Origin: Corallium rubrum
Lineage: Eukaryota; Cnidaria; Anthozoa; Scleralcyonacea; Coralliidae
Direction: 5' to 3'
Assembly: GCA_964035015.1 (NCBI GenBank)
Contig: CAXIUP010000095.1
Span: forward strand, 1-64,000
Length of the DNA: 64,000 bases
A program made the translations under genes and the position numbers. How positions within the stretch are numbered: position 1 is the stretch's first letter; every line of letters starts with the position of its first letter. Below are positions 1 through 64,000 of this stretch, in pieces. The notes beneath the pieces are model-generated. The model was not told the origin of the DNA and did not search any database. It saw only the letters and a program-made list of their open reading frames with translations.

Positions 1-1089
1 CGCGCAGTTTGGTTAGCGTTTACTAGCTTTGCTTATCCGGTTTCGATCATATGCACAGCTTGGCATCACGACCACATTCCATTCTCAAGAGCGCGTGCGC
101 AGCTGCATGCCTCCTTTGGTTTGTGGGCTAACCTCATTTAAATATAATTGCGTCTCATAGAGAACACAATACACAATACTCAGTGCGTATCTTAGACAAT
201 AGAATCAAGCAAGAAGCATTTCTATGGTCGTTTATTTTAAAATAGTTTTCAAACTTTTTACAGGCAGCTCCATCTAAGCACTATTTCCCGACAAAAATGC
301 AAGCTCTTTGCTTGTTCAAATTTTCAATTCAGGGAATATTGGGATTTTGATCACTGCTGATATTGATTATTTTCATAGCACGTTCGTGGAAAAGAGCTAG
401 CCTATAGTATTATTAGTTTAAGTGAGGTTGAGATTAATCAATCCACAGTAAGTAAAGGTACAATCATGGTTTGATAAATAGTTTTAGCAGAGTGATTATT
501 AAGGGATCGTCTGATCTTGAGTATAGTTGAAGACGACCCGCCACTTTTTTGTAATTGTACAATCAAAATTAAAATTTAGGTTGAGAGATGGATCAATTTC
601 GATCCCCAAATACTTATACTTCGATTTTAGCATTGGGGACTTTAATCTACGACGCGCATAACTCGACGACGGCCTTAAAAGCGCTAAAAAGCAATGCATT
701 TAAAAGAAGACACCATAAATTAACTGCCGTATTTCATGTTTAAGCTTGTTTAATGACTTTCAAGACGCTCCAGTTCTTGCTAAAACGGCTGTAGTGTCTG
801 AGAAATGACCTATCTGTTCCAAGGTTATCAAATATGCCAAATATCACTGATATTGAAAATAAATTGACCTGTCATTTGGATAACATTAGTAAATTAGCTT
901 ATCTTAGATTTTAATGAAGGTAAAATGGGTGCTATGCTTTCTGGCACACATAAGAATCTCTCTTTACAACAATATTCGCCGTAAAAACAAAAGAATTCTT
1001 AATGAAAACAAAGTGAATGAATAATTTGTAATCCCAACAGTATAGATCAATACCGTCCTCGTTCTGCGAACAACGACAATCTACTCACT
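1..1089. other. Non-coding flank with dispersed repeat at left edge
   Basis: Bases 1 to about 170 match 3121-3345 closely, so the window opens inside a dispersed repeat. The rest, to about 1089, is AT-rich. I see no convincing coding region, RNA gene or tandem repeat in it. The short open frames here carry no recognisable domain. Confidence 0.5.
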
Positions 1090-1335
1090 CACGATATATA
1101 GCTAGCATAGTATCCACTGCTTCGCAGTTGATACAAAAACAGAAAAGACACACAGCGGCAGAGGAAGTCAGAGGTAGTCTAAATTCTAATATAAGGTCAT
1201 GTCCACACTAATCCATTTTCAAACGAAAACGGAGACTTCTTCGTATCCAAAACGTATCAAAAGTTTTCCGTTCACACTATCGTTTTCGAATCGTTTTCGC
1301 CGTTTAGTAAAACGCTAAAAAGATCTACTATTTTA
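1090..1335. repeat. Dispersed repeat, paralogue of 51710-51945
   Basis: This stretch, including the words TCCACACTAATCC and CGTTTTCGAATCGTTTTCGCC, recurs at 51710-51945. Related pieces occur near 52625-52810, 57290-57430 and 59850-59990. At 51.8-52.8 kb the same sequence forms the two ends of a foldback unit (TAAGGCCAT... and ...ATGGCCTAA), so this copy is probably one arm of a MITE-like element. No coding potential is seen. Confidence 0.55.
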
Positions 1336-1379
1336 GACTTCCACGAGTGGCAAAAATTATCATTAAACATTATATTCGG

Positions 1380-2163
1380 GCCTAACACAGTAGCATGAAT
1401 AATAAAATATTCAAAAACCAAACTGTAACTTGTAGTAGGTACTTGGTGAGGTAAATTCGCAACATTTGGTTAAAAAACTGCGTTTCAGCAGGATGGAGTT
1501 TCGCTTTCTCCTTGAAAAGAGTATCAAATTACAAGAATAATATCGTGAAATCAAATGGTATTCCAAGAAGACCAATTTTGTAATTTTCTGTTTGCAAACA
1601 AATGTAATGTACGCTATGTAATGTTCAATCATAAACACAAAGAACAAGACGTATACGACACTGACTTGAGCTCGTCACAGGGTCTTTGAAGATATGGGAT
1701 ATTGTTTGCTTCGCCTCGCTTCGCTTCGCTTCGCTTCGCTGTGCCTTACTTTGCTATGCTTTACTTCGCTTCGCTGTGCTTTACTTTGCTGTGCTTTGCT
1801 TTGCTATGCTTCGCTTCGCTTCGCTTCGCTTCGCTGTGCGTTGCTTTGCTTTGCTTTGCTTTGCTTTGCTTTGCTTTGCTTTGCTTTGCTTTGCTTCGCT
1901 GTGCTTTACTTTGCTGTGCTTCGCTGTGCTTTGCTTTACTTTGCTGTGCTGTGCTTTGCCTTGCTTTACCAATTACCATACAGAGTACAGACGCAACAAT
2001 TTTCAGTTCAGTGGTCAAAAGCAACTTTGCCAGAACTGTCCATTCCTTTTATACTTAGAAATAATCTTAGATAATAACCACATTCAAAATTATTTATCTC
2101 TATCAGCGACAGTCACCACATTAACCTTTTCAATCGCTTTGTTATTGTGGGACAACTTGATCT

Positions 2164-2196
<33 letters not shown>

Positions 2197-2545
2197 TGTC
2201 AAGGAGAGACGTCTCGGAAAGGCATGCATGAAAGACTAATGTCTTGATATTACTTCGTCTGAGTTTAACACAAATTATCTTACTTACATTCTGGAAACAC
2301 AGATCTCATAGAAGCTGTTCCGTCCGGAGTGGACAAAATATCAAAATCTAATGTTGTTCCGATGAATCGTGTTAAGTTCAGCTCACCAAAGTCTGCGGAG
2401 AAACTTCAGTATGTATATCTCAATAATTACCATCCAAATGCTCAAATACAGAACCTGCGTCGTTGAAGAGCAGAAGAAACTGATAAACTATGGTATCGTG
2501 TCGAGCATACGTAACAAAAACTGACCAATAGCTGCATGTTATTAC
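1380..2545 (+). mobile_element. Pentamer-core repeat element, copy 1
   Basis: This is a member of a family seen at least seven times in the window. Conserved left flank (about 1380-1700, with GCCTAACACAGTAGCATGAA) leads to a TTTGC/TTCGC/TGTGC pentamer array (1702-1971). A conserved right flank follows, from ACAGAGTACAGACGCAACAA to the word GACCAATAGCTGCATG. The right flank holds a decayed copy of a 42-codon frame whose ATG has become ATA near 2337. The pentamer array has no stop codon in most frames, so open frames of 60-180 codons across it are artefacts. No transposase is encoded. Confidence 0.7.
1702..1971. repeat. TTTGC-type pentamer array
   Basis: About 270 bp of 5-bp units, mainly TTTGC with TTCGC, TGTGC and TTTAC variants. 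A 5-bp unit cycles through all frames in 15 bp, encoding Leu-Leu-Cys-Phe-Ala on one strand and Lys-Gln-Ser-Lys-Ala on the other. Confidence 0.9.
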
Positions 2546-2860
2546 CAGTACATTATGAAATATAATCATCATGTAAATGATGTTGTCGGGAATTTCCCGA
2601 GCTAAGTAGGAACTTTCCCTCGAATTTTTAGTTAAGCTTGCAAACGGTTGGAAAATGAATAAGACAAAATAATAATGCTATATTATGTTTTCCCATGCTA
2701 GTAAATGAAAATACAGGCAAAATGTTCAGAATTAGAAGCGACTGGTAAGAGGAAAAGGGAGAGACATCTCGACAGGTTTTAGTTATTAGCCAATAGCAAC
2801 ACGTCATGGTAACCAAGGTGATGACGACATGTGAGAGAACATTAACAAGCCGCCTTCTCA
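2520..2860. repeat. Dispersed downstream repeat, copy 1
   Basis: AT-rich block with the words TTTCCCTCGAATTTTTAG and AATAATGCTATATTATG. It recurs at 5395-5790 and 63060-63430 in the same orientation. It follows the pentamer element at 2.5 and 5.4 kb, so it may be part of a longer unit. Non-coding. Confidence 0.6.
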
Positions 2861-3120
2861 GGCGTTCACTCGGGGCCTCGGGCTACTGATTTCTGAAAGC
2901 TTGGCGTAACCTATGCGTACTCTAGTAAGACTATATGGCAATGGCAATGCATAATTGCATTTATTTCGACAAATAGAATTTATGGTCTGATATGAACTCC
3001 TTTATCCGCATTCTTGTTGTGGAACAACTTCATCTTTTTACTCTAACGCAAGACAATTTTTCACGTCAAGGGGAGACGTGTTGAAAAGCTGCGCACATTG
3101 CTGATAACAAAAGGACCTGA

Positions 3121-3345
3121 ACGCGCAGTTTGGTTAGCGTTAATACTAGCTTTGCTCGTTGTTTGTCTGTCTATGCGATTATTGCATATTGATTAAGTTA
3201 GGCCTTATCTGGTTTCGATCACATGCATATCTTGACGTCACGTCCGCATTCCATTCTCAAGAGCGCGTGCGTAGCTGCATGCCTCCTTTTTTTTTCTGGG
3301 CTAACCTCATTTATGTTTAAATATAATTGCATCTCATAGAGAACA
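3121..3345. repeat. Dispersed repeat matching the window start
   Basis: It begins CGCGCAGTTTGGTTAGCG and matches bases 1-170, with a short insertion. It lies immediately left of pentamer-core copy 2 and has no coding potential. Confidence 0.6.
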
Positions 3346-3780
3346 GAATAATAAATAACAAAACCACTCAGGTTCAGTTTCGTTTGCGCGGATTTAATAA
3401 AAACTGCGTCATAGCGTGCTTGAAGATATGAAATGTTGTTTGCTTTGCTTTGCTTTGCGAGTTGTTTTGCTTTGCTTTGCTTTGCTGTCAATGATGTGCT
3501 GCGCCGTTTGCTTTGCTTTTCTTTTCTGCGCTTTGCTCTGTTGTACTATGCTGTGCTTTGCTTTTCTTTGCTGTGCTTTGCTGCGGTTGGTTTTGCTTCG
3601 CTGTGCTTTGCTGTGCTGTGCTGTGCTGTGCTGTGCTGTGCTGTGCTGTGCTTTGCTGTGCTTTGCTGTGCTGTGCTGTGCTGTGCTGTGCTGTGCTTTG
3701 CTTTACCATACAGAGTACAGACGCAACAATTTTCAGTTCAGTGGTCAAAAGCAACATCACCAGAACTGTCCATTACTTTT

Positions 3781-4930
3781 AGGGACGGACAGGCGCGTCA
3801 ATCCTGGGGGGGATGGACACATCCCCCCACTTTTTGGACAGGGGGGGATGCCTATATAATTACCCCACACACACTTTTCGCTTCGAAAAATTGAAATTAA
3901 AATGCCTAAATAATAATCTTTGAATCTTTTCCAGTATTTCTCTTTATGATATTAACGCAACACTTAGCCATGTGGTCTTAGCGCAAATATACCGAACTCC
4001 GATCACTAATTTACTCTTACAAATTATTAAAAGTTTTCTCAAACCATCAATCCATGTTAAATTGAACGGCAAAATGAAAGTCTAATCTCACTTGGACCGA
4101 AATATTTCTTGCAAATGGTGCGATACACTGCTAAAATTGTGATTTAAGACTTTATATTTTGCTCAAAAGTGCCCTCAAAATGCAGGAAATGCCGTTTCAG
4201 AGACCCAAAATTCAAAAATTTTCCGGGGGGGCATGTCCCGGACCCCCTAGAATACTTGGGCTTCCCCCTCGTCCCCCCCCCCCCCCCCGCACTTCCAGCA
4301 AGCGATTGTCGCCCTTGGGGACGGACCATTATATTTTGTTTCTGCCAAACCAGCTGTGCTCGAATTTTTCTTTTTGGTATTTGCCCCTCAAAAATATAAT
4401 GGCCCGCCCCTTGTTGCTGCGGCTGGGCAGCTTCGGGATGATTTCGACCGCATGGAATGCAAAATGAATATAAGAGCCCAGCTCAAAATTTTAAGATGCA
4501 ATACTGATGCGACCGCTCCAATCATATGCAGGTAATTGTATGCCCAGTAATGCTTCTTTTACACGTGAAAGCCGGGCGAATTGTAACCAGTTAACATAGC
4601 CAGCAGCACACGAAAGCTACTAGCTGAGCTAACCGCCTCGCAAGGCCATTTGTTGAGCGAGATTCTCTCCTGTGCGCGTCGTTTTTCCTGAGAATTTTAC
4701 CTCGAGCTATGACGATCGCTGAAAGCTGAGACGACAGAACACGAGACAAATTATATCTATCGTGTTTGATATCAGAGAATCTTGCTGATTCTATGTCTGT
4801 TGTTGAATTATATGTCTTATGTCCAATTTCCCGTTTTTGGTAGTGAAGCATTGAAAGGTCGTCAATGTGCCTTCATGTACGTTTTCTCGTGTATTTATTG
4901 TATCATCGTTGTGGTTCTGTTGAAACATGG
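3781..4930. repeat. G/C-run repeat inserted in copy 2
   Basis: It contains GGGGGGGATGGAC, a poly-C run at about 4275-4292 and the sequence ATGCAGGAAATGCCG followed by CCCGGACCCCCTAG. Related blocks lie at 13130-13740 and 36890-37030. The exact ends and any target duplication could not be resolved by eye. Small open frames here are repeat artefacts. Confidence 0.5.
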
Positions 4931-5037
4931 TGTTAGATAATAACCACATTCAAAAGTATTCATCTTTATCAGTGACAATCACCGATTCACCACCTTAACA
5001 CTCACAAACGCATTGTTGTTGTAGGACAACTTGATCT

Positions 5038-5075
<38 letters not shown>

Positions 5076-5205
5076 GGGAGGACGTCTTGGAAAGCTATGC
5101 ATGAAAAATCGATATTATTTCTTCTGAGTTTAACACAAATTATCTACTTACATTTGGGGAAGAAACACAGATCTCACAGAAGCTGTTCCGTCCAGAGTGG
5201 ACAAA

Positions 5206-5334
5206 ATGTCAAAATCTAATGCTGTTCCAATGAATCGTGTTACGTTCAGCTCACCAGAGTCTGCGAAGAAACTTCAGTATGTATATCTCAATAATTATCA
5301 TCCAAATGCTCAAATACAGAACCTGCGTCCTTGA
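5206..5334 (+). CDS. 42-codon open frame conserved in repeat copies
   Basis: ATG to TGA encodes a 42-residue hydrophilic peptide starting MSKSNAVPMNR and ending NAQIQNLRP. The same frame is open at 54280-54408 and 62172-62300. It is decayed near 2337 and truncated by the GTAAGT array at 47705. Differences between copies are mostly amino-acid changing (for example K13T and E21K, and P33Q/N34Y in the 62.2-kb copy), so there is no clear sign of purifying selection. It could be a captured exon of a host gene or a chance frame in a young repeat. No domain is recognised. Confidence 0.3.
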   Translation: MSKSNAVPMNRVTFSSPESAKKLQYVYLNNYHPNAQIQNLRP

Positions 5335-5394
5335 CGAGCAGAAGAAACTGATAAGCTATGGTATCGTGTGTCGGGCATACGTAACAAAAACTGA

Positions 5395-5790
5395 CCAATA
5401 GCTGCATGTTATTACAAGTACATTATGAAATATAATCATTATGTATATGATGTCGTCGGGAGTTTCCGGAGCTAATGAGGGACTTTCCCTCGAATTTTTA
5501 GTTAAGCTTGCAAACACTTGGAAAATGAATAAGACAAAATAATAATGCTATATTATGTTTTTCCCATGCTAGTGAAAGAAAATACAGTCAAAATATTGAG
5601 AATTAGAAGCGAATGATAACATAAGAGAAAACGGGCAGAGAGACATTGTACACGTCTGAACAGGTTTTAGTTATTAGCCAATGGCAATACGTGATTGGTA
5701 ACCAAGGTGATTATGACATGTGAGAGAACATCGGATCTTTCCGGATTTCATATGGAGTGACAGAATATAACAATTAATACTAGGAGTTAC
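5395..5790. repeat. Dispersed downstream repeat, copy 2
   Basis: Same block as 2520-2860 and 63060-63430. The 63-kb copy is closest: both continue through GGATCTTTCCGGATTTCATA, which the 2.5-kb copy lacks. Confidence 0.6.
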
Positions 5791-7140
5791 TATCGCAAGG
5801 GAAGTGCTGCCTTGCCACGGGAATCGTCACACTTTGCATCATCAATGGGAAAATGTGTCGAGTGAAATTGAACGTGGTGTTTTTGATATGAAATATTTAA
5901 TTATCATAGATTTTAAAGTTATAAAATTATTGGTATAATGTACCTAGTACAATTTTGCAATATATTGGCAAGGCTATTGGAGGAATCTAAAGTATACACT
6001 ACAGACTACAGTAGATGCACTGTGTTATTATTTGATTGGTTGAAAGATGCGCTTGGTTAGTTGTAAAAGCAATTCTTGATACCCAGAACGATGAAAGATG
6101 TTAGAAGTTTTTGCGATTTTTCAACAGCAAAAGAATAAAAAAAAAACATAGAGAACTGTCCGTGGATTGTAACATGCAGTCGCGGCGAAAAGCTTGCTTA
6201 CTGCCTTTGTTTTACCCGTTGACGTAGTCTAAAAGTATAACCTCTTAATATCCTCAGTTATACAGCTATAGTAAAGAACACCTTATTTAATATTATAAAT
6301 AAAAATGGTTTGCTGTATTGGCTAGGCGTAATATATTTTACGCGTGGACAAAAGAAGTGCCGCGTGGGTATCATATGACATGTGTTGATGTGCACTATAC
6401 TGCATAATATGATGATTGATATATAATATTTCAAACGAAAGTGAGGTGTTTACTTACTAAAGATATTTAGTATTTTTGTGCGCTTTCTAATATCGACGCG
6501 TTGGTATTAAGACGCTCATTGAATCTAGTAAGTTGAACGTGAAAGAGAAAAATATTTGCCTTCCATTTTACTGCTTGTTGGTGCTTTAGCTATCTTGTAC
6601 AAAGCAACTCTGTTGTCGCGAACGCACGCGGCTGCCATGGTCCACTTTATACGTTTCTCTCTGACTCTGCTTTTGGTATTTTTGCGGCTGAATAATCATA
6701 AAAACTTGTAGCAGTTCCGTCTAACATATTTGATCGTTCTGGGTATCCAAAATTGCTCTTATAACTACCCAGGCGCACATTTCACCCATTTTTATAGCGT
6801 CATTTCCTCAGTGTCTGTCTATGTTGTCGGAGTTTGTTTGTCCGAAAATTTGGCGTTGAGAACCCACTTACGTACCTTACCAAGTATGTTTACAAGTTCA
6901 AATGTGTTTCCAAGTTCGAATGAAAAGGCGAGGCTGGCGAACGCCGACGAATGATCGAAGTTGTCAACTGGCGACACAAAAATCGCGCATAAATCACGTA
7001 CAACGCGTGGGACTACGTCATAAAACTGGATGGACATCCAAACATACATCCCATGATCGAGCTGCCGTCTGCTTTACATAGTTCGGCGAAGAGGTCTGGA
7101 CGCAAGACACAGCGACCCAAGACCGAAGTCAAGATTAGTG
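5791..7140. other. Non-coding AT-rich stretch
   Basis: I see no coding region, RNA gene or strong repeat. Two opposite open frames of 74 and 76 codons near 6730-7049 overlap each other and have no recognisable features. Confidence 0.5.
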
Positions 7141-7166
7141 TGCTGCCTCCCTGAGGGGAGGCAGCA
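7141..7166. repeat. Perfect short hairpin
   Basis: Eleven bases (TGCTGCCTCCC) pair perfectly with their inverted copy across a 4-base loop. It sits just outside the foldback element that starts at 7170. Function unknown. Confidence 0.7.
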
Positions 7167-7169
7167 AAA

Positions 7170-7520
7170 ATCAAAATATAGTAAGGTTTGATATACTGCC
7201 GAAACAGGGAACGTAGGTCTCTAATGTTTCAAGCGAAGGCTTTTCGTCAGAGAGAAACGTGAGCCTGACGAAGGGCCTTCGCTCGAAACGTTAGACTCCT
7301 ACGTTCTCTGTTTCGGCGGTATATCAAATGTTACTATATTTTGATTGTTGTTTCAACACTGCCTATGCAGCACGCCACTTTTATTACACTATTTGGATTA
7401 TAACAATTAAAAGCTGTGTTTCTATAACTCTATGGGAAACATGAAAAGATTGAATGCCATCAAATGCACCATCATTACGCCACACAATAATATAATAATT
7501 ATAACAATTACAATACTTCT
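7170..7520. mobile_element. Foldback MITE with 3' companion repeat
   Basis: 7170-7347 is an imperfect palindrome. ATCAAAATATAGTAAGGTTT at the left pairs with its inverse at the right, around a centre GGCTTTTCGTCAGAGAGAAA. The following sequence to about 7520 (AGCTGTGTTTCTATAACTC) also recurs beside the second copy at 63.4-63.86 kb. No coding capacity. That second copy contains another element, which confirms this copy as the uninterrupted form. Confidence 0.65.
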
Positions 7521-7933
7521 TATATGCATGATAAAATTACTACATTCTGATTGGTTCAGAGGAGTACAAATACAATTATTTTATTAATTGTACTGCAGAA
7601 CAATTAATAAAAATAGAGAAGGCCCTGGGAATGATGTTGACATAAAATTCAAAATGGCAGCCAATTCTGCAAAGGAAAGTTTTCAAGTTTTCACATTTCC
7701 AACGACTTGTGGTACACTCAATCTCGTTCCCAGACCCTTCTCACGCGGGCCGTGAGATTGGTGGTACACTACGAACTAAAAATTCCATGTAAATATTTTG
7801 AAATGGGTACAGAAAACACCCAGAGTGAAAATGTTTCTTGTCAAGTAATGAAACAAGATGTTTTTAAAGGTGTTAATGAGTGCGAAGGGTACGGGTTGTA
7901 ATTTTGTCATGCATATAATAAATGAGTAATCAT

Positions 7934-8061
7934 ATGATTTTGCTCATACAATTAAGGGTTTACATTACTCATGATATTTGAAAATTATGCCAAATTGCAA
8001 TTTTGGCAAAATTTTCAAATATCACTTGTAGTGTAAATCCTTAATTGTACAAGCAAAACCA
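7934..8061. mobile_element. Foldback element
   Basis: Nearly perfect inverted repeat with arms of about 60 bp. GATTTTGCTCATACAATTAA at the left pairs with its inverse at the right, and the centre is TGCCAAATTGCAATTTTGGCA. Non-coding. Confidence 0.65.
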
Positions 8062-8070
8062 TGCTTACCT

Positions 8071-8330
8071 ATACATATATGTAATATATATGTAATATAA
8101 ATGTAATATAAATGTAATATAAATGTAATATATATGTAATATATGTATACATGTATACATGTATACATGTATACATGTATCATATCATATCATATCATAT
8201 CATATCATATCATATCATATCATATCATATCATATTATATTATATTATATTATATTATATTATATTATATTATATTATATTATATTATATTATATTATAT
8301 TATATTATATTATATTATATTATATTTTAT
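8071..8330. repeat. Cluster of AT microsatellites
   Basis: Consecutive arrays: an 11-bp ATGTAATATAA-like unit (about 8075-8140), alternating TATACATG (8143-8180), ATATC pentamers (to about 8235) and ATATT pentamers (to about 8326). Open frames across this region are artefacts. Confidence 0.85.
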
Positions 8331-8334
8331 AAAA

Positions 8335-8775
8335 TAACAGGTATGCTACGCACGCTCTGATTGGACGAGAGCGAGAGCCATTTTCACTCAGAGTACAGAG
8401 ACACGTTTGACGTCATTTTCATTTGATATTGTACAACGCAACTCTGTTTGGTTAAATCTCACGTAATCACTGGCGTATTTATTTGATTACGCCATCATTC
8501 ATCAGCTGAGTCTCGGTCACTTTGGTGGCTTCTCCTTGGTTTTTTACCTCGTAAAACGGTTAGTTATTTTATAAAACAAATAGAAAATCGCTTTTGTGAC
8601 TCTGTAGTCTGTGATACAAACACGAATGATGCAATTTCAACCGGAAAAAATGTGTGAAAACACTCAGCTTCGCCTCGTGTTTCCACTAGGCATTTTTTCC
8701 GGTTGAAATCACGTCATTCGTGTTTGTATCACAGTACAGAGACACGCAAGCGATTTTCAATTTGTTAAATATTAT
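8335..8775. mobile_element. Foldback element, 'TACGCACGCTCTGATTGG' family
   Basis: The left part (TACGCACGCTCTGATTGG) matches 11230-11260. The right part, about 8580-8765, is a long hairpin: CACGAATGATGCAATTTCAACC pairs across a centre CACTCAGCTTCGCCTCGTG. The second family member is 11205-11585. No coding capacity. Confidence 0.6.
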
Positions 8776-8889
8776 ATTATATTACATTACATTACATTAC
8801 ATTATATTATATCATATTATATATTATATTATACACATTATTAACATTCACACAAAGTATATATTTCTAAACATCATTAATAATTCATG

Positions 8890-9410
8890 AGGAAAATTCA
8901 AAAGAAATTAATCTTTAATCAGTGCCTTTATAGTATGATATAAACCTTTATAGTTTATAGTGTGATATAGACACTGATGTTATATTAATCAGGTCTATAT
9001 CACATATATAGACACATGAGGTCTATATCACATAATATATAGACACTTGTTCCTCAACAATCTCGACAATGGTATGCTGGTAGCAACCCCATACGAGAGG
9101 GAGAGGCAACTTTTAGTTGCAAACAAGCTGATTCTTAAATGAGAACTTTATTCCTCTTTGCCTTGAATACAAAATGTGGGACTCTTTTGTATCACAGCGC
9201 ATGCTCCAATCACCAATATGATAATTTATAGCCTCCCACATTTGGTGATTGACTTGCTTTGTTATAACCTTAGGTACTTTATGATGATGGTTTAGAAGTT
9301 ATTTAAAAACCTCGTCATCATGCTTTATCATTGTATATTGACGCTCACCTTCAGGTCACATCTATATACAATGATAAAGCACTGAGGTGGTTTTTAAATA
9401 TTACATATAT
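8890..9410. repeat. Local inverted and direct repeats
   Basis: GTCTATATCACATA repeats near 8990-9045. 9299-9402 folds back on itself (CTTTATCATTGTATA with its inverse). The remainder is plain AT-rich sequence. Confidence 0.45.
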
Positions 9411-9417
9411 ATATATA

Positions 9418-9683
9418 CTGCGGATTCAGATTGAGCATTTAACAGCAACATTTATTGCGTTTGTTGCAACAGTTAATTAAGACGTTTCCAGGCAAAATGT
9501 CAGATCTTGCTGAGCGGGACTTACAATGTTCTGTCAAAAAATATCAGCGTTGCATGTGAATTTACTAAGAACCTGTAAGCCCCACCCAGCAACATCTGAC
9601 ATTTTGCCTAGAAACGTCGTATAATTAATCAGTTGCAACTAACGCGACAAATGTTGCCATTAAACACTCAACCTGAATCCGCT

Positions 9684-9684
<1 letters not shown>
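9418..9684. mobile_element. MITE inserted in a TA microsatellite
   Basis: The terminal inverted repeat is GCGGATTCAG(G/A)TTGAGTGTT-like, starting at about 9420 and ending at about 9684. Both ends abut (TA)n tracts, so the target is probably TA. Subterminal sequence AAAATGTCAGAT also appears inverted. Non-coding, about 265 bp. Confidence 0.65.
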
Positions 9685-9733
<49 letters not shown>

Positions 9734-9835
9734 TCAAAAATTGTGCATTAGTATACATTAGTACATGTGGTATATCTCACATCCATCTCTTGATTGTGCT
9801 GGATATATATATATATATATACATATGTATATATA
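9685..9835. repeat. (TA)n tracts between two MITEs
   Basis: (TA)n at about 9686-9731 and 9803-9822, with a short unique piece between. These tracts are the insertion targets of neighbouring TIR elements. Confidence 0.8.
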
Positions 9836-10136
9836 CAGTGGAGCCTAGCTATAGCGCACATCATTATAACATGCGACTCGATATAACGCGGTTTATCGTT
9901 GGACCCCAAAAATTTCGCTTTGCCTGGTTATTATGATCACTTAGTAGAGAGAATTTGAATTTCTTAACAATTACTGAGCGTCTTGAATGATCATGACTCT
10001 GGTCGATTCAACGCAGATGACATGTCTAACTTAGCGCAATTTAGAGATTTACCCAATAACTCGCAATAACACACTTCATCTATAACGCAGTCTCCACTAT
10101 GGACCCCAACTACCACGCTAAAGCGAGGCTCCACTG
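9836..10136. mobile_element. pogo/Tigger-like MITE, 301 bp
   Basis: It starts CAGTGGAGCCTAGCTATAGC and ends with the inverse, CGCTAAAGCGAGGCTCCACTG-like, flanked by TA on both sides. The CAGTnGA-type end followed by a 'CCTCGCTATAACG' motif is characteristic of pogo/Tigger Tc1-mariner relatives, which duplicate TA. There is no transposase, so it is a deletion derivative or MITE. Confidence 0.75.

Positions 10137-10180
<44 letters not shown>
10137..10180. repeat. (TA)n microsatellite
   Basis: Simple TA repeat between the pogo-like MITE and the next hairpin. Confidence 0.85.
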
Positions 10181-10181
<1 letters not shown>

Positions 10182-10297
10182 GCTTACCTCAAACGTCTGC
10201 TACAGGCTGTTTCATCTAGAAAAGAATCTTCAGATCTGCCTGAAGATTCTTTTCTAGATGAAACAGCCTGTAGCAGACTTTTGAGGTAAGCGAAAAT
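10181..10297. repeat. Near-perfect long hairpin
   Basis: Two arms of about 54 bp, differing at only one or two positions, are separated by a loop of about 7 bases around GATCTGC. Arm words include TCGCTTACCTCAAACGTCTG and CTGTTTCATCTAGAAAAG. It lies between TA tracts and could be a MITE. If transcribed it would give a long double-stranded RNA. Non-coding. Confidence 0.75.
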
Positions 10298-10355
10298 CTA
10301 TATTTGCTCTAACTATATGTTATCGAGCACTCTTTGCGTTTCGTAGACCAAAACC

Positions 10356-10360
<5 letters not shown>

Positions 10361-10413
<53 letters not shown>

Positions 10414-10416
10414 CAT

Positions 10417-10457
<41 letters not shown>

Positions 10458-10731
10458 TACATACATACATACATACATACATACATACATACATACATAC
10501 ATACATACATACATACATACATACATACATACATACATACATACATACATACATACATACATACATACATACATACATACATACATACATACATACATAC
10601 ATACATACATACATACATACATACATACATACATACATACATACATACATACATACATACATACATACATACATACATACATACATACATACATACATAC
10701 ATACATACATACATACATACATACATACATT
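10361..10731. repeat. Compound microsatellite TA / CA / ACAT
   Basis: (TA)n at about 10361-10408, (CA)n at about 10423-10450 and then about 280 bp of ACAT tetramers. The 137-174 codon frames here encode only Met-Tyr-Val-Cys or Ile-His-Thr-Tyr repeats and are not genes. Confidence 0.95.
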
Positions 10732-10931
10732 AAAATTGATGGTAAGGCCATAGGAATGAAAGTATTAGAATACCGTCCGAAAATATTTGAAAAGTAATGC
10801 GGGTTTTTTTCAGTATTCATTATAGGAACTTGCAGAAAATACAAACCCCAAGAACGTTTTATATACTCATCTGTACGTTTTTAGAGGTGTGCTTTTGTTT
10901 ATATTCAGACAGATATTAAAACCGCCTCTCC

Positions 10932-11053
10932 AAACAAACAAACAAACAAACAAACAAACAAACAAACAAACAAACAAACAAACAAACAAACAAACAAACA
11001 AACAAACAAACAAACAAACAAACAAACAAACAAACAAACAAACAAACAAACAA
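10932..11053. repeat. (AAAC)n microsatellite
   Basis: About 120 bp of perfect AAAC/CAAA tetramers. The open frames across it are artefacts. Confidence 0.95.
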
Positions 11054-11204
11054 TATATCCACGAGGAACGAACGAACGCCATCAGTTATAAAACACGTGT
11101 AAACACCATTTCTGCGCCCACGTTCAATATTACATTTGGTATGTGTTGATGCAAAAAAATCTACCAAATCTTTTGAAGTGATACTTTTAATTTTTTATAC
11201 ACGT

Positions 11205-11585
11205 TAATTTTGTATTATAAAATAAGGTGTCCTCTACGCACGCTCTGATTGGCTGGGCTCCGTGCATTTATAAGAGAACATAGATCATGAATGACCTAGA
11301 ATGGCGTAGAATGGCGTCAGCTGGCCGGAAAAGCCCGCCAAATTCCTAAACTACCTCACTTTTAGTTTGATTTTCCTCTTCTTATTTTATAAAACAAATA
11401 CAACATATCGCTCCTGTGCATATGTACTCTTATAAAGGTACATTTGACGTGATTTGAACACGAAAGAAGTGTAAAGGCACTCGGCTATAGCCTCGTGCCT
11501 CTACTCAACTTCTTTCGTGTTCAAATGACGTCAAACGTGCCTTTATAAGAGTACATATGCACGGAGCTTTCTGTTTTATTTGTTA
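11205..11585. mobile_element. Foldback element, second member of the 8.3-kb family
   Basis: It shares TACGCACGCTCTGATTGG with 8345-8375. Its right half is a long hairpin (TGCATATGTACTCTTATAAA and CACGAAAGAAGTGTAAAG with their inverses) around the centre CACTCGGCTATAGCCTCGTG. No coding capacity. Confidence 0.65.
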
Positions 11586-12241
11586 ATTATAACCTGATTT
11601 GGCTGATTATACCAGTTTTATGTTAAAATACCTGAATCTTTCAGCAAATAATGAAAATTTTATAAATAATGAAAATTTTTGCGCGGGGCTTTGAACCGAC
11701 GCGGGCGGTGGACGGTATTCTAATACTTTCATTCCTATGGCCTAAGCATTGAGCACACATTTAGTGTATATATATATAACTCATCAATCGAAAAACATCC
11801 TTCCACCTAAGCTTAGCATCTGTAATATAATATAAGTCTTTCTACTTGATTCTGTTATTTGCCTATATTAGAAATCTGGACAAACTCATATTATATAAAT
11901 CACATTATAACTTACCTTCAGTCGATCAGGCCTTCTGTATACTGTAATATCATGATTTTGAAAACAATTTAGAAAAGACAGCACTCAGTGTCCAACTTCT
12001 CAAAGCTTGGATAGTTTGAAAAACATTTCATTCAACGAATACATCAAAACATTCACTCATAACATCTTCTAAACGTCTTTCGGGTACTTTAGTGGCAAAT
12101 ATTAAAACACAATTCATTTTATAATTCAATAAAATGCTTTTGATAAATTTAAGTCATGGTCGCCATATTGGATTTTGTCTTGAAGTAAAACACAGCTACC
12201 CCAAGCTACATATTTGAAATTGGTTCCATGTTGATTTGTTG
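11586..12241. other. Non-coding stretch
   Basis: AT-rich. About 11710-11742 (GGTATTCTAATACTTTCATTCC) is an inverted copy of sequence near 10741-10775. That suggests 10741-11742 may be one larger unit, with the AAAC array and foldback element inside it. Nothing coding is seen. Confidence 0.4.
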
Positions 12242-12527
12242 CTTAAAGTGTATATGAAACGAAAATTAACAAAATCACTTGAAACTTTGCATATTGCTAC
12301 AGTTCATGCAACTAAACAGGAAAGACAAGTTACAAGTGATTTTGATCAAATCGAATATGTTAATTAGAAAAAAACGAACCACAAGTTATCTCATTTGAAT
12401 ATCACATAAGTCTAAATATCTCAAGAACTAAGTAAAATATGAAAAAGCTGTAAATTGATATTCCCCATTATTTTAAGAGTTCTTTCAAATAAGACAAACT
12501 TAATTTTCGTTTCATATACACTTTAAA
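12242..12527. mobile_element. TTAA-flanked foldback MITE (Kolobok-like)
   Basis: TTAA at about 12244 is followed by AGTGTATATGAAACGAAAAT. The right end is the exact inverse, ATTTTCGTTTCATATACACT followed by TTAA. A TTAA target with no coding capacity fits Kolobok or piggyBac-type DNA transposon derivatives. Related ends are seen at 13.8-14.3, 24.5-25.1 and 26.55-30.2 kb. Confidence 0.7.
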
Positions 12528-12894
12528 TATACGTCAAAAAGCTGATATAAACGTTTCAGCTTTGAAGTTTCTACTTTGGTTTTTTAAAGACTAGAGACTT
12601 CAAAGTCGTTTAATTGTTTATAGCAACAATTATGAAGACAAAAAAAGTGAGAAGTAAGAATTGATTTCGAATTCTAGTTTTAATATAATTACCAATTTTC
12701 CATATGTTTTAACAATTAATAGTATTATAAAAGCGCAGTTATAATCGAATACTGATAAAAGTCATGTAGTACATGAGCTTGAAGTACTGTGGAAAACTTG
12801 AATGAACGTCTTTCAAAATCCGCAGAAGCATTTGATTTGCGCTCTTTGAGTTTTGTTAGCCAATCAGAATAAATGCTTAATATATAGGACCTTA

Positions 12895-13075
12895 TTCATA
12901 AATGGCCGACGATTTAATATCCTTTTATGTGTATATAAATTAGCCCCTCTGACCTCGTTTTTAGAATAAAGATTCTTTTTAATTCCGCGCTTGAAAACGA
13001 GCTCAGAGGGGTTAATTTATATGCACATAAAAGAATATTAATTGCACGGCCACTTATGAATATGGGCTATTCCAC
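12895..13075. mobile_element. Foldback element
   Basis: The inverted arms include CTTATTCATAAATGGCC / GGCCACTTATGAATATGGGC and CTTTTATGTG..ATATAAATTAGCCCCTCTGA. The central region is about 40 bp. Non-coding. Confidence 0.6.
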
Positions 13076-13129
13076 ACGATAAAATTTCCACTGTATCACA
13101 TCTTTTCAGCATTTACCAAGACCTTTTTT

Positions 13130-13740
13130 AACATACAAGTTGAAGGAGGCAAGGCCCTCCACCCAGCCCCCCACCCCCTTGAGCCTCCCCCTTACAAATT
13201 GATCCCCCCCCCCCCCGAGAAAGTTCCTTTTCGCTGAAGTACAAACGAACGAACAAAGAATTAAGCGATAAGGATATAAAAGGAAAATTTCGGACTTAGC
13301 TTTCAAGAAGGAATACCTATATAATTAACTCACCCCCAGTTTTTGTTTCAAACTTTTGAAATTAAAATGCTTAAATATAAGTAACAATCTTGTCCAGCAT
13401 TTCTATTGATGATATTAACTGTTCTTTCACTAAAATTAATGTACCTAATAAATGTTTTCATGGGACAGTCCTAACCCACTAGGCAGTGTACTGTAACAGC
13501 AGCATTAATATGTTTGGCATGCTGATGAGTTCTGGCACGGCAAAGCAGCCAGAAATGTGTTGTATTTTAACTGGTTTCGATGACATTTTATAACCTTCAG
13601 TGTTCCTAAAAATCACCTTATCGAATGCAGGAAATGGTATTTCCGAGACTCTAAATTTTAAATTTTCGCCGGGGGCATTTCCCCAGACCACCCCCTAAAA
13701 GGGTCCTTTTTAGTGAATGCCCCTCCCCCCAACCCCAGAA
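13130..13740. repeat. Dispersed C/G-run repeat
   Basis: Contains CCCCCACCCCC and poly-C (about 13206-13217), then ATGCAGGAAATGGTATTTCC followed by GGGGGCATTTCCCCAGACC. The same layout is seen at 4178-4290 and 36890-37000. Open frames are repeat artefacts. Confidence 0.55.
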
Positions 13741-13784
13741 GACATTCCTTAAAAAGGCCTTGATTTTCTAAATGTTTCAACAAT

Positions 13785-14302
13785 TAGAGTGCCTATGAAG
13801 AGAAAACTATTATTGTCTTAAATGAAAGAACTCTCAAAACGACAAAGTAACATCTTTTGCAGATCTTCGTTTCCGTGCGTCGTTGTTGAGATATTTCAAT
13901 TTTTTGATATGCAAATTAAACACTTTGACGTCACACGTGTATAATGAGTTATCAGAGAAGGTTTGGTATCTTTGCTATTATCAAACGAAATCAATTAAAA
14001 ATCTGTATGTCTAATGCTGTATGCGAAATAGACGCACAGGATCGGCTTCGAAGTGATTTCGTTTGATAATAGCAAAGATATAGAACTTTCTCCGATAACT
14101 CATTATACACGTGTGATGTCAGTGTTTAATTTGCATATCAAAGAAACTGAAATATCTCAACAACGAAGCTGGAAACGAAGATCTGCAAAAAATATTACGT
14201 TGTAGTTTTAAGAGTTCTTTATTTTATTTTTTTTATTTATTTATTTTTTTCCAATTTTTTTTTTTAAGACAATAATAATTTTCGCTTCATAGTCACTTTA
14301 AC
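13785..14302. mobile_element. TTAA-type foldback element, about 0.5 kb
   Basis: Large palindrome. GAAGAGAAAACTATTATTGTC on the left pairs with the sequence ending GCTTCATAGTCACTTTAA on the right. The inner arms hold ACGTGTATAATGAGTTATC and TTTGCTATTATCAAACGAAA with their inverses. The same internal words occur in the 26.5-30.2 kb element. No coding capacity. Confidence 0.65.
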
Positions 14303-14521
14303 AGTATTATAAAAACAGTGATAATCGAATACTGATAAAAGTCATTTAGAGAATGCTTGCACGCACTCAGCCAATCCCTATCGAGTATTTCAACGCTCTA
14401 TATATTCCATAGTGTTTTGATTTATAAAGATTAGACATACTAGTGAGCTCTATACAGAGTCCACTGCAAAGATCTTTTGTTTTCTTTTGTTATAGCACAG
14501 TGAGCCCTCTAAATAGAGTCA

Positions 14522-15680
14522 CTAATTAATTCAGTAGAGTCACTAATAAATTCAAGAGTCACTAATGAATTCAATAAAGTCACTACTGAATTCAATAGAG
14601 TCACTAATGAATTCAATAGAGTCACTAATGAATTCAATAGAGTCACTAATGAATTCAATAGAGTCACTAATGAATTCAATAGAGAGTCACTAATGAATTC
14701 AATAGAGTCACTAATGAATTCAATAGAGTTACTAATGAATTCAATAGAGTTACTAATGAATTCAATAGAGTCACTAATGAATTCAATAGAGTCACTAATG
14801 AATTCAATAGAGTCACTAATGAATTCAATAGAGTCACTAATGAATTCAATAGAGTCACTAATGAATTCAATAGAGTCACTAATGAATTCAATAGAGTCAC
14901 TAATGAATTCAATAGAGTCACTAATGAATTCAATAGAGTCACTAATGAATTCAGTAGAGTCACTAATGATTCAATAGAGTCACTAATGAATTCAATAGAG
15001 TTAATAATGAATTAAATAGAGTCACTAATGAATTCAATAGAGTCACTAATGAATTCAATAGAGTCACTAATGAATTCAATAGAGTTACTAATGAATTCAA
15101 TAGAGTTACTAATGAATTCAATAGAGTCACTAATGAATTCAATAGAGTCACTAATGAATTCAATAGAGTCACTAATGAATTCAATAGAATCACTAATGAA
15201 TTCAATAGAGTCACTAATGAATTCAATAGAGTTACTAATGAATTCAATAGAGTCACTAATGAATTCAATAGAGTTACTAATGAATTCAATAGAGTCACTA
15301 ATGAATTCAATAGAGTCACTAATGAATTCAATAGAGTTACTAATGAATTCAATAGAGTCACTAATGAATTCAATAGAGTCACTAATGAATTCAATAGAAT
15401 CACTAATGAATTCAATAGAGTCACTAATGAATTCAATAGAGTTACTAATGAATTCAATAGAGTCACTAATGAATTCAATAGAGTTACTAATGAATTCAAT
15501 AGAGTCACTAATGAATTCAATAGAGTCACTAATGAATTCAATAGAGTTACTAATGAATTCAATAGAGTCACTAATGAATTCAATAGAGTCACTAATGAAT
15601 TCAATAGAGTCACTAATCAATTCAATAGAGTCACTAATCAATTCAATAGAGTTACTAATGAATTCAATAGAGTCACTACT
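14522..15680. repeat. 21-bp minisatellite with internal EcoRI site
   Basis: About 55 units of GAGTCACTAATGAATTCAATA with GAGTTACT and GAATCACT variants. A 21-bp unit stays in frame, so both strands are open for up to 237 codons (Met-Asn-Ser-Ile-Glu-Ser-Leu repeats). The frames lack any non-repeat domain and are not supported as a gene. From 15187 a ten-unit pattern of variants repeats at 15397, a 210-bp higher-order unit. The edges are degenerate (14522-14600). Confidence 0.95.
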
Positions 15681-15764
15681 GTAGTCTATATAGAGTAAAT
15701 TCTCCGGTAAACGTGCTAGACGCAAAAAACCGACATTTATAGTTAAAATTGAAACTTCTTCGTG

Positions 15765-15950
15765 GTTGCAACCATTCTCTAAGACGGTTAGAGAATGGTC
15801 ACTCGTGTTCTATGTAATGGGATATAGAGTCCCTCGAATTAGACAGAAGACGACGCGGGGTCTCCGGCCCCTCGTGGCCTTCTATCTAATTCTCGTCACC
15901 CTATATCAAATAGAGGGGACACGTGAACATTCTCTAACCCTTACATAGTG
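15765..15950. mobile_element. Foldback element next to the minisatellite
   Basis: Inverted words CATTCTCTAA / TTAGAGAATG appear at both ends. An inner stem pairs GGGATATAGAGTCCCTCGAA with sequence near 15900. Non-coding. Confidence 0.5.
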
Positions 15951-18900
15951 CATGCGCTTGGGGAACTTTGAGGAAACTGACAACTTTCAAGATCTGTATA
16001 AGCAATTGATTTGCTCTCTTTGAGTTTTATTAGCCAATCAGAATAAAAATACTCTACCTGATAAAATTTGCATTGTATTACATCTTTTCCGCATTTACAA
16101 TAAAATAGCACTTTTCTTAGCCAATCAAAGTTGTGAAGTTTTTCCATGTATTTTATTATGCAGCAAATGTCATACTTTTTAAGTGTTTATATTTTGCACC
16201 ATTTTATTATGAATACATTTAAAAAAGTTTAAGACTAATACAAGACTATCTCTATCTAATAATATAAAAGAAAACTCTATGTATTTAAAGCTAATTGTAT
16301 TAATGTAAATCTACAGTTGTTGCCAGTTCAAGTTATAATAAAAGATTAAATTTTAGAGCTACAGTTACTTACATAATATAAATTTAAACTATACAATACA
16401 ATACATCAGCATTACATCACATTAATTCACACTTATTAACTGTACCGAAAAAAATGGCGACTTGTAAATTTAACCATAATTTCTTTTCGCGGAGTAAATA
16501 TTGTTTCTTAGGGGAATTATTGAAAAATACGGCTTGAAAAAAATAAAATTTGATGGAAAACGAGTTTTTGCCTACTTAATGCATGTTAACATAATAAACA
16601 TTATAATAGAATCAAGATTTACCAAGTTTCGTATTTATTGCTGATCTTTCGACCTGTTGACTTAGAACTTCATCAGAGCAAATGCCAACATCGTGTTGGC
16701 TCACGTAATATAAACAAAACAACTAAACAACCAGAATAACGTAAGAACACAATGGTGTAGTTACGTGCTTATTCGTTTATTCTAAAATTAATTAAATGAC
16801 ATAATGGAATCAGGATTGTTGATCGAAGAGAGCTAACCAACTGCTATTCTACGGCTGACTCTCCTGTGAAATCGCAGGATTTTTTAAGACTTTAATAGAT
16901 TTGATCTGATAAAGGTCTGAACCACAGATCAAAAGTTAAGCAATAAATAATAGACTTGTGTTACCACAAATCGTTACGCTTCTGTTAAAATTTGTCACCA
17001 TGTAAACATTCAAAGAATTAACAGTAAATAATGTTTATTTGTTTTTTGAGATGCTCTAAGTTTACGAAGTATTATGGTTAAATTACAGCAGCCATTTTCT
17101 GGTATATTTTCGATTAAAGCAACTTAATAGTCAGAACTACATACATAAAAACGCACAATATTTTACAGATCTGTAATCTTGTTGATATTTTGTGCAATTT
17201 TTGTTTGGGTGACTGACAGAATGTTTGTGTTTAATTATTCAATCTATTCAGAGGTTGTCTTTTTTGCAAAAAATAAGGTGTAAAGGTTTTGATTCTCAAT
17301 AAAATCCGCTCAAATTGATACAAAAGAATTTTACTTTGTGGAAAAGAAATAATTTGGCCGCAAAAGATATCCACAACTAAATATTTAAGCAATATGAAGC
17401 TGGATGTTTATTTAGGTTTGCTAAAGAGTTGAGAGCTGTTTGTCTAGTATAAACCAAAACCATGCTGTCACTTTGCAAACCAGACTTTAGTTTTGTGGTG
17501 CTTGCTTCATGTTTAATATTCAATTTTTTGACAGAGGATAAATAAAAACGATGTATTCTCCTTGCAAACCAGACTTTAGTGTGGCAGAAATAAAGCCAAT
17601 GTACTACTTGTAAACCAGACTTTAATCTTGACAGTACATCCATGTGGTAGCTTCACTTGTCTAATATTCAATTTTTTTGACAATGTTTATAAATGGAATC
17701 AACGTATTCCTTGTAAGTCAAACTTTAGTCTTGACATCGTGGTCCCTATTTTATGTTTAAATCCAGTTTTTTGACAGAGAAAAAATAGAGGCGATGTATT
17801 CTCCTTGCTAACCAGACTTTAGTCTTGATATATAGCGTTGTCGTTCTTTCATGTTTAATATTCAGTTTTCTGACGAACTGCAGGTTTAGAGTAAAACTGT
17901 AAATAATCCAATACCTGAAATACAGTAAACTGATGGTTGACAGTCAGAGTTTAAAATGGTTCAAGGACAGCCTTCGTTAAAATAGAACTTCTCAAAGTGT
18001 TGTTGTTTGACGGTTAAGGTTAGTGGAGTTCAGGTGTATGAAGGACCATGGGTTAAACATTCTTGACATAATCTGTAGACAGTCAGAGTTAAGATAGTTC
18101 CAGATACGTTTGTTTAGATATTTATCCTTAATTTAATACATTGAATCAATGATGATAAACTACAGGTGTGAACCAGATAAAGAATGTCTGAAAATATATT
18201 CCTGGTTGAACATTTCAGTGCTTGGTAACAAAGAGATCAAAGTTTAATGCTTGTAGTTGATATTCAGTTGTCAGTTTACCAAATGCCAGTATTCGAGGTT
18301 TTCCAAATTAAAGAGATACACTTTGGAAAGTTCAAACCGCTTGATTTGACTAGTAAAATAGTTCAAGTTATAATTCAAAGAATTGGGTTCAAATTTTCAG
18401 TCATCATTCCAAGCATTTACCATGTTAATAATATGGATAAATAAAGCAACTGACAAGGCTGGAAACCAAAGTATATAGATCTAGAGGAACCAATCAGATA
18501 CCATTAAACCAACTTGTGGACGCAGAATATTTAACTTCAATTTCAAACAGATCAACCTTTAGCTTCATCATCAAGAATAATTGTCATGGTTCAAGCTTTA
18601 AAATTGGATATATTCTTTATGTACTTTATTTGTTGTCGTAGCCAAGGTTTTGAAACTCGTCGATATAACAATTTGGGTTTCCTTGAAGGCGTCAACAAAG
18701 CAACAGAAAGCACAGATTTAATTATTATTACAAGTGTCTCAAATAAGCGTTGTCTTCCTGGACCAATGGTGTTAGTTTGAGTTTCTCTGTATTCAAATAC
18801 CACATAGTTTGTTTTCTCCTTGGTGAAGTAACCACTGCAAGATTCCAGAATCCCAAGAATAATTTCCAAAGTTTAAACAGCCTTGATTTGACTAGACAAA

Positions 18901-20410
18901 CAGCTCGAATTATCTTTATCACTCAAATGGAAACATTGTCTTGTACAATTGCTTAAAGCATTAGACAGAGATATCTCATTTCATGAATTAATATTTAAAA
19001 CATGAGCAGCAGTGTTTTCTTATCAGATTTAAAGCACGAGGTGATAGCCGAGCATTTTAGATCTCATAAAACACACACTGCGAATGTTTTGAATAGCTTT
19101 AGAAACGACCCATTTGGTAAGTTCATTGGAGTAGTAATTTTGAAAAACAATTAAAGAGTTTTTAAAGAGAATGGAACATCATACTTGGGAAAATATGCGC
19201 TGAAATTTTATCAAGTTTACCCTTTACAGCCAAGACCATATGTTGTATTGTATAAAATCCTCTGGTTTTAGCAAAAAAAAAAATATCCTAAAGTTCTCAA
19301 CAAACTGTAAAGGGTCAAGAATATAGTTTCTCAACCATTTACAATCATTGAGGATCTTTTTCTGTGCTAAATACAATTCAACTAGTGTTAACCAGAAAAG
19401 ATAAATAAGATTTTTAAAATGGTTAACAGGCTACAAAAGGTTAAGTATCACATCACATAATTTTTAAAAAAAGACAACCTCTGAATTTGATTTTGCAAGT
19501 GACCAACATGCAACTATTACTTGAGTTAACTTTGGCAAAGTTACATCACGAGAAAGGTTTTTTACAACTTGCAAACTTGGCTTAGGGTATTCTATAGAGC
19601 GTGAAAACGTTGTATAATTATGATGAATATATGACCATTATAATTACTAAGAGCAATGGCCTAGATAGTCCAGAATCAGTTAAAAACATTTAAACACGAA
19701 ACATTCATGCCATTTTTTTATATACAGTAGAGTACATTGTTGGTATTTATGCCACTAATAACATTATCAATTTCACATGTGGATTATAAAACACATTTTT
19801 TTGAAAGTTGTTCGTCTACACAACGTCTTCAAACCATTTACTTTATAACGTTAGTCACCACTAGCAACCGCCTTTCTCAAGACTACATTAACCTAGACGA
19901 ACAACTTTCACAAACATGTACTATAATAATACTATTAGGTTCAAACTATTTACCGTTCTTTAATTGTGTACATCAGAATTGTATAATTGTGATAAAATAT
20001 TCTATTAACAAATTAGTTTTATAAAGTAAATAAATAAGATATACCGTTGACACACACTTTCAAAACTTTCTCACTTTACACTTATACTGGAGAAAACTCA
20101 AAACTAAACTATTTGACTTTGGTAAATTACAATTTTGTTTCTATATGTTAACACTTTCACTGCCACAGTCAACTTTTATTATCTTACTGGAATTTTAGTT
20201 TACTACCTTTTCACTTTGCTCTATCTAAAACACTGCACTTTACTTTTTTACACTCACCGAAAGAGTCCTTGGCAATTTTAATTATCAAAACTAAGTATTA
20301 CCAAGTATTTTATAACCAAACAATTAGATAGCACCATTTAAACTGCAGTGATCTATTTGTGTTACCCTCGACTGTACATATATACAAGATATATCTAGCC
20401 TCACTATATC
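15951..20410. other. Long non-coding stretch with weak repeats
   Basis: AT-rich sequence without convincing exons. About 17455-17860 has five diverged copies of a unit containing AACCAGACTTTAGTCTTGAC and TTCAATTTTTTGACAG. 19018-19073 is a short foldback (TTATCAGATTTAAAGCACGAGG...). 19801-19912 has a 17-bp inverted repeat, TGAAAGTTGTTCGTCTA. Open frames of 60-95 codons here overlap on both strands and lack domains. Confidence 0.5.
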
Positions 20411-20411
20411 T

Positions 20412-20417
20412 CCTTTA
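20412..20417 (-). terminator. Candidate polyadenylation signal
   Basis: AATAAA on the minus strand, about 250 bases downstream of the TPR-CHAT stop codon. It is the nearest canonical signal I noticed. Use is not shown. Confidence 0.35.
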
Positions 20418-20668
20418 TTCATAGCTATAGGTAACTCAAGTGTAATGCAAGTCCTCTCATATAGACAAAAAAGCTAATTATAAATTCTAATTCTAATTCT
20501 AATAGTATATATAACTAAACTATTTGAGGATCCTGTATTAGTGAAGGTCCAAACAGGGAGGTGCTCATAGTGTTTAACTAACAATAACAAACATGATATC
20601 AAAGACAAACTATTGTTATACAACATATCAGCAAATGATAAAAAATTTTAATTATATCAATAGTTAAA

Positions 20669-23600
20669 TCACAAGGTCATTTGGCGAGATTTGGTTTTTA
20701 TTTCTTCAACATCGTGCTTGGAAAACTTAACGTCTTCGCCGTAAATACTAAATGGTGCCCAAACCTGTAGATCTCGAAAAACATGGTGTTCATGATGTTG
20801 AAATATGATCATTGTCCTTCGCAAAGCCCCACAAACCGACGTTTCGTTGCAAATTTCATTATAGAAATTTTTCATGAACAATTTTGAACCCTCATCATGA
20901 ATAGGCCAGAGTGTGGCAAGAACGGAGCGAGCACCGGCTGCAAGAAATGCGCGTGCTAGACCAACGACTCCTTCTGAAGAGACATTTCCTCTTCCTGTAT
21001 GACAACAACATAGGACAACTAACCGGGCACTTATATGAATTTCAGTAATATCTTCTTCTCTTACAAGATAAGATTCTTCTTTGGGTAAGCCTGGGCTAGT
21101 TGAATTAGGATTTGGAGCAAGAAAAATTTCACCATGTTCTCCCTCCCCATGTGCGGCAATGTGAATTATGCCAGCGTTTTGAATTAATTGTAAAACTCGT
21201 TGCTTTATCGCCTTGTCTTCTACTAAGGGTTTAGCGTCAAAAAGCGGTGCAAGACATTCCGCTTCAGCTGTGGCGGATGGGAGCGGTTCCGGTTCAATTT
21301 CTAGGCCACGAAAACTAACTTTGCCGATAGTTGGATTACCAACAAACAATGCAAACCCTAGACTAGCTTGATGTGATTGCTTCATGCTGGCATAAAGAGT
21401 GTGCAGAGATGGTGTTATTTGAATACTGTAATTTTGTGAGATCGAGGAACCGTTTTCATCTTTCAAAGCACAAAATGGCACAAAAAACAAAAATTTGTCA
21501 GGAACGATAATCAATTTGTTTCCTTTAATAAACTGCTTAACAGGATTGATGAGTTTCTGAAACAATTCCTGTAAAATAAGAGTATGTTGTTCAATAGGAG
21601 GAGGTCTAGCCGGAGACCTTGGTTTGTCAACGTCAGCGGCCAGATCATAACGTTGCACTACTTGCAGTACATTCTTGATTTTCGAGTCAGAATCTTGGCG
21701 TGTGTTGGGAAGCAATATGCTTTCCCAAGACTGGGCCTTTTTGGAAAGTTTATTTTCGGAGTTCTCTAATTTACAATCTTCTGATCCTTTATTAGAATCA
21801 ATAAAATTCTCATTCAGTAACATCTGGTTCCATGGCATTTCCGCAATGATTTTGTGACGATCAGAAGTAGAATTTGAACTTAGTTTAACCATGGAGGAAT
21901 CACGATTTAAATTAACAGAATAAGTCTGAAGCAACATTTTCAAAATGTCGAAAATAGAATTCTCAGGTAAAGTCAGGTCATTATTTCCTTCCAAAACAAT
22001 GTGTTTAATATCATCCACGCCATTTAAAACCCAAATATGGAGAAACTTAGAAAAAAACACGTAGAATATAACAGTGGAACTATTTTTCTTGAGCAGGATA
22101 CCCTTCTCAATATTGTCTATTTCTAATTTCTCTTCATTTTTGTCGATATTTTTCCAGGTGTCACGTGTATAATTGACCATGTCATCAATCTCTGATTTCT
22201 TTCGTTTCTCGATAAAAGCATGCAGTGCCTTGGCCTTTCCAAGATCAATAACTAACAATGCGGCTTCAATGCGTTTTAACAAAAGAAAACAATACAATAG
22301 CATCAGATATAGTTGAAAGTATTCACTAGTGAATGATATCTTATTTTTGTCACCATCCAAGTCGAATAAAATCTTATCACCACACATAACAGATCTCTTA
22401 AGACATGACACAGCGTGTTTTAAGTTGCTCACATCTTCCGTTTCTCGAGCTACAGACAAATACAGTGACAAGTAAGAGTTCCCTATGTTTCCTAAAGAAA
22501 TGTATTCCAAACTTCGATTACCAATTTCTAAACTAATTTTAAATGCTTCTCCAAAACATTTAAGAGATTTTTGAAACTGCCCCATCTTGGAATATGCATT
22601 ACCTAGATTTACATTGTCACTTGCTATTCCTGACCGGTATCCTATTTCAGTGCTGATTTCTAGACCTTTATTATAATACTGAATAGCTTTTTCATAATGC
22701 CCCAAACAACAATAGGCAGTCCCTAAATTTCCATTGTTAATTGCTATTCCTGACCGATCTCCTATTTCAGTGCTGATTTCTAGACCTTTATTATAATACT
22801 GAATAGCTTTTTCATACTGCCCCAAACAACGATAGGCATTCCCTAAATTTCCATTGTTACTTGCTATTCCTGACCGATCTCCTATTTCAGTGCTGATTTC
22901 TAGACCTTTATTATGATACTGAATAGCTTTTTCATACTGCCCCAAACAACGATAGGCAGTCCCTAAATTTCCATTGTTATTTGCTATTCCTGACCGATCT
23001 CCTATTTCAGTGCTGATTTCTAGACCTTTATTATAATACTGAATAGCTTTTTCATACTGCCCCAAACAATGATAGGCAGACCCTAAATTTCCATTGTTAC
23101 TTGCTATTCCTGACCGATCTCCTATTTCAGTGCTGATTTCTAGACCTTTATTATAATACTGAATAGCTTTTTCATACTGCCCCAAACAATGATAGGCATT
23201 CCCTAAATTTCCATTGTCACTTGCTATTCCTGACCGATCTCCTATTTCAGTGCTGATTTCTAGACCTTTATTATAATAGTGAATAGCTTTTTGATACTGC
23301 CCCAAACAACGATAGGCAGACCCTAAATTTCCATTGTTACTTGCTATTCCTGACCGATCTCCTATTTCAGTGCTGATTTCTAGACCTTTATTGTAATAGT
23401 GAATAGCTTTCTCATACTGCCCCAAACAACGATAGGCAGACCCTAAATTTCCATTGTTACTTGCTATTTCTGACCGATCTCCTATTTCAGTGCTGATTTC
23501 TAGACCTTTATTATAATACTGAATAGCTTTTTCATACTGCCCCAAACAACGATAGGCAGTCCCTAAATTTCCATTGTCACTTGCTATTCCTGACCGATCT

Positions 23601-24441
23601 CCTATTTCAGTGCTGATTTCTAGACCTTTATTATAATACTGAATAGCTTTTTCATACTGCCCCAAACAACGATAGGCAGACCCTAAATTTCCATTGTTAT
23701 TTGCTATTCCGGACCGATCTCCTATTTCAGTGCTGATTTCTAGACCTTTATTACAATACTCAATAGCTTTTTCATACTGCCCCAAACAACGATAGGCAGT
23801 CCCTAAATTTCCATTCTCACTTGCTATTCCTGACCGATCTCCTATTTCAGTGCTCATTTCTAGACCTTCACTGTAATAGGAAATGGCTTTTTCATACTGC
23901 CCCATACTCAAATAGACCCTCCCTAAATTTTCAATGTTACGTGCTATTCCTGACCGATCCCCTATTTCAGTACTGAATGGCAAACCTTTATTATAATAGT
24001 GAATGGCTTCTTTATATTCTGCCAAAGCTAGATGCGCATTTCCTAATATTTCGCAACATTTTGCTTTGCCTGATTTGTCTTTAAGTTCATCTGTAATCTT
24101 TTCAGCTCTTAGGGTATATTCTAATGTTTTACTATATTGTGAAGTATTAAAATATATATCTGCAATTCTAAGAAGAATAGTTATTCTCGCACTCTTTTCC
24201 ACACCTAAATTACTTAATAATTTTTCGAACTCAAGATAGTACTTCAACATATCCGAAAATTCTCCATTTCCATCACATTTGAGAATAATCGAGGATAACA
24301 TTAATCCTTTCATCATTAAGTTACCTTGAAGAAGTTCCAGAGATCTATTTACTACATATTCAAAGTCATTCTTTCTTCCTTTGTCTTGTAGAATTTTTGC
24401 CGTCTCAGCAACAAACTCAATTACCATTTTAATGTTTCTGT
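20669..24441 (-). CDS. TPR-array CHAT-domain protein (putative protease), large exon
   Basis: An uninterrupted frame of 1252 codons from the ATG at 24427, open a little further upstream. Residues 1-120 are helical and TPR-like. From residue 122 come about 13 tetratricopeptide repeats of exactly 40 residues; those covering residues 202-601 are almost identical (core NLGxAYRCLGQYEKAIQYYNKG). A helical linker follows (about 640-950), then a C-terminal CHAT domain (about 960-1230). The CHAT catalytic pair is visible: His1093 in HIAAHGEGEHG and Cys1142 in LCCCHTG. CHAT (caspase HetF associated with TPRs) proteases are caspase-related. TPR-CHAT proteins are widespread and expanded in cnidarians and resemble proteins assigned to signalling or cell-death roles, but the substrate here is unknown. 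No signal peptide is seen. The ATG at 24427 may be internal: AG acceptors at about 24430-24441 would join an upstream exon in frame. Confidence 0.88.
22625..23824 (-). repeat. Ten near-identical 120-bp coding repeats
   Basis: TPR units 3-12 of the CHAT protein repeat at exactly 120 bp with very few substitutions between units, even at third codon positions. Variable sites include the residue before AYRCLG (S/T/N) and the QY/HY/EY position. The homogeneity points to recent unequal exchange or gene conversion. Confidence 0.95.
24430..24441 (-). promoter_or_regulatory. Candidate 3' splice site of the TPR-CHAT exon
   Basis: On the minus strand a T-run is followed by CAAGCAAG and AAACAG just upstream of ATG 24427. 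Cutting after the second CAAG or after AAACAG leaves one base before the next codon of the TPR frame. That fits the two leftover bases at the donor at 41251-41258. An in-frame TGA lies just upstream, so the frame cannot extend further without splicing. Confidence 0.45.
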
Positions 24442-24539
24442 TTCTTGCTTGAAAAATCTGTTTTCAGTTTAAAAATCTTAAGATTACTTTATATATCAAC
24501 AAAATTAAACAAAACGTCGGTTTGTAACTTGTTAACGTT

Positions 24540-25090
24540 TAACAATTACAAGTGCATATACGAGAATTTACATTATTTTTCTAAAAATCGGCCGTATCAA
24601 GACGATTCTAACGATATATAACACACCTTAAACGGATAAAAACTTCTCGAGATATCTTGCATCAAACATGAGTTTTTCAAAACATGGCCAGGAGAAAAGA
24701 GTCTGAGTCCGAATAACGCTGATGACGTCAAATCGGGACAAGCTGTAATCGACGACTACAGTTGTTTAGTTGTTTTAAGATCCAGATGTAGACATTGTCA
24801 CAAAACACAGAGTAATTGATAATTTTCTGAAGAGTCTCTCCAAACTATGGGTAAACAAATGTAGTCGTCCAACAGCTTGTCTCGATTTGACGTCATCACC
24901 ATTACTCAGACTCAGACTCTTTTCTCCCGGCCATGTTTTGGAAAAACCATTTTTGGGCTATGTTTGATGCAGTCTATCTAGAGAAGTTTTTACCCGTTTA
25001 AGGTACGTTATATATCGTTAAAATCGTTTCGATAAGGCCGATTTTTAGGGGGGAAAAGGAAAATTCTCGTATATGCACTTTAAACGTTTG
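24540..25090. mobile_element. Foldback element with AAGTGCATATACGAGAATTT ends
   Basis: Imperfect palindrome. The left end is AAGTGCATATACGAGAATTT (about 24550) and the right end is its inverse followed by TTTAA (about 25084). Inner arms include ACATGGCCAGGAGAAAAGAG and GACGTCAAATCGGGACAAGC with their inverses. It lies just upstream of the TPR-CHAT exon, inside the proposed intron. No coding capacity. Confidence 0.65.
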
Positions 25091-25219
25091 CGACAGACGG
25101 CGTTTGTACTGAACAGAGCTTTCGTAGAGATGGTGTAGTGGGTGGGGTGTACAGTTAAATTGACCCGGTATCACAAAGAAATTGTTTTCTTTTAAAGTAC
25201 ACACGTAAAAACACCGGGA

Positions 25220-25500
25220 TTGTTCCATACCTGTAAGCAAGTTGTTACAAAGCCGTCACAAGCCGTTACCAGGATGCATTCACACTGGTTGTTCCCAGTT
25301 TGTTAACAAGTCTGTAACAGGTTGTTGACAACTTGTAACAAAGTTGATGGCTTCAACGGACTTTTAACAAGTTGTTGCAATAATTTGTTATACTGCTCTG
25401 CACTTAACAAGTTGCTACAAGGTTGACAACAAGCTTGCATTGGCTTGATAAAATTACAACTTGTTAACAATTTTTAACTGCTACAAGCTTGTTCCGAACA
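25220..25500. repeat. Degenerate ACAAGTTGTTACAA-type repeat
   Basis: The words ACAAGTTGTT, TTGTTAACAA and TTGTAACAA recur many times in both orientations over about 280 bp. Together they make a self-complementary, degenerate tandem region. Non-coding. Confidence 0.55.
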
Positions 25501-25547
25501 CATCCCGTCAACGAGCTGTGGAATTTTTATACGCGTGTAGATTTGCT

Positions 25548-26102
25548 CAAACAAACAAACAAACAAACAAACAAACAAGTAAACAAACAAGACAAACAAA
25601 CAAACAAACAAACAAACAAACAAACAAACAAACAAACAAACAAACAAACAAACAAACAAACAAACAAACAAACAAACAAACAAACAAACAAACAAACAAA
25701 CAAACAAACAAACAAACAAACAAACAAACAAACAAACAAACAAACAAACAAACAAACAAACAAACAAACAAACAAACAAACAAACAAACAAACAAACAAA
25801 CAAACAAACAAACAAACAAACAAACAAACAAACAAACAAACAAACAAACAAACAAACAAACAAACAAACAAACAAACAAACAAACAAACAAACAAACAAA
25901 CAAACAAACAAACAAACAAACAAACAAACAAACAAACAAACAAACAAACAAACAAACAAACAAACAAACAAACAAACAAACAAACAAACAAACAAACAAA
26001 CAAACAAACAAACAAACAAACAAACAAACAAACAAACAAACAAACAAACAAACAAACAAACAAACAAACAAACAAACAAACAAACAAACAAACAAACAAA
26101 CG
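25548..26102. repeat. (AAAC)n microsatellite, 0.55 kb
   Basis: About 555 bp of AAAC tetramers, with one small interruption near 25577-25593. Frames of 180-266 codons (Asn-Lys-Gln-Thr or Val-Cys-Leu-Phe repeats) are artefacts. Confidence 0.95.
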
Positions 26103-26134
26103 AATAAAGGAAGGAGGGAAGAAATAAATAAATT

Positions 26135-26253
26135 ATGAATGAATAAATGAATAAATGAAAGAAAGAATGAATGAATGAATGAATGAATGAATGAATGAAT
26201 GAATGAATGAATGAATGAATGAATGAATGAATGAATGAATGAATGAATGAATG
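26135..26253. repeat. (GAAT)n microsatellite
   Basis: About 120 bp of GAAT tetramers, degenerate at the left edge (AATAAATG variants). Confidence 0.95.
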
Positions 26254-26289
26254 CATAACAAAATAACTAAACAACTGAATAATTGAATA

Positions 26290-26445
26290 GCTGAATAAAC
26301 GAACAAACGAACGAACAAATGAACAAACGAACGAACGAACGAACGAACGAACGAACGAACGAACGAACGAACGAACGAACGAACGAACGAACGAACGAAC
26401 GAACGAACGAACGAACGAACGAACGAACGAACGAACGAACGAACG
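26290..26445. repeat. (GAAC)n microsatellite
   Basis: About 150 bp of CGAA/GAAC tetramers, degenerate at the left edge (AACAAATG variants). It completes a run of three related tetramer arrays. Confidence 0.95.
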
Positions 26446-27008
26446 TGAGCGTATTAACTTCGCTATCGCTCGGTCAATACAGCAAGACCTCGGTTTAATA
26501 TTTTACCGTAAAGACCTCACTCTCGGTTATTAACTTATTAATACTAGACTTAAAGTGCATATGACATGAAAATTAAGTTTGGCTAATTTGAAAAAAATAT
26601 ATTAAAAATGACAAAGTAACACCTTTTCCAGTTCTGGTTTCCTTGCGTCGTTGTTGGGTTATTTCAATTTGTTTGATATGTAAACGTCACATGTTGTGAC
26701 GCACACACACACGTGTATAATGCTTTCTAGAGATGGTTATATATTGCCAAAACCGATAATCTGCGTCATGGGTAAAAAAAAAACACGTTATGATTTCCGC
26801 CCAAAACATTAACGAATCGCCAAAGTTCGCCAGTGGAAAACCGGCTTCATGCCATGTTTTTTTTTCGCCCGATGCCACGCATCATCGATTTTGATACTAT
26901 CTTTGCTATTATCAAACCGAACTCAATTTGAAGGAAGCGTGTTTTTCTCTCACAACACTAAACATGTAGAATTTAAAATAATTTTGTTTGATAATAGCAA
27001 CGATACAT

Positions 27009-27335
27009 AACCTTGGCGTGTGCTGTTAGGGCGCTGCCTCTCACCGCTGTAGTTAAGCCCAGTTGGACGGGGTTAGTACTTGGATGGGTGACCGTCTGGG
27101 AATAACCCCGTTCTCGAACTTGAATTTCATGTGAGTAGAGTTTAGTTGGTCTCTCCTGTGCTTCGAGGGTTTTTCGCAGGGTTCTGCGATTTTCCTCCCT
27201 CCGTAAAATCAACACATAGGTCTTAGCTTATGTCGTACACTTTTAACATGAGCCTCTGGCTCGGATGATTGGGCGACCACATCCTGTGCTTACGACGATA
27301 AATAAATCATTACTTATTACTCACTACTCATTACT
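27009..27335 (+). mobile_element. 5S rRNA-derived SINE (SINE3-like)
   Basis: 27071-27094 (GGTTAGTACTTGGATGGGTG then ACCG) matches the 3' internal promoter of eukaryotic 5S rRNA. The surrounding TAAGCCCAGTTGGACGGG and CTGGGAATAACCCCG are 5S-like, with changes. An unrelated tail follows, containing TCCTGTGCTTCGAGGG and GGCGACCACATCCTG, and ends in a TAAATAAATCATTA-rich 3' end. This head-plus-tail layout is that of 5S-derived SINEs, transcribed by RNA polymerase III. It is not a functional 5S gene. Confidence 0.75.
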
Positions 27336-27433
27336 CAAGTCATTATGCACGTTTATTATATGGCACAAGTTACTTCCGTTGAAATCGTGTGTTCTCATTG
27401 GCCGAGACGTGTCACGTGCCGGTCGATTATTTT

Positions 27434-27457
27434 CCGTAATCGACCGGTCGATTACGG
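27434..27457. repeat. Perfect 24-bp palindrome
   Basis: CCGTAATCGACC is followed directly by its inverse. It lies among GGTCGATTA words (27410-27460), perhaps the centre of a decayed foldback element. Confidence 0.8.
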
Positions 27458-27689
27458 ATATTGTCAGCCATGTTGTTTGTAACTAAACAACGAAAGAAAA
27501 CCGCAAGAATTTTGTGAATTCAACAACCTGAGGACTAAATTATGTATGATTGGGACGAGAGCAATCTGGAAGCGAGTTTAGGAGTCCGAAAGCGATGACA
27601 ACAAAAGCAACAACATTGAAAACGATGAGTTTATGTCACACGCTCGAGGTCACACTAAAATGACTAAAGTACGTATCATGACAAGGTAT

Positions 27690-27880
27690 AAATGTAAGGT
27701 TTGTTGTTTCAAAATGCCATATAATAAACTTTTTATTAACCTCGCTTGCTCGGTCTTTACAGAGAAATATCAGACCTTGGTCTTTGTGTACAAACCTCGC
27801 CCTACGGGCTCGGTCTGTACCAAAAAGACCTCGGTCCGATATTTCTCTGTAAAGACCTCGCGTTCAGTTAATATTAAAGA
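27690..27880. mobile_element. Foldback element
   Basis: CCTCGCTTGCTCGGTCTTTAC and AGAGAAATATCAGACC pair with GGTCCGATATTTCTCTGTAA further right, around a centre CTCGCCCTACGGGCTCGG. A related half-unit lies at 26450-26540. Non-coding. Confidence 0.6.
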
Positions 27881-28126
27881 AGTTAGTACATCACAACATG
27901 ATGATTTTTGGAGACGTTCTCTGGTTGAAAATATTTATTTATCACGAGCTTTCGGCTGCCAGACTGCAGCCTTCAACGGGTAGTTACAAAAAACAATGAT
28001 TGCAGACGACTACGGTTTACAATTACAGACTATACGCCTACGCTACGATTAACAATACAATGACAAACAAATAACTGGATGTGACAGTTCCGCCTATATG
28101 ATACTCTGTGAACTCTAACGATTGTT

Positions 28127-29165
28127 CTATTTCTTCAATAAAAAACGGTATTGTTCGGGTAGATGTTTTGAATTATTGTCAGCATTAGTTGTAAGCGCGG
28201 TGTGCCAGGATTCCAGTGTAGCTCTGTGGCGGTAGTTTGCTTTGTCAATTATCTTGCTGTTGTTGAAATCAATTTTATGGTCGTAAGACCAAGCATGATT
28301 CGCAATATTTGAGCCCGCTTTATATTTCTCGACATTTCTCATGTGTTCTTTTTTCCGTGTGATGAACGCTCGACCCGTCTCGCCAATGTAGTTCCACGAA
28401 CAATCGGCACAATTTATGCGATAGACTACATTTGTTTGTTCTTCGGATGGTGGTCTGTCTTTCGGTGAAGGGAGCATTTTTTCAAGCGTACGTAGAGGTT
28501 TCGTTGTGACTCGGATGCCATGGGGTTTGAGGAGGCGTTTGAGAGGTTCTGTTACGCCTTTAATGTATGGTAAAACAGCGTAGTCAACCTTTGTACTCGA
28601 GTCAACTCTTTCAAAGAACTCACGAACAAGCTCTTCTGGTGATGGTATTTTTTGTTTTCTCAGAGCACGTTTCTTTTCCACTTCTGTCAGAAACTTCTGT
28701 GGGTACCCATTAGCCGTCAATGCTTTCATGACATGTTCACGTTCTTGTTGTTTACCTTTGATCGTGTTAGGAAGTGTCGCTGCCCGGTGTAAGAGAGTTT
28801 GTGCTGTGCTAATTTTATGTTGTTTATCGTGATGTGAGTTAAAATCTAAGTAATTGTCAGTGTGCGTAGGCTTGCGATAGACAGTAGTGATAAGCGTTCC
28901 GTTGTTGCGAGAAACTGAAATGTCTAAAAATGAAAGTCGTCCGTCTTGTTCATGTTCTATAGTAAAGTTTATGTCTGGGTCAATGGAGTTCAGTAATTTA
29001 TGGAAGGAATCCAATGCATGTTTTTTGATGATCGAGAAAACATCATCAACATAACGGAACCATTTCTTAGGTGGTGTGGTTGCTTGAGCCAGAGCGAGTT
29101 CCTCAATAACCTCTAAACAGAGGTTTGCCACAATAGGGCTCAGACACTTCCTAACACGATCAAAG
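28127..29165 (-). pseudogene. Penelope-like reverse transcriptase / GIY-YIG endonuclease, 5'-truncated
   Basis: The element frame covers about residues 41-380 of the open frame. It starts within the reverse transcriptase at CLSPIVANL. The catalytic RYVDD motif is at 73-76, the thumb-like part follows, and a C-terminal GIY-YIG endonuclease has VYRI and NYIGETGR at about 282-300, preceded by a CADC pair. Arg305, His309 and Glu352 are plausible catalytic or structural residues. The order RT then GIY-YIG is diagnostic of Penelope-like elements. The N-terminal RT motifs are missing, so this copy cannot be autonomous. The frame downstream of the truncation is intact. Confidence 0.85.
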
Positions 29166-29808
29166 GTAAACAACAAGAACGTGAACATGTCATGAAAGCA
29201 TTGACGGCTAATGGGTACCCACAGAAGTTTCTGACAGAAGTGGAAAAGAAACGTGCTCTGAGAAAACAAAAAATACCATCACCAGAAGAGCTTGTTCGTG
29301 AGTTCTTTGAAAGAGTTGACTCGAGTACAAAGGTTGACTACGCTGTTTTACCATACATTAAAGGCGTAACAGAACCTCTCAAACGCCTCCTCAAACCCCA
29401 TGGCATCCGAGTCACAACGAAACCTCTACGTACGCTTGAAAAAATGCTCCCTTCACCGAAAGACAGACCACCATCCGAAGAACAAACAAATGTAGTCTAT
29501 CGCATAAATTGTGCCGATTGTTCGTGGAACTACATTGGCGAGACGGGTCGAGCGTTCATCACACGGAAAAAAGAACACATGAGAAATGTCGAGAAATATA
29601 AAGCGGGCTCAAATATTGCGAATCATGCTTGGTCTTACGACCATGCATAAAATTGATTTCAACAACAGCAAGATAATTGACAAAGCAAACTACCGCCACA
29701 GAGCTACACTGGAATCCTGGCACACCGCGCTTACAACTAATGCTGACAATAATTCAAAACATCTACCCGAACAATACCGTTTTTTATTGAAGAAATAGAA
29801 CAATCGTT
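29160..29808 (+). pseudogene. Second Penelope-like copy, endonuclease part, frameshifted
   Basis: Inverted duplicate of the 28127-28770 region. It lacks the RT domain and starts at about residue 165 of the partner. The encoded sequence is identical over about 150 residues, up to Tyr-Asp-His near 29640. A 4-base GCAT insertion there breaks the frame; the rest continues in another frame to the same C-terminus at 29798. It is inactive. Confidence 0.85.
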
Positions 29809-30190
29809 AGAGTTCACAGAGTATCATATAGGCGGAACTGTCACATCCAGTTATTTGTTTGTCATTGTATTGTTAATCGTAACGTAGGCGTATAGTCTGT
29901 AATTGTAAACCGTAGTCGTCTGCAATCATTGTTTTTTGTAACTACCCGTTGAAGGCTGCAGTCTGGCAGCCGAAAGCTCGTGATAAATAAATATTTTCAA
30001 CCAGAGAACGTCTCCAAAAATCATCATGTTCAATCCTGGTCGCACTTCCAGCATTTTTAAACATCACAACATGTGGCATTTACATATCAAACAATCTGAA
30101 ATATCCCTATAACGAAACAAGGAAACCAAAAACTGCAAGTTTAAGTGTTATTTCAAATAAGAAAATTTTAATTTTCGAGTCGTTTGTATT

Positions 30191-30479
30191 TTAAATCATT
30201 TTAATTTATTTACATCAAGTATATTTAAATTTAATACTGGCATTTAAATTAAAAACTTTTATTAACTTACTTCACGGCGCATTTTCCCTGCATCAAAACG
30301 TTCTTGACAAAATTGTTTTTGACTGCAAAAGTAAACACAAACAAAAACATATAAAAAGACCAGTCGATAACAAAAATCAGAAACAGATGCCGTGTATTTT
30401 TAAAATTTTTGTTTGTTTAATAAATATTTAATTATCAATAAGTTTGCCCCAAGAGCAAAATTGCTCATCAAGGGGGCTC
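30191..30479. other. Non-coding AT-rich gap
   Basis: Nothing beyond T-rich sequence between the foldback element and the LINE 3' end. Confidence 0.5.
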
Positions 30480-31345
30480 ACTACAGCTAAAAATTACAAT
30501 AATAATATGTGTATATATAAATAAAACTCAACCAGAACATTGCATAATTAGTTTACGAATAAATTTAATATAATATTAAATTTAAATTGCTGACTGACGA
30601 TGGCAAACAAAATCAAGGCTCACGTAATTTTAAAATGATTAGGTTCTTTAAAAAAACATTGAACAGAGCAAAAAATTTGAACATTTTCATCTTCTGAAAG
30701 TAGTGAAGATCCAAACAAAAAAAGCCTTATTATCTGCCATTCAGACATTGCCAGCCATCTGTCAGGAAGAATACAAGCAGCAGAGGAGAGTAGTTTTGAT
30801 CTAGGAGCAGCAAATATCGGATAATGCAAAAAGTAATGATTACTAGTTTCCGTTTCAAAGCCACAAAGACATTTTGGAGATGTTTTACACCCAGTTTTGA
30901 ATAGGTAGTAATTAAGAACACAAGCATCTAAACGTATTCGAGTTTGAATGATAGATGAATATCTATCCAGAGAAAAGTTAAATAAAGTTGTATTTGATGG
31001 AACATCAAAAAGAACTAACAAAGCTTTTTTAAAAGAAACAACTGACTCAAGATTGCGTACAGATGTATCAATCTCATTCCACAATTTATAGCAGATGGAA
31101 AAAAAGATTTTTTAAAACGCTCAGTACGCACTGGAAATAATGTGAAGTCAGAATACGACCTCAAGGAATAATGAGTTCGCTCAAACACCTGAGATGGTAA
31201 CAGCTCTTTTAAATAACTAGGCACAAAATTATTGACAATTTTGAAATAGAAGACCAATTTACGAATAGAACGTCTGGTTTTCATATCTTCCCAACAAATT
31301 TCTTGCATCAAATAGCGCCTACTGGTACCCTTCATGGCACTTGTT
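30440..31345 (-). pseudogene. LINE-type retrotransposon ORF2 C-terminal fragment
   Basis: Two overlapping minus-strand frames (31335-31015 and 31084-30620) together give the region downstream of the reverse transcriptase in CR1/RTE-type non-LTR elements: an RRYLMQEICW-like start, KLVFYFKIVNNFVPSYL, RTERFKKSFFPSAIN, then WNEID with SVRNLESVVSFKKALL. A Cys/His patch (CLCGFETETSNHYFLHY) follows. One frameshift lies near 31080. The RT domain is absent, so this is a dead 5'-truncated copy. The 3' end probably lies in the TTGCTCTTGGGGCAAAC region near 30450 (minus strand). Confidence 0.7.
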
Positions 31346-31627
31346 ACAATTTTTGCCGCTTCGTATTGTATTAGTTAGAAATATTGCAACTTCACACAGC
31401 TATCTTAACACTCAGAGAGGAACTCTAGTTAAAAAATATAACTTTTAAAAAAAAAGCTTTAATATACATATTTTAAAATGTTGGTTAGTTGCACGACATA
31501 TATTTTTGTTTTCGAGAAATAACGTTTTTGTTTTAATTCCTATTTTGTGCTTATGGACGCTTCCTTTACAATATATTTTCTCGACTTGAAATTGGTATCT
31601 GGCAGTGATTCTTTTTCACCTTTGACG
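31346..31627. other. Non-coding gap before the Polinton-like element
   Basis: AT-rich, with no gene. It separates the LINE fragment from the left terminal inverted repeat. Confidence 0.5.
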
Positions 31628-32122
31628 TCAGTAGTGATAACCCCCATATGGAGTTCAAAGGGATGCCTCCTCATTAAATATTCAACTTATCATTTATTCA
31701 TTCTCAGGATCCTTTGAGACCTCCTAACCCTAATCTCATTAGTATACATTTTATATAGCGGCGCGTTACGTCATTAATGGTTAACCCTAACTTATATCCA
31801 ACCCCCAAACCCTAGCTGTTACTCAACCCCCCTGGTATTCACTATACGTCATAACCGATATTATTTATGCATACGTCATTATTTCTCAGGCTCCTTTGGG
31901 ACGTAGTAACCCTAACTTCCCCCCTAAACCCTAGCTGTTACTCAACCCTCCTGGTATTCACTACGTCATAACCGATAGCTTTCCGACTGATTCCCGAAGT
32001 TACGTCATCATCAAAAGGCACTCGACTTATATCCTTATAAGTAACAGTAATTACGTTCTGATTTATACACTTTACCCTACTGACAGTCGACAGTTGTGGG
32101 ACACGTAGACGTACAGAGCATG
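31628..32122. repeat. Left terminal inverted repeat of Polinton-like element
   Basis: It starts near AGTAGTGATAACCCCC and holds GTTCAAAGGGATGCCTCC, ATTCTCAGG, CTAGCTGTTACTCAACCCCC and ACGTCATAACCGATA. It ends near CGTAGACGTACAGAGCATG. The inverse is at 39655-40850. A segment of about 130 bp (AACCCTAAC... to ...CATAACCGATA) is duplicated within this left TIR, and a further degraded piece lies at 32845-32930. Confidence 0.75.
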
Positions 32123-33230
32123 CGTACAGTAAACTTTAACAAAATAGACGTGCTTTACAAGGAACTAAAGAGAAATTAGTAGACACACTTTATATTTTTA
32201 ACTGAAATCTTGTCTGGAGGAATATAGCGGGTTTTGAGAAAGTAAAGGAGTAAAGAGAAATTAAATATAATAATAAACTGTCAGGGGTTAAACGGCTGAC
32301 TCGGCTATTTTATTAACGTCGTCAAGCATCTTGTTAATGTTGCTAAGGCTGATATTTCCATATTTATCCTAGAATCATTGCGACGAAATCGTAGGAAGAT
32401 AAAATGAAGAATCACTTCGAGAAGTCATAAAAAGAACGATTTTAAGTGTCGAAATATGAACTAAAGGCAAAGCGATTTATCACTTTGAAAGCGTTGCTAG
32501 GTTAACTGGAGTACAAACAGAGTAAGTCATCCTAGAATCACTGCTAACTAAACCCTCGTTTATAAGCGAGGAAGTCGTAGGAAGATAGAATGAGGAATCA
32601 CTATAAAAAGTCATGAAAAGCACGATTTTAGATGTTGAAATATAAAGGCAAAGCGATTTATCACTTTGAAAGCGTTGCTACGCTTTCTGTTACTAAGTGT
32701 GATATTTGAATATTTATCCTCAGTGCACGTGCAGGAGACAAAAGAGAAACTCATTAGGGGTCATTAAGAGGATTAAACGCTTAGGCAAGTTCTAGGCGAT
32801 ATCATTAGCAGTGTTACCATGGCGAAACCGCGTCCTTCATTCGTCTCAGGCTCCTTTGGGACCCTCTACTGTTACTCAGGCTCCCGTGTAATACGTCATA
32901 ACCGATAGCTCTCAGATTAATTCCCGATGTTTGACAAACGGTGTCTTTCATGTGTGGGGTCTCTGGAGTATACACCTCCTATTTTAAGTCTTAAGGCATT
33001 ATGAGAATATTTCGTTTGTATTCTTTCAATGACTTGGTGGCTCTTAAAAGCTGGTAATTTTTAAAATGTGATTTGTTTAAAGAAACATTTTTTATAATAA
33101 GACCAAATAACGAAATAAAGTTTCAAAAATATATAATTTCATATTTACCATCACACAAAGCTCCTAATATTTACAAACACGCAAAAGTTAAAATCCATAA
33201 GTATCGGAATTATTTACAATCACTCGCTAT
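32123..33230. other. Subterminal non-coding region
   Basis: Contains two direct copies of about 120 bp (32363-32500 and 32526-32690, with AAAGCGATTTATCACTTTGAAAG), and near 32845-32930 a third copy of TIR-like sequence. No gene is seen. Confidence 0.55.
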
Positions 33231-33559
33231 CTATTACGGTTGTATATCCAATATATGTTAAATATCTCACAGTGTACATAAAAACCCATTACATGTCAGT
33301 AGGACAAAGTGAATAAATCAAAGTTGATTACTAACACTTAGACTGAGGAGATGTCTTCGGGAGTCCAAAACCGTTGTGTAAATACGGAACGGTTTGCCGT
33401 ACTCGTAAGCCAATCGAAAAGTCGCGAGTATGAGGAATCCAATCGAGAAACTGTAAGAACGTAAGGTACAGACGAAATATTATTTGGCTATGGAATGGCT
33501 GAGTGCAATGTTGCCAATATTTGTATAAGTCCATGTACAGTATTGATGTTAATGCTCAT

Positions 33560-33715
33560 TAGCAATTTAAACAAAAGAACAAGTTTGGGCAAGTCTGGGC
33601 GACGTCAGAGTTTAAACAAAGAAATCCTAATTAATATGCTTATTCACGGCGTCGGTTCTCTCGGCGTATCATTTGACATTTGATTACTATTTGCTGTTGG
33701 AGTAAGACCGCAGAG
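33560..33715 (+). promoter_or_regulatory. Shared leader upstream of element gene (left arm)
   Basis: This block, with AACAAAAGAACAAGTTTGGG, GACGTCAGAGTTTA and GGCGTATCATTTGACA, ends at the start codon at 33716. It recurs inverted at 35827-35985, in front of the right-arm copy, and at 39134-39290, in front of the unrelated-looking GRF-finger gene. A common 5' region before different genes suggests a shared promoter or 5' UTR of the element. Confidence 0.5.
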
Positions 33716-34078
33716 ATGGAGGGTTTATATGAAAAATTGTTTTCAATGTTTGAGGCTATTTACAATGAAACTTTGTGGGAAGAATATTCGAAGCTTTGTC
33801 ATGAAAACTGCTACGGTTGTAGGACTAACCATCCTAGTCAGAAACAACACAGTTTCCTAACAGATGGTGAACAATGGAGAACGTACTACGAAGAGACCAG
33901 GACAAACGTGGGTGAACGTATCTGGATAGAGTTCAACGAAGCGATGCAGGCGTTGAAATTACGAAATCAAAGAGACTCTCAAAAAACTTCAGAGACAATG
34001 GCCGAGCAGATGGAAATTGACGACTCGCCAAATATTCTTTCCATATCTGTTCTGTTTACCAGTATCTGTACGAAGTAG
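33716..34078 (+). CDS. Element protein with C-C-H-C motif, left-arm copy
   Basis: A 120-residue frame starting MEGLYEKLFSMFE. Residues 28-46 hold a Cys/His cluster, C-x3-C-x2-C-x5-HPSQ-x2-H, likely a metal-binding knuckle; the right-arm copy has one more Cys. An acidic helical stretch (EQWRTYYEETRTNVGERIW) follows. After residue 115 the frame ends early: the right-arm copy and the DNA downstream show that the original protein continued into a module ending in an AYEEYLLEKS-like sequence, shared with the GRF-finger gene at 38.5 kb. This copy is therefore C-terminally truncated by a small indel. Function unknown; it may bind DNA or nucleoprotein. Confidence 0.55.
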   Translation: MEGLYEKLFSMFEAIYNETLWEEYSKLCHENCYGCRTNHPSQKQHSFLTDGEQWRTYYEETRTNVGERIWIEFNEAMQALKLRNQRDSQKTSETMAEQMEIDDSPNILSISVLFTSICTK

Positions 34079-34452
34079 AAGACACTGGTGAAACATTTAC
34101 AAGTACGATAAAGAATCCTCGGGAGGCTTATACGAGGAGTATCTTCTTGAAAAGTCTAGAAACTTAACGACGAAGAGCTATCTGAACTGATGCTATATGC
34201 GTTATTGCTATGTGTCGAATTAATCCAAAGTTAAATTATGTTTTAAGTTAAAAAAATTACTTGGACTATATAGTGTGTAAGAAAGATGTGTAATTTTATA
34301 CGTGTGTAATTTTATTTGAAGAAAAATTCATAAAGACATACGAGCAACATTATTATAGTTCTTTGTAGTTTATTTTCATATTTATAACAAATTACAGTGT
34401 GCATATTGACAGCTAATTATTTACATAAACTGTCCTGCATTTACGATTTCTT

Positions 34453-34656
34453 CTAGCGCACCCACTTCTTAGAGATATCGTTTGTTTCTCTGATGTCGAA
34501 GCACTGCTCGCTCTTTATAGGGAATTTTGATTTTTTCCGGGTTTTTTTGCGTTGTTTGTTATTTACGGACTCCCCATGCTGCTCTCTTAGATAATTATTG
34601 ATGTTTGTTGCCATTTCCTCTTGTCTCCTTATAATGCTTTTCAAAGTTTTCTCCAT
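34453..34656 (-). CDS. Basic coiled-coil-like element protein fragment
   Basis: A 67-residue frame starting MEKTLKSIIRRQEEMATN, with a heptad-like first half followed by REQHGESVNNKQRKK and a basic tail. The C-terminal 45 residues are also encoded on the opposite side of the palindrome (plus strand, 34934-35094), there joined to different upstream sequence. The function is not recognised. The start codon lies in the loop, the rest in the left arm. Confidence 0.35.
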   Translation of the reverse strand: MEKTLKSIIRRQEEMATNINNYLREQHGESVNNKQRKKTRKKSKFPIKSEQCFDIRETNDISKKWVR

Positions 34657-34781
34657 ATTTAGTTCTGTACTGTCTGCGATAGTTTCTTTACTCTGTAAAG
34701 GTACACATATTCCAATTTTACTCCATTTTAGCCATTTAGCGCGACCATTTTAGCCATTTATTTGAGAGTTGTTGTGTAAAC

Positions 34782-34961
34782 ATGCCTAGCGCTTGTAATA
34801 TTTGCGGAAAGAGCTTTTCAAGACAATTTAATTTACAACGCCACGTAAAGGTCCTGCATGGGGCAGATCGGCCAATACAAACGATGTCTACTGATTCTAC
34901 ATTTAAGCATTCTCCATTTGATGGAACCGCCAAGAGAGCAGCATGGGGAGTCCGTAAATAA
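34782..34961 (+). CDS. Small C2H2 zinc-finger protein in the palindrome loop
   Basis: A 59-codon frame starting MPSACNICGKSFSRQFNLQR. Residues 5-25 form a canonical C2H2 finger, C-x2-C-x12-H-x4-H, with the usual GKSF and LQRH elements. It reads into the right arm in a frame different from the conserved REQHGESVNN frame, so a one-base shift probably separated finger and tail. The original could have been a single finger-plus-basic-tail protein. No similar frame exists in the left loop half. It is below common ORF length cut-offs. Confidence 0.6.
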   Translation: MPSACNICGKSFSRQFNLQRHVKVLHGADRPIQTMSTDSTFKHSPFDGTAKRAAWGVRK

Positions 34962-35421
34962 TAAACAACGCAAAAAACGGAAAATATCAAAATTCCCTAT
35001 AAAGAGTAAGCAGTGCTTCGACAACAGAGAAACAAACGATAATTTCAAAGAAGTGGGTGCGCTAGAAGAAACCGTAAACGCAGGACAGTTTATTTAAAAA
35101 CATTTGTTTATGTAAATAATTAGCTGTCAATATGCACACTGTAATTTGTTATAAATATGAAAATAAACTACAAAGAACTATTATCATGTTGCTCGTATGT
35201 CTTTATTAATTTTTCTTCAGATAAAATTACACACATAAAATTACACAGCTTTCTTACACACTATATAGTCCAAGTAATTTATTCAACTTAAAACATAATT
35301 TAACTTTGGATTAACTCGATAATGTTCTTATAACACATATAGCATTTGTTCAGATTGCTTTTCGTCGTTAAGTTTCCAGACTTTTCAAGAAGATACTCCT
35401 CGTAAGCCTCCCGAGGATTCT

Positions 35422-35826
35422 TTATCGTACTTGTAAATGTTTCACCAGTGTCTCTACTTTGTATAGATACTTTAATGGACTGGTAAACAGAACAGATATG
35501 GAAAGAATATTTGGCGAGTCGTCAATTTCCATCTGCTCGGCCATTGTCTCTGAAGTTTTTTGAGAGTCTCTTTGATTTCGTAATTTCAACGCCTGCATCG
35601 CTTCGTTGAACTCTATCCAGATACGTTCACCCACGTTTGTCCTGGTCTCTTCGTAGTACGTTCTCCATTGTTCATCATCTGTTAGGCAACTGTGTTGTTT
35701 CTGACTAGGATGGTTAGTCCTACAACCGTAGCACTTTTCACGACAAAGCTTCGAATATTCTTCCCACAAAGTTTCATTGTAAATAGCCTGAAACATTGAA
35801 AATAATTTTTCATGTAAACCCTCCAA
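35422..35826 (-). pseudogene. Element protein with C-C-H-C motif, right-arm copy
   Basis: 134 codons, about 95% identical in protein to the left-arm copy. The start codon has changed to TTG (35824-35826). The Cys/His cluster is complete, with HSCL instead of HSFL. The frame continues past the truncation point of the left copy through KYLYKVE before a frameshift. Downstream DNA still encodes TGETFTSTIKNPREAYEEYL-like sequence in another frame. It is likely inactive. Confidence 0.6.
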
Positions 35827-36367
35827 TTCTGCGATCTTCCTTCAACAGCAAATAGTAAGCAAATGATACGCCGAGAAAACCGACTCCGTGAATAAGCATA
35901 TTACTTAGGATTTCTTTGTCTAAGCTCTGACGTCGCCCAAACTCGTTCTTTTATTTAAATTGCTAATGAGTCATTAATATCAATACTGTACATGGACTTA
36001 TACAAATATTGGCAACATTGCACTCAGCCATTCCAAAGACAAATAATATTTCGTATGTACCTTACGTTCGTACAGTTTCTCGATTCGATTCCTCATACTC
36101 GCGACTTCTCGATTGACTTTACGAGTACGGCAAACCGTTCCGCGTTTACACAACAGTTTTGGACTCTCGAAGACATCTCCTCAATCTAAGTATTAGTAAT
36201 CAACTTTGATTTACTCACTTTGACCTACTGCCATGCAACGGATTTTTATGTATATACTGTGAGATATTTAGCATATAATGGTATACAACCGTAATAGACG
36301 CCTATACGTTTTGGTTACTACTTGTTGTCAACAAAGGTTTAGTTGTTGCGGTGATTTTCTTCATGAT

Positions 36368-36693
36368 GAGTGAAGAACAGTACGAAGAAAAAATAAAGAA
36401 TGGAGACGAGCGATAAACCTTCGACTTTACCTACGGGATCATCAGCTTATAGAAAACCGCAGGGCCGAAGATTTAAACACACAATTACTTCGAGCATATA
36501 CAATCTTAAAACTAAAGAAAAGAAAGACACTACAGAGAATGATCACATATGTCAAGAGAAAGTGACAGAGCCTTGGCGTCTGAATGAAAAGCAGACATTT
36601 GAAAAACGGTGCTCTTATCGTAACGATAAAATATCATATTGTTTAACAATTTATGCTAATATGCAGCTGGAGAAAAGAAGGAAAAGAAGGTAA
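36368..36693 (+). CDS. Hypothetical 97-codon frame, unrecognised
   Basis: The frame from the ATG at 36400 encodes a basic, Lys/Thr-rich product ending EKRRKRR. It lies just outside the right palindrome arm, inside the Polinton-like element. An upstream 17-codon frame (36373) overlaps the leader. I recognise no domain. It may be an element ORF or chance. Confidence 0.2.
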
Positions 36694-36889
36694 TCTACGC
36701 TAGCACGATTTCCCAAGGCTTATATCGAGCGTATACTCGAACAGTCAAGGGATATGTTATACGAAGAGACTAAGCAGTTTTAGATAAGTTAATCATTTAA
36801 TCGAAACAGAAACATTAGTGCTTATACAAACTTTTGAAAAGTTGTGATTTTTGTGTTTGAGAGTTTTCTGACCTTCAGAATTCTGTAAA

Positions 36890-37020
36890 TTCTTCCCCCA
36901 AAATGCAGGAAATGGCATTTACAAGACTCTAGATTTCAAAAATTTACGGGGGGCATACCCCCGGACCCCCCTAGAAGAGTCCCTTCTGTGAACAGCTCCC
37001 CAATACAAAAATCGTTCCGC
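36890..37020. repeat. G/C-run repeat interrupting a Polinton gene
   Basis: Holds ATGCAGGAAATGGCATTTAC then GGGGGGCATACCCCCGGACC. It has the same layout as 4178-4290 and 13622-13740. The FYLTLPSNSS reading frame (next entry) loses its family sequence exactly where this repeat begins. Confidence 0.6.
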
Positions 37021-37189
37021 GGTCCCTGAAAGCTACTTCCCAGTCACCTGTCAGTTGTATAGTTTCAGCAAGCTTCACTTTAAAATTTGTTACAGTATTA
37101 TCTGGAAAATATTCCATAGAACTATTGCTTGGAAGTGTTAAATAAAACCATGGAACAATACACAAATGAACACAAATTGTAACATACAC
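37021..37189 (-). pseudogene. Polinton FYLTLPSNSS-type protein, N-terminal fragment
   Basis: Residues 15-50 of this frame contain FYLTLPSNSSMEYFPDNT followed by a Leu-Ala-Glu stretch and LTGDWEVAF. This resembles the N-terminus of a conserved protein that I associate with Polinton elements of marine animals. The recognisable part is cut off after about 35 residues by the G/C-run repeat at 36890-37020. It starts six bases after the integrase stop on the same strand, a compact arrangement. Its role (possibly a virion-type component) is inferred from family context only. Confidence 0.5.
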
Positions 37190-37195
37190 ACATTT

Positions 37196-38259
37196 TTATT
37201 TCGTTATATCTCTTACATTAGCGGCTGATACCCAAGAATTAAAATCTTCAGGGTAGCCTAACCATTTAACAAGGTATTCTCTACGTTTACCACGCATGCG
37301 TGATGTAATTACTCTTTCTATTCTATAAAAGTCACTATCTGTCTTTGTAACTCTTTGCAATTCCTGTTCGTAAAATGTTCCTTCTAACTCTTCTCCGAGA
37401 TCATCAGCAATCTTGTACACTGGCGGTCGTCTGGGTACTCGCTTCGTGATGGTGAACACCTCTTCGGTCCTGTTAGGTAAGTAGCGCTTCTTGAATGTAC
37501 GTCTTGCTTTGCTAATCCGGACTTGGTCACCAATGTTGAATATATATTTGATGGGTTTGCTGGACTCATCACCATACAGCTTTTGCCATACAATACTCTC
37601 GTTTTCTCGATTGACATCAGCCAGTCTCATCCCAATACTGCGGTGTCTCGAATGCTTGTAGGAATATACTAATTTTTGTAGTACACTGATCGGTATATTT
37701 CAACGTATTCTTTGCTGTAAAATATTTCCACATTTCCCCCTTTAACGTTTGGTTAAATCGTTCAACGATGGATGCTTTGGTATCATTGTGTGTTGTGAAA
37801 AATCGAATATGTTTGTCCTTCAATAACTTTTGAAAACCTTTATTGGTAAATTCTGTTCCTTTATTGGTATGTAGTTTTTCCGGCTTCCTTCCTTTCTTTA
37901 GTATCTTTTCAAAGGCTTTAACCAAACTCTCTCCAGTCTTTGTTTTTAATGGTTCCACCCACGCAAATTTGGACAGTACATCAATAATAGTTAAAACTAT
38001 TTGTTTTACTCAGCGAGGCCATAATTACTAGATCTGCCTCCTATTGTTCATCCATCGCTCCAACAATAACACGATTTCGCTTGAAAATATGTCGTACGGG
38101 TTGTTTTTTTTGTTTTTTTTGTCGTACGGAAAATATCTTGTTTCGGGATATCTGGAATTTTCCGTCAATTTTTACGACACGGTATAAGGCATCTACGCCG
38201 CCAAAACTTGCCGGACTTTTTGGGTTGTAATACAGATCGTGAAGGTACTGTTCCGCCAT
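37196..38259 (-). pseudogene. Polinton-type integrase with chromodomain, broken
   Basis: Three pieces in different frames on the minus strand. The N-terminal part (38259 to about 38030) contains EQYLHDLYYNPKSP. The rve core (about 38000-37690) contains TIIDV (first catalytic Asp), HTNKGTEF and KASIVERFNQTLK (catalytic Glu). The C-terminal part (37680-37196) contains the SH3-like FNIGDQVRISKARRTF, the YEQELQRV motif and a chromodomain, EYLVKWLGYPEDFNSWV. Damage: an in-frame TAG just after DEQ near 38040, a frameshift near 37990, the second catalytic Asp replaced by Asn (37843 region), and a frameshift near 37690. It would insert element DNA in an intact element; it is dead here. Confidence 0.8.
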
Positions 38260-38501
38260 CTAATTCGGATGCCTGTATCACAATTCCTCCCCCCCCCCCC
38301 CCACACACACACCACACAGCACGCCGAAATACAGCGAATCTTTCGAAAAATATTACGAAGGGCTATTTGTGGTAAACCTCCACAGCAAGTCATGTTCACG
38401 CGACAAAGGTTAGAGGTAAATGAATAAAGAGGAGTCAATGACACGATATAAATACAAACATATTTATTACATATTAAATTAGAATACAAAATTATATAAG
38501 T
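38260..38501. other. Gap with C-run microsatellite
   Basis: Non-coding. A poly-C/(CA)n tract lies at 38287-38315. No gene. Confidence 0.5.
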
Positions 38502-39133
38502 TCAACAAATGTTCAGTTTTGCAATATCTTCAACCATTTCGTCAACGGACTTTTGGTGAAGAAATTCTTCATAGGCTTTCTTATGATCAGTTTCGTGGCT
38601 CGTGAATGGCTCTCCAGTCTTTTTGACTGTATATCGGTAGGATGGAGGCATACTGAACAGAACAGTGCAAAAAGGTTCCAGTGGATCTTCTTGCGGTTTC
38701 CATTCGAAAAAGTCACAGCAGTATTCTCTCTCGTTGGGACACGAGTAAAATAGACGACCTTGGTTGTCACCCTCTTTCTTGCCTTTTTGGATACGGCAAA
38801 CCTTTCTATGTTTACACATTGGCTTGGGACTGTCAAACACATCTTCCCATTGCCAAAACGAGCAGTGATTCTCTCGTTCAGAACAGACAAAGTAAGGTCT
38901 CCCGTAACTTTCTTTCATTTTGTCTTTAACCACACGCAGGGTCGCCAGCATCTGATGGGAAGAACACACTGGATGTATACAGCCACTTGTTCGAAAAGCA
39001 TCTACGCTTTGCCAAACATGTAACGATCTTCTTCAGGACAGAAAAACTGACAGCTAGGCTTTTGTCCACAGAACCAGAATAAGCCATTCTTGGTCGTTGA
39101 GTTAGATGCAAGTTTACCGTGAAGACACTCCAT
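38502..39133 (-). pseudogene. GRF-type zinc-finger protein of the Polinton-like element, broken
   Basis: Start ATG 39131-39133 (MECLHGKL). Finger 1 has FWFCGQKPSCQFFC, then a stop at 39002. The frame is shifted between about 39000 and 38980 and continues from 38969 to 38502: finger 2 (GRPYFVCSERENHCSFWQW), finger 3 (CKHRKVC, GRLFYSCPNE, CCDFFEW) and a C-terminal module YRYTVKKTGEPFTSHE with AYEEFLHQKS. GRF fingers (G-R-x-F/Y-x-C ... C-x-F-F-x-W) bind single-stranded or structured nucleic acid in APE2, TOP3A and similar proteins, so a role in element DNA handling is plausible. One stop/frameshift makes this copy defective. Confidence 0.65.
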
Positions 39134-39290
39134 TACAACGATCTTACCCTGACGACAAACAGTAAGCGAATGATACACCAAGCGAAGTGACGCCGTAATT
39201 TTTCTATCTAAACTCTGAAGTCGCCTGGACTCGCCCAGACTCGTTCTTTTGTTTAAAATACTAATGACCTCCCAATGAGATTTTACACAT
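39134..39290 (-). promoter_or_regulatory. Shared leader upstream of the GRF-finger gene
   Basis: On the minus strand this reads AACAAAAGAACGAGTCTGGG, GGCGACTTCAGAGTTTA, TACTGTTTG and GGGTAAGATCG, then the start codon. It is the third copy of the leader seen at 33560-33715 and (inverted) 35827-35985. Confidence 0.5.
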
Positions 39291-39654
39291 GGAAATATGC
39301 AAATATCAGTCTGAGAAGCAGTGAACCAAGGCATCGGAATAAAGTTTTATTTCGTTTGTATTTAGACAAGTCAATACATCTCAAATCGTTTATCGTTCTA
39401 CTGACGGATTCTCGAATTGATTCTTCATCCAAGGATTCGTTTACTCTATACACTAGGGTTAGTAAGCGATAATTCGACCAAAATTACTAACATTCATCTC
39501 TTCATAAACGTGTTGAAGACATATTCTGGGTATTTGGTCACTGATGCTGTTGAATACTAGTACTCGATATTCTTCTAGACAATGTGTAAGGTAATACGAC
39601 AGTGTCTCTGTCGATATCAATGTTATTTTTCTTTAATTCATCGTAAATAATATC
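39291..39654. other. Element interior without gene
   Basis: No coding region is seen. Short words similar to the palindrome flank (GACTGAG, TCTCGAATTG) suggest further decayed element sequence. Confidence 0.4.
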
Positions 39655-40224
39655 CATGATACGCTCTGTACGTCTATGTGCCCCACAAGTGTTGACCATC
39701 AGTAGGGTAATTGGGTAAAGTGTATAAATGAATTTTTAGTTCCTATTACTTATATAAGTCAAGTACCTTTTAATAATAACTATCTTCGGAAATCAGTCGG
39801 AGAGCTATCGGTATTAATACGGATAAATAATAAGTAATATTGGGCATTTCACTCGATTACATAGCGTGTACTAAGGATTTTGGGTGAAGGAAAATTCGAG
39901 TGTAGAATATATACATTTTAAGACCAAACCGGGACCAGTTGCGAAAAATGCAACTACACAGGCCTTCCGGCAGGAATTGAACCCATGCAAGGTCGTGGGT
40001 TCAATTCCTGCCGGAAGGCCTGTGTAGTTGCATTTTTCGCAACTGGTCCCGGTTTGGTCTTAAAATGTATATATTCTACACTCGAATTTGCCTTCACCCA
40101 AAATCCTTAGTACACGCTATGTAATCGAGTGAAATGCCCAATATTACTTATAATATACCCAATTCTCTCCTGGCATTACCACCTTATTATATATACAGAA
40201 CTCGCGATCAAGCTCTCGGCAACG

Positions 40225-40296
40225 CCATCCGTGGCTCAGTGGTCAGAGCATTGCACTAGAATCGCAAGGTCGTGGGTTCAATTCCTGCCGGAAGGC
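40225..40296 (+). tRNA. tRNA-like head of retroposon monomer, probable pseudo-tRNA
   Basis: Folds as a cloverleaf. The acceptor stem CCATCCG/CGGAAGG has one mismatch. The D arm is GCTC..GAGC. The anticodon stem TTGC/GCAA carries loop CTAGAAT, which would place AGA at 34-36. The T arm is GTGGG-TTCAATT-CCTGC with wobble pairs. Box A TGGCTCAGTGG (40232-40242) and box B GGTTCAATTCC (40275-40285) are good. An AGA anticodon would mean serine, but the long variable arm of tRNA-Ser is absent. It is therefore a tRNA-derived SINE head rather than a working tRNA. Confidence 0.45.
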
Positions 40297-40501
40297 CTGT
40301 GTAGTTGCATTTTTCGCAACTGGTCCCGGTTTGGTCTTAAAATGTATATATTCTACACTCAGATTTTCCTTCACCCAAAATCCTTAGTACACGCTATGTA
40401 ATCGAGTGAAATGCCCAATATTACTTATAATATACCCAATTCTCTCCTGAAATTACCACCTTATTATATATACAGAACTCGCAATCAAGCTCTCGGCAAC
40501 G

Positions 40502-40573
40502 CCCTCCGTGGCTCAGTGGTCAGAGCATTGCACTAGAATCGCAAGGTCGTGGGTTCAATTCCTGCCGGAAGGC
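40502..40573 (+). tRNA. Second tRNA-like head, 277 bp downstream
   Basis: Identical to the first tRNA-like head except for C instead of A in the acceptor stem. It has the same boxes A and B. Its 3' tail is cut at the 15-bp duplication. Confidence 0.45.
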
Positions 40574-40861
40574 CTGTGTAGTTGCATTTTTCGCAACTGG
40601 TCCCGGTTTGGTCTTAAAATGTATATATTCTACACTCAAATTTTCCTTCACCCAAAATCCTTAGTACGGATAAATAATAGTCGGTTATGACGTAGTGAAA
40701 ACCAGGGGGTTGAGTGACAGCTAGGGTTTAGGGGATTGGATAAAACTTAGGGTTAGGAGGTCCCACAGGAGCCTGAGAATGAATAAATAATAAGTTGAAT
40801 ATTTAATGAGGCGGCATCCCTTTGAACTTCAGAGTGAGGGTTATTACTACTTCAAGCATTA

Positions 40862-41050
40862 CAGTAACATTTAAATTTTATAAGTCCGACGCTCTGTCTG
40901 TTGAGCTACAAAAAGTAGTTGCCTTTGGGCTACAAAAAGAAGAGCAAGTTGGCCTTTTAGTTATGTTAGTAGTGTATAGGTAGAGCATCAGACTAGTAAA
41001 CCGAAGGCCGCAGGTTAGAATCCCAGCTGCGGTCAAGTGTGGTTTTTCTC
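40862..41050. mobile_element. Second, degraded tRNA-derived SINE
   Basis: 40978-41035 (GGTAGAGCATCAGACTAG, GGTTAGAATCCCAGCTGCGG) reads as the second half of a tRNA on the plus strand, with a box B-like GGTTAGAATCC. Just left, at 40887-40907, GCTCTGTCTGTTGAGCTAC is the inverse of a tRNA D arm (GTAGCTCAACAGACAGAGC). The two halves face opposite ways, so this is a rearranged tRNA-derived element. Confidence 0.45.
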
Positions 41051-41250
41051 TACTTGTTCAGTATAGTTTGTTCACATGGAGTAGCACCTGACTTTACTAG
41101 AGCGTTGGCAAAGAGAATTAAAGATTGTGAGCTGATCAATTTGAAAGCAAGTACATGCCTTATCTTTCAATTCGTAGGCAATGTCGCCTTGCGTTATTGC
41201 ACGTCAGAAGTGGCTAAAAACCCATCATAATTTCTCAGCAATTGTAATTC

Positions 41251-41679
41251 CTACCTTAATTTCCTCCTATGTTCCTCTGCTTCCTCTAAATTGTTAATCT
41301 TTATGGTGAGATGTTCCACATCACTTCCAATTTTTGATAGTTCTTCCTTTAAACGTTCTTTTACCTTTCCTGATTCATAATCCGCGAGAAATTCCAGAAA
41401 GCTCTCAGCTGTGTAGCAATGAAGGTCAACAAGGAGGGAGCCACGATTGAAATCACCAACAACTCGATCTGCTCCACCAAGTGCAATTTCAAAGGCATCT
41501 TTTACTAGTGTTGCACAACTTGTATCGCTGTAATAAAATGCAGCCAGACCTAGTGTGGCTACTGTAACTCCAATAACTTTTGTAGCTATTCTTTCGTTGT
41601 CAGTTCTAAGACGAAAGGTAAATATTCCAAAACCGACCTCGATATCAAGTGCTCGTCCAGCCTCATTCTGCGCATCCAT
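41251..41679 (-). CDS. TRADD-N-like adaptor exon, probable 5' exon of TPR-CHAT gene
   Basis: 142 codons from the ATG at 41679; an in-frame TAG lies five codons upstream, so this is the first possible start. Residues 31-50 are hydrophobic (IATKVIGVTVATLGLAAFYY), a possible membrane or helical segment. Residues 79-130 (RGSLLVDLHCYTAESFLEFL, then YESGKVKERL and HLTIKI) resemble the TRADD N-terminal fold family found in animal cell-death adaptors; this is pattern recognition, not a search. The frame ends AAATTAAG|GTAGGA: the stop TAG lies inside a good 5' splice site, so the exon probably continues into another. TPR-CHAT at 20.67-24.44 kb, on the same strand and in matching phase, is the best candidate partner. 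Confidence 0.6.
   Translation of the reverse strand: MDAQNEAGRALDIEVGFGIFTFRLRTDNERIATKVIGVTVATLGLAAFYYSDTSCATLVKDAFEIALGGADRVVGDFNRGSLLVDLHCYTAESFLEFLADYESGKVKERLKEELSKIGSDVEHLTIKINNLEEAEEHRRKLR
41253..41259 (-). promoter_or_regulatory. Candidate 5' splice site
   Basis: On the minus strand AAG|GTAGGA overlaps the apparent stop codon. A cut here leaves two bases of a codon, matching the one-base phase of the acceptors at 24430-24441. Confidence 0.45.
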
Positions 41680-42315
41680 CTTGACAAGCTAAGGTGAACT
41701 CCTAAAAATTATATATATTTTTAATTAAATTGAATTTTATTTATGGGCAATATAAACTGGAATTGTCTACCAGTGTTCACAGTGCTTATTTTTTATTTGT
41801 GTTCAATTTTAATAAAATCTAGTTAAGTACGAACCCACCAACCAGTGTTGCCAAAGTTTGTAATTTACAAAATTATGGCAATGATGATTTTTGCAAAGGT
41901 TCCGAGTGCTCACTTACTGCATTCCAAATAACACTAATGATCGGCATACATTTATCAGGAGCGACTGTGCAGAACATCGACGTACAGTAGATCATATTTG
42001 GTCCGATCAATACGGATATGAAACGCACGCGCTACCAAAGGAAATACCCTGTAACAACTTCGTAGCGTAGAATCCCGAAAGTAGCGCCCCCCCCCCGAAA
42101 GCGGCGGCCCCGAAAGTAGCGGCAGATTTAAGATGTCTTAAAAATTTTCGAAAGTAGGGACCCCCCGTAAGCAGCGGCTCTTTTGAAGAGAGTGCTTCCG
42201 CGTTATGCAGTGAATACGATTGATGATGATAAAATGGCCTGAAAGAAAGAGGAACAAAAGGTACGCTATGCGTACATGTATCTGCGCCAAATCTTAAGAT
42301 TTTTCTTAAACGATC
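41680..42315. other. Upstream non-coding region with a short G/C motif repeat
   Basis: An AT-rich TATATATTTTTAATTAAA tract lies just upstream of the 41.68-kb start (minus strand) and could serve as promoter. 42065-42190 repeats CGAAAGTAGCGGC-like words around a poly-C run. No gene. Confidence 0.4.
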
Positions 42316-42420
42316 TTACAAGATCTTTTATCAGATTTAAAACACGAGGCGATAGCCGAGTGTTTTAGATCTGATAAAACACGTACTGCGAATTTTAAAT
42401 GGCTTCAAAAGCTATCCATA
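42316..42420. mobile_element. Foldback element
   Basis: TTTTATCAGATTTAAAACAC pairs with GTGTTTTAGATCTGATAAAA across the centre GAGGCGATAGCCGAG. A near relative is at 19018-19073. Confidence 0.6.
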
Positions 42421-42639
42421 TAATAAACCAATTTTGAAAATTGAAGTTGTCTGAGCCACAAAATCGAAGAAAAAGTTCATCGAAAAGAGCGAGCGTGTCT
42501 CGATCACATATAGAGACACGTCATGGTCATGATTTTCCTTTGTGTTTTCCTCATGAATTATTAATGAGTTTTTGAAAAGATAATTAAAGAGAAAGTACAC
42601 GTTCTATGACCAAAATAATTTTTTATTATGACTCACAAA

Positions 42640-43120
42640 AACTGTGGTAGATCACACTCACCAGTTTACTATAAGTCACGTTAAAAGTACTTACCAGTTT
42701 TTGCTGCCGAGTGTCAGCGAGGCAGCACACTATTCTTGGCGTTCGTCTTGGGTTAGCTGTGTCTTTACTCGTGTTTGGTTGAAATCCATTGGATCTTTGT
42801 ACGAAAAAAACAAAACAGATTCGTATATTATACAATTATTGGATGAGGTTGAGCAAGATATCAAGAATTATCAAGGCCGAGGTTTGTGTTATCTGCCGAA
42901 ACCGAAGGCTGAGGTGGATAACACAAACAGAGGCCTTGATAATTCTTGTTATTATATATTCAAACTTTATTCTCGTTCGTGATTGGCCAAAACGCCCCCG
43001 CTAATTCTCCGTATCTGGAAGCTGACGCGTTATTTCAGCTGCTGACGTGATCAGCGTGCGATAATACCTTGTTCTGGATCGAACTTCGATCCAAAACAAG
43101 GTATTATTGCACGCTGTCGA
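42640..43120. mobile_element. Foldback elements with GATAATTCT hairpins
   Basis: 42840-42965 pairs CAAGAATTATCAAGGCCGAG with its inverse around CCGAAACCGAAGGCTGAGG. 43055-43112 is a second hairpin (AATACCTTGTTCTGGATCGA with its inverse). Small frames here are artefacts. Confidence 0.6.
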
Positions 43121-43289
43121 ACCCAAGCCCCCAGCGCGCTCGGCAGCTTGCTAAAAATCCCGCCAAAACTAAATATTTTTGAAGAGTAAACAAAATGGCT
43201 TTTAACCGGTTTCCATCGTTAAACGAAGAAGAAATTTCGACGTTGCTCTCAGAGAAAGATAGTAAAAGCACGAAGAGTATAGTTTTTGA

Positions 43290-43470
43290 ATATATAATAA
43301 AACAATTATTGGATTCGGTTTTCGCATGATATCGAGAATTATCAAGGACGAGGTTTGTGTTATCCACCTCAGCCTTCGGCTTCGGTGGATAACACAAACC
43401 TCGTCCTTGATAATTCTCGATATCATGCTCAACCTCATTCAATAATTGTTTATTAGCATGTACCTCGCAG
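43290..43470. mobile_element. Foldback element, relative of 42.84 kb
   Basis: CGAGAATTATCAAGGACGAG pairs nearly perfectly with its inverse around CCACCTCAGCCTTCGGCTTC. The stem is about 70 bp. Confidence 0.65.
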
Positions 43471-44019
43471 GTGAATAGTGCTTTTCGCGCAATCTGATTG
43501 GTAATTCCTCTAGCTCGGGATATCAGCGGGAAAAACAAGATGGCGGCCAGTTTTGCTTTATTTACCGAGGCAGGAGATTTTGTTGATAAACAAGGGTGAT
43601 GTAGTAGAATAACGAGAAAAGTCAACAAAATTAAGTAGAAGAGTGTCCGCAGGTATGTTCTTTACAATTTTCTAGCCATTAATATATTCAAAAGTTGTAA
43701 AAACTGTTTTGTCGATAAATAATCGAGTACGCCGAGTTGCTAGCGGCCGACGGCCGTGTCTTGTTTTACTCTTGTATAAAAATACCGAAAAATATAAGAA
43801 TGTTAAACTTGTTATTTCATTTTATGAGGTATATGCTTATATCATGCGATAACCGAATTCAATAATTGTTTTATTATACAATTATAAATGTAGAAGCTTT
43901 AGAATTTTTTTTACAAAGTTAGGTAAAAATAGTAAATATTCATACCGTCTTCAGTTCGAGGTTCGCTAACTTTTTCCGCTTTCAAATACAATTTTCTCTT
44001 TCAAATACTGCTTTAAACT
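43471..44019. other. Non-coding stretch
   Basis: Contains AACAAGATGGCGGCC-like sequence and further CAATTATTG words linking it to the foldback family. No gene is supported. Confidence 0.4.
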
Positions 44020-44358
44020 CTAACAGCTGTATGTGTAGCTCGCTTGTTTTTTCTTGGTGGTTTTAGCGTCAACAAAACTTGCCAAATCCGCCGGATTAAT
44101 CCGCTTCTGATCTTCACTCCAATGGACGGCCGCCATGTTTGTTTTGTTCAAACCGCTGGCCAGCGCGTCATAGCTACAGATAATTTTTGATATTTTGTAG
44201 GTGGCTGGTGGCAAGACATCAAGAATTGTCTGTTCAGTATTGTATAATTTTAATACGCAATAGCTTCGCAAATTCGTAGCCTGCGTGCAGGCGCTCACAA
44301 AGCAAGATTGTAGCCGAAGTAAATAATCTGAATTTAATAGCAGTTCAAATCTCGCCAT
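44020..44358 (-). CDS. Hypothetical frame or first exon, unrecognised
   Basis: 112 codons. An internal ATG (44133 region; MAAVHWSEDQKRINP) has a good animal start context, AACATGGCGGCC, and encodes a polar, Lys-rich 39-residue tail ending in a stop. The upstream half reads as ordinary cysteine-containing protein, without a known domain. No clear splice donor was found. It could be a real small exon, but repeat-derived sequence (CAACATGGCGGCC is common in foldback elements) is equally likely. Confidence 0.2.
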   Translation of the reverse strand: MARFELLLNSDYLLRLQSCFVSACTQATNLRSYCVLKLYNTEQTILDVLPPATYKISKIICSYDALASGLNKTNMAAVHWSEDQKRINPADLASFVDAKTTKKKQASYTYSC

Positions 44359-45156
44359 TAGGAACTGACTCTACGGCGTCAACTTCAACGACGACGTCCT
44401 TTGAACAATAGAATTCTTTTCGAAAACCAAAGAGACTGAATAATTTTTAGTCCCTAGAGTAATCTCAACACTGTCCTCGTTCTTTCTACAACGCCACTTA
44501 GAGCATTTTCACGTCTTCAGGACGACGTCAACGGCCAAAAGAGGCCAAATTGTTGCTTGAGATTGACTTCAATACAGACACTACAATCATTTCAGCAATA
44601 CTGGTGGCGTTTTGGAAGTCATTAAACTAGCTTCAAATATCAGATATAATAGTCAGTTAATCGTACAATATCGTAAAGGTAATTATTTCTCTGGATTTAC
44701 GGAACGACTTATTTTTTTTAGGTGTATATATTTGGTGTGCCGTGTGCATGGGTTCATTTATATGTTTGCACTGCTCAGCATTCTAATCAGACGGTACTAT
44801 GACTGCGTGTGTGTATTTTGACTTATACCAATTCTGCAAAATAATCTGATGGGCTCAATGGTACATTGCTGTATAATTTTATTAAAGCTCTAGAGTTTTC
44901 GAAACATATACTAAGCACTCAGAGCAGAGGCCTGATTATTTAATATTTGTATATGAATTGTGTGTATATCCTGTCAAAACCCTGTCATGTCATGTCATGT
45001 CAAGCGATAAGTTATAGGAACTTGTAGTTTTCAATTTTATAATTAAAAAATAAAGAAGAAATGTGTAAATACTCTGTCTATTGTAATTGAATATTAAGAT
45101 TTTGAACTTTCCAGCCTCCTAGGCCTTCACAGGCAACTCTGTGGGCTGGAGTTGGC
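44359..45156. other. Non-coding stretch
   Basis: No gene or strong repeat. A short TGTCATGTCATGTCA run is at 44986-45001. Confidence 0.5.
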
Positions 45157-45247
45157 AAACTTGGGTGGAGTAGGCAATCCCGGGTGGAGTGGGCAATTTC
45201 AGGTGGAGTGGGCAATCTTGGGTAGAGTGGGCAATTGGGTGGAGTGG
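45157..45247. repeat. Short minisatellite, about 22-bp unit
   Basis: Four to five units of GGGTGGAGTGGGCAATCT type. Confidence 0.8.
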
Positions 45248-45830
45248 CCTGAATCGTCTGTAGGTTTGTGCCATTTTGGAAACTTATACCGTTAGATAGA
45301 GCGTTAAATTATGTACAACCTATATGTGAATTAGAAAAAAATCGTAGAGTAGCAACAGAGAAAAATCAATTTAAACTGAGATGAGTGCCAAATATCAAAT
45401 GGAAATTATCGGCTCAAACGCAATCATATTTAAAGTATCCATGAATCGTATGTAGGTTTGTGCCATTCACGAAACTTGTACAGTTAGATAGAGCGTTAAA
45501 TTCTCTACAACATATGTGAATTAGGAAGAATCGTATAGAATACAACCCTGAAAAGTCATAGTGTTTTAGTCAAAAACTTTGTCGAAAATATAGAATTTAA
45601 CGGCTAACAGCCGTATTGGGATATATCTTCATTGCAGTTGAGCCGGATACCGCGTGTTTAAAGTATACCTCTGAATCGTCTGTATAGGTTTGTGCCATAT
45701 TTCACGAAACTTCTACAGTCAGATAGAGCGTTAAATTCTGTGCAACATGTGTGAATTATAGCAAATCGTATAGAATAGCAACGGAGAAAAATCTATTTGA
45801 ACTGAGATGAGCAAATATAAAATTGCGGCG
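45248..45830. repeat. Three diverged direct copies of a unit of about 200 bp
   Basis: GTAGGTTTGTGCCAT, GTTAGATAGAGCGTTAAATT and a TGTGAATTA word recur at about 45257, 45455 and 45685. Non-coding. Confidence 0.75.
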
Positions 45831-45889
45831 CCCTGAAAGTTGGCTTGCGCGCGCAGCTAACTTTCAAACGCTTTATATTCTCTGTGTGA

Positions 45890-46215
45890 GTTCGTTCGTT
45901 CGTTAGGAATCAATAGTATATTTTTGACGCGACATTTTTAACGCGATATTTGCTGTGCTTTGCTTTGCTTTGCTTCACTTTGCTTTGTTTTGTTTTGTTT
46001 TGCTTCGCTTCGCTGTGCTTTGCTTTGCTGTGCTTTCTTGTGCTTTGCTTTGCTGTGCTGTGCTGTGCTGTGCTTTGCTTTACCGCACAGAGTACAAACG
46101 CAGCAATTTTCAGTTCAGTGTCAAAAGCAACATTGCCAGAACTGTCCCCTTCCTTTTAATCTTAGAAAATAATTCAAAATTATTTATCTCTATCAGTGAC
46201 AGTTACCACAATAAA
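45890..46215 (+). mobile_element. Pentamer-core element, copy 3a, partial
   Basis: A pentamer array (45951-46084) and part of the conserved right flank (GAGTACAAACGCAGCAATTT to TCTATCAGTGACAG). It is then joined directly to the left flank of copy 3b. Confidence 0.65.
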
Positions 46216-47537
46216 ACTGCGTCACAGCGTGTTTGAAGATATAAGATGCTGTTTGCTGTGCTTTACTTTGCTTTGCTGCGCTTCGGCTTGCTCTGCTGTG
46301 CCTTGATGTGCTTGCTGTTTTATGCTTTGCTGTGCTGCGCTTTTCTGTGCTTTACTGTGTTTTTGTTAAAAATATGATAGCCCAGCAAATAGCTTTAATT
46401 AAGTAAAGGCATAATGAACACATAACATAATTAACACATAATTGCTTTGCTTTGCTTTGCTGTACTTTGCTTTGCTGTGCTGTGCTTTGCTTTGCTTTGC
46501 TTCGCTTTGCTTTGCTGTGCTTTGCTTCGCTTTGCTGTACTTTGCTTTGCTTCGCTTCGCTATACGCTGCGCTGTGCTGCGCTTGGCTTTACTTTGCTTT
46601 GCTTTGCTTTGGCGTGGCGTGGCGTGGCGTGGCGTGGCGTGGCGTGGCGTGGCGTGGTGTGGCGTGGCGTGGCGTGGCGTGGCGTGGCGTGGCGTGGCGT
46701 GGCGTGGCGTGGCGTGGCGTGGCGTGGCGTGGCGTGGCGTGGCGTGGCGTGGCGTGGCGTGGCGTGGCGTGGCGTGGCGTGGCGTTGTTTTGTTTCGTTT
46801 CGTTTCGTTTCGTTTCGTTTCGTTTCGTTTCGTTTCGTTTCGTTTCGTTTCGTTTCGTTTCGTTTCGTTTCGTTTCGTTTCGTTTCGTTTCGTTTCGTTT
46901 CGTTTCGTTTTGTTTTGTTTTGTTTTGCTTTGCTTTGCTTTGCTTTGCTTTGCTTTGCTTTGCTTTGCTTTGCTGTGCTGTGCTGTGCTGTGCTGTGCTT
47001 CGCTTTGCTTTGCTTTGCTTTGCTTTGCTTCGCTTTGCTTCGCTTTGCTTCGCTTTGCTGTGCTTTGTTTTGTTTTGCTTTGCTGTGCTGTGCTTCGCTT
47101 TGCCTTGCTTTGCTTTGCTTTGCTGTGCTGTACTTCGCTTCGCTTCGCTTTACTGTGCTTTATTACTTTGCTGTGCCTCTCTTCGCTGTGCTTTACTTTG
47201 CTTTGCTGTACTTTGCTTCGCCGTACGTTGCTTTGCTTTGCTTTGCTTTGCTTTGCTTTCCTTCGCTGTGCTGTGCTGTGGTTTGCAAAAATTTGCTTTG
47301 CTGTGTTGTGCTTTGGTTTCCTTTGTTTTGCTTTGCTCTGCTTTACCATACGCAGTACAGACGCAACAATTTTCACATCAGTGGTCAAAAGCAACTTTGC
47401 CAGAACTGTCCATTCCTTTTATACTTAGAAATAATCTTAGATAATAACCACATTCAAAATTATTTATCTCTATCAGTGACAATCACCACATTAACCTTTT
47501 CAATCGCTTTGTTATTGTGAGACGACTTGATCTTTTA

Positions 47538-47571
<34 letters not shown>

Positions 47572-47770
47572 GGAAGGACGTCTTGGAAAGCTATGCATGA
47601 GACTAATGTCTCGATATTACTTCGTCTGAGTTGAACACAAATTATCTACTTACATTCGGGGAAACACAGATCTCACAGAAGCTGTTCTGTCCGGAGTGGA
47701 CAAAATGCCAAAATCTAATGCTGTTCCAATGAATCGTGTTAAGTTCAGCTCACCAGAGTCTGCGAAGAAT
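46207..47770 (+). mobile_element. Pentamer-core element, copy 3b
   Basis: Left flank (AAAACTGCGTCACAGCG), a first short pentamer array (46247-46365), about 75 bp of unrelated sequence, the main array (46442-47345) and the right flank. The right flank ends at the 42-codon frame, which is cut after 22 codons by the GTAAGT array. Confidence 0.65.
46442..47345. repeat. Pentamer array with unit switches, 0.9 kb
   Basis: Blocks in order: mixed TTTGC (to about 46608), GGCGT (about 46609-46785, one GGTGT variant), TTTCG (about 46793-46908), TTTTG (short), then TTTGC/TGTGC/TTCGC to 47345. All units are 5 bp. Frames of 328-357 codons on both strands are consequences of the repeat, not genes. Confidence 0.95.
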
Positions 47771-50032
47771 GTAAGTGTAAGTGTAAGTGTAAGTGTAAGT
47801 GTAAGTGTAAGTGTAAGTGTAAGTGTAAGTGTAAGTGTAAGTGTAAGTGTAAGTGTAAGTGTAAGTGTAAGTGTAAGTGTAAGTGTAAGTGTAAGTGTAA
47901 GTGTAAGTGTAAGTGTAAGTGTAAGTGTAAGTGTAAGTGTAAGTGTAAGTGTAAGTGTAAGTGTAAGTGTAAGTGTAAGTGTAAGTGTAAGTGTAAGTGT
48001 AAGTGTAAGTGTAAGTGTAAGTGTAAGTGTAAGTGTAAGTGTAAGTGTAAGTGTAAGTGTAAGTGTAAGTGTAAGTGTAAGTGTAAGTGTAAGTGTAAGT
48101 GTAAGTGTAAGTGTAAGTGTAAGTGTAAGTGTAAGTGTAAGTGTAAGTGTAAGTGTAAGTGTAAGTGTAAGTGTAAGTGTAAGTGTAAGTGTAAGTGTAA
48201 GTGTAAGTGTAAGTGTAAGTGTAAGTGTAAGTGTAAGTGTAAGTGTAAGTGTAAGTGTAAGTGTAAGTGTAAGTGTAAGTGTAAGTGTAAGTGTAAGTGT
48301 AAGTGTAAGTGTAAGTGTAAGTGTAAGTGTAAGTGTAAGTGTAAGTGTAAGTGTAAGTGTAAGTGTAAGTGTAAGTGTAAGTGTAAGTGTAAGTGTAAGT
48401 GTAAGTGTAAGTGTAAGTGTAAGTGTAAGTGTAAGTGTAAGTGTAAGTGTAAGTGTAAGTGTAAGTGTAAGTGTAAGTGTAAGTGTAAGTGTAAGTGTAA
48501 GTGTAAGTGTAAGTGTAAGTGTAAGTGTAAGTGTAAGTGTAAGTGTAAGTGTAAGTGTAAGTGTAAGTGTAAGTGTAAGTGTAAGTGTAAGTGTAAGTGT
48601 AAGTGTAAGTGTAAGTGTAAGTGTAAGTGTAAGTGTAAGTGTAAGTGTAAGTGTAAGTGTAAGTGTAAGTGTAAGTGTAAGTGTAAGTGTAAGTGTAAGT
48701 GTAAGTGTAAGTGTAAGTGTAAGTGTAAGTGTAAGTGTAAGTGTAAGTGTAAGTGTAAGTGTAAGTGTAAGTGTAAGTGTAAGTGTAAGTGTAAGTGTAA
48801 GTGTAAGTGTAAGTGTAAGTGTAAGTGTAAGTGTAAGTGTAAGTGTAAGTGTAAGTGTAAGTGTAAGTGTAAGTGTAAGTGTAAGTGTAAGTGTAAGTGT
48901 AAGTGTAAGTGTAAGTGTAAGTGTAAGTGTAAGTGTAAGTGTAAGTGTAAGTGTAAGTGTAAGTGTAAGTGTAAGTGTAAGTGTAAGTGTAAGTGTAAGT
49001 GTAAGTGTAAGTGTAAGTGTAAGTGTAAGTGTAAGTGTAAGTGTAAGTGTAAGTGTAAGTGTAAGTGTAAGTGTAAGTGTAAGTGTAAGTGTAAGTGTAA
49101 GTGTAAGTGTAAGTGTAAGTGTAAGTGTAAGTGTAAGTGTAAGTGTAAGTGTAAGTGTAAGTGTAAGTGTAAGTGTAAGTGTAAGTGTAAGTGTAAGTGT
49201 AAGTGTAAGTGTAAGTGTAAGTGTAAGTGTAAGTGTAAGTGTAAGTGTAAGTGTAAGTGTAAGTGTAAGTGTAAGTGTAAGTGTAAGTGTAAGTGTAAGT
49301 GTAAGTGTAAGTGTAAGTGTAAGTGTAAGTGTAAGTGTAAGTGTAAGTGTAAGTGTAAGTGTAAGTGTAAGTGTAAGTGTAAGTGTAAGTGTAAGTGTAA
49401 GTGTAAGTGTAAGTGTAAGTGTAAGTGTAAGTGTAAGTGTAAGTGTAAGTGTAAGTGTAAGTGTAAGTGTAAGTGTAAGTGTAAGTGTAAGTGTAAGTGT
49501 AAGTGTAAGTGTAAGTGTAAGTGTAAGTGTAAGTGTAAGTGTAAGTGTAAGTGTAAGTGTAAGTGTAAGTGTAAGTGTAAGTGTAAGTGTAAGTGTAAGT
49601 GTAAGTGTAAGTGTAAGTGTAAGTGTAAGTGTAAGTGTAAGTGTAAGTGTAAGTGTAAGTGTAAGTGTAAGTGTAAGTGTAAGTGTAAGTGTAAGTGTAA
49701 GTGTAAGTGTAAGTGTAAGTGTAAGTGTAAGTGTAAGTGTAAGTGTAAGTGTAAGTGTAAGTGTAAGTGTAAGTGTAAGTGTAAGTGTAAGTGTAAGTGT
49801 AAGTGTAAGTGTAAGTGTAAGTGTAAGTGTAAGTGTAAGTGTAAGTGTAAGTGTAAGTGTAAGTGTAAGTGTAAGTGTAAGTGTAAGTGTAAGTGTAAGT
49901 GTAAGTGTAAGTGTAAGTGTAAGTGTAAGTGTAAGTGTAAGTGTAAGTGTAAGTGTAAGTGTAAGTGTAAGTGTAAGTGTAAGTGTAAGTGTAAGTGTAA
50001 ATGTAAGTGTAAGTGTAAGTGTAAGTGTAAGT
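47771..50032. repeat. GTAAGT hexamer array, 377 units
   Basis: 2,262 bp of GTAAGT with a single visible substitution (GTAAAT near 49998). It begins inside the 42-codon frame of pentamer element 3b and ends at GTTATATAATATATAATATC. The hexamer stays in frame, giving spurious frames of 795 codons (Ser-Val) and 776 codons (Tyr-Thr). Confidence 0.98.
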
Positions 50033-50698
50033 TATATAATATATAATATCAAGATACTTGCCAGCGACATTACTGACCAATAACTATGTCTGTGAACACA
50101 CAGAACACATCCGTGACGGGTAATCAGACATCAGGAAAGCAAAGAAAGAAAGTATTATTTCCACACATGTACAGCGTTCAATATGTCAAGTCTCTTCACC
50201 TTATTCGACAGCTCCTTATGTTCACTCAATGAACAGCGATTGTAAGCGTATATAATAATATCAGGATACTTGTCAGCGTCATCACTGCCCAATAAGTATG
50301 TCTGTGAACACACAAAACACATCCGAGACGGGAAAGGGCACACATTCAGTCGAAATCCGACATAATAAATGATTAAAATGAATGAATTGGTCAGAGAAAC
50401 GTACACGATAAACAGATTCGAGAAATGGCGATGACCTTGTCACGGTGTGCACCTTGACGGTGCACCTTTGCGTTTGGGAAAGTTGTTTATCTGAATGAAC
50501 CAATCAAAATACTTCAATTAATCAGCCAATTAGAGCTCCCGTCCATGAGATGGACGGAGAACCCAGTTTTATTAAGAGTTTCCTCAGGCCTTTATTTTTC
50601 TCGCCTTCTCGCTCGCCCGCACCTCTGCCCGCGCTGCCGGGTTTAGCGGAAGGTGGGAACAAATAAAGGCCTGACATTCAGGTTAAATTTAACTCAAT
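50033..50698. other. Non-coding stretch
   Basis: A direct repeat, ACTATGTCTGTGAACACACA / GTATGTCTGTGAACACACA, occurs at 50082 and 50294 with shared surroundings, so about 200 bp is loosely duplicated. A GC-rich segment lies at about 50600-50650. No gene. Confidence 0.45.
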
Positions 50699-50869
50699 CA
50701 ATAGACCTTTCCGCACGAAGTGGGTAGATAACGCGTTGAGAGATTTGACTGGCTCTCCCAAAACTTCGGACATCCAAAACTTCGGACAAACATTGGACAT
50801 TAGCCAATCAGATTTGTCAAAAAGAAAGATCACGTGATCCATTCACTTCATGCGGAAAGGTCTATTAAA
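50699..50869. mobile_element. MITE with AATAGACCTTTCCGCA ends
   Basis: The left end AATAGACCTTTCCGCACGAA and the right end TTCATGCGGAAAGGTCTATT are inverse. Internal CAAAACTTCGGACA is duplicated. About 170 bp, non-coding. Confidence 0.7.
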
Positions 50870-51330
50870 TGCGACTGTAGTTCGACGGATGAAAGAAAGA
50901 ATTAAATTCCACTGAAGAGTTAAATTCGTCTGAGACGTTGTGTCCGTCACGGTGAGATGGATACAACGTCTGAAATGCGTGTTGGTTTCAGACGTCGCTG
51001 TATCGTCGCATCGAGTTAAATGCATAAATTATGATAACATATTTTCGGGATTTTCCTTGCTCCTCAATGAATTAAATTCGTCGCATCAAACGAATTCGAG
51101 TTCACGTCGACTGGTCAACGGAGCTAACTATGAATTAAATTCGTCTAAATTACCAAACTGTACTACTCGCTATACTATTCTGCAAAAACACAATTTTACA
51201 TCCAAAGCAGAGTTGTGTATTTGATGCAAAATTTTCCATCATTCAAGGACAGCTTATTCACAACTTGCATGTATCCACCAAAGACGGGAGTATTTCAATG
51301 CTGTTGTCAGTACAATACTTTTACAAGAGA
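50870..51330. other. Repeated ATTAAATTCGTC words
   Basis: GAATTAAATTC(GTC) recurs four to five times, and CAGACGT words occur in both orientations. It is probably a decayed foldback element. No gene. Confidence 0.4.
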
Positions 51331-51335
51331 GCATT

Positions 51336-51550
51336 GCTTAACTCATTCCTGTCCGGGGACTTCCCCAGAGGTGAATAAAATCGTCTGGCGTTAGCCGGAA
51401 TAAAATACTAAAGACCAATTCGGACAAGAAAGAGTTAAAGAGATAATTTATAACTCATTCCTGTCCGGGGGCTTCCCCAGAGGTGAATAAAATCGTCTGG
51501 CGTTAGCCGGAATAAAATACTAAAGACCAATTCGGACAAGAAAGAGTTAA
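51336..51550. repeat. Two tandem copies of a 113-bp unit
   Basis: AACTCATTCCTGTCCGGGG... to ...GACAAGAAAGAGTTAAA occurs twice, nearly identical. Each copy contains AAAATCGTCTGGCGTTAG, whose inverse is conserved in the right flank of the pentamer-core family. Confidence 0.9.
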
Positions 51551-51993
51551 ATTTAAAGAGCAACATTCGTGTTGGATATTAGATGATTCCAAGTAAGTTA
51601 TCGTCTCACGATGGATTTTAGTTCGCTCCGAAGGCATAATCCGTAATTAACAGTCGGTAAGTCAGTTGTCTTTTCACCCTGTATTCTCACTGGTTCCGAA
51701 GACAATCTACTCACTCACGATGGCATAGTATCCACTGCTTCGCGGTTGATACAAAAACAGAAAAGACACACAGCGGTAGAGGAAGTCAGAGCTAGGTAGT
51801 CTAAATTCTAATAAGGCCATCTCCACACTAATCTCTTTTCAAATGAAAACGGAGACTTCGTATCGAAAACGTATCAAAAGTTTTCTGTCCACACTATCGT
51901 TTTCGAATCGTTTTCGCCGTTTAGTAAAACGCTAAAAAGATCTACAGGGGTATGAAGGAATAGTTCTGGGTGACTGAAACCAAGGTAACATAA

Positions 51994-52620
51994 TCGTGAC
52001 ACAGAGGCCGCGGAACCAGGGGGGTACTGGGGGCAGATGCCCCCCCTTTTTTCAAAATTGAAAAAAGTGCCCTTTTTCTGAAATAAAAATGCCCTCTTTA
52101 TAAATGTGGCGGTTAAGGTTTCCTGCGGCATATTGCTTATACTGGGAAGAATTACAGTCGTTGGCATCTTAAGCGTGTACACTGCCCGTCAAAACATGTT
52201 TTATGTCAAAGTCAAAGTTAAATGTTTACCTTGGGAACATATCAGGTTTTCATTCGAACCAATACATTGTCACATGAATGTGCCCTTAGCAAGTCACGTC
52301 TCGCCAATCCCACAGTGTTGATTTCAAAACGGTTAACTTTGGCTTAAATTTAGGACATGTTTTGATGGGCGGTGTACACGCTTAGGTGCCAACGACTGTA
52401 ATGTACCCATTTCGTAGAAGTATGACTGCTATTTGCTGTAGAAAAGAGTGACTGTGCCGTTGCCCAAGGGGATGATATAATATATGCCGCTGGTGATCAA
52501 ATGGAAGTTACAACTGTACAACGTTTTAAATTATACAATTATTTTGAAAATAACCAAGGTGCCCCTTTTTTACAGTGCCGCCACCACTTTTCAGGTGCTT
52601 CCGCGGCCTCTGTCGTGACA
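51994..52620. mobile_element. hAT-like MITE with 8-bp TSD
   Basis: TCGTGACA at 51994-52001 and 52613-52620 is an 8-bp direct duplication. Between them the 611-bp element has terminal inverted repeats CAGAGGCCGCGGAA / TTCCGCGGCCTCTG. The 8-bp duplication and CAG-type ends are hAT hallmarks. No transposase. Confidence 0.8.
52149..52406. mobile_element. TA-flanked MITE nested in the hAT-like element
   Basis: TA then CAGTCGTTGGCATCTTAAGC on the left, with the inverse CCTAAG-type sequence GTGCCAACGACTG then TA on the right. Arms of about 60 bp continue through CGTGTACACTGCCCGTCAAA. TA duplication fits Tc1/mariner-type MITEs. Confidence 0.75.
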
Positions 52621-52817
52621 TCATAGGTTTCCAAAAACTTCGTTTTTGCCGTCCACACTGGTGCAGAAAAACGGCGTGTTTGAATATCTCCAATCTGAAA
52701 AGCGTTTTCGAAACGCTCTGCTTTCGGTCAACGAAGACGCCGAATTAGTCAGTAGACGAAAGGCCTAACAGTATCAAAAAGTCCCCGTTTTCGTTTGAAA
52801 AAGGAATAGTATGGCCT

Positions 52818-54105
52818 AAGCCTTTTGGTTTCTATTTTAGACTTCCTCGCCACTTTTAATTAAATTTTAATTATATACTAGCTTTTCTTGTGGCAAAAAT
52901 TATCATTAAACACTAAACATATTATTCGGGCCTAACACAGTAGCATGAATAATAAAATATTCAAAAACCAAACTGTAACTTGTCGTAGGTACTTGTCGAG
53001 CCAAATTCGCGACATTTGGTTAAAAATAGCAAGGAAAGCTGCGTAGCTGCGTTTCAGCACAATAGAGTTTCGCTTTCTCATTCAAATGAGTAACAAATTA
53101 CAAGAATATATTATCGTGAAATCAAATGGTATTCCAAGAAGACAGTTTTCTAATTTTCTGTTTGCAAACAGATATATATTTCATTATTTCATTTTTACCG
53201 TCATTGCAAAGCAATGTAATGTACGCTATGTAATGTTCAATCATAAACACAAAGAACAATACATATACGACACTGGCTTGAGCTCATATTCAGAATGGTA
53301 AATAACAAAACCAAACAGGTGCAGATTCGTTTACGTTAGTTTAATTAAAACTGCGTCACAGCGTCCTTCAAGATATGAGATGTTGTTTGCTTGGCTTTGC
53401 CTTGCTTTGCTGTGCCTTGCTTTGTTGTGCCTTGCTTTGTTGTGCCTTGCCTTGCTTTGCTGTGCTATTTTTCTTCGCTTCGCTTTACTGTGCTTTATTA
53501 CTGTGCTTTACTACTTTGCTGTGCTGTGCTTCGCTTCGCTTTACTGTGCTTCATTACTTTGCTGTGCTGTGCTTCGCTTCGCTTCGCTTCCCTTTGCTTT
53601 GCTTCGCTGTGCCTTGCCTTGCTGTGCTTTTCTATGCTTTGCCGTGTTTTTCTTTCCTTCCCTTCGCTTCGCTTCGCTGTACTTGACTTTGCTTTGCTGC
53701 GCTTCGCTTCGCTTCGCTGTGCTTTACTTCGCTGTGCTTTACTTTGCTTTGCTGTACTTTGCTTCGCTGTACGTTGCTTTGCTTTGCTTTCCTTTCCTTT
53801 GCTGTGCTTTGCTTTGCTTTGCAGTGTTTCGCTGTGCTGTGCTTTGCAAAAATTTGCTTTGCTGTGTTGTGCTTTGGATTCCTTTGTTTTGTTTTGTTTT
53901 GTTTTGCTTTGCTCTGCTTTACCATACGCAGTACAGACGCAACAATTTTCACATCATGGTCAAAAGCAACTTTGCCAGAACTGGCCATTCCTTTTATACT
54001 TAGAAATAATCTTAGATAACCACATTCAAAATTATTTATCTCTATTAGTGACAGTCACCACATTAACCTTTCAAATCGCCTTGTTATTGTGGGACAACTT
54101 GATCT

Positions 54106-54138
<33 letters not shown>

Positions 54139-54510
54139 TGTCAAGGGGAGACGACTCGGAAAGCTATGCGTGAAAGACTAATGTCTCGATATTACTTCGT
54201 CTAAGTTTAACACAAATTATCTACTTACATTCTGGGAAACACAGATCTCATAGAAGCTGTTCCGTCCGGAGTGGACAAAATGTCAAAATCTAATGCTGTT
54301 CCGATGAATCGTGTTAAGTTCAGCTCACCAGAGTCTGCGGAGAAACTTCAGTATGTATATCTCAATAACTATCATCCAAATGCTCAAATACAGAACCTGC
54401 GTCCTTGACGAGCAGAAGAAACTGATAAGATACTGTGTCGTGTGTCGAGCATACGTAACAAAAACTGACCAATAGCTGCATGTTATTACAATAATATCAC
54501 GGCCACCTCG
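52818..54510 (+). mobile_element. Pentamer-core element, copy 4
   Basis: Left flank with CATTAAACACTAAACATATT (the empty target site of the 57.5-kb element), GCCTAACACAGTAGCATGAA and AAAACTGCGTCACAGCG. Pentamer array 53385-53932, right flank with an intact 42-codon frame, ending near GACCAATAGCTGCATG. Frames of up to 260 codons across the array are artefacts. Confidence 0.7.
54280..54408 (+). CDS. 42-codon frame, copy in element 4
   Basis: Same frame as 5206-5334, intact from ATG to TGA, with Lys13 and Glu21. Coding status uncertain. Confidence 0.3.
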   Translation: MSKSNAVPMNRVKFSSPESAEKLQYVYLNNYHPNAQIQNLRP

Positions 54511-54965
54511 GTTTTCATTGTCTCCACACGCACATTTAATATCGAAATAACCCGATGCATAAAGATGAGGTACGATTATAGTAACTAATCATACCTAATG
54601 TTTATGCACGAGGTAGCCGACTCATGTAATGTGTAAGGTTTTACCTTTGGTTCAAGGTTACTATAAAAGAAGCTTTGTTGATTGAAGCCATCACACATTC
54701 AATGACAGTATTTGAGTATACACTAGTTGACACAGCTGAGCTGAGTGAATCGAAGAAGGAAAGATATTAAGACAACACGCAAACACGTGTTACGACAGTT
54801 ACGTTTAATCGGAATCTGGCTGCGCTGGTACTGGAACCGATTGGCGGACCTTTAGTTTTTCTTGAACGAGTTCTGCTTACTGGATTGCATTTCAAATAAA
54901 GATAGTTACCATAAAAAGTTGCCAGCCTTTACACACACGACACATGGCCACGTTTGGATGTCGAT
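54490..54965. repeat. Dispersed repeat, paralogue of 62375-62860
   Basis: Follows pentamer element 4 exactly as its partner follows element 7. Shared words include GTGACAGCTGAGCTGAGTGA-like sequence and GGACCTTTAGTTTTTCTTGA. The 54-kb copy has an extra 30 bp (CACCTCGGTTTTCATTG) and lacks a 25-bp piece present at 62.53 kb. Non-coding. Confidence 0.7.
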
Positions 54966-55100
54966 TTTATCGTGTAAGACATCACCAGCTACCTCACAAG
55001 TGAGACGAGAATGTATATTATTAAAGGTGTAAGCACGGGTGTAAGCTTATATAGGTGTAGTGTGTCGAATGTCTAAACGACTTACGTTGATCGGTCTAGT

Positions 55101-55392
55101 ATGTCGACACGTCGACAGGTTGGAAGATGTTCACTACGATGTCGACACGTCGACAGGTTGGAAAATGTTCATTACGATGTCGACAGGTCGACAGGTTGGA
55201 AGATGTTCACTACGATGTCGACACGTCGACAGGTTGGAAGATGTTCACTACCATGTCGACACGTCGACAGGTTCGAAGATGTTCACTATGATGTCGACAC
55301 GTCGACAGGTTCGAAGATATTCACTACAATGTCGACACGTCGACAGGTTCGAAGATGTTCACTACGATGTCGACACGTCGACAGGTTCGAAA
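55101..55392. repeat. 38-bp minisatellite with double SalI palindrome
   Basis: Eight units starting ATGTCGACACGTCGACAGGT and ending GATGTTCACTACG, the last one partial. Each unit has two GTCGAC sites. The unit is not a multiple of three, but no frame contains a stop, so two long frames (105 and 150 codons) run through it. They are probably spurious. Confidence 0.95.
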
Positions 55393-56390
55393 CTTGGACT
55401 GCTTGCAAGAGTTTATAGACATATACTATACATCGGATACTATTCTTGTAGCAATAGTTACGATATCAACAAAGTAACAAATCCAACAGACGGAGAAACC
55501 GCCGAAATATAATAAATAGTAATGTATAAGAATTCACGCAAATGAAAACAAACAAATATCCAATTTCATCATAATTTTATTAAACATTATTAAACTACGT
55601 TGTTGACATATACATAAAAGTTTAGAAGCATAAACTAGTGTAGAATCAGATTTAATGAAAGATATTAGAACAATAAATAAGCAAGAGAAGACAAACCATA
55701 ACAATAGACGAACGTTCTCGGCGCTCTCGCACGGCTTTGATATATCCGCAGAATCGCAGCTTGATATTCCCTCCACTTCGTACGGCTTTCCTTCAGGGCT
55801 ACACGCACAGCTTTCCAGATAGTAAACCACGGCAGACTTGAAGGAACATCTTATGTTTTTGGCTCATCCTAGTTCTAGAGAAAGAGTCCGTAGATATAGA
55901 AGCTATAGAGCGGTATAGTATTTATACCTGACAATGTGTACAAAATACAATGTATTAAGATCAGAAATTTGTCATTCGCGACGTATAACCGCCTGAAGGG
56001 TATAACTTTAGTTTATATGATCAGAAAAATTAAAAATCAAACGCACGTACCTGTTCTCATGATAGAGAAAAGTAGACATCCCACAAAATACTAGTCAGTA
56101 TTAATTAAAGTGAACGAGCAATCTAGGCGTTCCGGAATCTACGTCATAAATGTGCTGGTTCCCATGCCTTTTGAAAACTCGGCCGTGAACCGAAATGGCG
56201 GCGATTTTCGACATTTCAACAGGGCATAGAAAATCGAGAATTCATCCAAATCAAAAAAATTTTGGACTGAGGTACTCAACAAACCACAGTAATTTGATTT
56301 TTTAAAAAAAAACTATTTGCGGTTAGGGGCACTTTAAGGTTGTCTGCTTACTGTGCTCACTTTGACCTTTTAGAAATGTTACTGCAGTCA
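55393..56390. other. Mostly non-coding; weak open frame on the minus strand
   Basis: 55534-55830 (minus) is open for 98 codons. It has a Cys-rich start (LESCACSPEGKPYEVEG) and a hydrophobic stretch, LLLWFVFSCLFIVLISFI. It begins with GTG rather than ATG and shows no known domain. It could be a 3' exon with a membrane helix, or chance. Nothing else is seen. Confidence 0.25.
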
Positions 56391-57290
56391 TGTCAGTCAT
56401 TGTTGTAGCCTTTTTAAATATCAAATTACAATAATATTATCGTGAAATCAAATGATATTCCAAGAAGACCAATTCTCTATAAACTAATCGGAAACATACA
56501 TATTTCATCTTTAGTGTCATTGCAAAGCAAAATAAAATAGTCTATAGTATCATTGTTGGAAATATCGCTATGTAATGTTCAATCATAAACACAAAGAACA
56601 AAACGTACACTAGACTCAGGAAACTTGAGTAGATGAGTTCAGAATAATAAATGACAAAACCACTCAAGGTTCGGATTTCTTTGCACGTATTTAATTAAAA
56701 CTGCGTCACAGCGTGCTTGAAGATATGTTGTTTGCTTTACTTTACATTGCTGTCCTTTGCCTTGCTGTGCTTTCCTTTGCTTTGCTTTGCTTCGCTTTGC
56801 TGTGCCGTCCTCTGCTTTGCTTTTCTTTGCTGTGCTTTGCTTGAAGTTTGCTGTGCTTTGCTTTGCCTTGTTTCGCTTCGCTGGGCTGTGCTTCGCTTTG
56901 GCTTGTTTGCTTAATACCAAACAGAATACAGACGAAATACGAATACAAACAATTTTCAGTTCAGTGGTCAAAAGTGGCAGAACTGTCCATTGCCTTCATA
57001 CTTAGAAATAATCTTAGATAATAACCACATTCAAAATTATTTATCTCTATCAGTGACAGTCACCACATTAACCTTTTCAATCGCTTTGTTATTGTGAGAC
57101 AACTTGATCTTTTTACTCTGTCAAACGCCAGACGATTTTAGTCCTCAAGGGAAGACGTCTTGGAAAGCTATGCATGAAAAACTATGTCTCGGTATTATTT
57201 CGTCTGAGTATAACACAAATTATCTGCTTACATTCTGGGAAACACAGATCTCACAGAGCTGTTCCGTCCGGAGTGGACAAAATGTCAACT
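56391..57290 (+). mobile_element. Pentamer-core element, copy 5
   Basis: Left flank from about 56410 (diverged), AAAACTGCGTCACAGCG, a short pentamer array (56724-56912) and right flank to GAGTGGACAAAATGTCAACT near 57285. The 42-codon frame is cut after MS and replaced by the arm sequence of the 51.8-kb host unit. Confidence 0.65.
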
Positions 57291-57513
57291 GATGTCGAAT
57301 GTCTCCACTCTGGAGAGCGTTTTCGAAACGCTCCATTTTCGGTCACCAAAGACGCCGGATTAGTGTGGACGAAAGGCCTATAACCATATCAAAAACTAAA
57401 GTCTCTGTTTTCGCTTGAAAACGGAATAGTAATAATTATTAAGCCTTTGGTTTCCTCGCCACATTTAATTAAATTTTAATTACGTACCAGCTTTTCTTAT
57501 GGCAAAAATTAGC

Positions 57514-58383
57514 ATTAAACACTACGGTGAGGCGGTTTTTATAAAAAACCGAAAACCGAAAACCGCCGAAAAAACCCGGAAAAACCGAGTGAACCGATTT
57601 TTTTAAAACGCGTTCGAAACCATAGTTAAAAAAACATGCATGACGCTACTCGCGCAAGATTTGAGTTTCAAAAACAATTGTATTGATTATAACATCCTAA
57701 CTACAAATTACAAAGAAACATGCAGTATATAAGATAAATTTTACATTCAGGAGAATCGTCCAGTTTTTCGGCTTTCTTGAAGAAATGCCAAACGGCACTT
57801 TGGCAGAGAAATGTTACAAGTAACCAACAGTTTCGGACAGCGTAACAAAGTATTCCAAGTTCCAACGAACGGTTACTTAAAAAGGCAAAGCTGAAAGAGC
57901 ACGAGTCAGAAAATATATGCGATATAACATTGAAAGCGAAAATTGGTTAATTATTCATGTTACGCTCCAACTGTTTATGAGTCATACACCAATTTTACTT
58001 TAGACCTGTCTTCGCAGAGGTCCGCCTTCATTTGAACCAATCAAAATTCATCTTCGTTTGATCCGCTTATGCGTTCAAGCTCGTGCGAATCTGAATCGAA
58101 GCCTCTCCGTAATTTCCGTCCTCATATCGGAGATCATACCTGGCGATAAACGTACGGTATTTCGAAGACGCAAATCTCTTCAATCGTTTTCCCGTCAATA
58201 TTCCGTGTGTAAACGCAACAAAAACCCGTGTAGGTATGGTTCGATTTTATTGAAATACCGATTTTTCTTTCGATTTTACGATTTTTTCGGTTTTTCTCCA
58301 AAAGCAACATCGGTTAAATCGGCATTCAAAAAACATCGGGTTTTTTCGGTTTATCGATTAACCGCCTCACCCTATTAAACACT
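57514..58383. mobile_element. TIR element with 10-bp TSD, copy A
   Basis: Element 57524-58373 (850 bp), ends A(C/G)GGTGAGGCGGTT / AACCGCCTCACCCT. ATTAAACACT is repeated on both sides. The uninterrupted target is present in pentamer element 4 near 52909. The inner ends repeat AAAACCGAAAACC and TTTTTTCGGTTTATCG. An internal 106-codon frame starting MIRLCVQARANLNRS is conserved in both copies but has no recognisable domain. The TSD length would suit Mutator-like elements (8-10 bp). Confidence 0.75.
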
Positions 58384-59850
58384 AAACATATTATTATTCG
58401 GGCCTAACAGTAGCATGAATAATAAAATATTCAAAAACCAAACTGTAACTTGTCGTAAGTACTTGGCGAGGCAAATTCGCAACATTGTCATTTGGTTAAA
58501 AACCAGCAAGGAAAGCTGCGTAGCTGCGTTTCAGCACGATGGAGTTTCGCATACTCATTCAAATGAGTAACAAATTACAAGAATATATTATCGTGAAATC
58601 AAATGGTATTCCAAGAAGACAGTTTTCTAATTTTCTGTTTGCAAACAGATATATATTTCATTATTTCATCTTTACCGTCATTGCAAAGCAATGTAATGTA
58701 CGCTATGTAATGTTCAATCATAAACACAAAGAACAATACATATACGACACTGGCTTGAGCTCATATTCAGAATGGTAAATAACAAAACCAAACAGGTGCA
58801 GATTCGTTTACGTTAGTTTAATTAAAACTGCGTCACAGCGTCCTTCAAGATATGAGATGTTGTTTGCTTGGCTTTGCCTTGCTTTGCTGTGCCTTGCTTT
58901 GTTGTGCACAACAGTGCCTTGCTTTGCTGTGCTGTTTTTCTTCGCTTCGCTTTACTGTGCTTTATTACTGTGCTTTACTACTTTGCTGTGCTGTGCTTCG
59001 CTTCGCTTCCCTTCGCTTCCCTTCGCTTCCCTTTGCTTTGCTTCGCTGTGCCTTGCCTTGCTGTGCTTTGCTGTATTTTTCTTTCCTTCGTTTCGCTGTG
59101 CTTTACTTTGCTTTGCTGTACTTTGCTTCGCTGTACGTTGCTTTGCTTTGCTGTGCCTTGCTTTGTTGTGCCTTGCTTTGCTGTGCTGTTTTTCTTCGCT
59201 TCGCTTTACTGTGCTTTATTACTGTGCTTTACTACTTTGCTGTGCTTCGCTTCGCTTCCCTTTGCTTTGCTTCGCTGTGCCTTGTCTTGCTGTGCTTTGC
59301 TGTGTTTTTCTTTCCTTCGTTTCGCTGTGCTTTACTTTGCTTTGCTGTACTTTGCTTCGCTGTGCGTTGCTTTCCTTTGCTGTGCTTTGCTTTGCAGTGT
59401 TTCGCTGTGCTGTGCTGTGCTTTGCAAAAATTTGCTTTGCTGTGTTGTGCTTTGGTTTCCTTTGTTTTGCGTTGCTCTGCTTTACCATACGCAGTACAGA
59501 CGCAACAATTTTCACATCAGTGGTCAAAAGCAGCTTTGCCAGAACTGTCCATTCCTTTTATACTTAGAAATAATCTTAGATAATAACCACATTCAAAATT
59601 ATTTATCTCTATCAGTGACAGTGACCACATTAACCTTTTCAATCGCTTTGTTATTGTGGGACAACTTGATCTTTTTACTCTGTCTAACGGCAGACGATTT
59701 TACTCGTCAAGGGAGGACGTCTCGAAAAGCTATGCATGAAAGACTAATATGTCTCGGTATTATTTCGTCTGAGTATAACACAAATTATCTGCTTACATTC
59801 TGGGAAACACAGATCTCACAGAGCTGTTCCGTCCGGAGTGGACAAAATGT
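58380..59850 (+). mobile_element. Pentamer-core element, copy 6
   Basis: Left flank with GCCTAACAGTAGCATGAA, then ATGGAGTTTCGC and the region to AAAACTGCGTCACAGCG. Pentamer array 58860-59485; about 250 bp of the array is itself duplicated (58905-59150 and 59155-59345). Right flank to ATGTCAACTG, where it joins the host-unit arm as in copy 5. Confidence 0.7.
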
Positions 59851-60078
59851 CAACTGATGTCGAATGTCTCCACTCTGGAGAGCGTTTTCGAAACGCTCCA
59901 TTTTCGGTCACCGAAGACGCCGGATTAGTGTGGACGAAAGGCCTATAACCATATCAAAAACTAAAGTCTCTGTTTTCGCTTGAAAACGGAATAGTAATAA
60001 TTATTAAGCCTTTGGTTTCCTCGCCACATTTAATTAAATTTTAATTACGTACCTGCTTTTCTTATGGCAAAAATTAGC

Positions 60079-60958
60079 ATTAAACACTAGGGTGAGGCGG
60101 TTTTTATAAAAAACCGAAAACCGAAAACCGCCCGAAAAACCCCGGAAAAACCGAGTGAACCGATTTTTTTAAAACGCGTTCGAAACCATAGTTAAAAAAA
60201 CATGCATGACGCTACTCGCGCAAGATTTGAGTTTCAAAAACAATTGTATTGATTATAACATCCTAACTACAAATTACAAAGAAACATGCAGTATATAAGA
60301 TAAATTTTACATTCAGGAGAATCGTCCGGTTTTTCGGCTTTCTTGAAGAAATGCCAAACGGCACTTTGGCTCATTTTGGCAGAGAAATGTTACAAGTAAC
60401 CAACAGTTTCGGACAGCGTAACAAAGTATTCCAAGTTCCAACGAACGGTTACTTAAAAGGCAAAGCTGAAAGAGCACGAGTCAGAAAATATATGCGATAT
60501 AACATTGAAAGCGAAAATTGGTTAATTATTCATGTTACGCTCCAACTGTTTATGAGCCATACACCAATTTTACTTTAGACCTGTCTTCGCAGAGGTCCGC
60601 CTTCATTTGAACCAATCAAAATTCATCTTCGTTTGATCCGCTTATGCGTTCAAGCTCGTGCGAATCTGAATCGAAGCCTTTCCGTAATTTCCGTCCTCAT
60701 ATCGGAGATCATACCTGGCAATAAACGTACGGTATTTCGAAGACGCAAATCTCTTCAATCGTTTTCCCGTCAATATTCCGTGTGTAAACGCAACAAAAAC
60801 CCGTGTAGGTATGGTTCGATTTTATTGAAATACCGATTTTTCTTTCGATTTTTCGATTTTTTCGGGTTTTCTCCAAAAGCAACATCGGTTAAATCGGTAT
60901 TCAAAAAACATCGGGTTTTTTCGGTTTATCGATTAACCGCCTCACCCTATTAAACACT
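60079..60958. mobile_element. TIR element with 10-bp TSD, copy B
   Basis: Element 60089-60948 (860 bp), flanked by ATTAAACACT on both sides, with ends AGGGTGAGGCGG / CCGCCTCACCCT. Because it sits at the same place in both tandem units, the insertion came before the tandem duplication. Confidence 0.75.
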
Positions 60959-60959
60959 A

Positions 60960-62380
60960 AACATATTATTCGGGCCTAACAGTAGCATGAATAAAATAGT
61001 CAAAAACCAAACTGTAACTTGTCGTAAGTACTTGGCGAGGCAAATTCGCAACATTGTCATTTGGTTAAAAACCAGCAAGGAAAGCTGCGTAGCTGCGTTT
61101 CAGCACGATGGAGTTTCACATACTCATTCAAATGAGTAACAAATTACAAGAATATATTATCGTGAAATCAAATGGTATTCCAAGAAGACAGTTTTCTAAT
61201 TTTCTGTTTGCAAACAGATATATATTTCATTATTTCATCTTTACCGTCATTGCAAAGCAATGTAATGTACGCTATGTAATGTTCAATCATAAACACAAAG
61301 AACAATACATATACGACACTGGCTTGAGCTCATATTCAGAATGGTAAATAACAAAACCAAACAGGTGCAGATTCGTTTACGTTAGTTTAATTAAAACTGC
61401 GTCACAGCGTCCTTCAAGATATGAGATGTTGTTTGCTTGGCTTTGCCTTGCTTTGCTGTGCCTTGCTTTGTTGTGCACAACAGTGCCTTGCTTTGCTGTG
61501 CTGTTTTTCTTCGCTTCGCTTTACTGTGCTTTATTACTGTGCTTTACTACTTTGCTGTGCTGTGCTTCGCTTCGCTTCCCTTCGCTTCCCTTTGCTTTGC
61601 TTCGCTGTGCCTTGCCTTGCTGTGCTTTGCTGTATTTTTCTTTCCTTCGTTTCGCTGTGCTTTACTTTGCTTTGCTGTACTTTGCTTCGCTGTACGTTGC
61701 TTTGCTTTGCTGTGCTTTGCTTTGCTTTGCAGTGTTTCGCTGTGCTGTGCTTTGCAAAAATTTGCTTTGCTGTGTTGTGCTTTGGTTTCCTTTGTTTGGC
61801 TTTGCTCTGCTTTACCATACGCAGTACAGACGCAACAATTTTCACATCATGGTCAAAAGCAACTTTGCAGAACTGTCCATTCCTTTTATACTTACAAATA
61901 ATCTTAGATAACCACATTCAAAATTCTTTATCTCTATTAGTGACAGTCATCACATTAACCTTTTCAATCGCTTTGTTATTGTGGGACAACTTGATCTTTT
62001 TACTCTGCCTAACGCCAGACGATTTTACTCTGTCAAGGGGAGACGACTCGGAAAGCTATGCATGAAAGACTAATGTCTAGATATTACTTCGTCTCAGTTT
62101 AACACAAATTATCTACTTACATTCTGGGAAACACAGATCTCATAGAAGCTGTTCCGTCCAGAGTGGACAAAATGTCAAAATCTAATGCTGTTCCGATGAA
62201 TCGTGTTAAGTTCAGCTCACCAGAGTCTGCGGAGAAACTTCAGTATGTATATCTCAATAATTATCATCAATATGCTCAAATACAGAACCTGCGTCCTTGA
62301 CGAGCAGAAGAAACTGATAAGATACTGTGTCGTGTGTCGAGCATACGTAACAAAAACTGACCAATAGCTGCATGTTTATT
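60960..62380 (+). mobile_element. Pentamer-core element, copy 7
   Basis: Array 61429-61817. Right flank closest to copy 4 (both lack TAATA in CTTAGATAACCACATTC), ending in an intact 42-codon frame (62172-62300) and the downstream repeat shared with 54.5 kb. Confidence 0.7.
62172..62300 (+). CDS. 42-codon frame, copy in element 7
   Basis: Intact ATG to TGA. It differs from the 54.28-kb copy by P33Q and N34Y. Coding status uncertain. Confidence 0.3.
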   Translation: MSKSNAVPMNRVKFSSPESAEKLQYVYLNNYHQYAQIQNLRP

Positions 62381-62865
62381 ACAATAATATCACGGCATTT
62401 AATATCAAAATAACCCGAGGCATAAAGATGAGATACGATTATAGTAACTAATCATACCTAATGTTTATGCACGAGCTAGCCGACTCATGTAATGTGTAAG
62501 GTTTTACTTTTGGTTCAACGTTACTATAAATGAATTAAAACATTCTCATAACGTAAAAGAAGCTTTGTTGATTGAAGCCATCACACATTCAATGACAGTA
62601 TTCGAGTATACACTGGTTGACACAGCTGAGCTGAGTGACTCGAAGTAGGAAAGATATTAAGACAACACGCAAACACGTGTTACGACAGTTACGTTTAATC
62701 GGAATCTGGCTGCGCTGGTACTGGAACCGATTGGCGGACCTTTAGTTTTTCTTGAACGAGTTCCGCTTACCGGATTGCATTTCAAATAAAGATAGTTACC
62801 CTAAAAAGTTGCCAGCCTTTACACACACGATACATGGCCACGTTTGGATGTCGGTTTTATGCCAG
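62375..62865. repeat. Dispersed repeat, partner of 54490-54965
   Basis: Same content as the 54.5-kb copy, with a 25-bp insertion (TTAAAACATTCTCATAACG). It ends near GTTTGGATGTCG, where the two copies diverge. Confidence 0.7.
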
Positions 62866-62924
62866 ATACATTCCCTCGGGACTTTTTCTCTCGTTCCTTC
62901 CCGGTAACAGCAATATTACAAAGT

Positions 62925-63062
62925 GATAGCATAACATATTGGTAGATTAGTGATTAAATTGTCCCTCAAGCATCGGGAGGTTTAGTAAAAGGAGTTTACT
63001 AAACCTCCCTCGGCTTTCGGGTATATTTAATCACTAATCAACCTATATGTTATGCTATTACT
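62925..63062. mobile_element. Foldback element
   Basis: ATAGCATAACATATTGGTAG and TTAGTGATTAAAT pair with inverse copies on the right, around GGTTTAGTAAAAGGAGTTTACTAAACC. The stem is about 60 bp. Confidence 0.7.
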
Positions 63063-63430
63063 TATATGTACATTATGAAATATAATCATCATGTATATGA
63101 TGTCGTTGGGAGTTTCCCGAGCTAAGTAGGGACTTTCCCTCGAATTTTTAGCTAAGCATGCAAATGCTTGGAAAATGAATAAGACAAAATAATAATGCTA
63201 TATTATGTTTAATTTTCCCATGCTAGTAAAAGAAAATACAGTCAAAATATTTAGAATTAGAATCGAATGATAAGAGAAAACGGGCAGAGAGACATTGTAC
63301 ACCTCTGAACAGGTTTTAGTTATTAGCCAATGGCAATACGTGATTGGTAACCAAGGTGATAATGACGTGTGAGAGAACATCGGATCTTTCCGGATTTCAT
63401 ATGGAGTGACAGAACATAACAATTAATATA
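63060..63430. repeat. Dispersed downstream repeat, copy 3
   Basis: Matches 5395-5790 and 2520-2860. Here it leads straight into the second copy of the 7.17-kb MITE. Confidence 0.6.
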
Positions 63431-63865
63431 ATCAAAATATAGTAAAGGTGGTTTTCCACTAGGCGACATTTGTCGACCAACTCGACATTTTTCTTTTGTC
63501 TTGGCTAATTGGTTCCACTCGAGAGCTTGCAAGACAAAAGAAAATGTCGCTTCGTACAACATTTTTCACCTAGTGGAAAACTGCCTTAAGGTTTGATATA
63601 CTGTCTAATGTTTCAAGCGAAGGCCCTTCCTCAGAGAGAAACGTGAGCCTGACGAAGGGCTTTCACTCGAAATGTTAGACTCCTACATTCTCTGTTTCAG
63701 CAGTATATCAAATCTTACTATATTTTGATTGTTGTTTCAACACTGCCTACCAGCACGCTACTTTTATTTCACTGTTTAGATTATAACAATTAAAAGCTGT
63801 GTTTCTATAACTCTATGGGAAACATGAAATGATTGATACATCATCCAATGCACCATCGCTACACC
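63430..63865. mobile_element. Second copy of the 7.17-kb foldback MITE, interrupted
   Basis: AATCAAAATATAGTAA is followed by a nested insertion and then AGGTTTGATATACTG. The remainder matches 7190-7520, including the companion repeat with AGCTGTGTTTCTATAACTC. Confidence 0.65.
63444..63592. mobile_element. Nested MITE with AAGG(T/C)(G/A)GTTTTCCACTAGG ends
   Basis: The left end AGGTGGTTTTCCACTAGG and the right end CCTAGTGGAAAACTGCCTT are inverse. Inner arms have CGACATTTTTCTTTTGTCTT and the inverse AAGACAAAAGAAAATGTCG. TAA appears at both edges, consistent with a TA or TAA target. The empty site is at 7178-7192. Confidence 0.75.
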
Positions 63866-63884
63866 ACACAATAATATAACAATA

Positions 63885-64000
63885 AAAACAATTACAATAC
63901 TTACAATTAATAATAATAATTAATAAAAGAATAATAATAATAATAATTAATATTAATAATAATAATAATTACAATTAATAATAATATTTAATAAAAGAAT
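63885..64000. repeat. AAT-rich microsatellite at the right edge
   Basis: Imperfect TAATAATAAT/TTAATAAAAG repeats running to the end of the window. Confidence 0.8.

Follow-up and report, generated by a model that had tools for sequence, protein, structure and literature searches.

In corals, TPR-CHAT domain-containing (TTC28-like) proteins, in which many TPRs are followed by a single CHAT domain, are encoded by genes that lie in tandem arrays and are present in high copy number, according to three papers (PMC12314368, PMC9145168, PMC6208414). Another paper (PMC8195603) reports that DEDD2-clade TRADD-N proteins of invertebrates include fusions with a TTC28-like TPR region, and it names ankyrin fusions for the NCOA6 clade of cnidarians. 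Pieces resembling both kinds of protein lie on the minus strand of the window, that is, the 64,000-nucleotide stretch of Corallium rubrum DNA analyzed here, and the initial annotation had suggested that they may form one adaptor-TPR-CHAT gene. We concluded that both coding pieces are genuine, but that the proposed two-exon fusion gene is probably not. In our best reading, to which we assign a probability of about 0.8 as a whole, the locus is one unit of a head-to-tail TPR-CHAT gene array, with a single coding exon and a 26.7-kb intron 1, and the short exon is what is left of the 5' part of a TRADD-N-like/ankyrin gene, truncated and lodged in that intron. The fused immune protein is unsupported, since the short exon is from another gene family and most likely came to be left in the first intron.

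The long piece is an open frame of 1264 codons (20669-24463, minus strand), within which the coding exon (exon 2) was placed at 20669-24457 on the basis of the frame, the Pfam matches, and an acceptor found in 13/13 paralogs. Tandem TPRs (TPR_12, E 5.5e-105, 344.2 bits) stand N-terminal to a CHAT domain (E 2.7e-51), whose score of 175.2 bits is above the curated cut-off of 24. This caspase-like domain was located at 20738-21574 (minus strand) by the genome family search, and its His (21151-21149) and Cys (21004-21002) both align with the His and Cys of a solved CHAT protein, 8rot (E 1.6e-7). We take this pair to be the catalytic residues of CHAT, with an activity predicted from sequence. The TPR-CHAT identity given to this exon by the initial annotation was thus borne out by both Pfam families and both expected residues. 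Its estimate of about 14 TPRs was also reasonable, as the TPR array (22472-24091, minus strand) contains 12 near-identical 120-bp units by motif count; repeat family D7 occurs there as 12 overlapping 300-nt copies in steps of 120 nt, 8 of the 11 others being 94-95% identical to the reference copy. If known CHAT proteins are a guide, the TPR superhelix would serve as ligand sensor and release the His/Cys protease.

This unit looks like a further copy of the gene family already known as expanded in corals. Genome-wide, about 85 matching TPR-CHAT exon starts and 114 CHAT matches were found, 11 of these CHAT matches lying on the window's contig (C112), all on one strand. The sequence covered was 1-264 kb of this contig's 415 kb and small pieces elsewhere in the genome; the 1-264 kb part carries the window's gene and six other TPR-CHAT genes. 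The combination of TPRs with one CHAT domain, the tandem arrangement, and the large copy number agree with the coral family as portrayed in those papers, with no difference seen in domain content; relative to that portrayal, the window's unit differs in its long intron 1, which contains transposon-like sequence and a foreign exon. The 3' flank of the tandem unit (16690-20671, minus strand) consists of pieces that blastn found to be about 86-93% identical by the 3' ends of other array genes. Conserved blocks adjoining the 3' end of the next gene (67-72 kb, with their equivalents) were considered as upstream exons and rejected as each unit's 3' flank, because the same block is also present beside the window's own gene, at 16.7-20.7 kb. 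A stretch of conserved sequence immediately 5' of the coding exon was also dismissed as an exon, being repeat-like and having no conserved frame that we could see.

Comparison of paralogs pointed to a conserved phase-0 acceptor AG at 24459-24458 (minus strand): an equivalent AG directly precedes AT[ATG]TTT in all 13 paralogs examined, and similarity among diverged TPR-CHAT copies begins right after it. The initial annotation had rested its phase argument on other AGs that leave one base. Such AGs do exist inside the exon (24445-24444 and 24439-24438, minus strand); they would keep the frame with the short exon, and explicit translation of the short exon joined at 24443 or 24437 gave products of 1399 and 1397 aa, respectively. 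However, the site conserved in 13/13 paralogs lies elsewhere, and joining the phase-2 donor of the short exon to it yields merely 153 aa, so the argument from phase did not hold. A fused adaptor-TPR-CHAT product of about 1400 aa, made by splicing the TRADD-N-like exon through one of the in-frame AGs, is very improbable in our view: the common strand, the intact donor, and the two frame-keeping AGs would allow it, but splicing from that donor to the conserved acceptor does not keep the frame. In another candidate reading, the TRADD-N-like exon provides an alternative promoter and serves as first exon, spliced to the conserved acceptor; the product would be a TRADD-N-like protein of 153 aa, perhaps with re-initiation at ATG 24427. 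The TAA that ends the 153-aa frame overlaps the ATGGTAA at 24427, and the short exon has in common with its relatives, in pieces, the sequence of its 5' flank, both of which suit such a role; since the donor could equally join exons not recognized here, we consider it unlikely.

As to the start codon, ATG 24427 is kept in 11/13 paralogs and missing in two, and splicing of exon 1 to exon 2 places an in-frame stop just 5' of the coding part; together, these two observations make it the likely start. Against this part of our best reading, the first ten codons of the TPR-CHAT exon are open and free of indels in 13/13 paralogs and could be translated.

The family's own first exon is likely a 5'UTR segment of about 190 bp at 51154-51340 (minus strand), whose position was derived from conservation in an alignment of copies and whose 5' boundary is not fixed; the match in the window spans 51169-51340 and is 81% identical over query bases 1-187. 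Forty copies of this segment are present genome-wide, 38 of them upstream of a same-strand TPR-CHAT exon at a distance of 1.4-26.7 kb (<7 kb in 27/38), and no copy has a TPR-CHAT exon on the opposite strand in the 50 kb downstream of it. By comparison, of the short exon's 19 copies, the one in the window alone has a same-strand TPR-CHAT exon within 50 kb downstream (0/18 for the others), and a profile search found no TRADD-N-like exon by the other six TPR-CHAT genes at 1-264 kb of the contig (12.8 kb upstream being covered at the seventh gene). The pairing of the short exon with TPR-CHAT was the part of the earlier interpretation that fell, while the TPR-CHAT identity, the TRADD-N-like character, and an intron with mobile elements stood; among the earlier observations, the two open frames, the donor, and the TPR count were confirmed, but not the AGs as acceptor. 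The report of TRADD-N fused to a TTC28-like TPR in invertebrates (PMC8195603) does lend the approximately 1400-aa protein a precedent; the isolation of the window's pair among the 19 copies and the presence here of the exon 1 of the TPR-CHAT family weigh against it. In our best reading, transcription would most likely begin at the 5'UTR exon (51154-51340, minus strand), the 26.7-kb intron would be removed with exon 1 joined to the coding exon at 24457, and translation would most likely begin at ATG 24427, giving 1252 aa. The tempting fusion thereby gives way to a gene model in which a single coding exon, with its start codon, follows a conserved 5'UTR exon. Two features of the window's copy count against this model: its exon-1 donor, TTTG|GTAATT, is weaker than the GTAAGT of the seven other copies at 1-264 kb of the contig, and its exon 1-exon 2 distance is the longest of the 38.

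The short exon (41255-41688, minus strand), which in our best reading is not a regular first exon for the TPR-CHAT protein, is coding from ATG 41679 and has a phase-2 donor GT at 41254-41253. In its open frame of 145 codons (41254-41688) lies AAATTAAG|GTAGGA, the donor noted in the initial annotation, which leaves two bases over. Eighteen further copies were found in the genome, nine close and nine distant relatives, and the phase-2 donor is present in 19/19 copies, as AG|GTAGG or AG|GTAAG in 18 and as GG|GTAAG in L021. A linker exon 2 of about 40 aa (length 1 mod 3) was found at eight places, in every case behind one of the nine other close copies; it was not found for the close copy at C37:10.9 Mb. 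Ankyrin repeats follow at least five of the eight linker-bearing copies (150 of 396 candidates scored; the count leaves out sequence beyond exon 2 at C37:5.717 Mb, C46, and C8, and that downstream of the nine distant relatives and of C37:10.9 Mb).

Profile searches (Pfam PF09034 / PF20694) did reveal the TRADD-N similarity that the initial annotation had seen as a pattern, albeit a weak one: the window's copy scored 15.2 bits against a TRADD_N cut-off of 25. With E up to 1, TRADD_N matched 13/16 family members (best E 1.8e-4) and TRADD-like_N 12/16 (best E 0.002); none of the members tabulated reaches the curated cut-offs (best of six relatives, 21.4 vs 25 bits), and unrelated families reached E 0.005. 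A genome search with PF20694 gave no match at E 0.1, which makes this profile unsuitable for mapping the family. Searched against the PDB, the short exon and its family matched ribosomal proteins uS8/S22 and a designed protein, all at E ≥0.32, and we dismissed these matches as chance. The similarity, though weak, supports the TRADD-N-like character of the short exon, whose family is not that of TPR-CHAT. Its family resembles the DEDD2-clade TRADD-N proteins of the literature in the weak TRADD-N match and in being expanded, dispersed, and joined to ankyrin repeats at five or more loci; it differs from them, as far as they are described there, in its scores below the Pfam cut-offs, in that no Death-fold domain was matched in the short exon, and in the window's copy being without a C-terminal part.

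Patchy pairwise similarity to the TRADD-N-like family extends over 40854-42250 (minus strand), comprising roughly 400 bp of intron 1 in addition to exon 1 and its 5' flank, and stops abruptly at 40854, beside a transposon terminal repeat. At 1-264 kb of the contig, neither a linker nor an ankyrin exon was found; the genome-wide search gave no linker match on the contig and no ankyrin exon there among the matches listed. The profile search of 4266 six-frame stretches of ≥30 aa from 1-264 kb detected the window's copy alone (next best E 6.4). Its intact frame and donor nevertheless count against our best reading, as the exon looks protein-constrained: dN/dS was 0.12-0.32 in pairwise comparisons with nine relatives over a 72-codon core, and its private changes are four synonymous and one nonsynonymous. 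Such constraint would also favor the fused product of about 1400 aa; in our best reading, it means that the short exon either still works or was cut recently.

The breakpoint coincides with the end of a transposon-like stretch (31630-40851) with inverted terminal repeats of about 105 bp (90%), whose frames encode an integrase core, a chromodomain, and a GRF zinc-finger; the earlier idea of mobile elements in the intron of a TPR-CHAT gene is supported. Such transposons make 6-bp target duplications. Here, the six bases adjoining the two terminal repeats differ (GACGTC vs TCAAGC), and on this mismatch and the repeat-like nature of the far-side matches we rejected the reading that a transposon had simply inserted into a TRADD-N-like gene that was otherwise intact. 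According to our best reading, a truncated 5' copy of a separate TRADD-N-like/linker/ankyrin gene would have come to rest in the intron, on the same strand, beside the transposon end. Alternatively, exon shuffling might be in progress, in which a promoter-bearing TRADD-N-like exon landed in TPR-CHAT intron 1 by the transposon end and now acts as an alternative first exon, yielding a new adaptor-sensor-protease via a secondary acceptor that keeps the frame, and the original 5'UTR exon, its donor weakened, is decaying; we hold this to be highly unlikely. Past the far end of the transposon-like stretch, the only matches to the fetched relatives resemble a dispersed repeat (27014-27218); this repeat is also present in other units and, in L026, in both orientations. 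As it grows and accumulates transposons, a gene array can in this way pick up, in the right orientation, first exons from other defence-type genes, and stray exons of this kind might be raw material for the many TRADD-N domain combinations reported in invertebrates.

The minus-strand frame at 20669-24463 (1264 residues) matched the Pfam profiles for TPR repeats (TPR_12, E 5.5e-105) and for the CHAT domain (E 2.7e-51; 175.2 bits vs a cut-off of 24), which bears out the TPR-CHAT identity proposed for it in the initial annotation. The sole significant relative of solved structure for the CHAT part was 8rot (E 1.6e-7), and His 1105 and Cys 1154 of the window protein align with its His and Cys; we take these two residues to be the catalytic pair. 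CHAT matches in the 474-Mb genome numbered 114, a count in which split genes appear more than once; 11 of these matches, all on the minus strand, were located on C112, the 415-kb contig whose initial 64 kb form the window. This copy number agrees with those published for corals, given in a passage of PMC12314368 as 276 and 304 TPR-CHAT genes in two Acropora species and as 6 to 362 over the corals examined; further accounts of the expansion are found in passages of PMC6208414 and PMC9145168. The TPR units at 22472-24091 were near-identical in DNA (94-95% for the most part, in steps of 120 bp), which points to recent duplication within the gene or to homogenisation. In other CHAT systems, a TPR superhelix senses and the CHAT protease is released on binding. 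By analogy, the TPR superhelix would act here as the sensor and CHAT as a protease set free upon binding. Beyond the established domain content, His and Cys residues and gene array, an immune or cell-death role of the family is a plausible prediction, which the authors of PMC6208414 and PMC12314368 suggest in parts of their texts, while a passage of PMC9145168 proposes a cell-cycle role instead.

The start of the coding exon was aligned in 13 paralogs, seven from C112 1-264 kb and six from other contigs. In all of them similarity began directly after an AG, equivalent to 24459-24458 in the window, with a phase 0 frame downstream and, in the diverged copies L048 and L049, pyrimidine-rich sequence ahead of it. 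A 116-aa query from the exon start matched 86 places (one exon being split in two), and 73 of these matches began at query residue 1 to 3. Comparison of the paralogs shows 24459-24458 to be the conserved acceptor of the TPR-CHAT coding exon. ATG 24427 was kept in 11 of the 13 paralogs (GTG in g251183, ACG in L050), and the initial ten codons were open and free of indels in every one, which leaves room for a further coding exon upstream and so counts against our gene model.

A comparison of the sequence lying ahead of each gene in the array of seven revealed a conserved segment of about 190 bp, of which only the donor (3') end was defined as a boundary, on the strand of the genes in all seven cases, doubled in one. 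Seven of the eight copies end in a GTAAGTAG donor; the window copy has GTAATTTAG. A 200-bp query from the segment retrieved 40 genomic copies. For 38 of them a TPR-CHAT start followed on the same strand within 50 kb, at distances of 1,394 to 26,706 bp (less than 7 kb in 27 cases, more than 20 kb in five); no opposite-strand start followed any of the 40 within 50 kb. The two copies with no TPR-CHAT start within 50 kb downstream were on C62 and C210; the C62 copy was followed 7 kb further on by a CHAT match on its strand, with the exon start of that match absent from the start list. Conservation and position strongly suggest that 51154-51340 on the minus strand is exon 1 of the window gene, at the largest distance from a TPR-CHAT start among the copies; since some of these distances are large, pairing with a given gene is uncertain there, the window copy included. 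Splicing of exon 1 to 24457 places an in-frame stop a little upstream of the coding exon, and translation would therefore begin at ATG 24427, giving 1252 aa. The window donor is the sole deviant among the eight copies, which counts against our reading that a truncated TRADD-N-like gene piece is stranded inside intron 1 of this gene.

That piece, a short exon near 41 kb on the minus strand, had been proposed as an upstream adaptor exon of the TPR-CHAT gene. The phase arithmetic of the proposal was correct, as the short-exon donor joined to the suggested AGs yields products of 1399 and 1397 aa; joined to the conserved acceptor, it yields 153 aa. Both AGs fall inside what is exonic sequence in each of the 13 paralogs examined, and of the 19 short-exon copies only the window's own is followed on its strand by a TPR-CHAT start within 50 kb; neither the acceptors nor the pairing is supported. 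A family profile search of C112 1-264 kb found no short-exon member besides the window copy. Even if the fusion were real, an adaptor-TPR-CHAT architecture would not be unprecedented, since TRADD-N fused to a TTC28-like TPR is listed in section 11 of PMC8195603 and TTC28 carries CHAT according to a passage of PMC9145168. PMC8195603, which nowhere uses the word CHAT, was the sole report judged relevant to such a fusion among the papers retrieved in literature searches on TRADD-N, CHAT and TPR.

The frame of the short exon (41254-41688, minus strand) had 18 further matches in the genome: nine close relatives (64-76% identity; C51, C49, C8, C37 and C46) and nine distant ones (33-44%; C53, C282 and C28). 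Its donor with two bases left over, as first annotated, recurred as a phase-2 AG|GTAGG or AG|GTAAG in 18 of the 19 copies, the distant relative L021 having GG|GTAAG. The TRADD-N pattern was upheld in part: in a Pfam scan of 16 of the 19 members (the near-duplicates L023, L025 and L027 being omitted), 13 matched TRADD_N (best 1.8e-4) and 12 TRADD-like_N (best 0.002) at E <=1, with unrelated families as good as E 0.005 and all tabulated members under the curated cut-offs. On these profiles the exon is termed TRADD-N-like and not classed as a TRADD-N member. The distant relatives, L019-L027 (C53 1.53-1.92 Mb, C282 and C28), form a second TRADD-N-like exon family with a stronger TRADD_N score and an additional segment of about 33 residues; C53 carries seven copies inside 0.4 Mb. 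The close relatives, L010-L018, have a hydrophobic Gly/Ala/Val-rich stretch, possibly a membrane segment, ahead of the TRADD-N-like part, and L010 and L011 bear AGQEAAPE-type repeats at the N-terminus.

In L010, L011, L017 and L018 a second exon of 121, 109, 118 and 127 bp, respectively (all 1 mod 3), codes for a linker of 37-43 aa and leads from phase 2 to phase 0. This linker exon occurred at eight places genome-wide, each 0.35 to 11 kb downstream of a close copy on the same strand; the genome-wide search found none for the ninth close copy (C37:10.9 Mb) or for the window copy. At least five of the eight loci had an ankyrin-type exon (assigned by Pfam for L010) within 1.4 kb past the linker exon, its frame staying open for 709 to 1718 codons; among the matches listed, identity to the query was 79-100% in four and 40% in the C37 one. 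Neither the linker nor the ankyrin exon was found in C112 1-264 kb. The window copy resembled its relatives in patches from about 42250 to 40854, the likeness ending beside one of two transposon-type terminal repeats (31630-31733 and 40747-40851, 90% alike) whose six flanking bases are not the same; past these repeats, leftover matches to the fetched relatives resembled dispersed repeats. This pattern of conservation strongly suggests that the window short exon is truncated. Its pairwise dN/dS was 0.12-0.32 against the nine close relatives (0 to 0.71 in six relative-relative pairs), and its private changes in a 72-codon core were four synonymous vs one nonsynonymous; it was therefore under constraint during much of its history, which likewise counts against our reading.

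Inside the stretch delimited by the terminal repeats (31630 and 40851), nested inverted repeats occupy 33262-36265 with a symmetry point at 34.8 kb (387 nt 97% and several others). At 27895-30030, a 350-bp centre is enclosed by long inverted repeats that are nearly perfect (509 nt, 99%; 385 nt, 100%), and the 383-codon minus-strand frame at 28127-29278 had no Pfam match at E 0.01. Pentamer arrays of TTGCT, TGGCG, TTGTT and TTTGC run through 46442-47344, and similar tracts are present at about 1.7-2.0, 3.5-3.8, 53-54, 59 and 61 kb as well as in other units of the contig. A TGTAAG hexamer array spans 47770-50032 (2.26 kb, 377 copies, 99% match). At 48001-50000 the GC skew equals 1.000, and the 767-817-codon frames in that stretch consist of the TGTAAG repeat alone.
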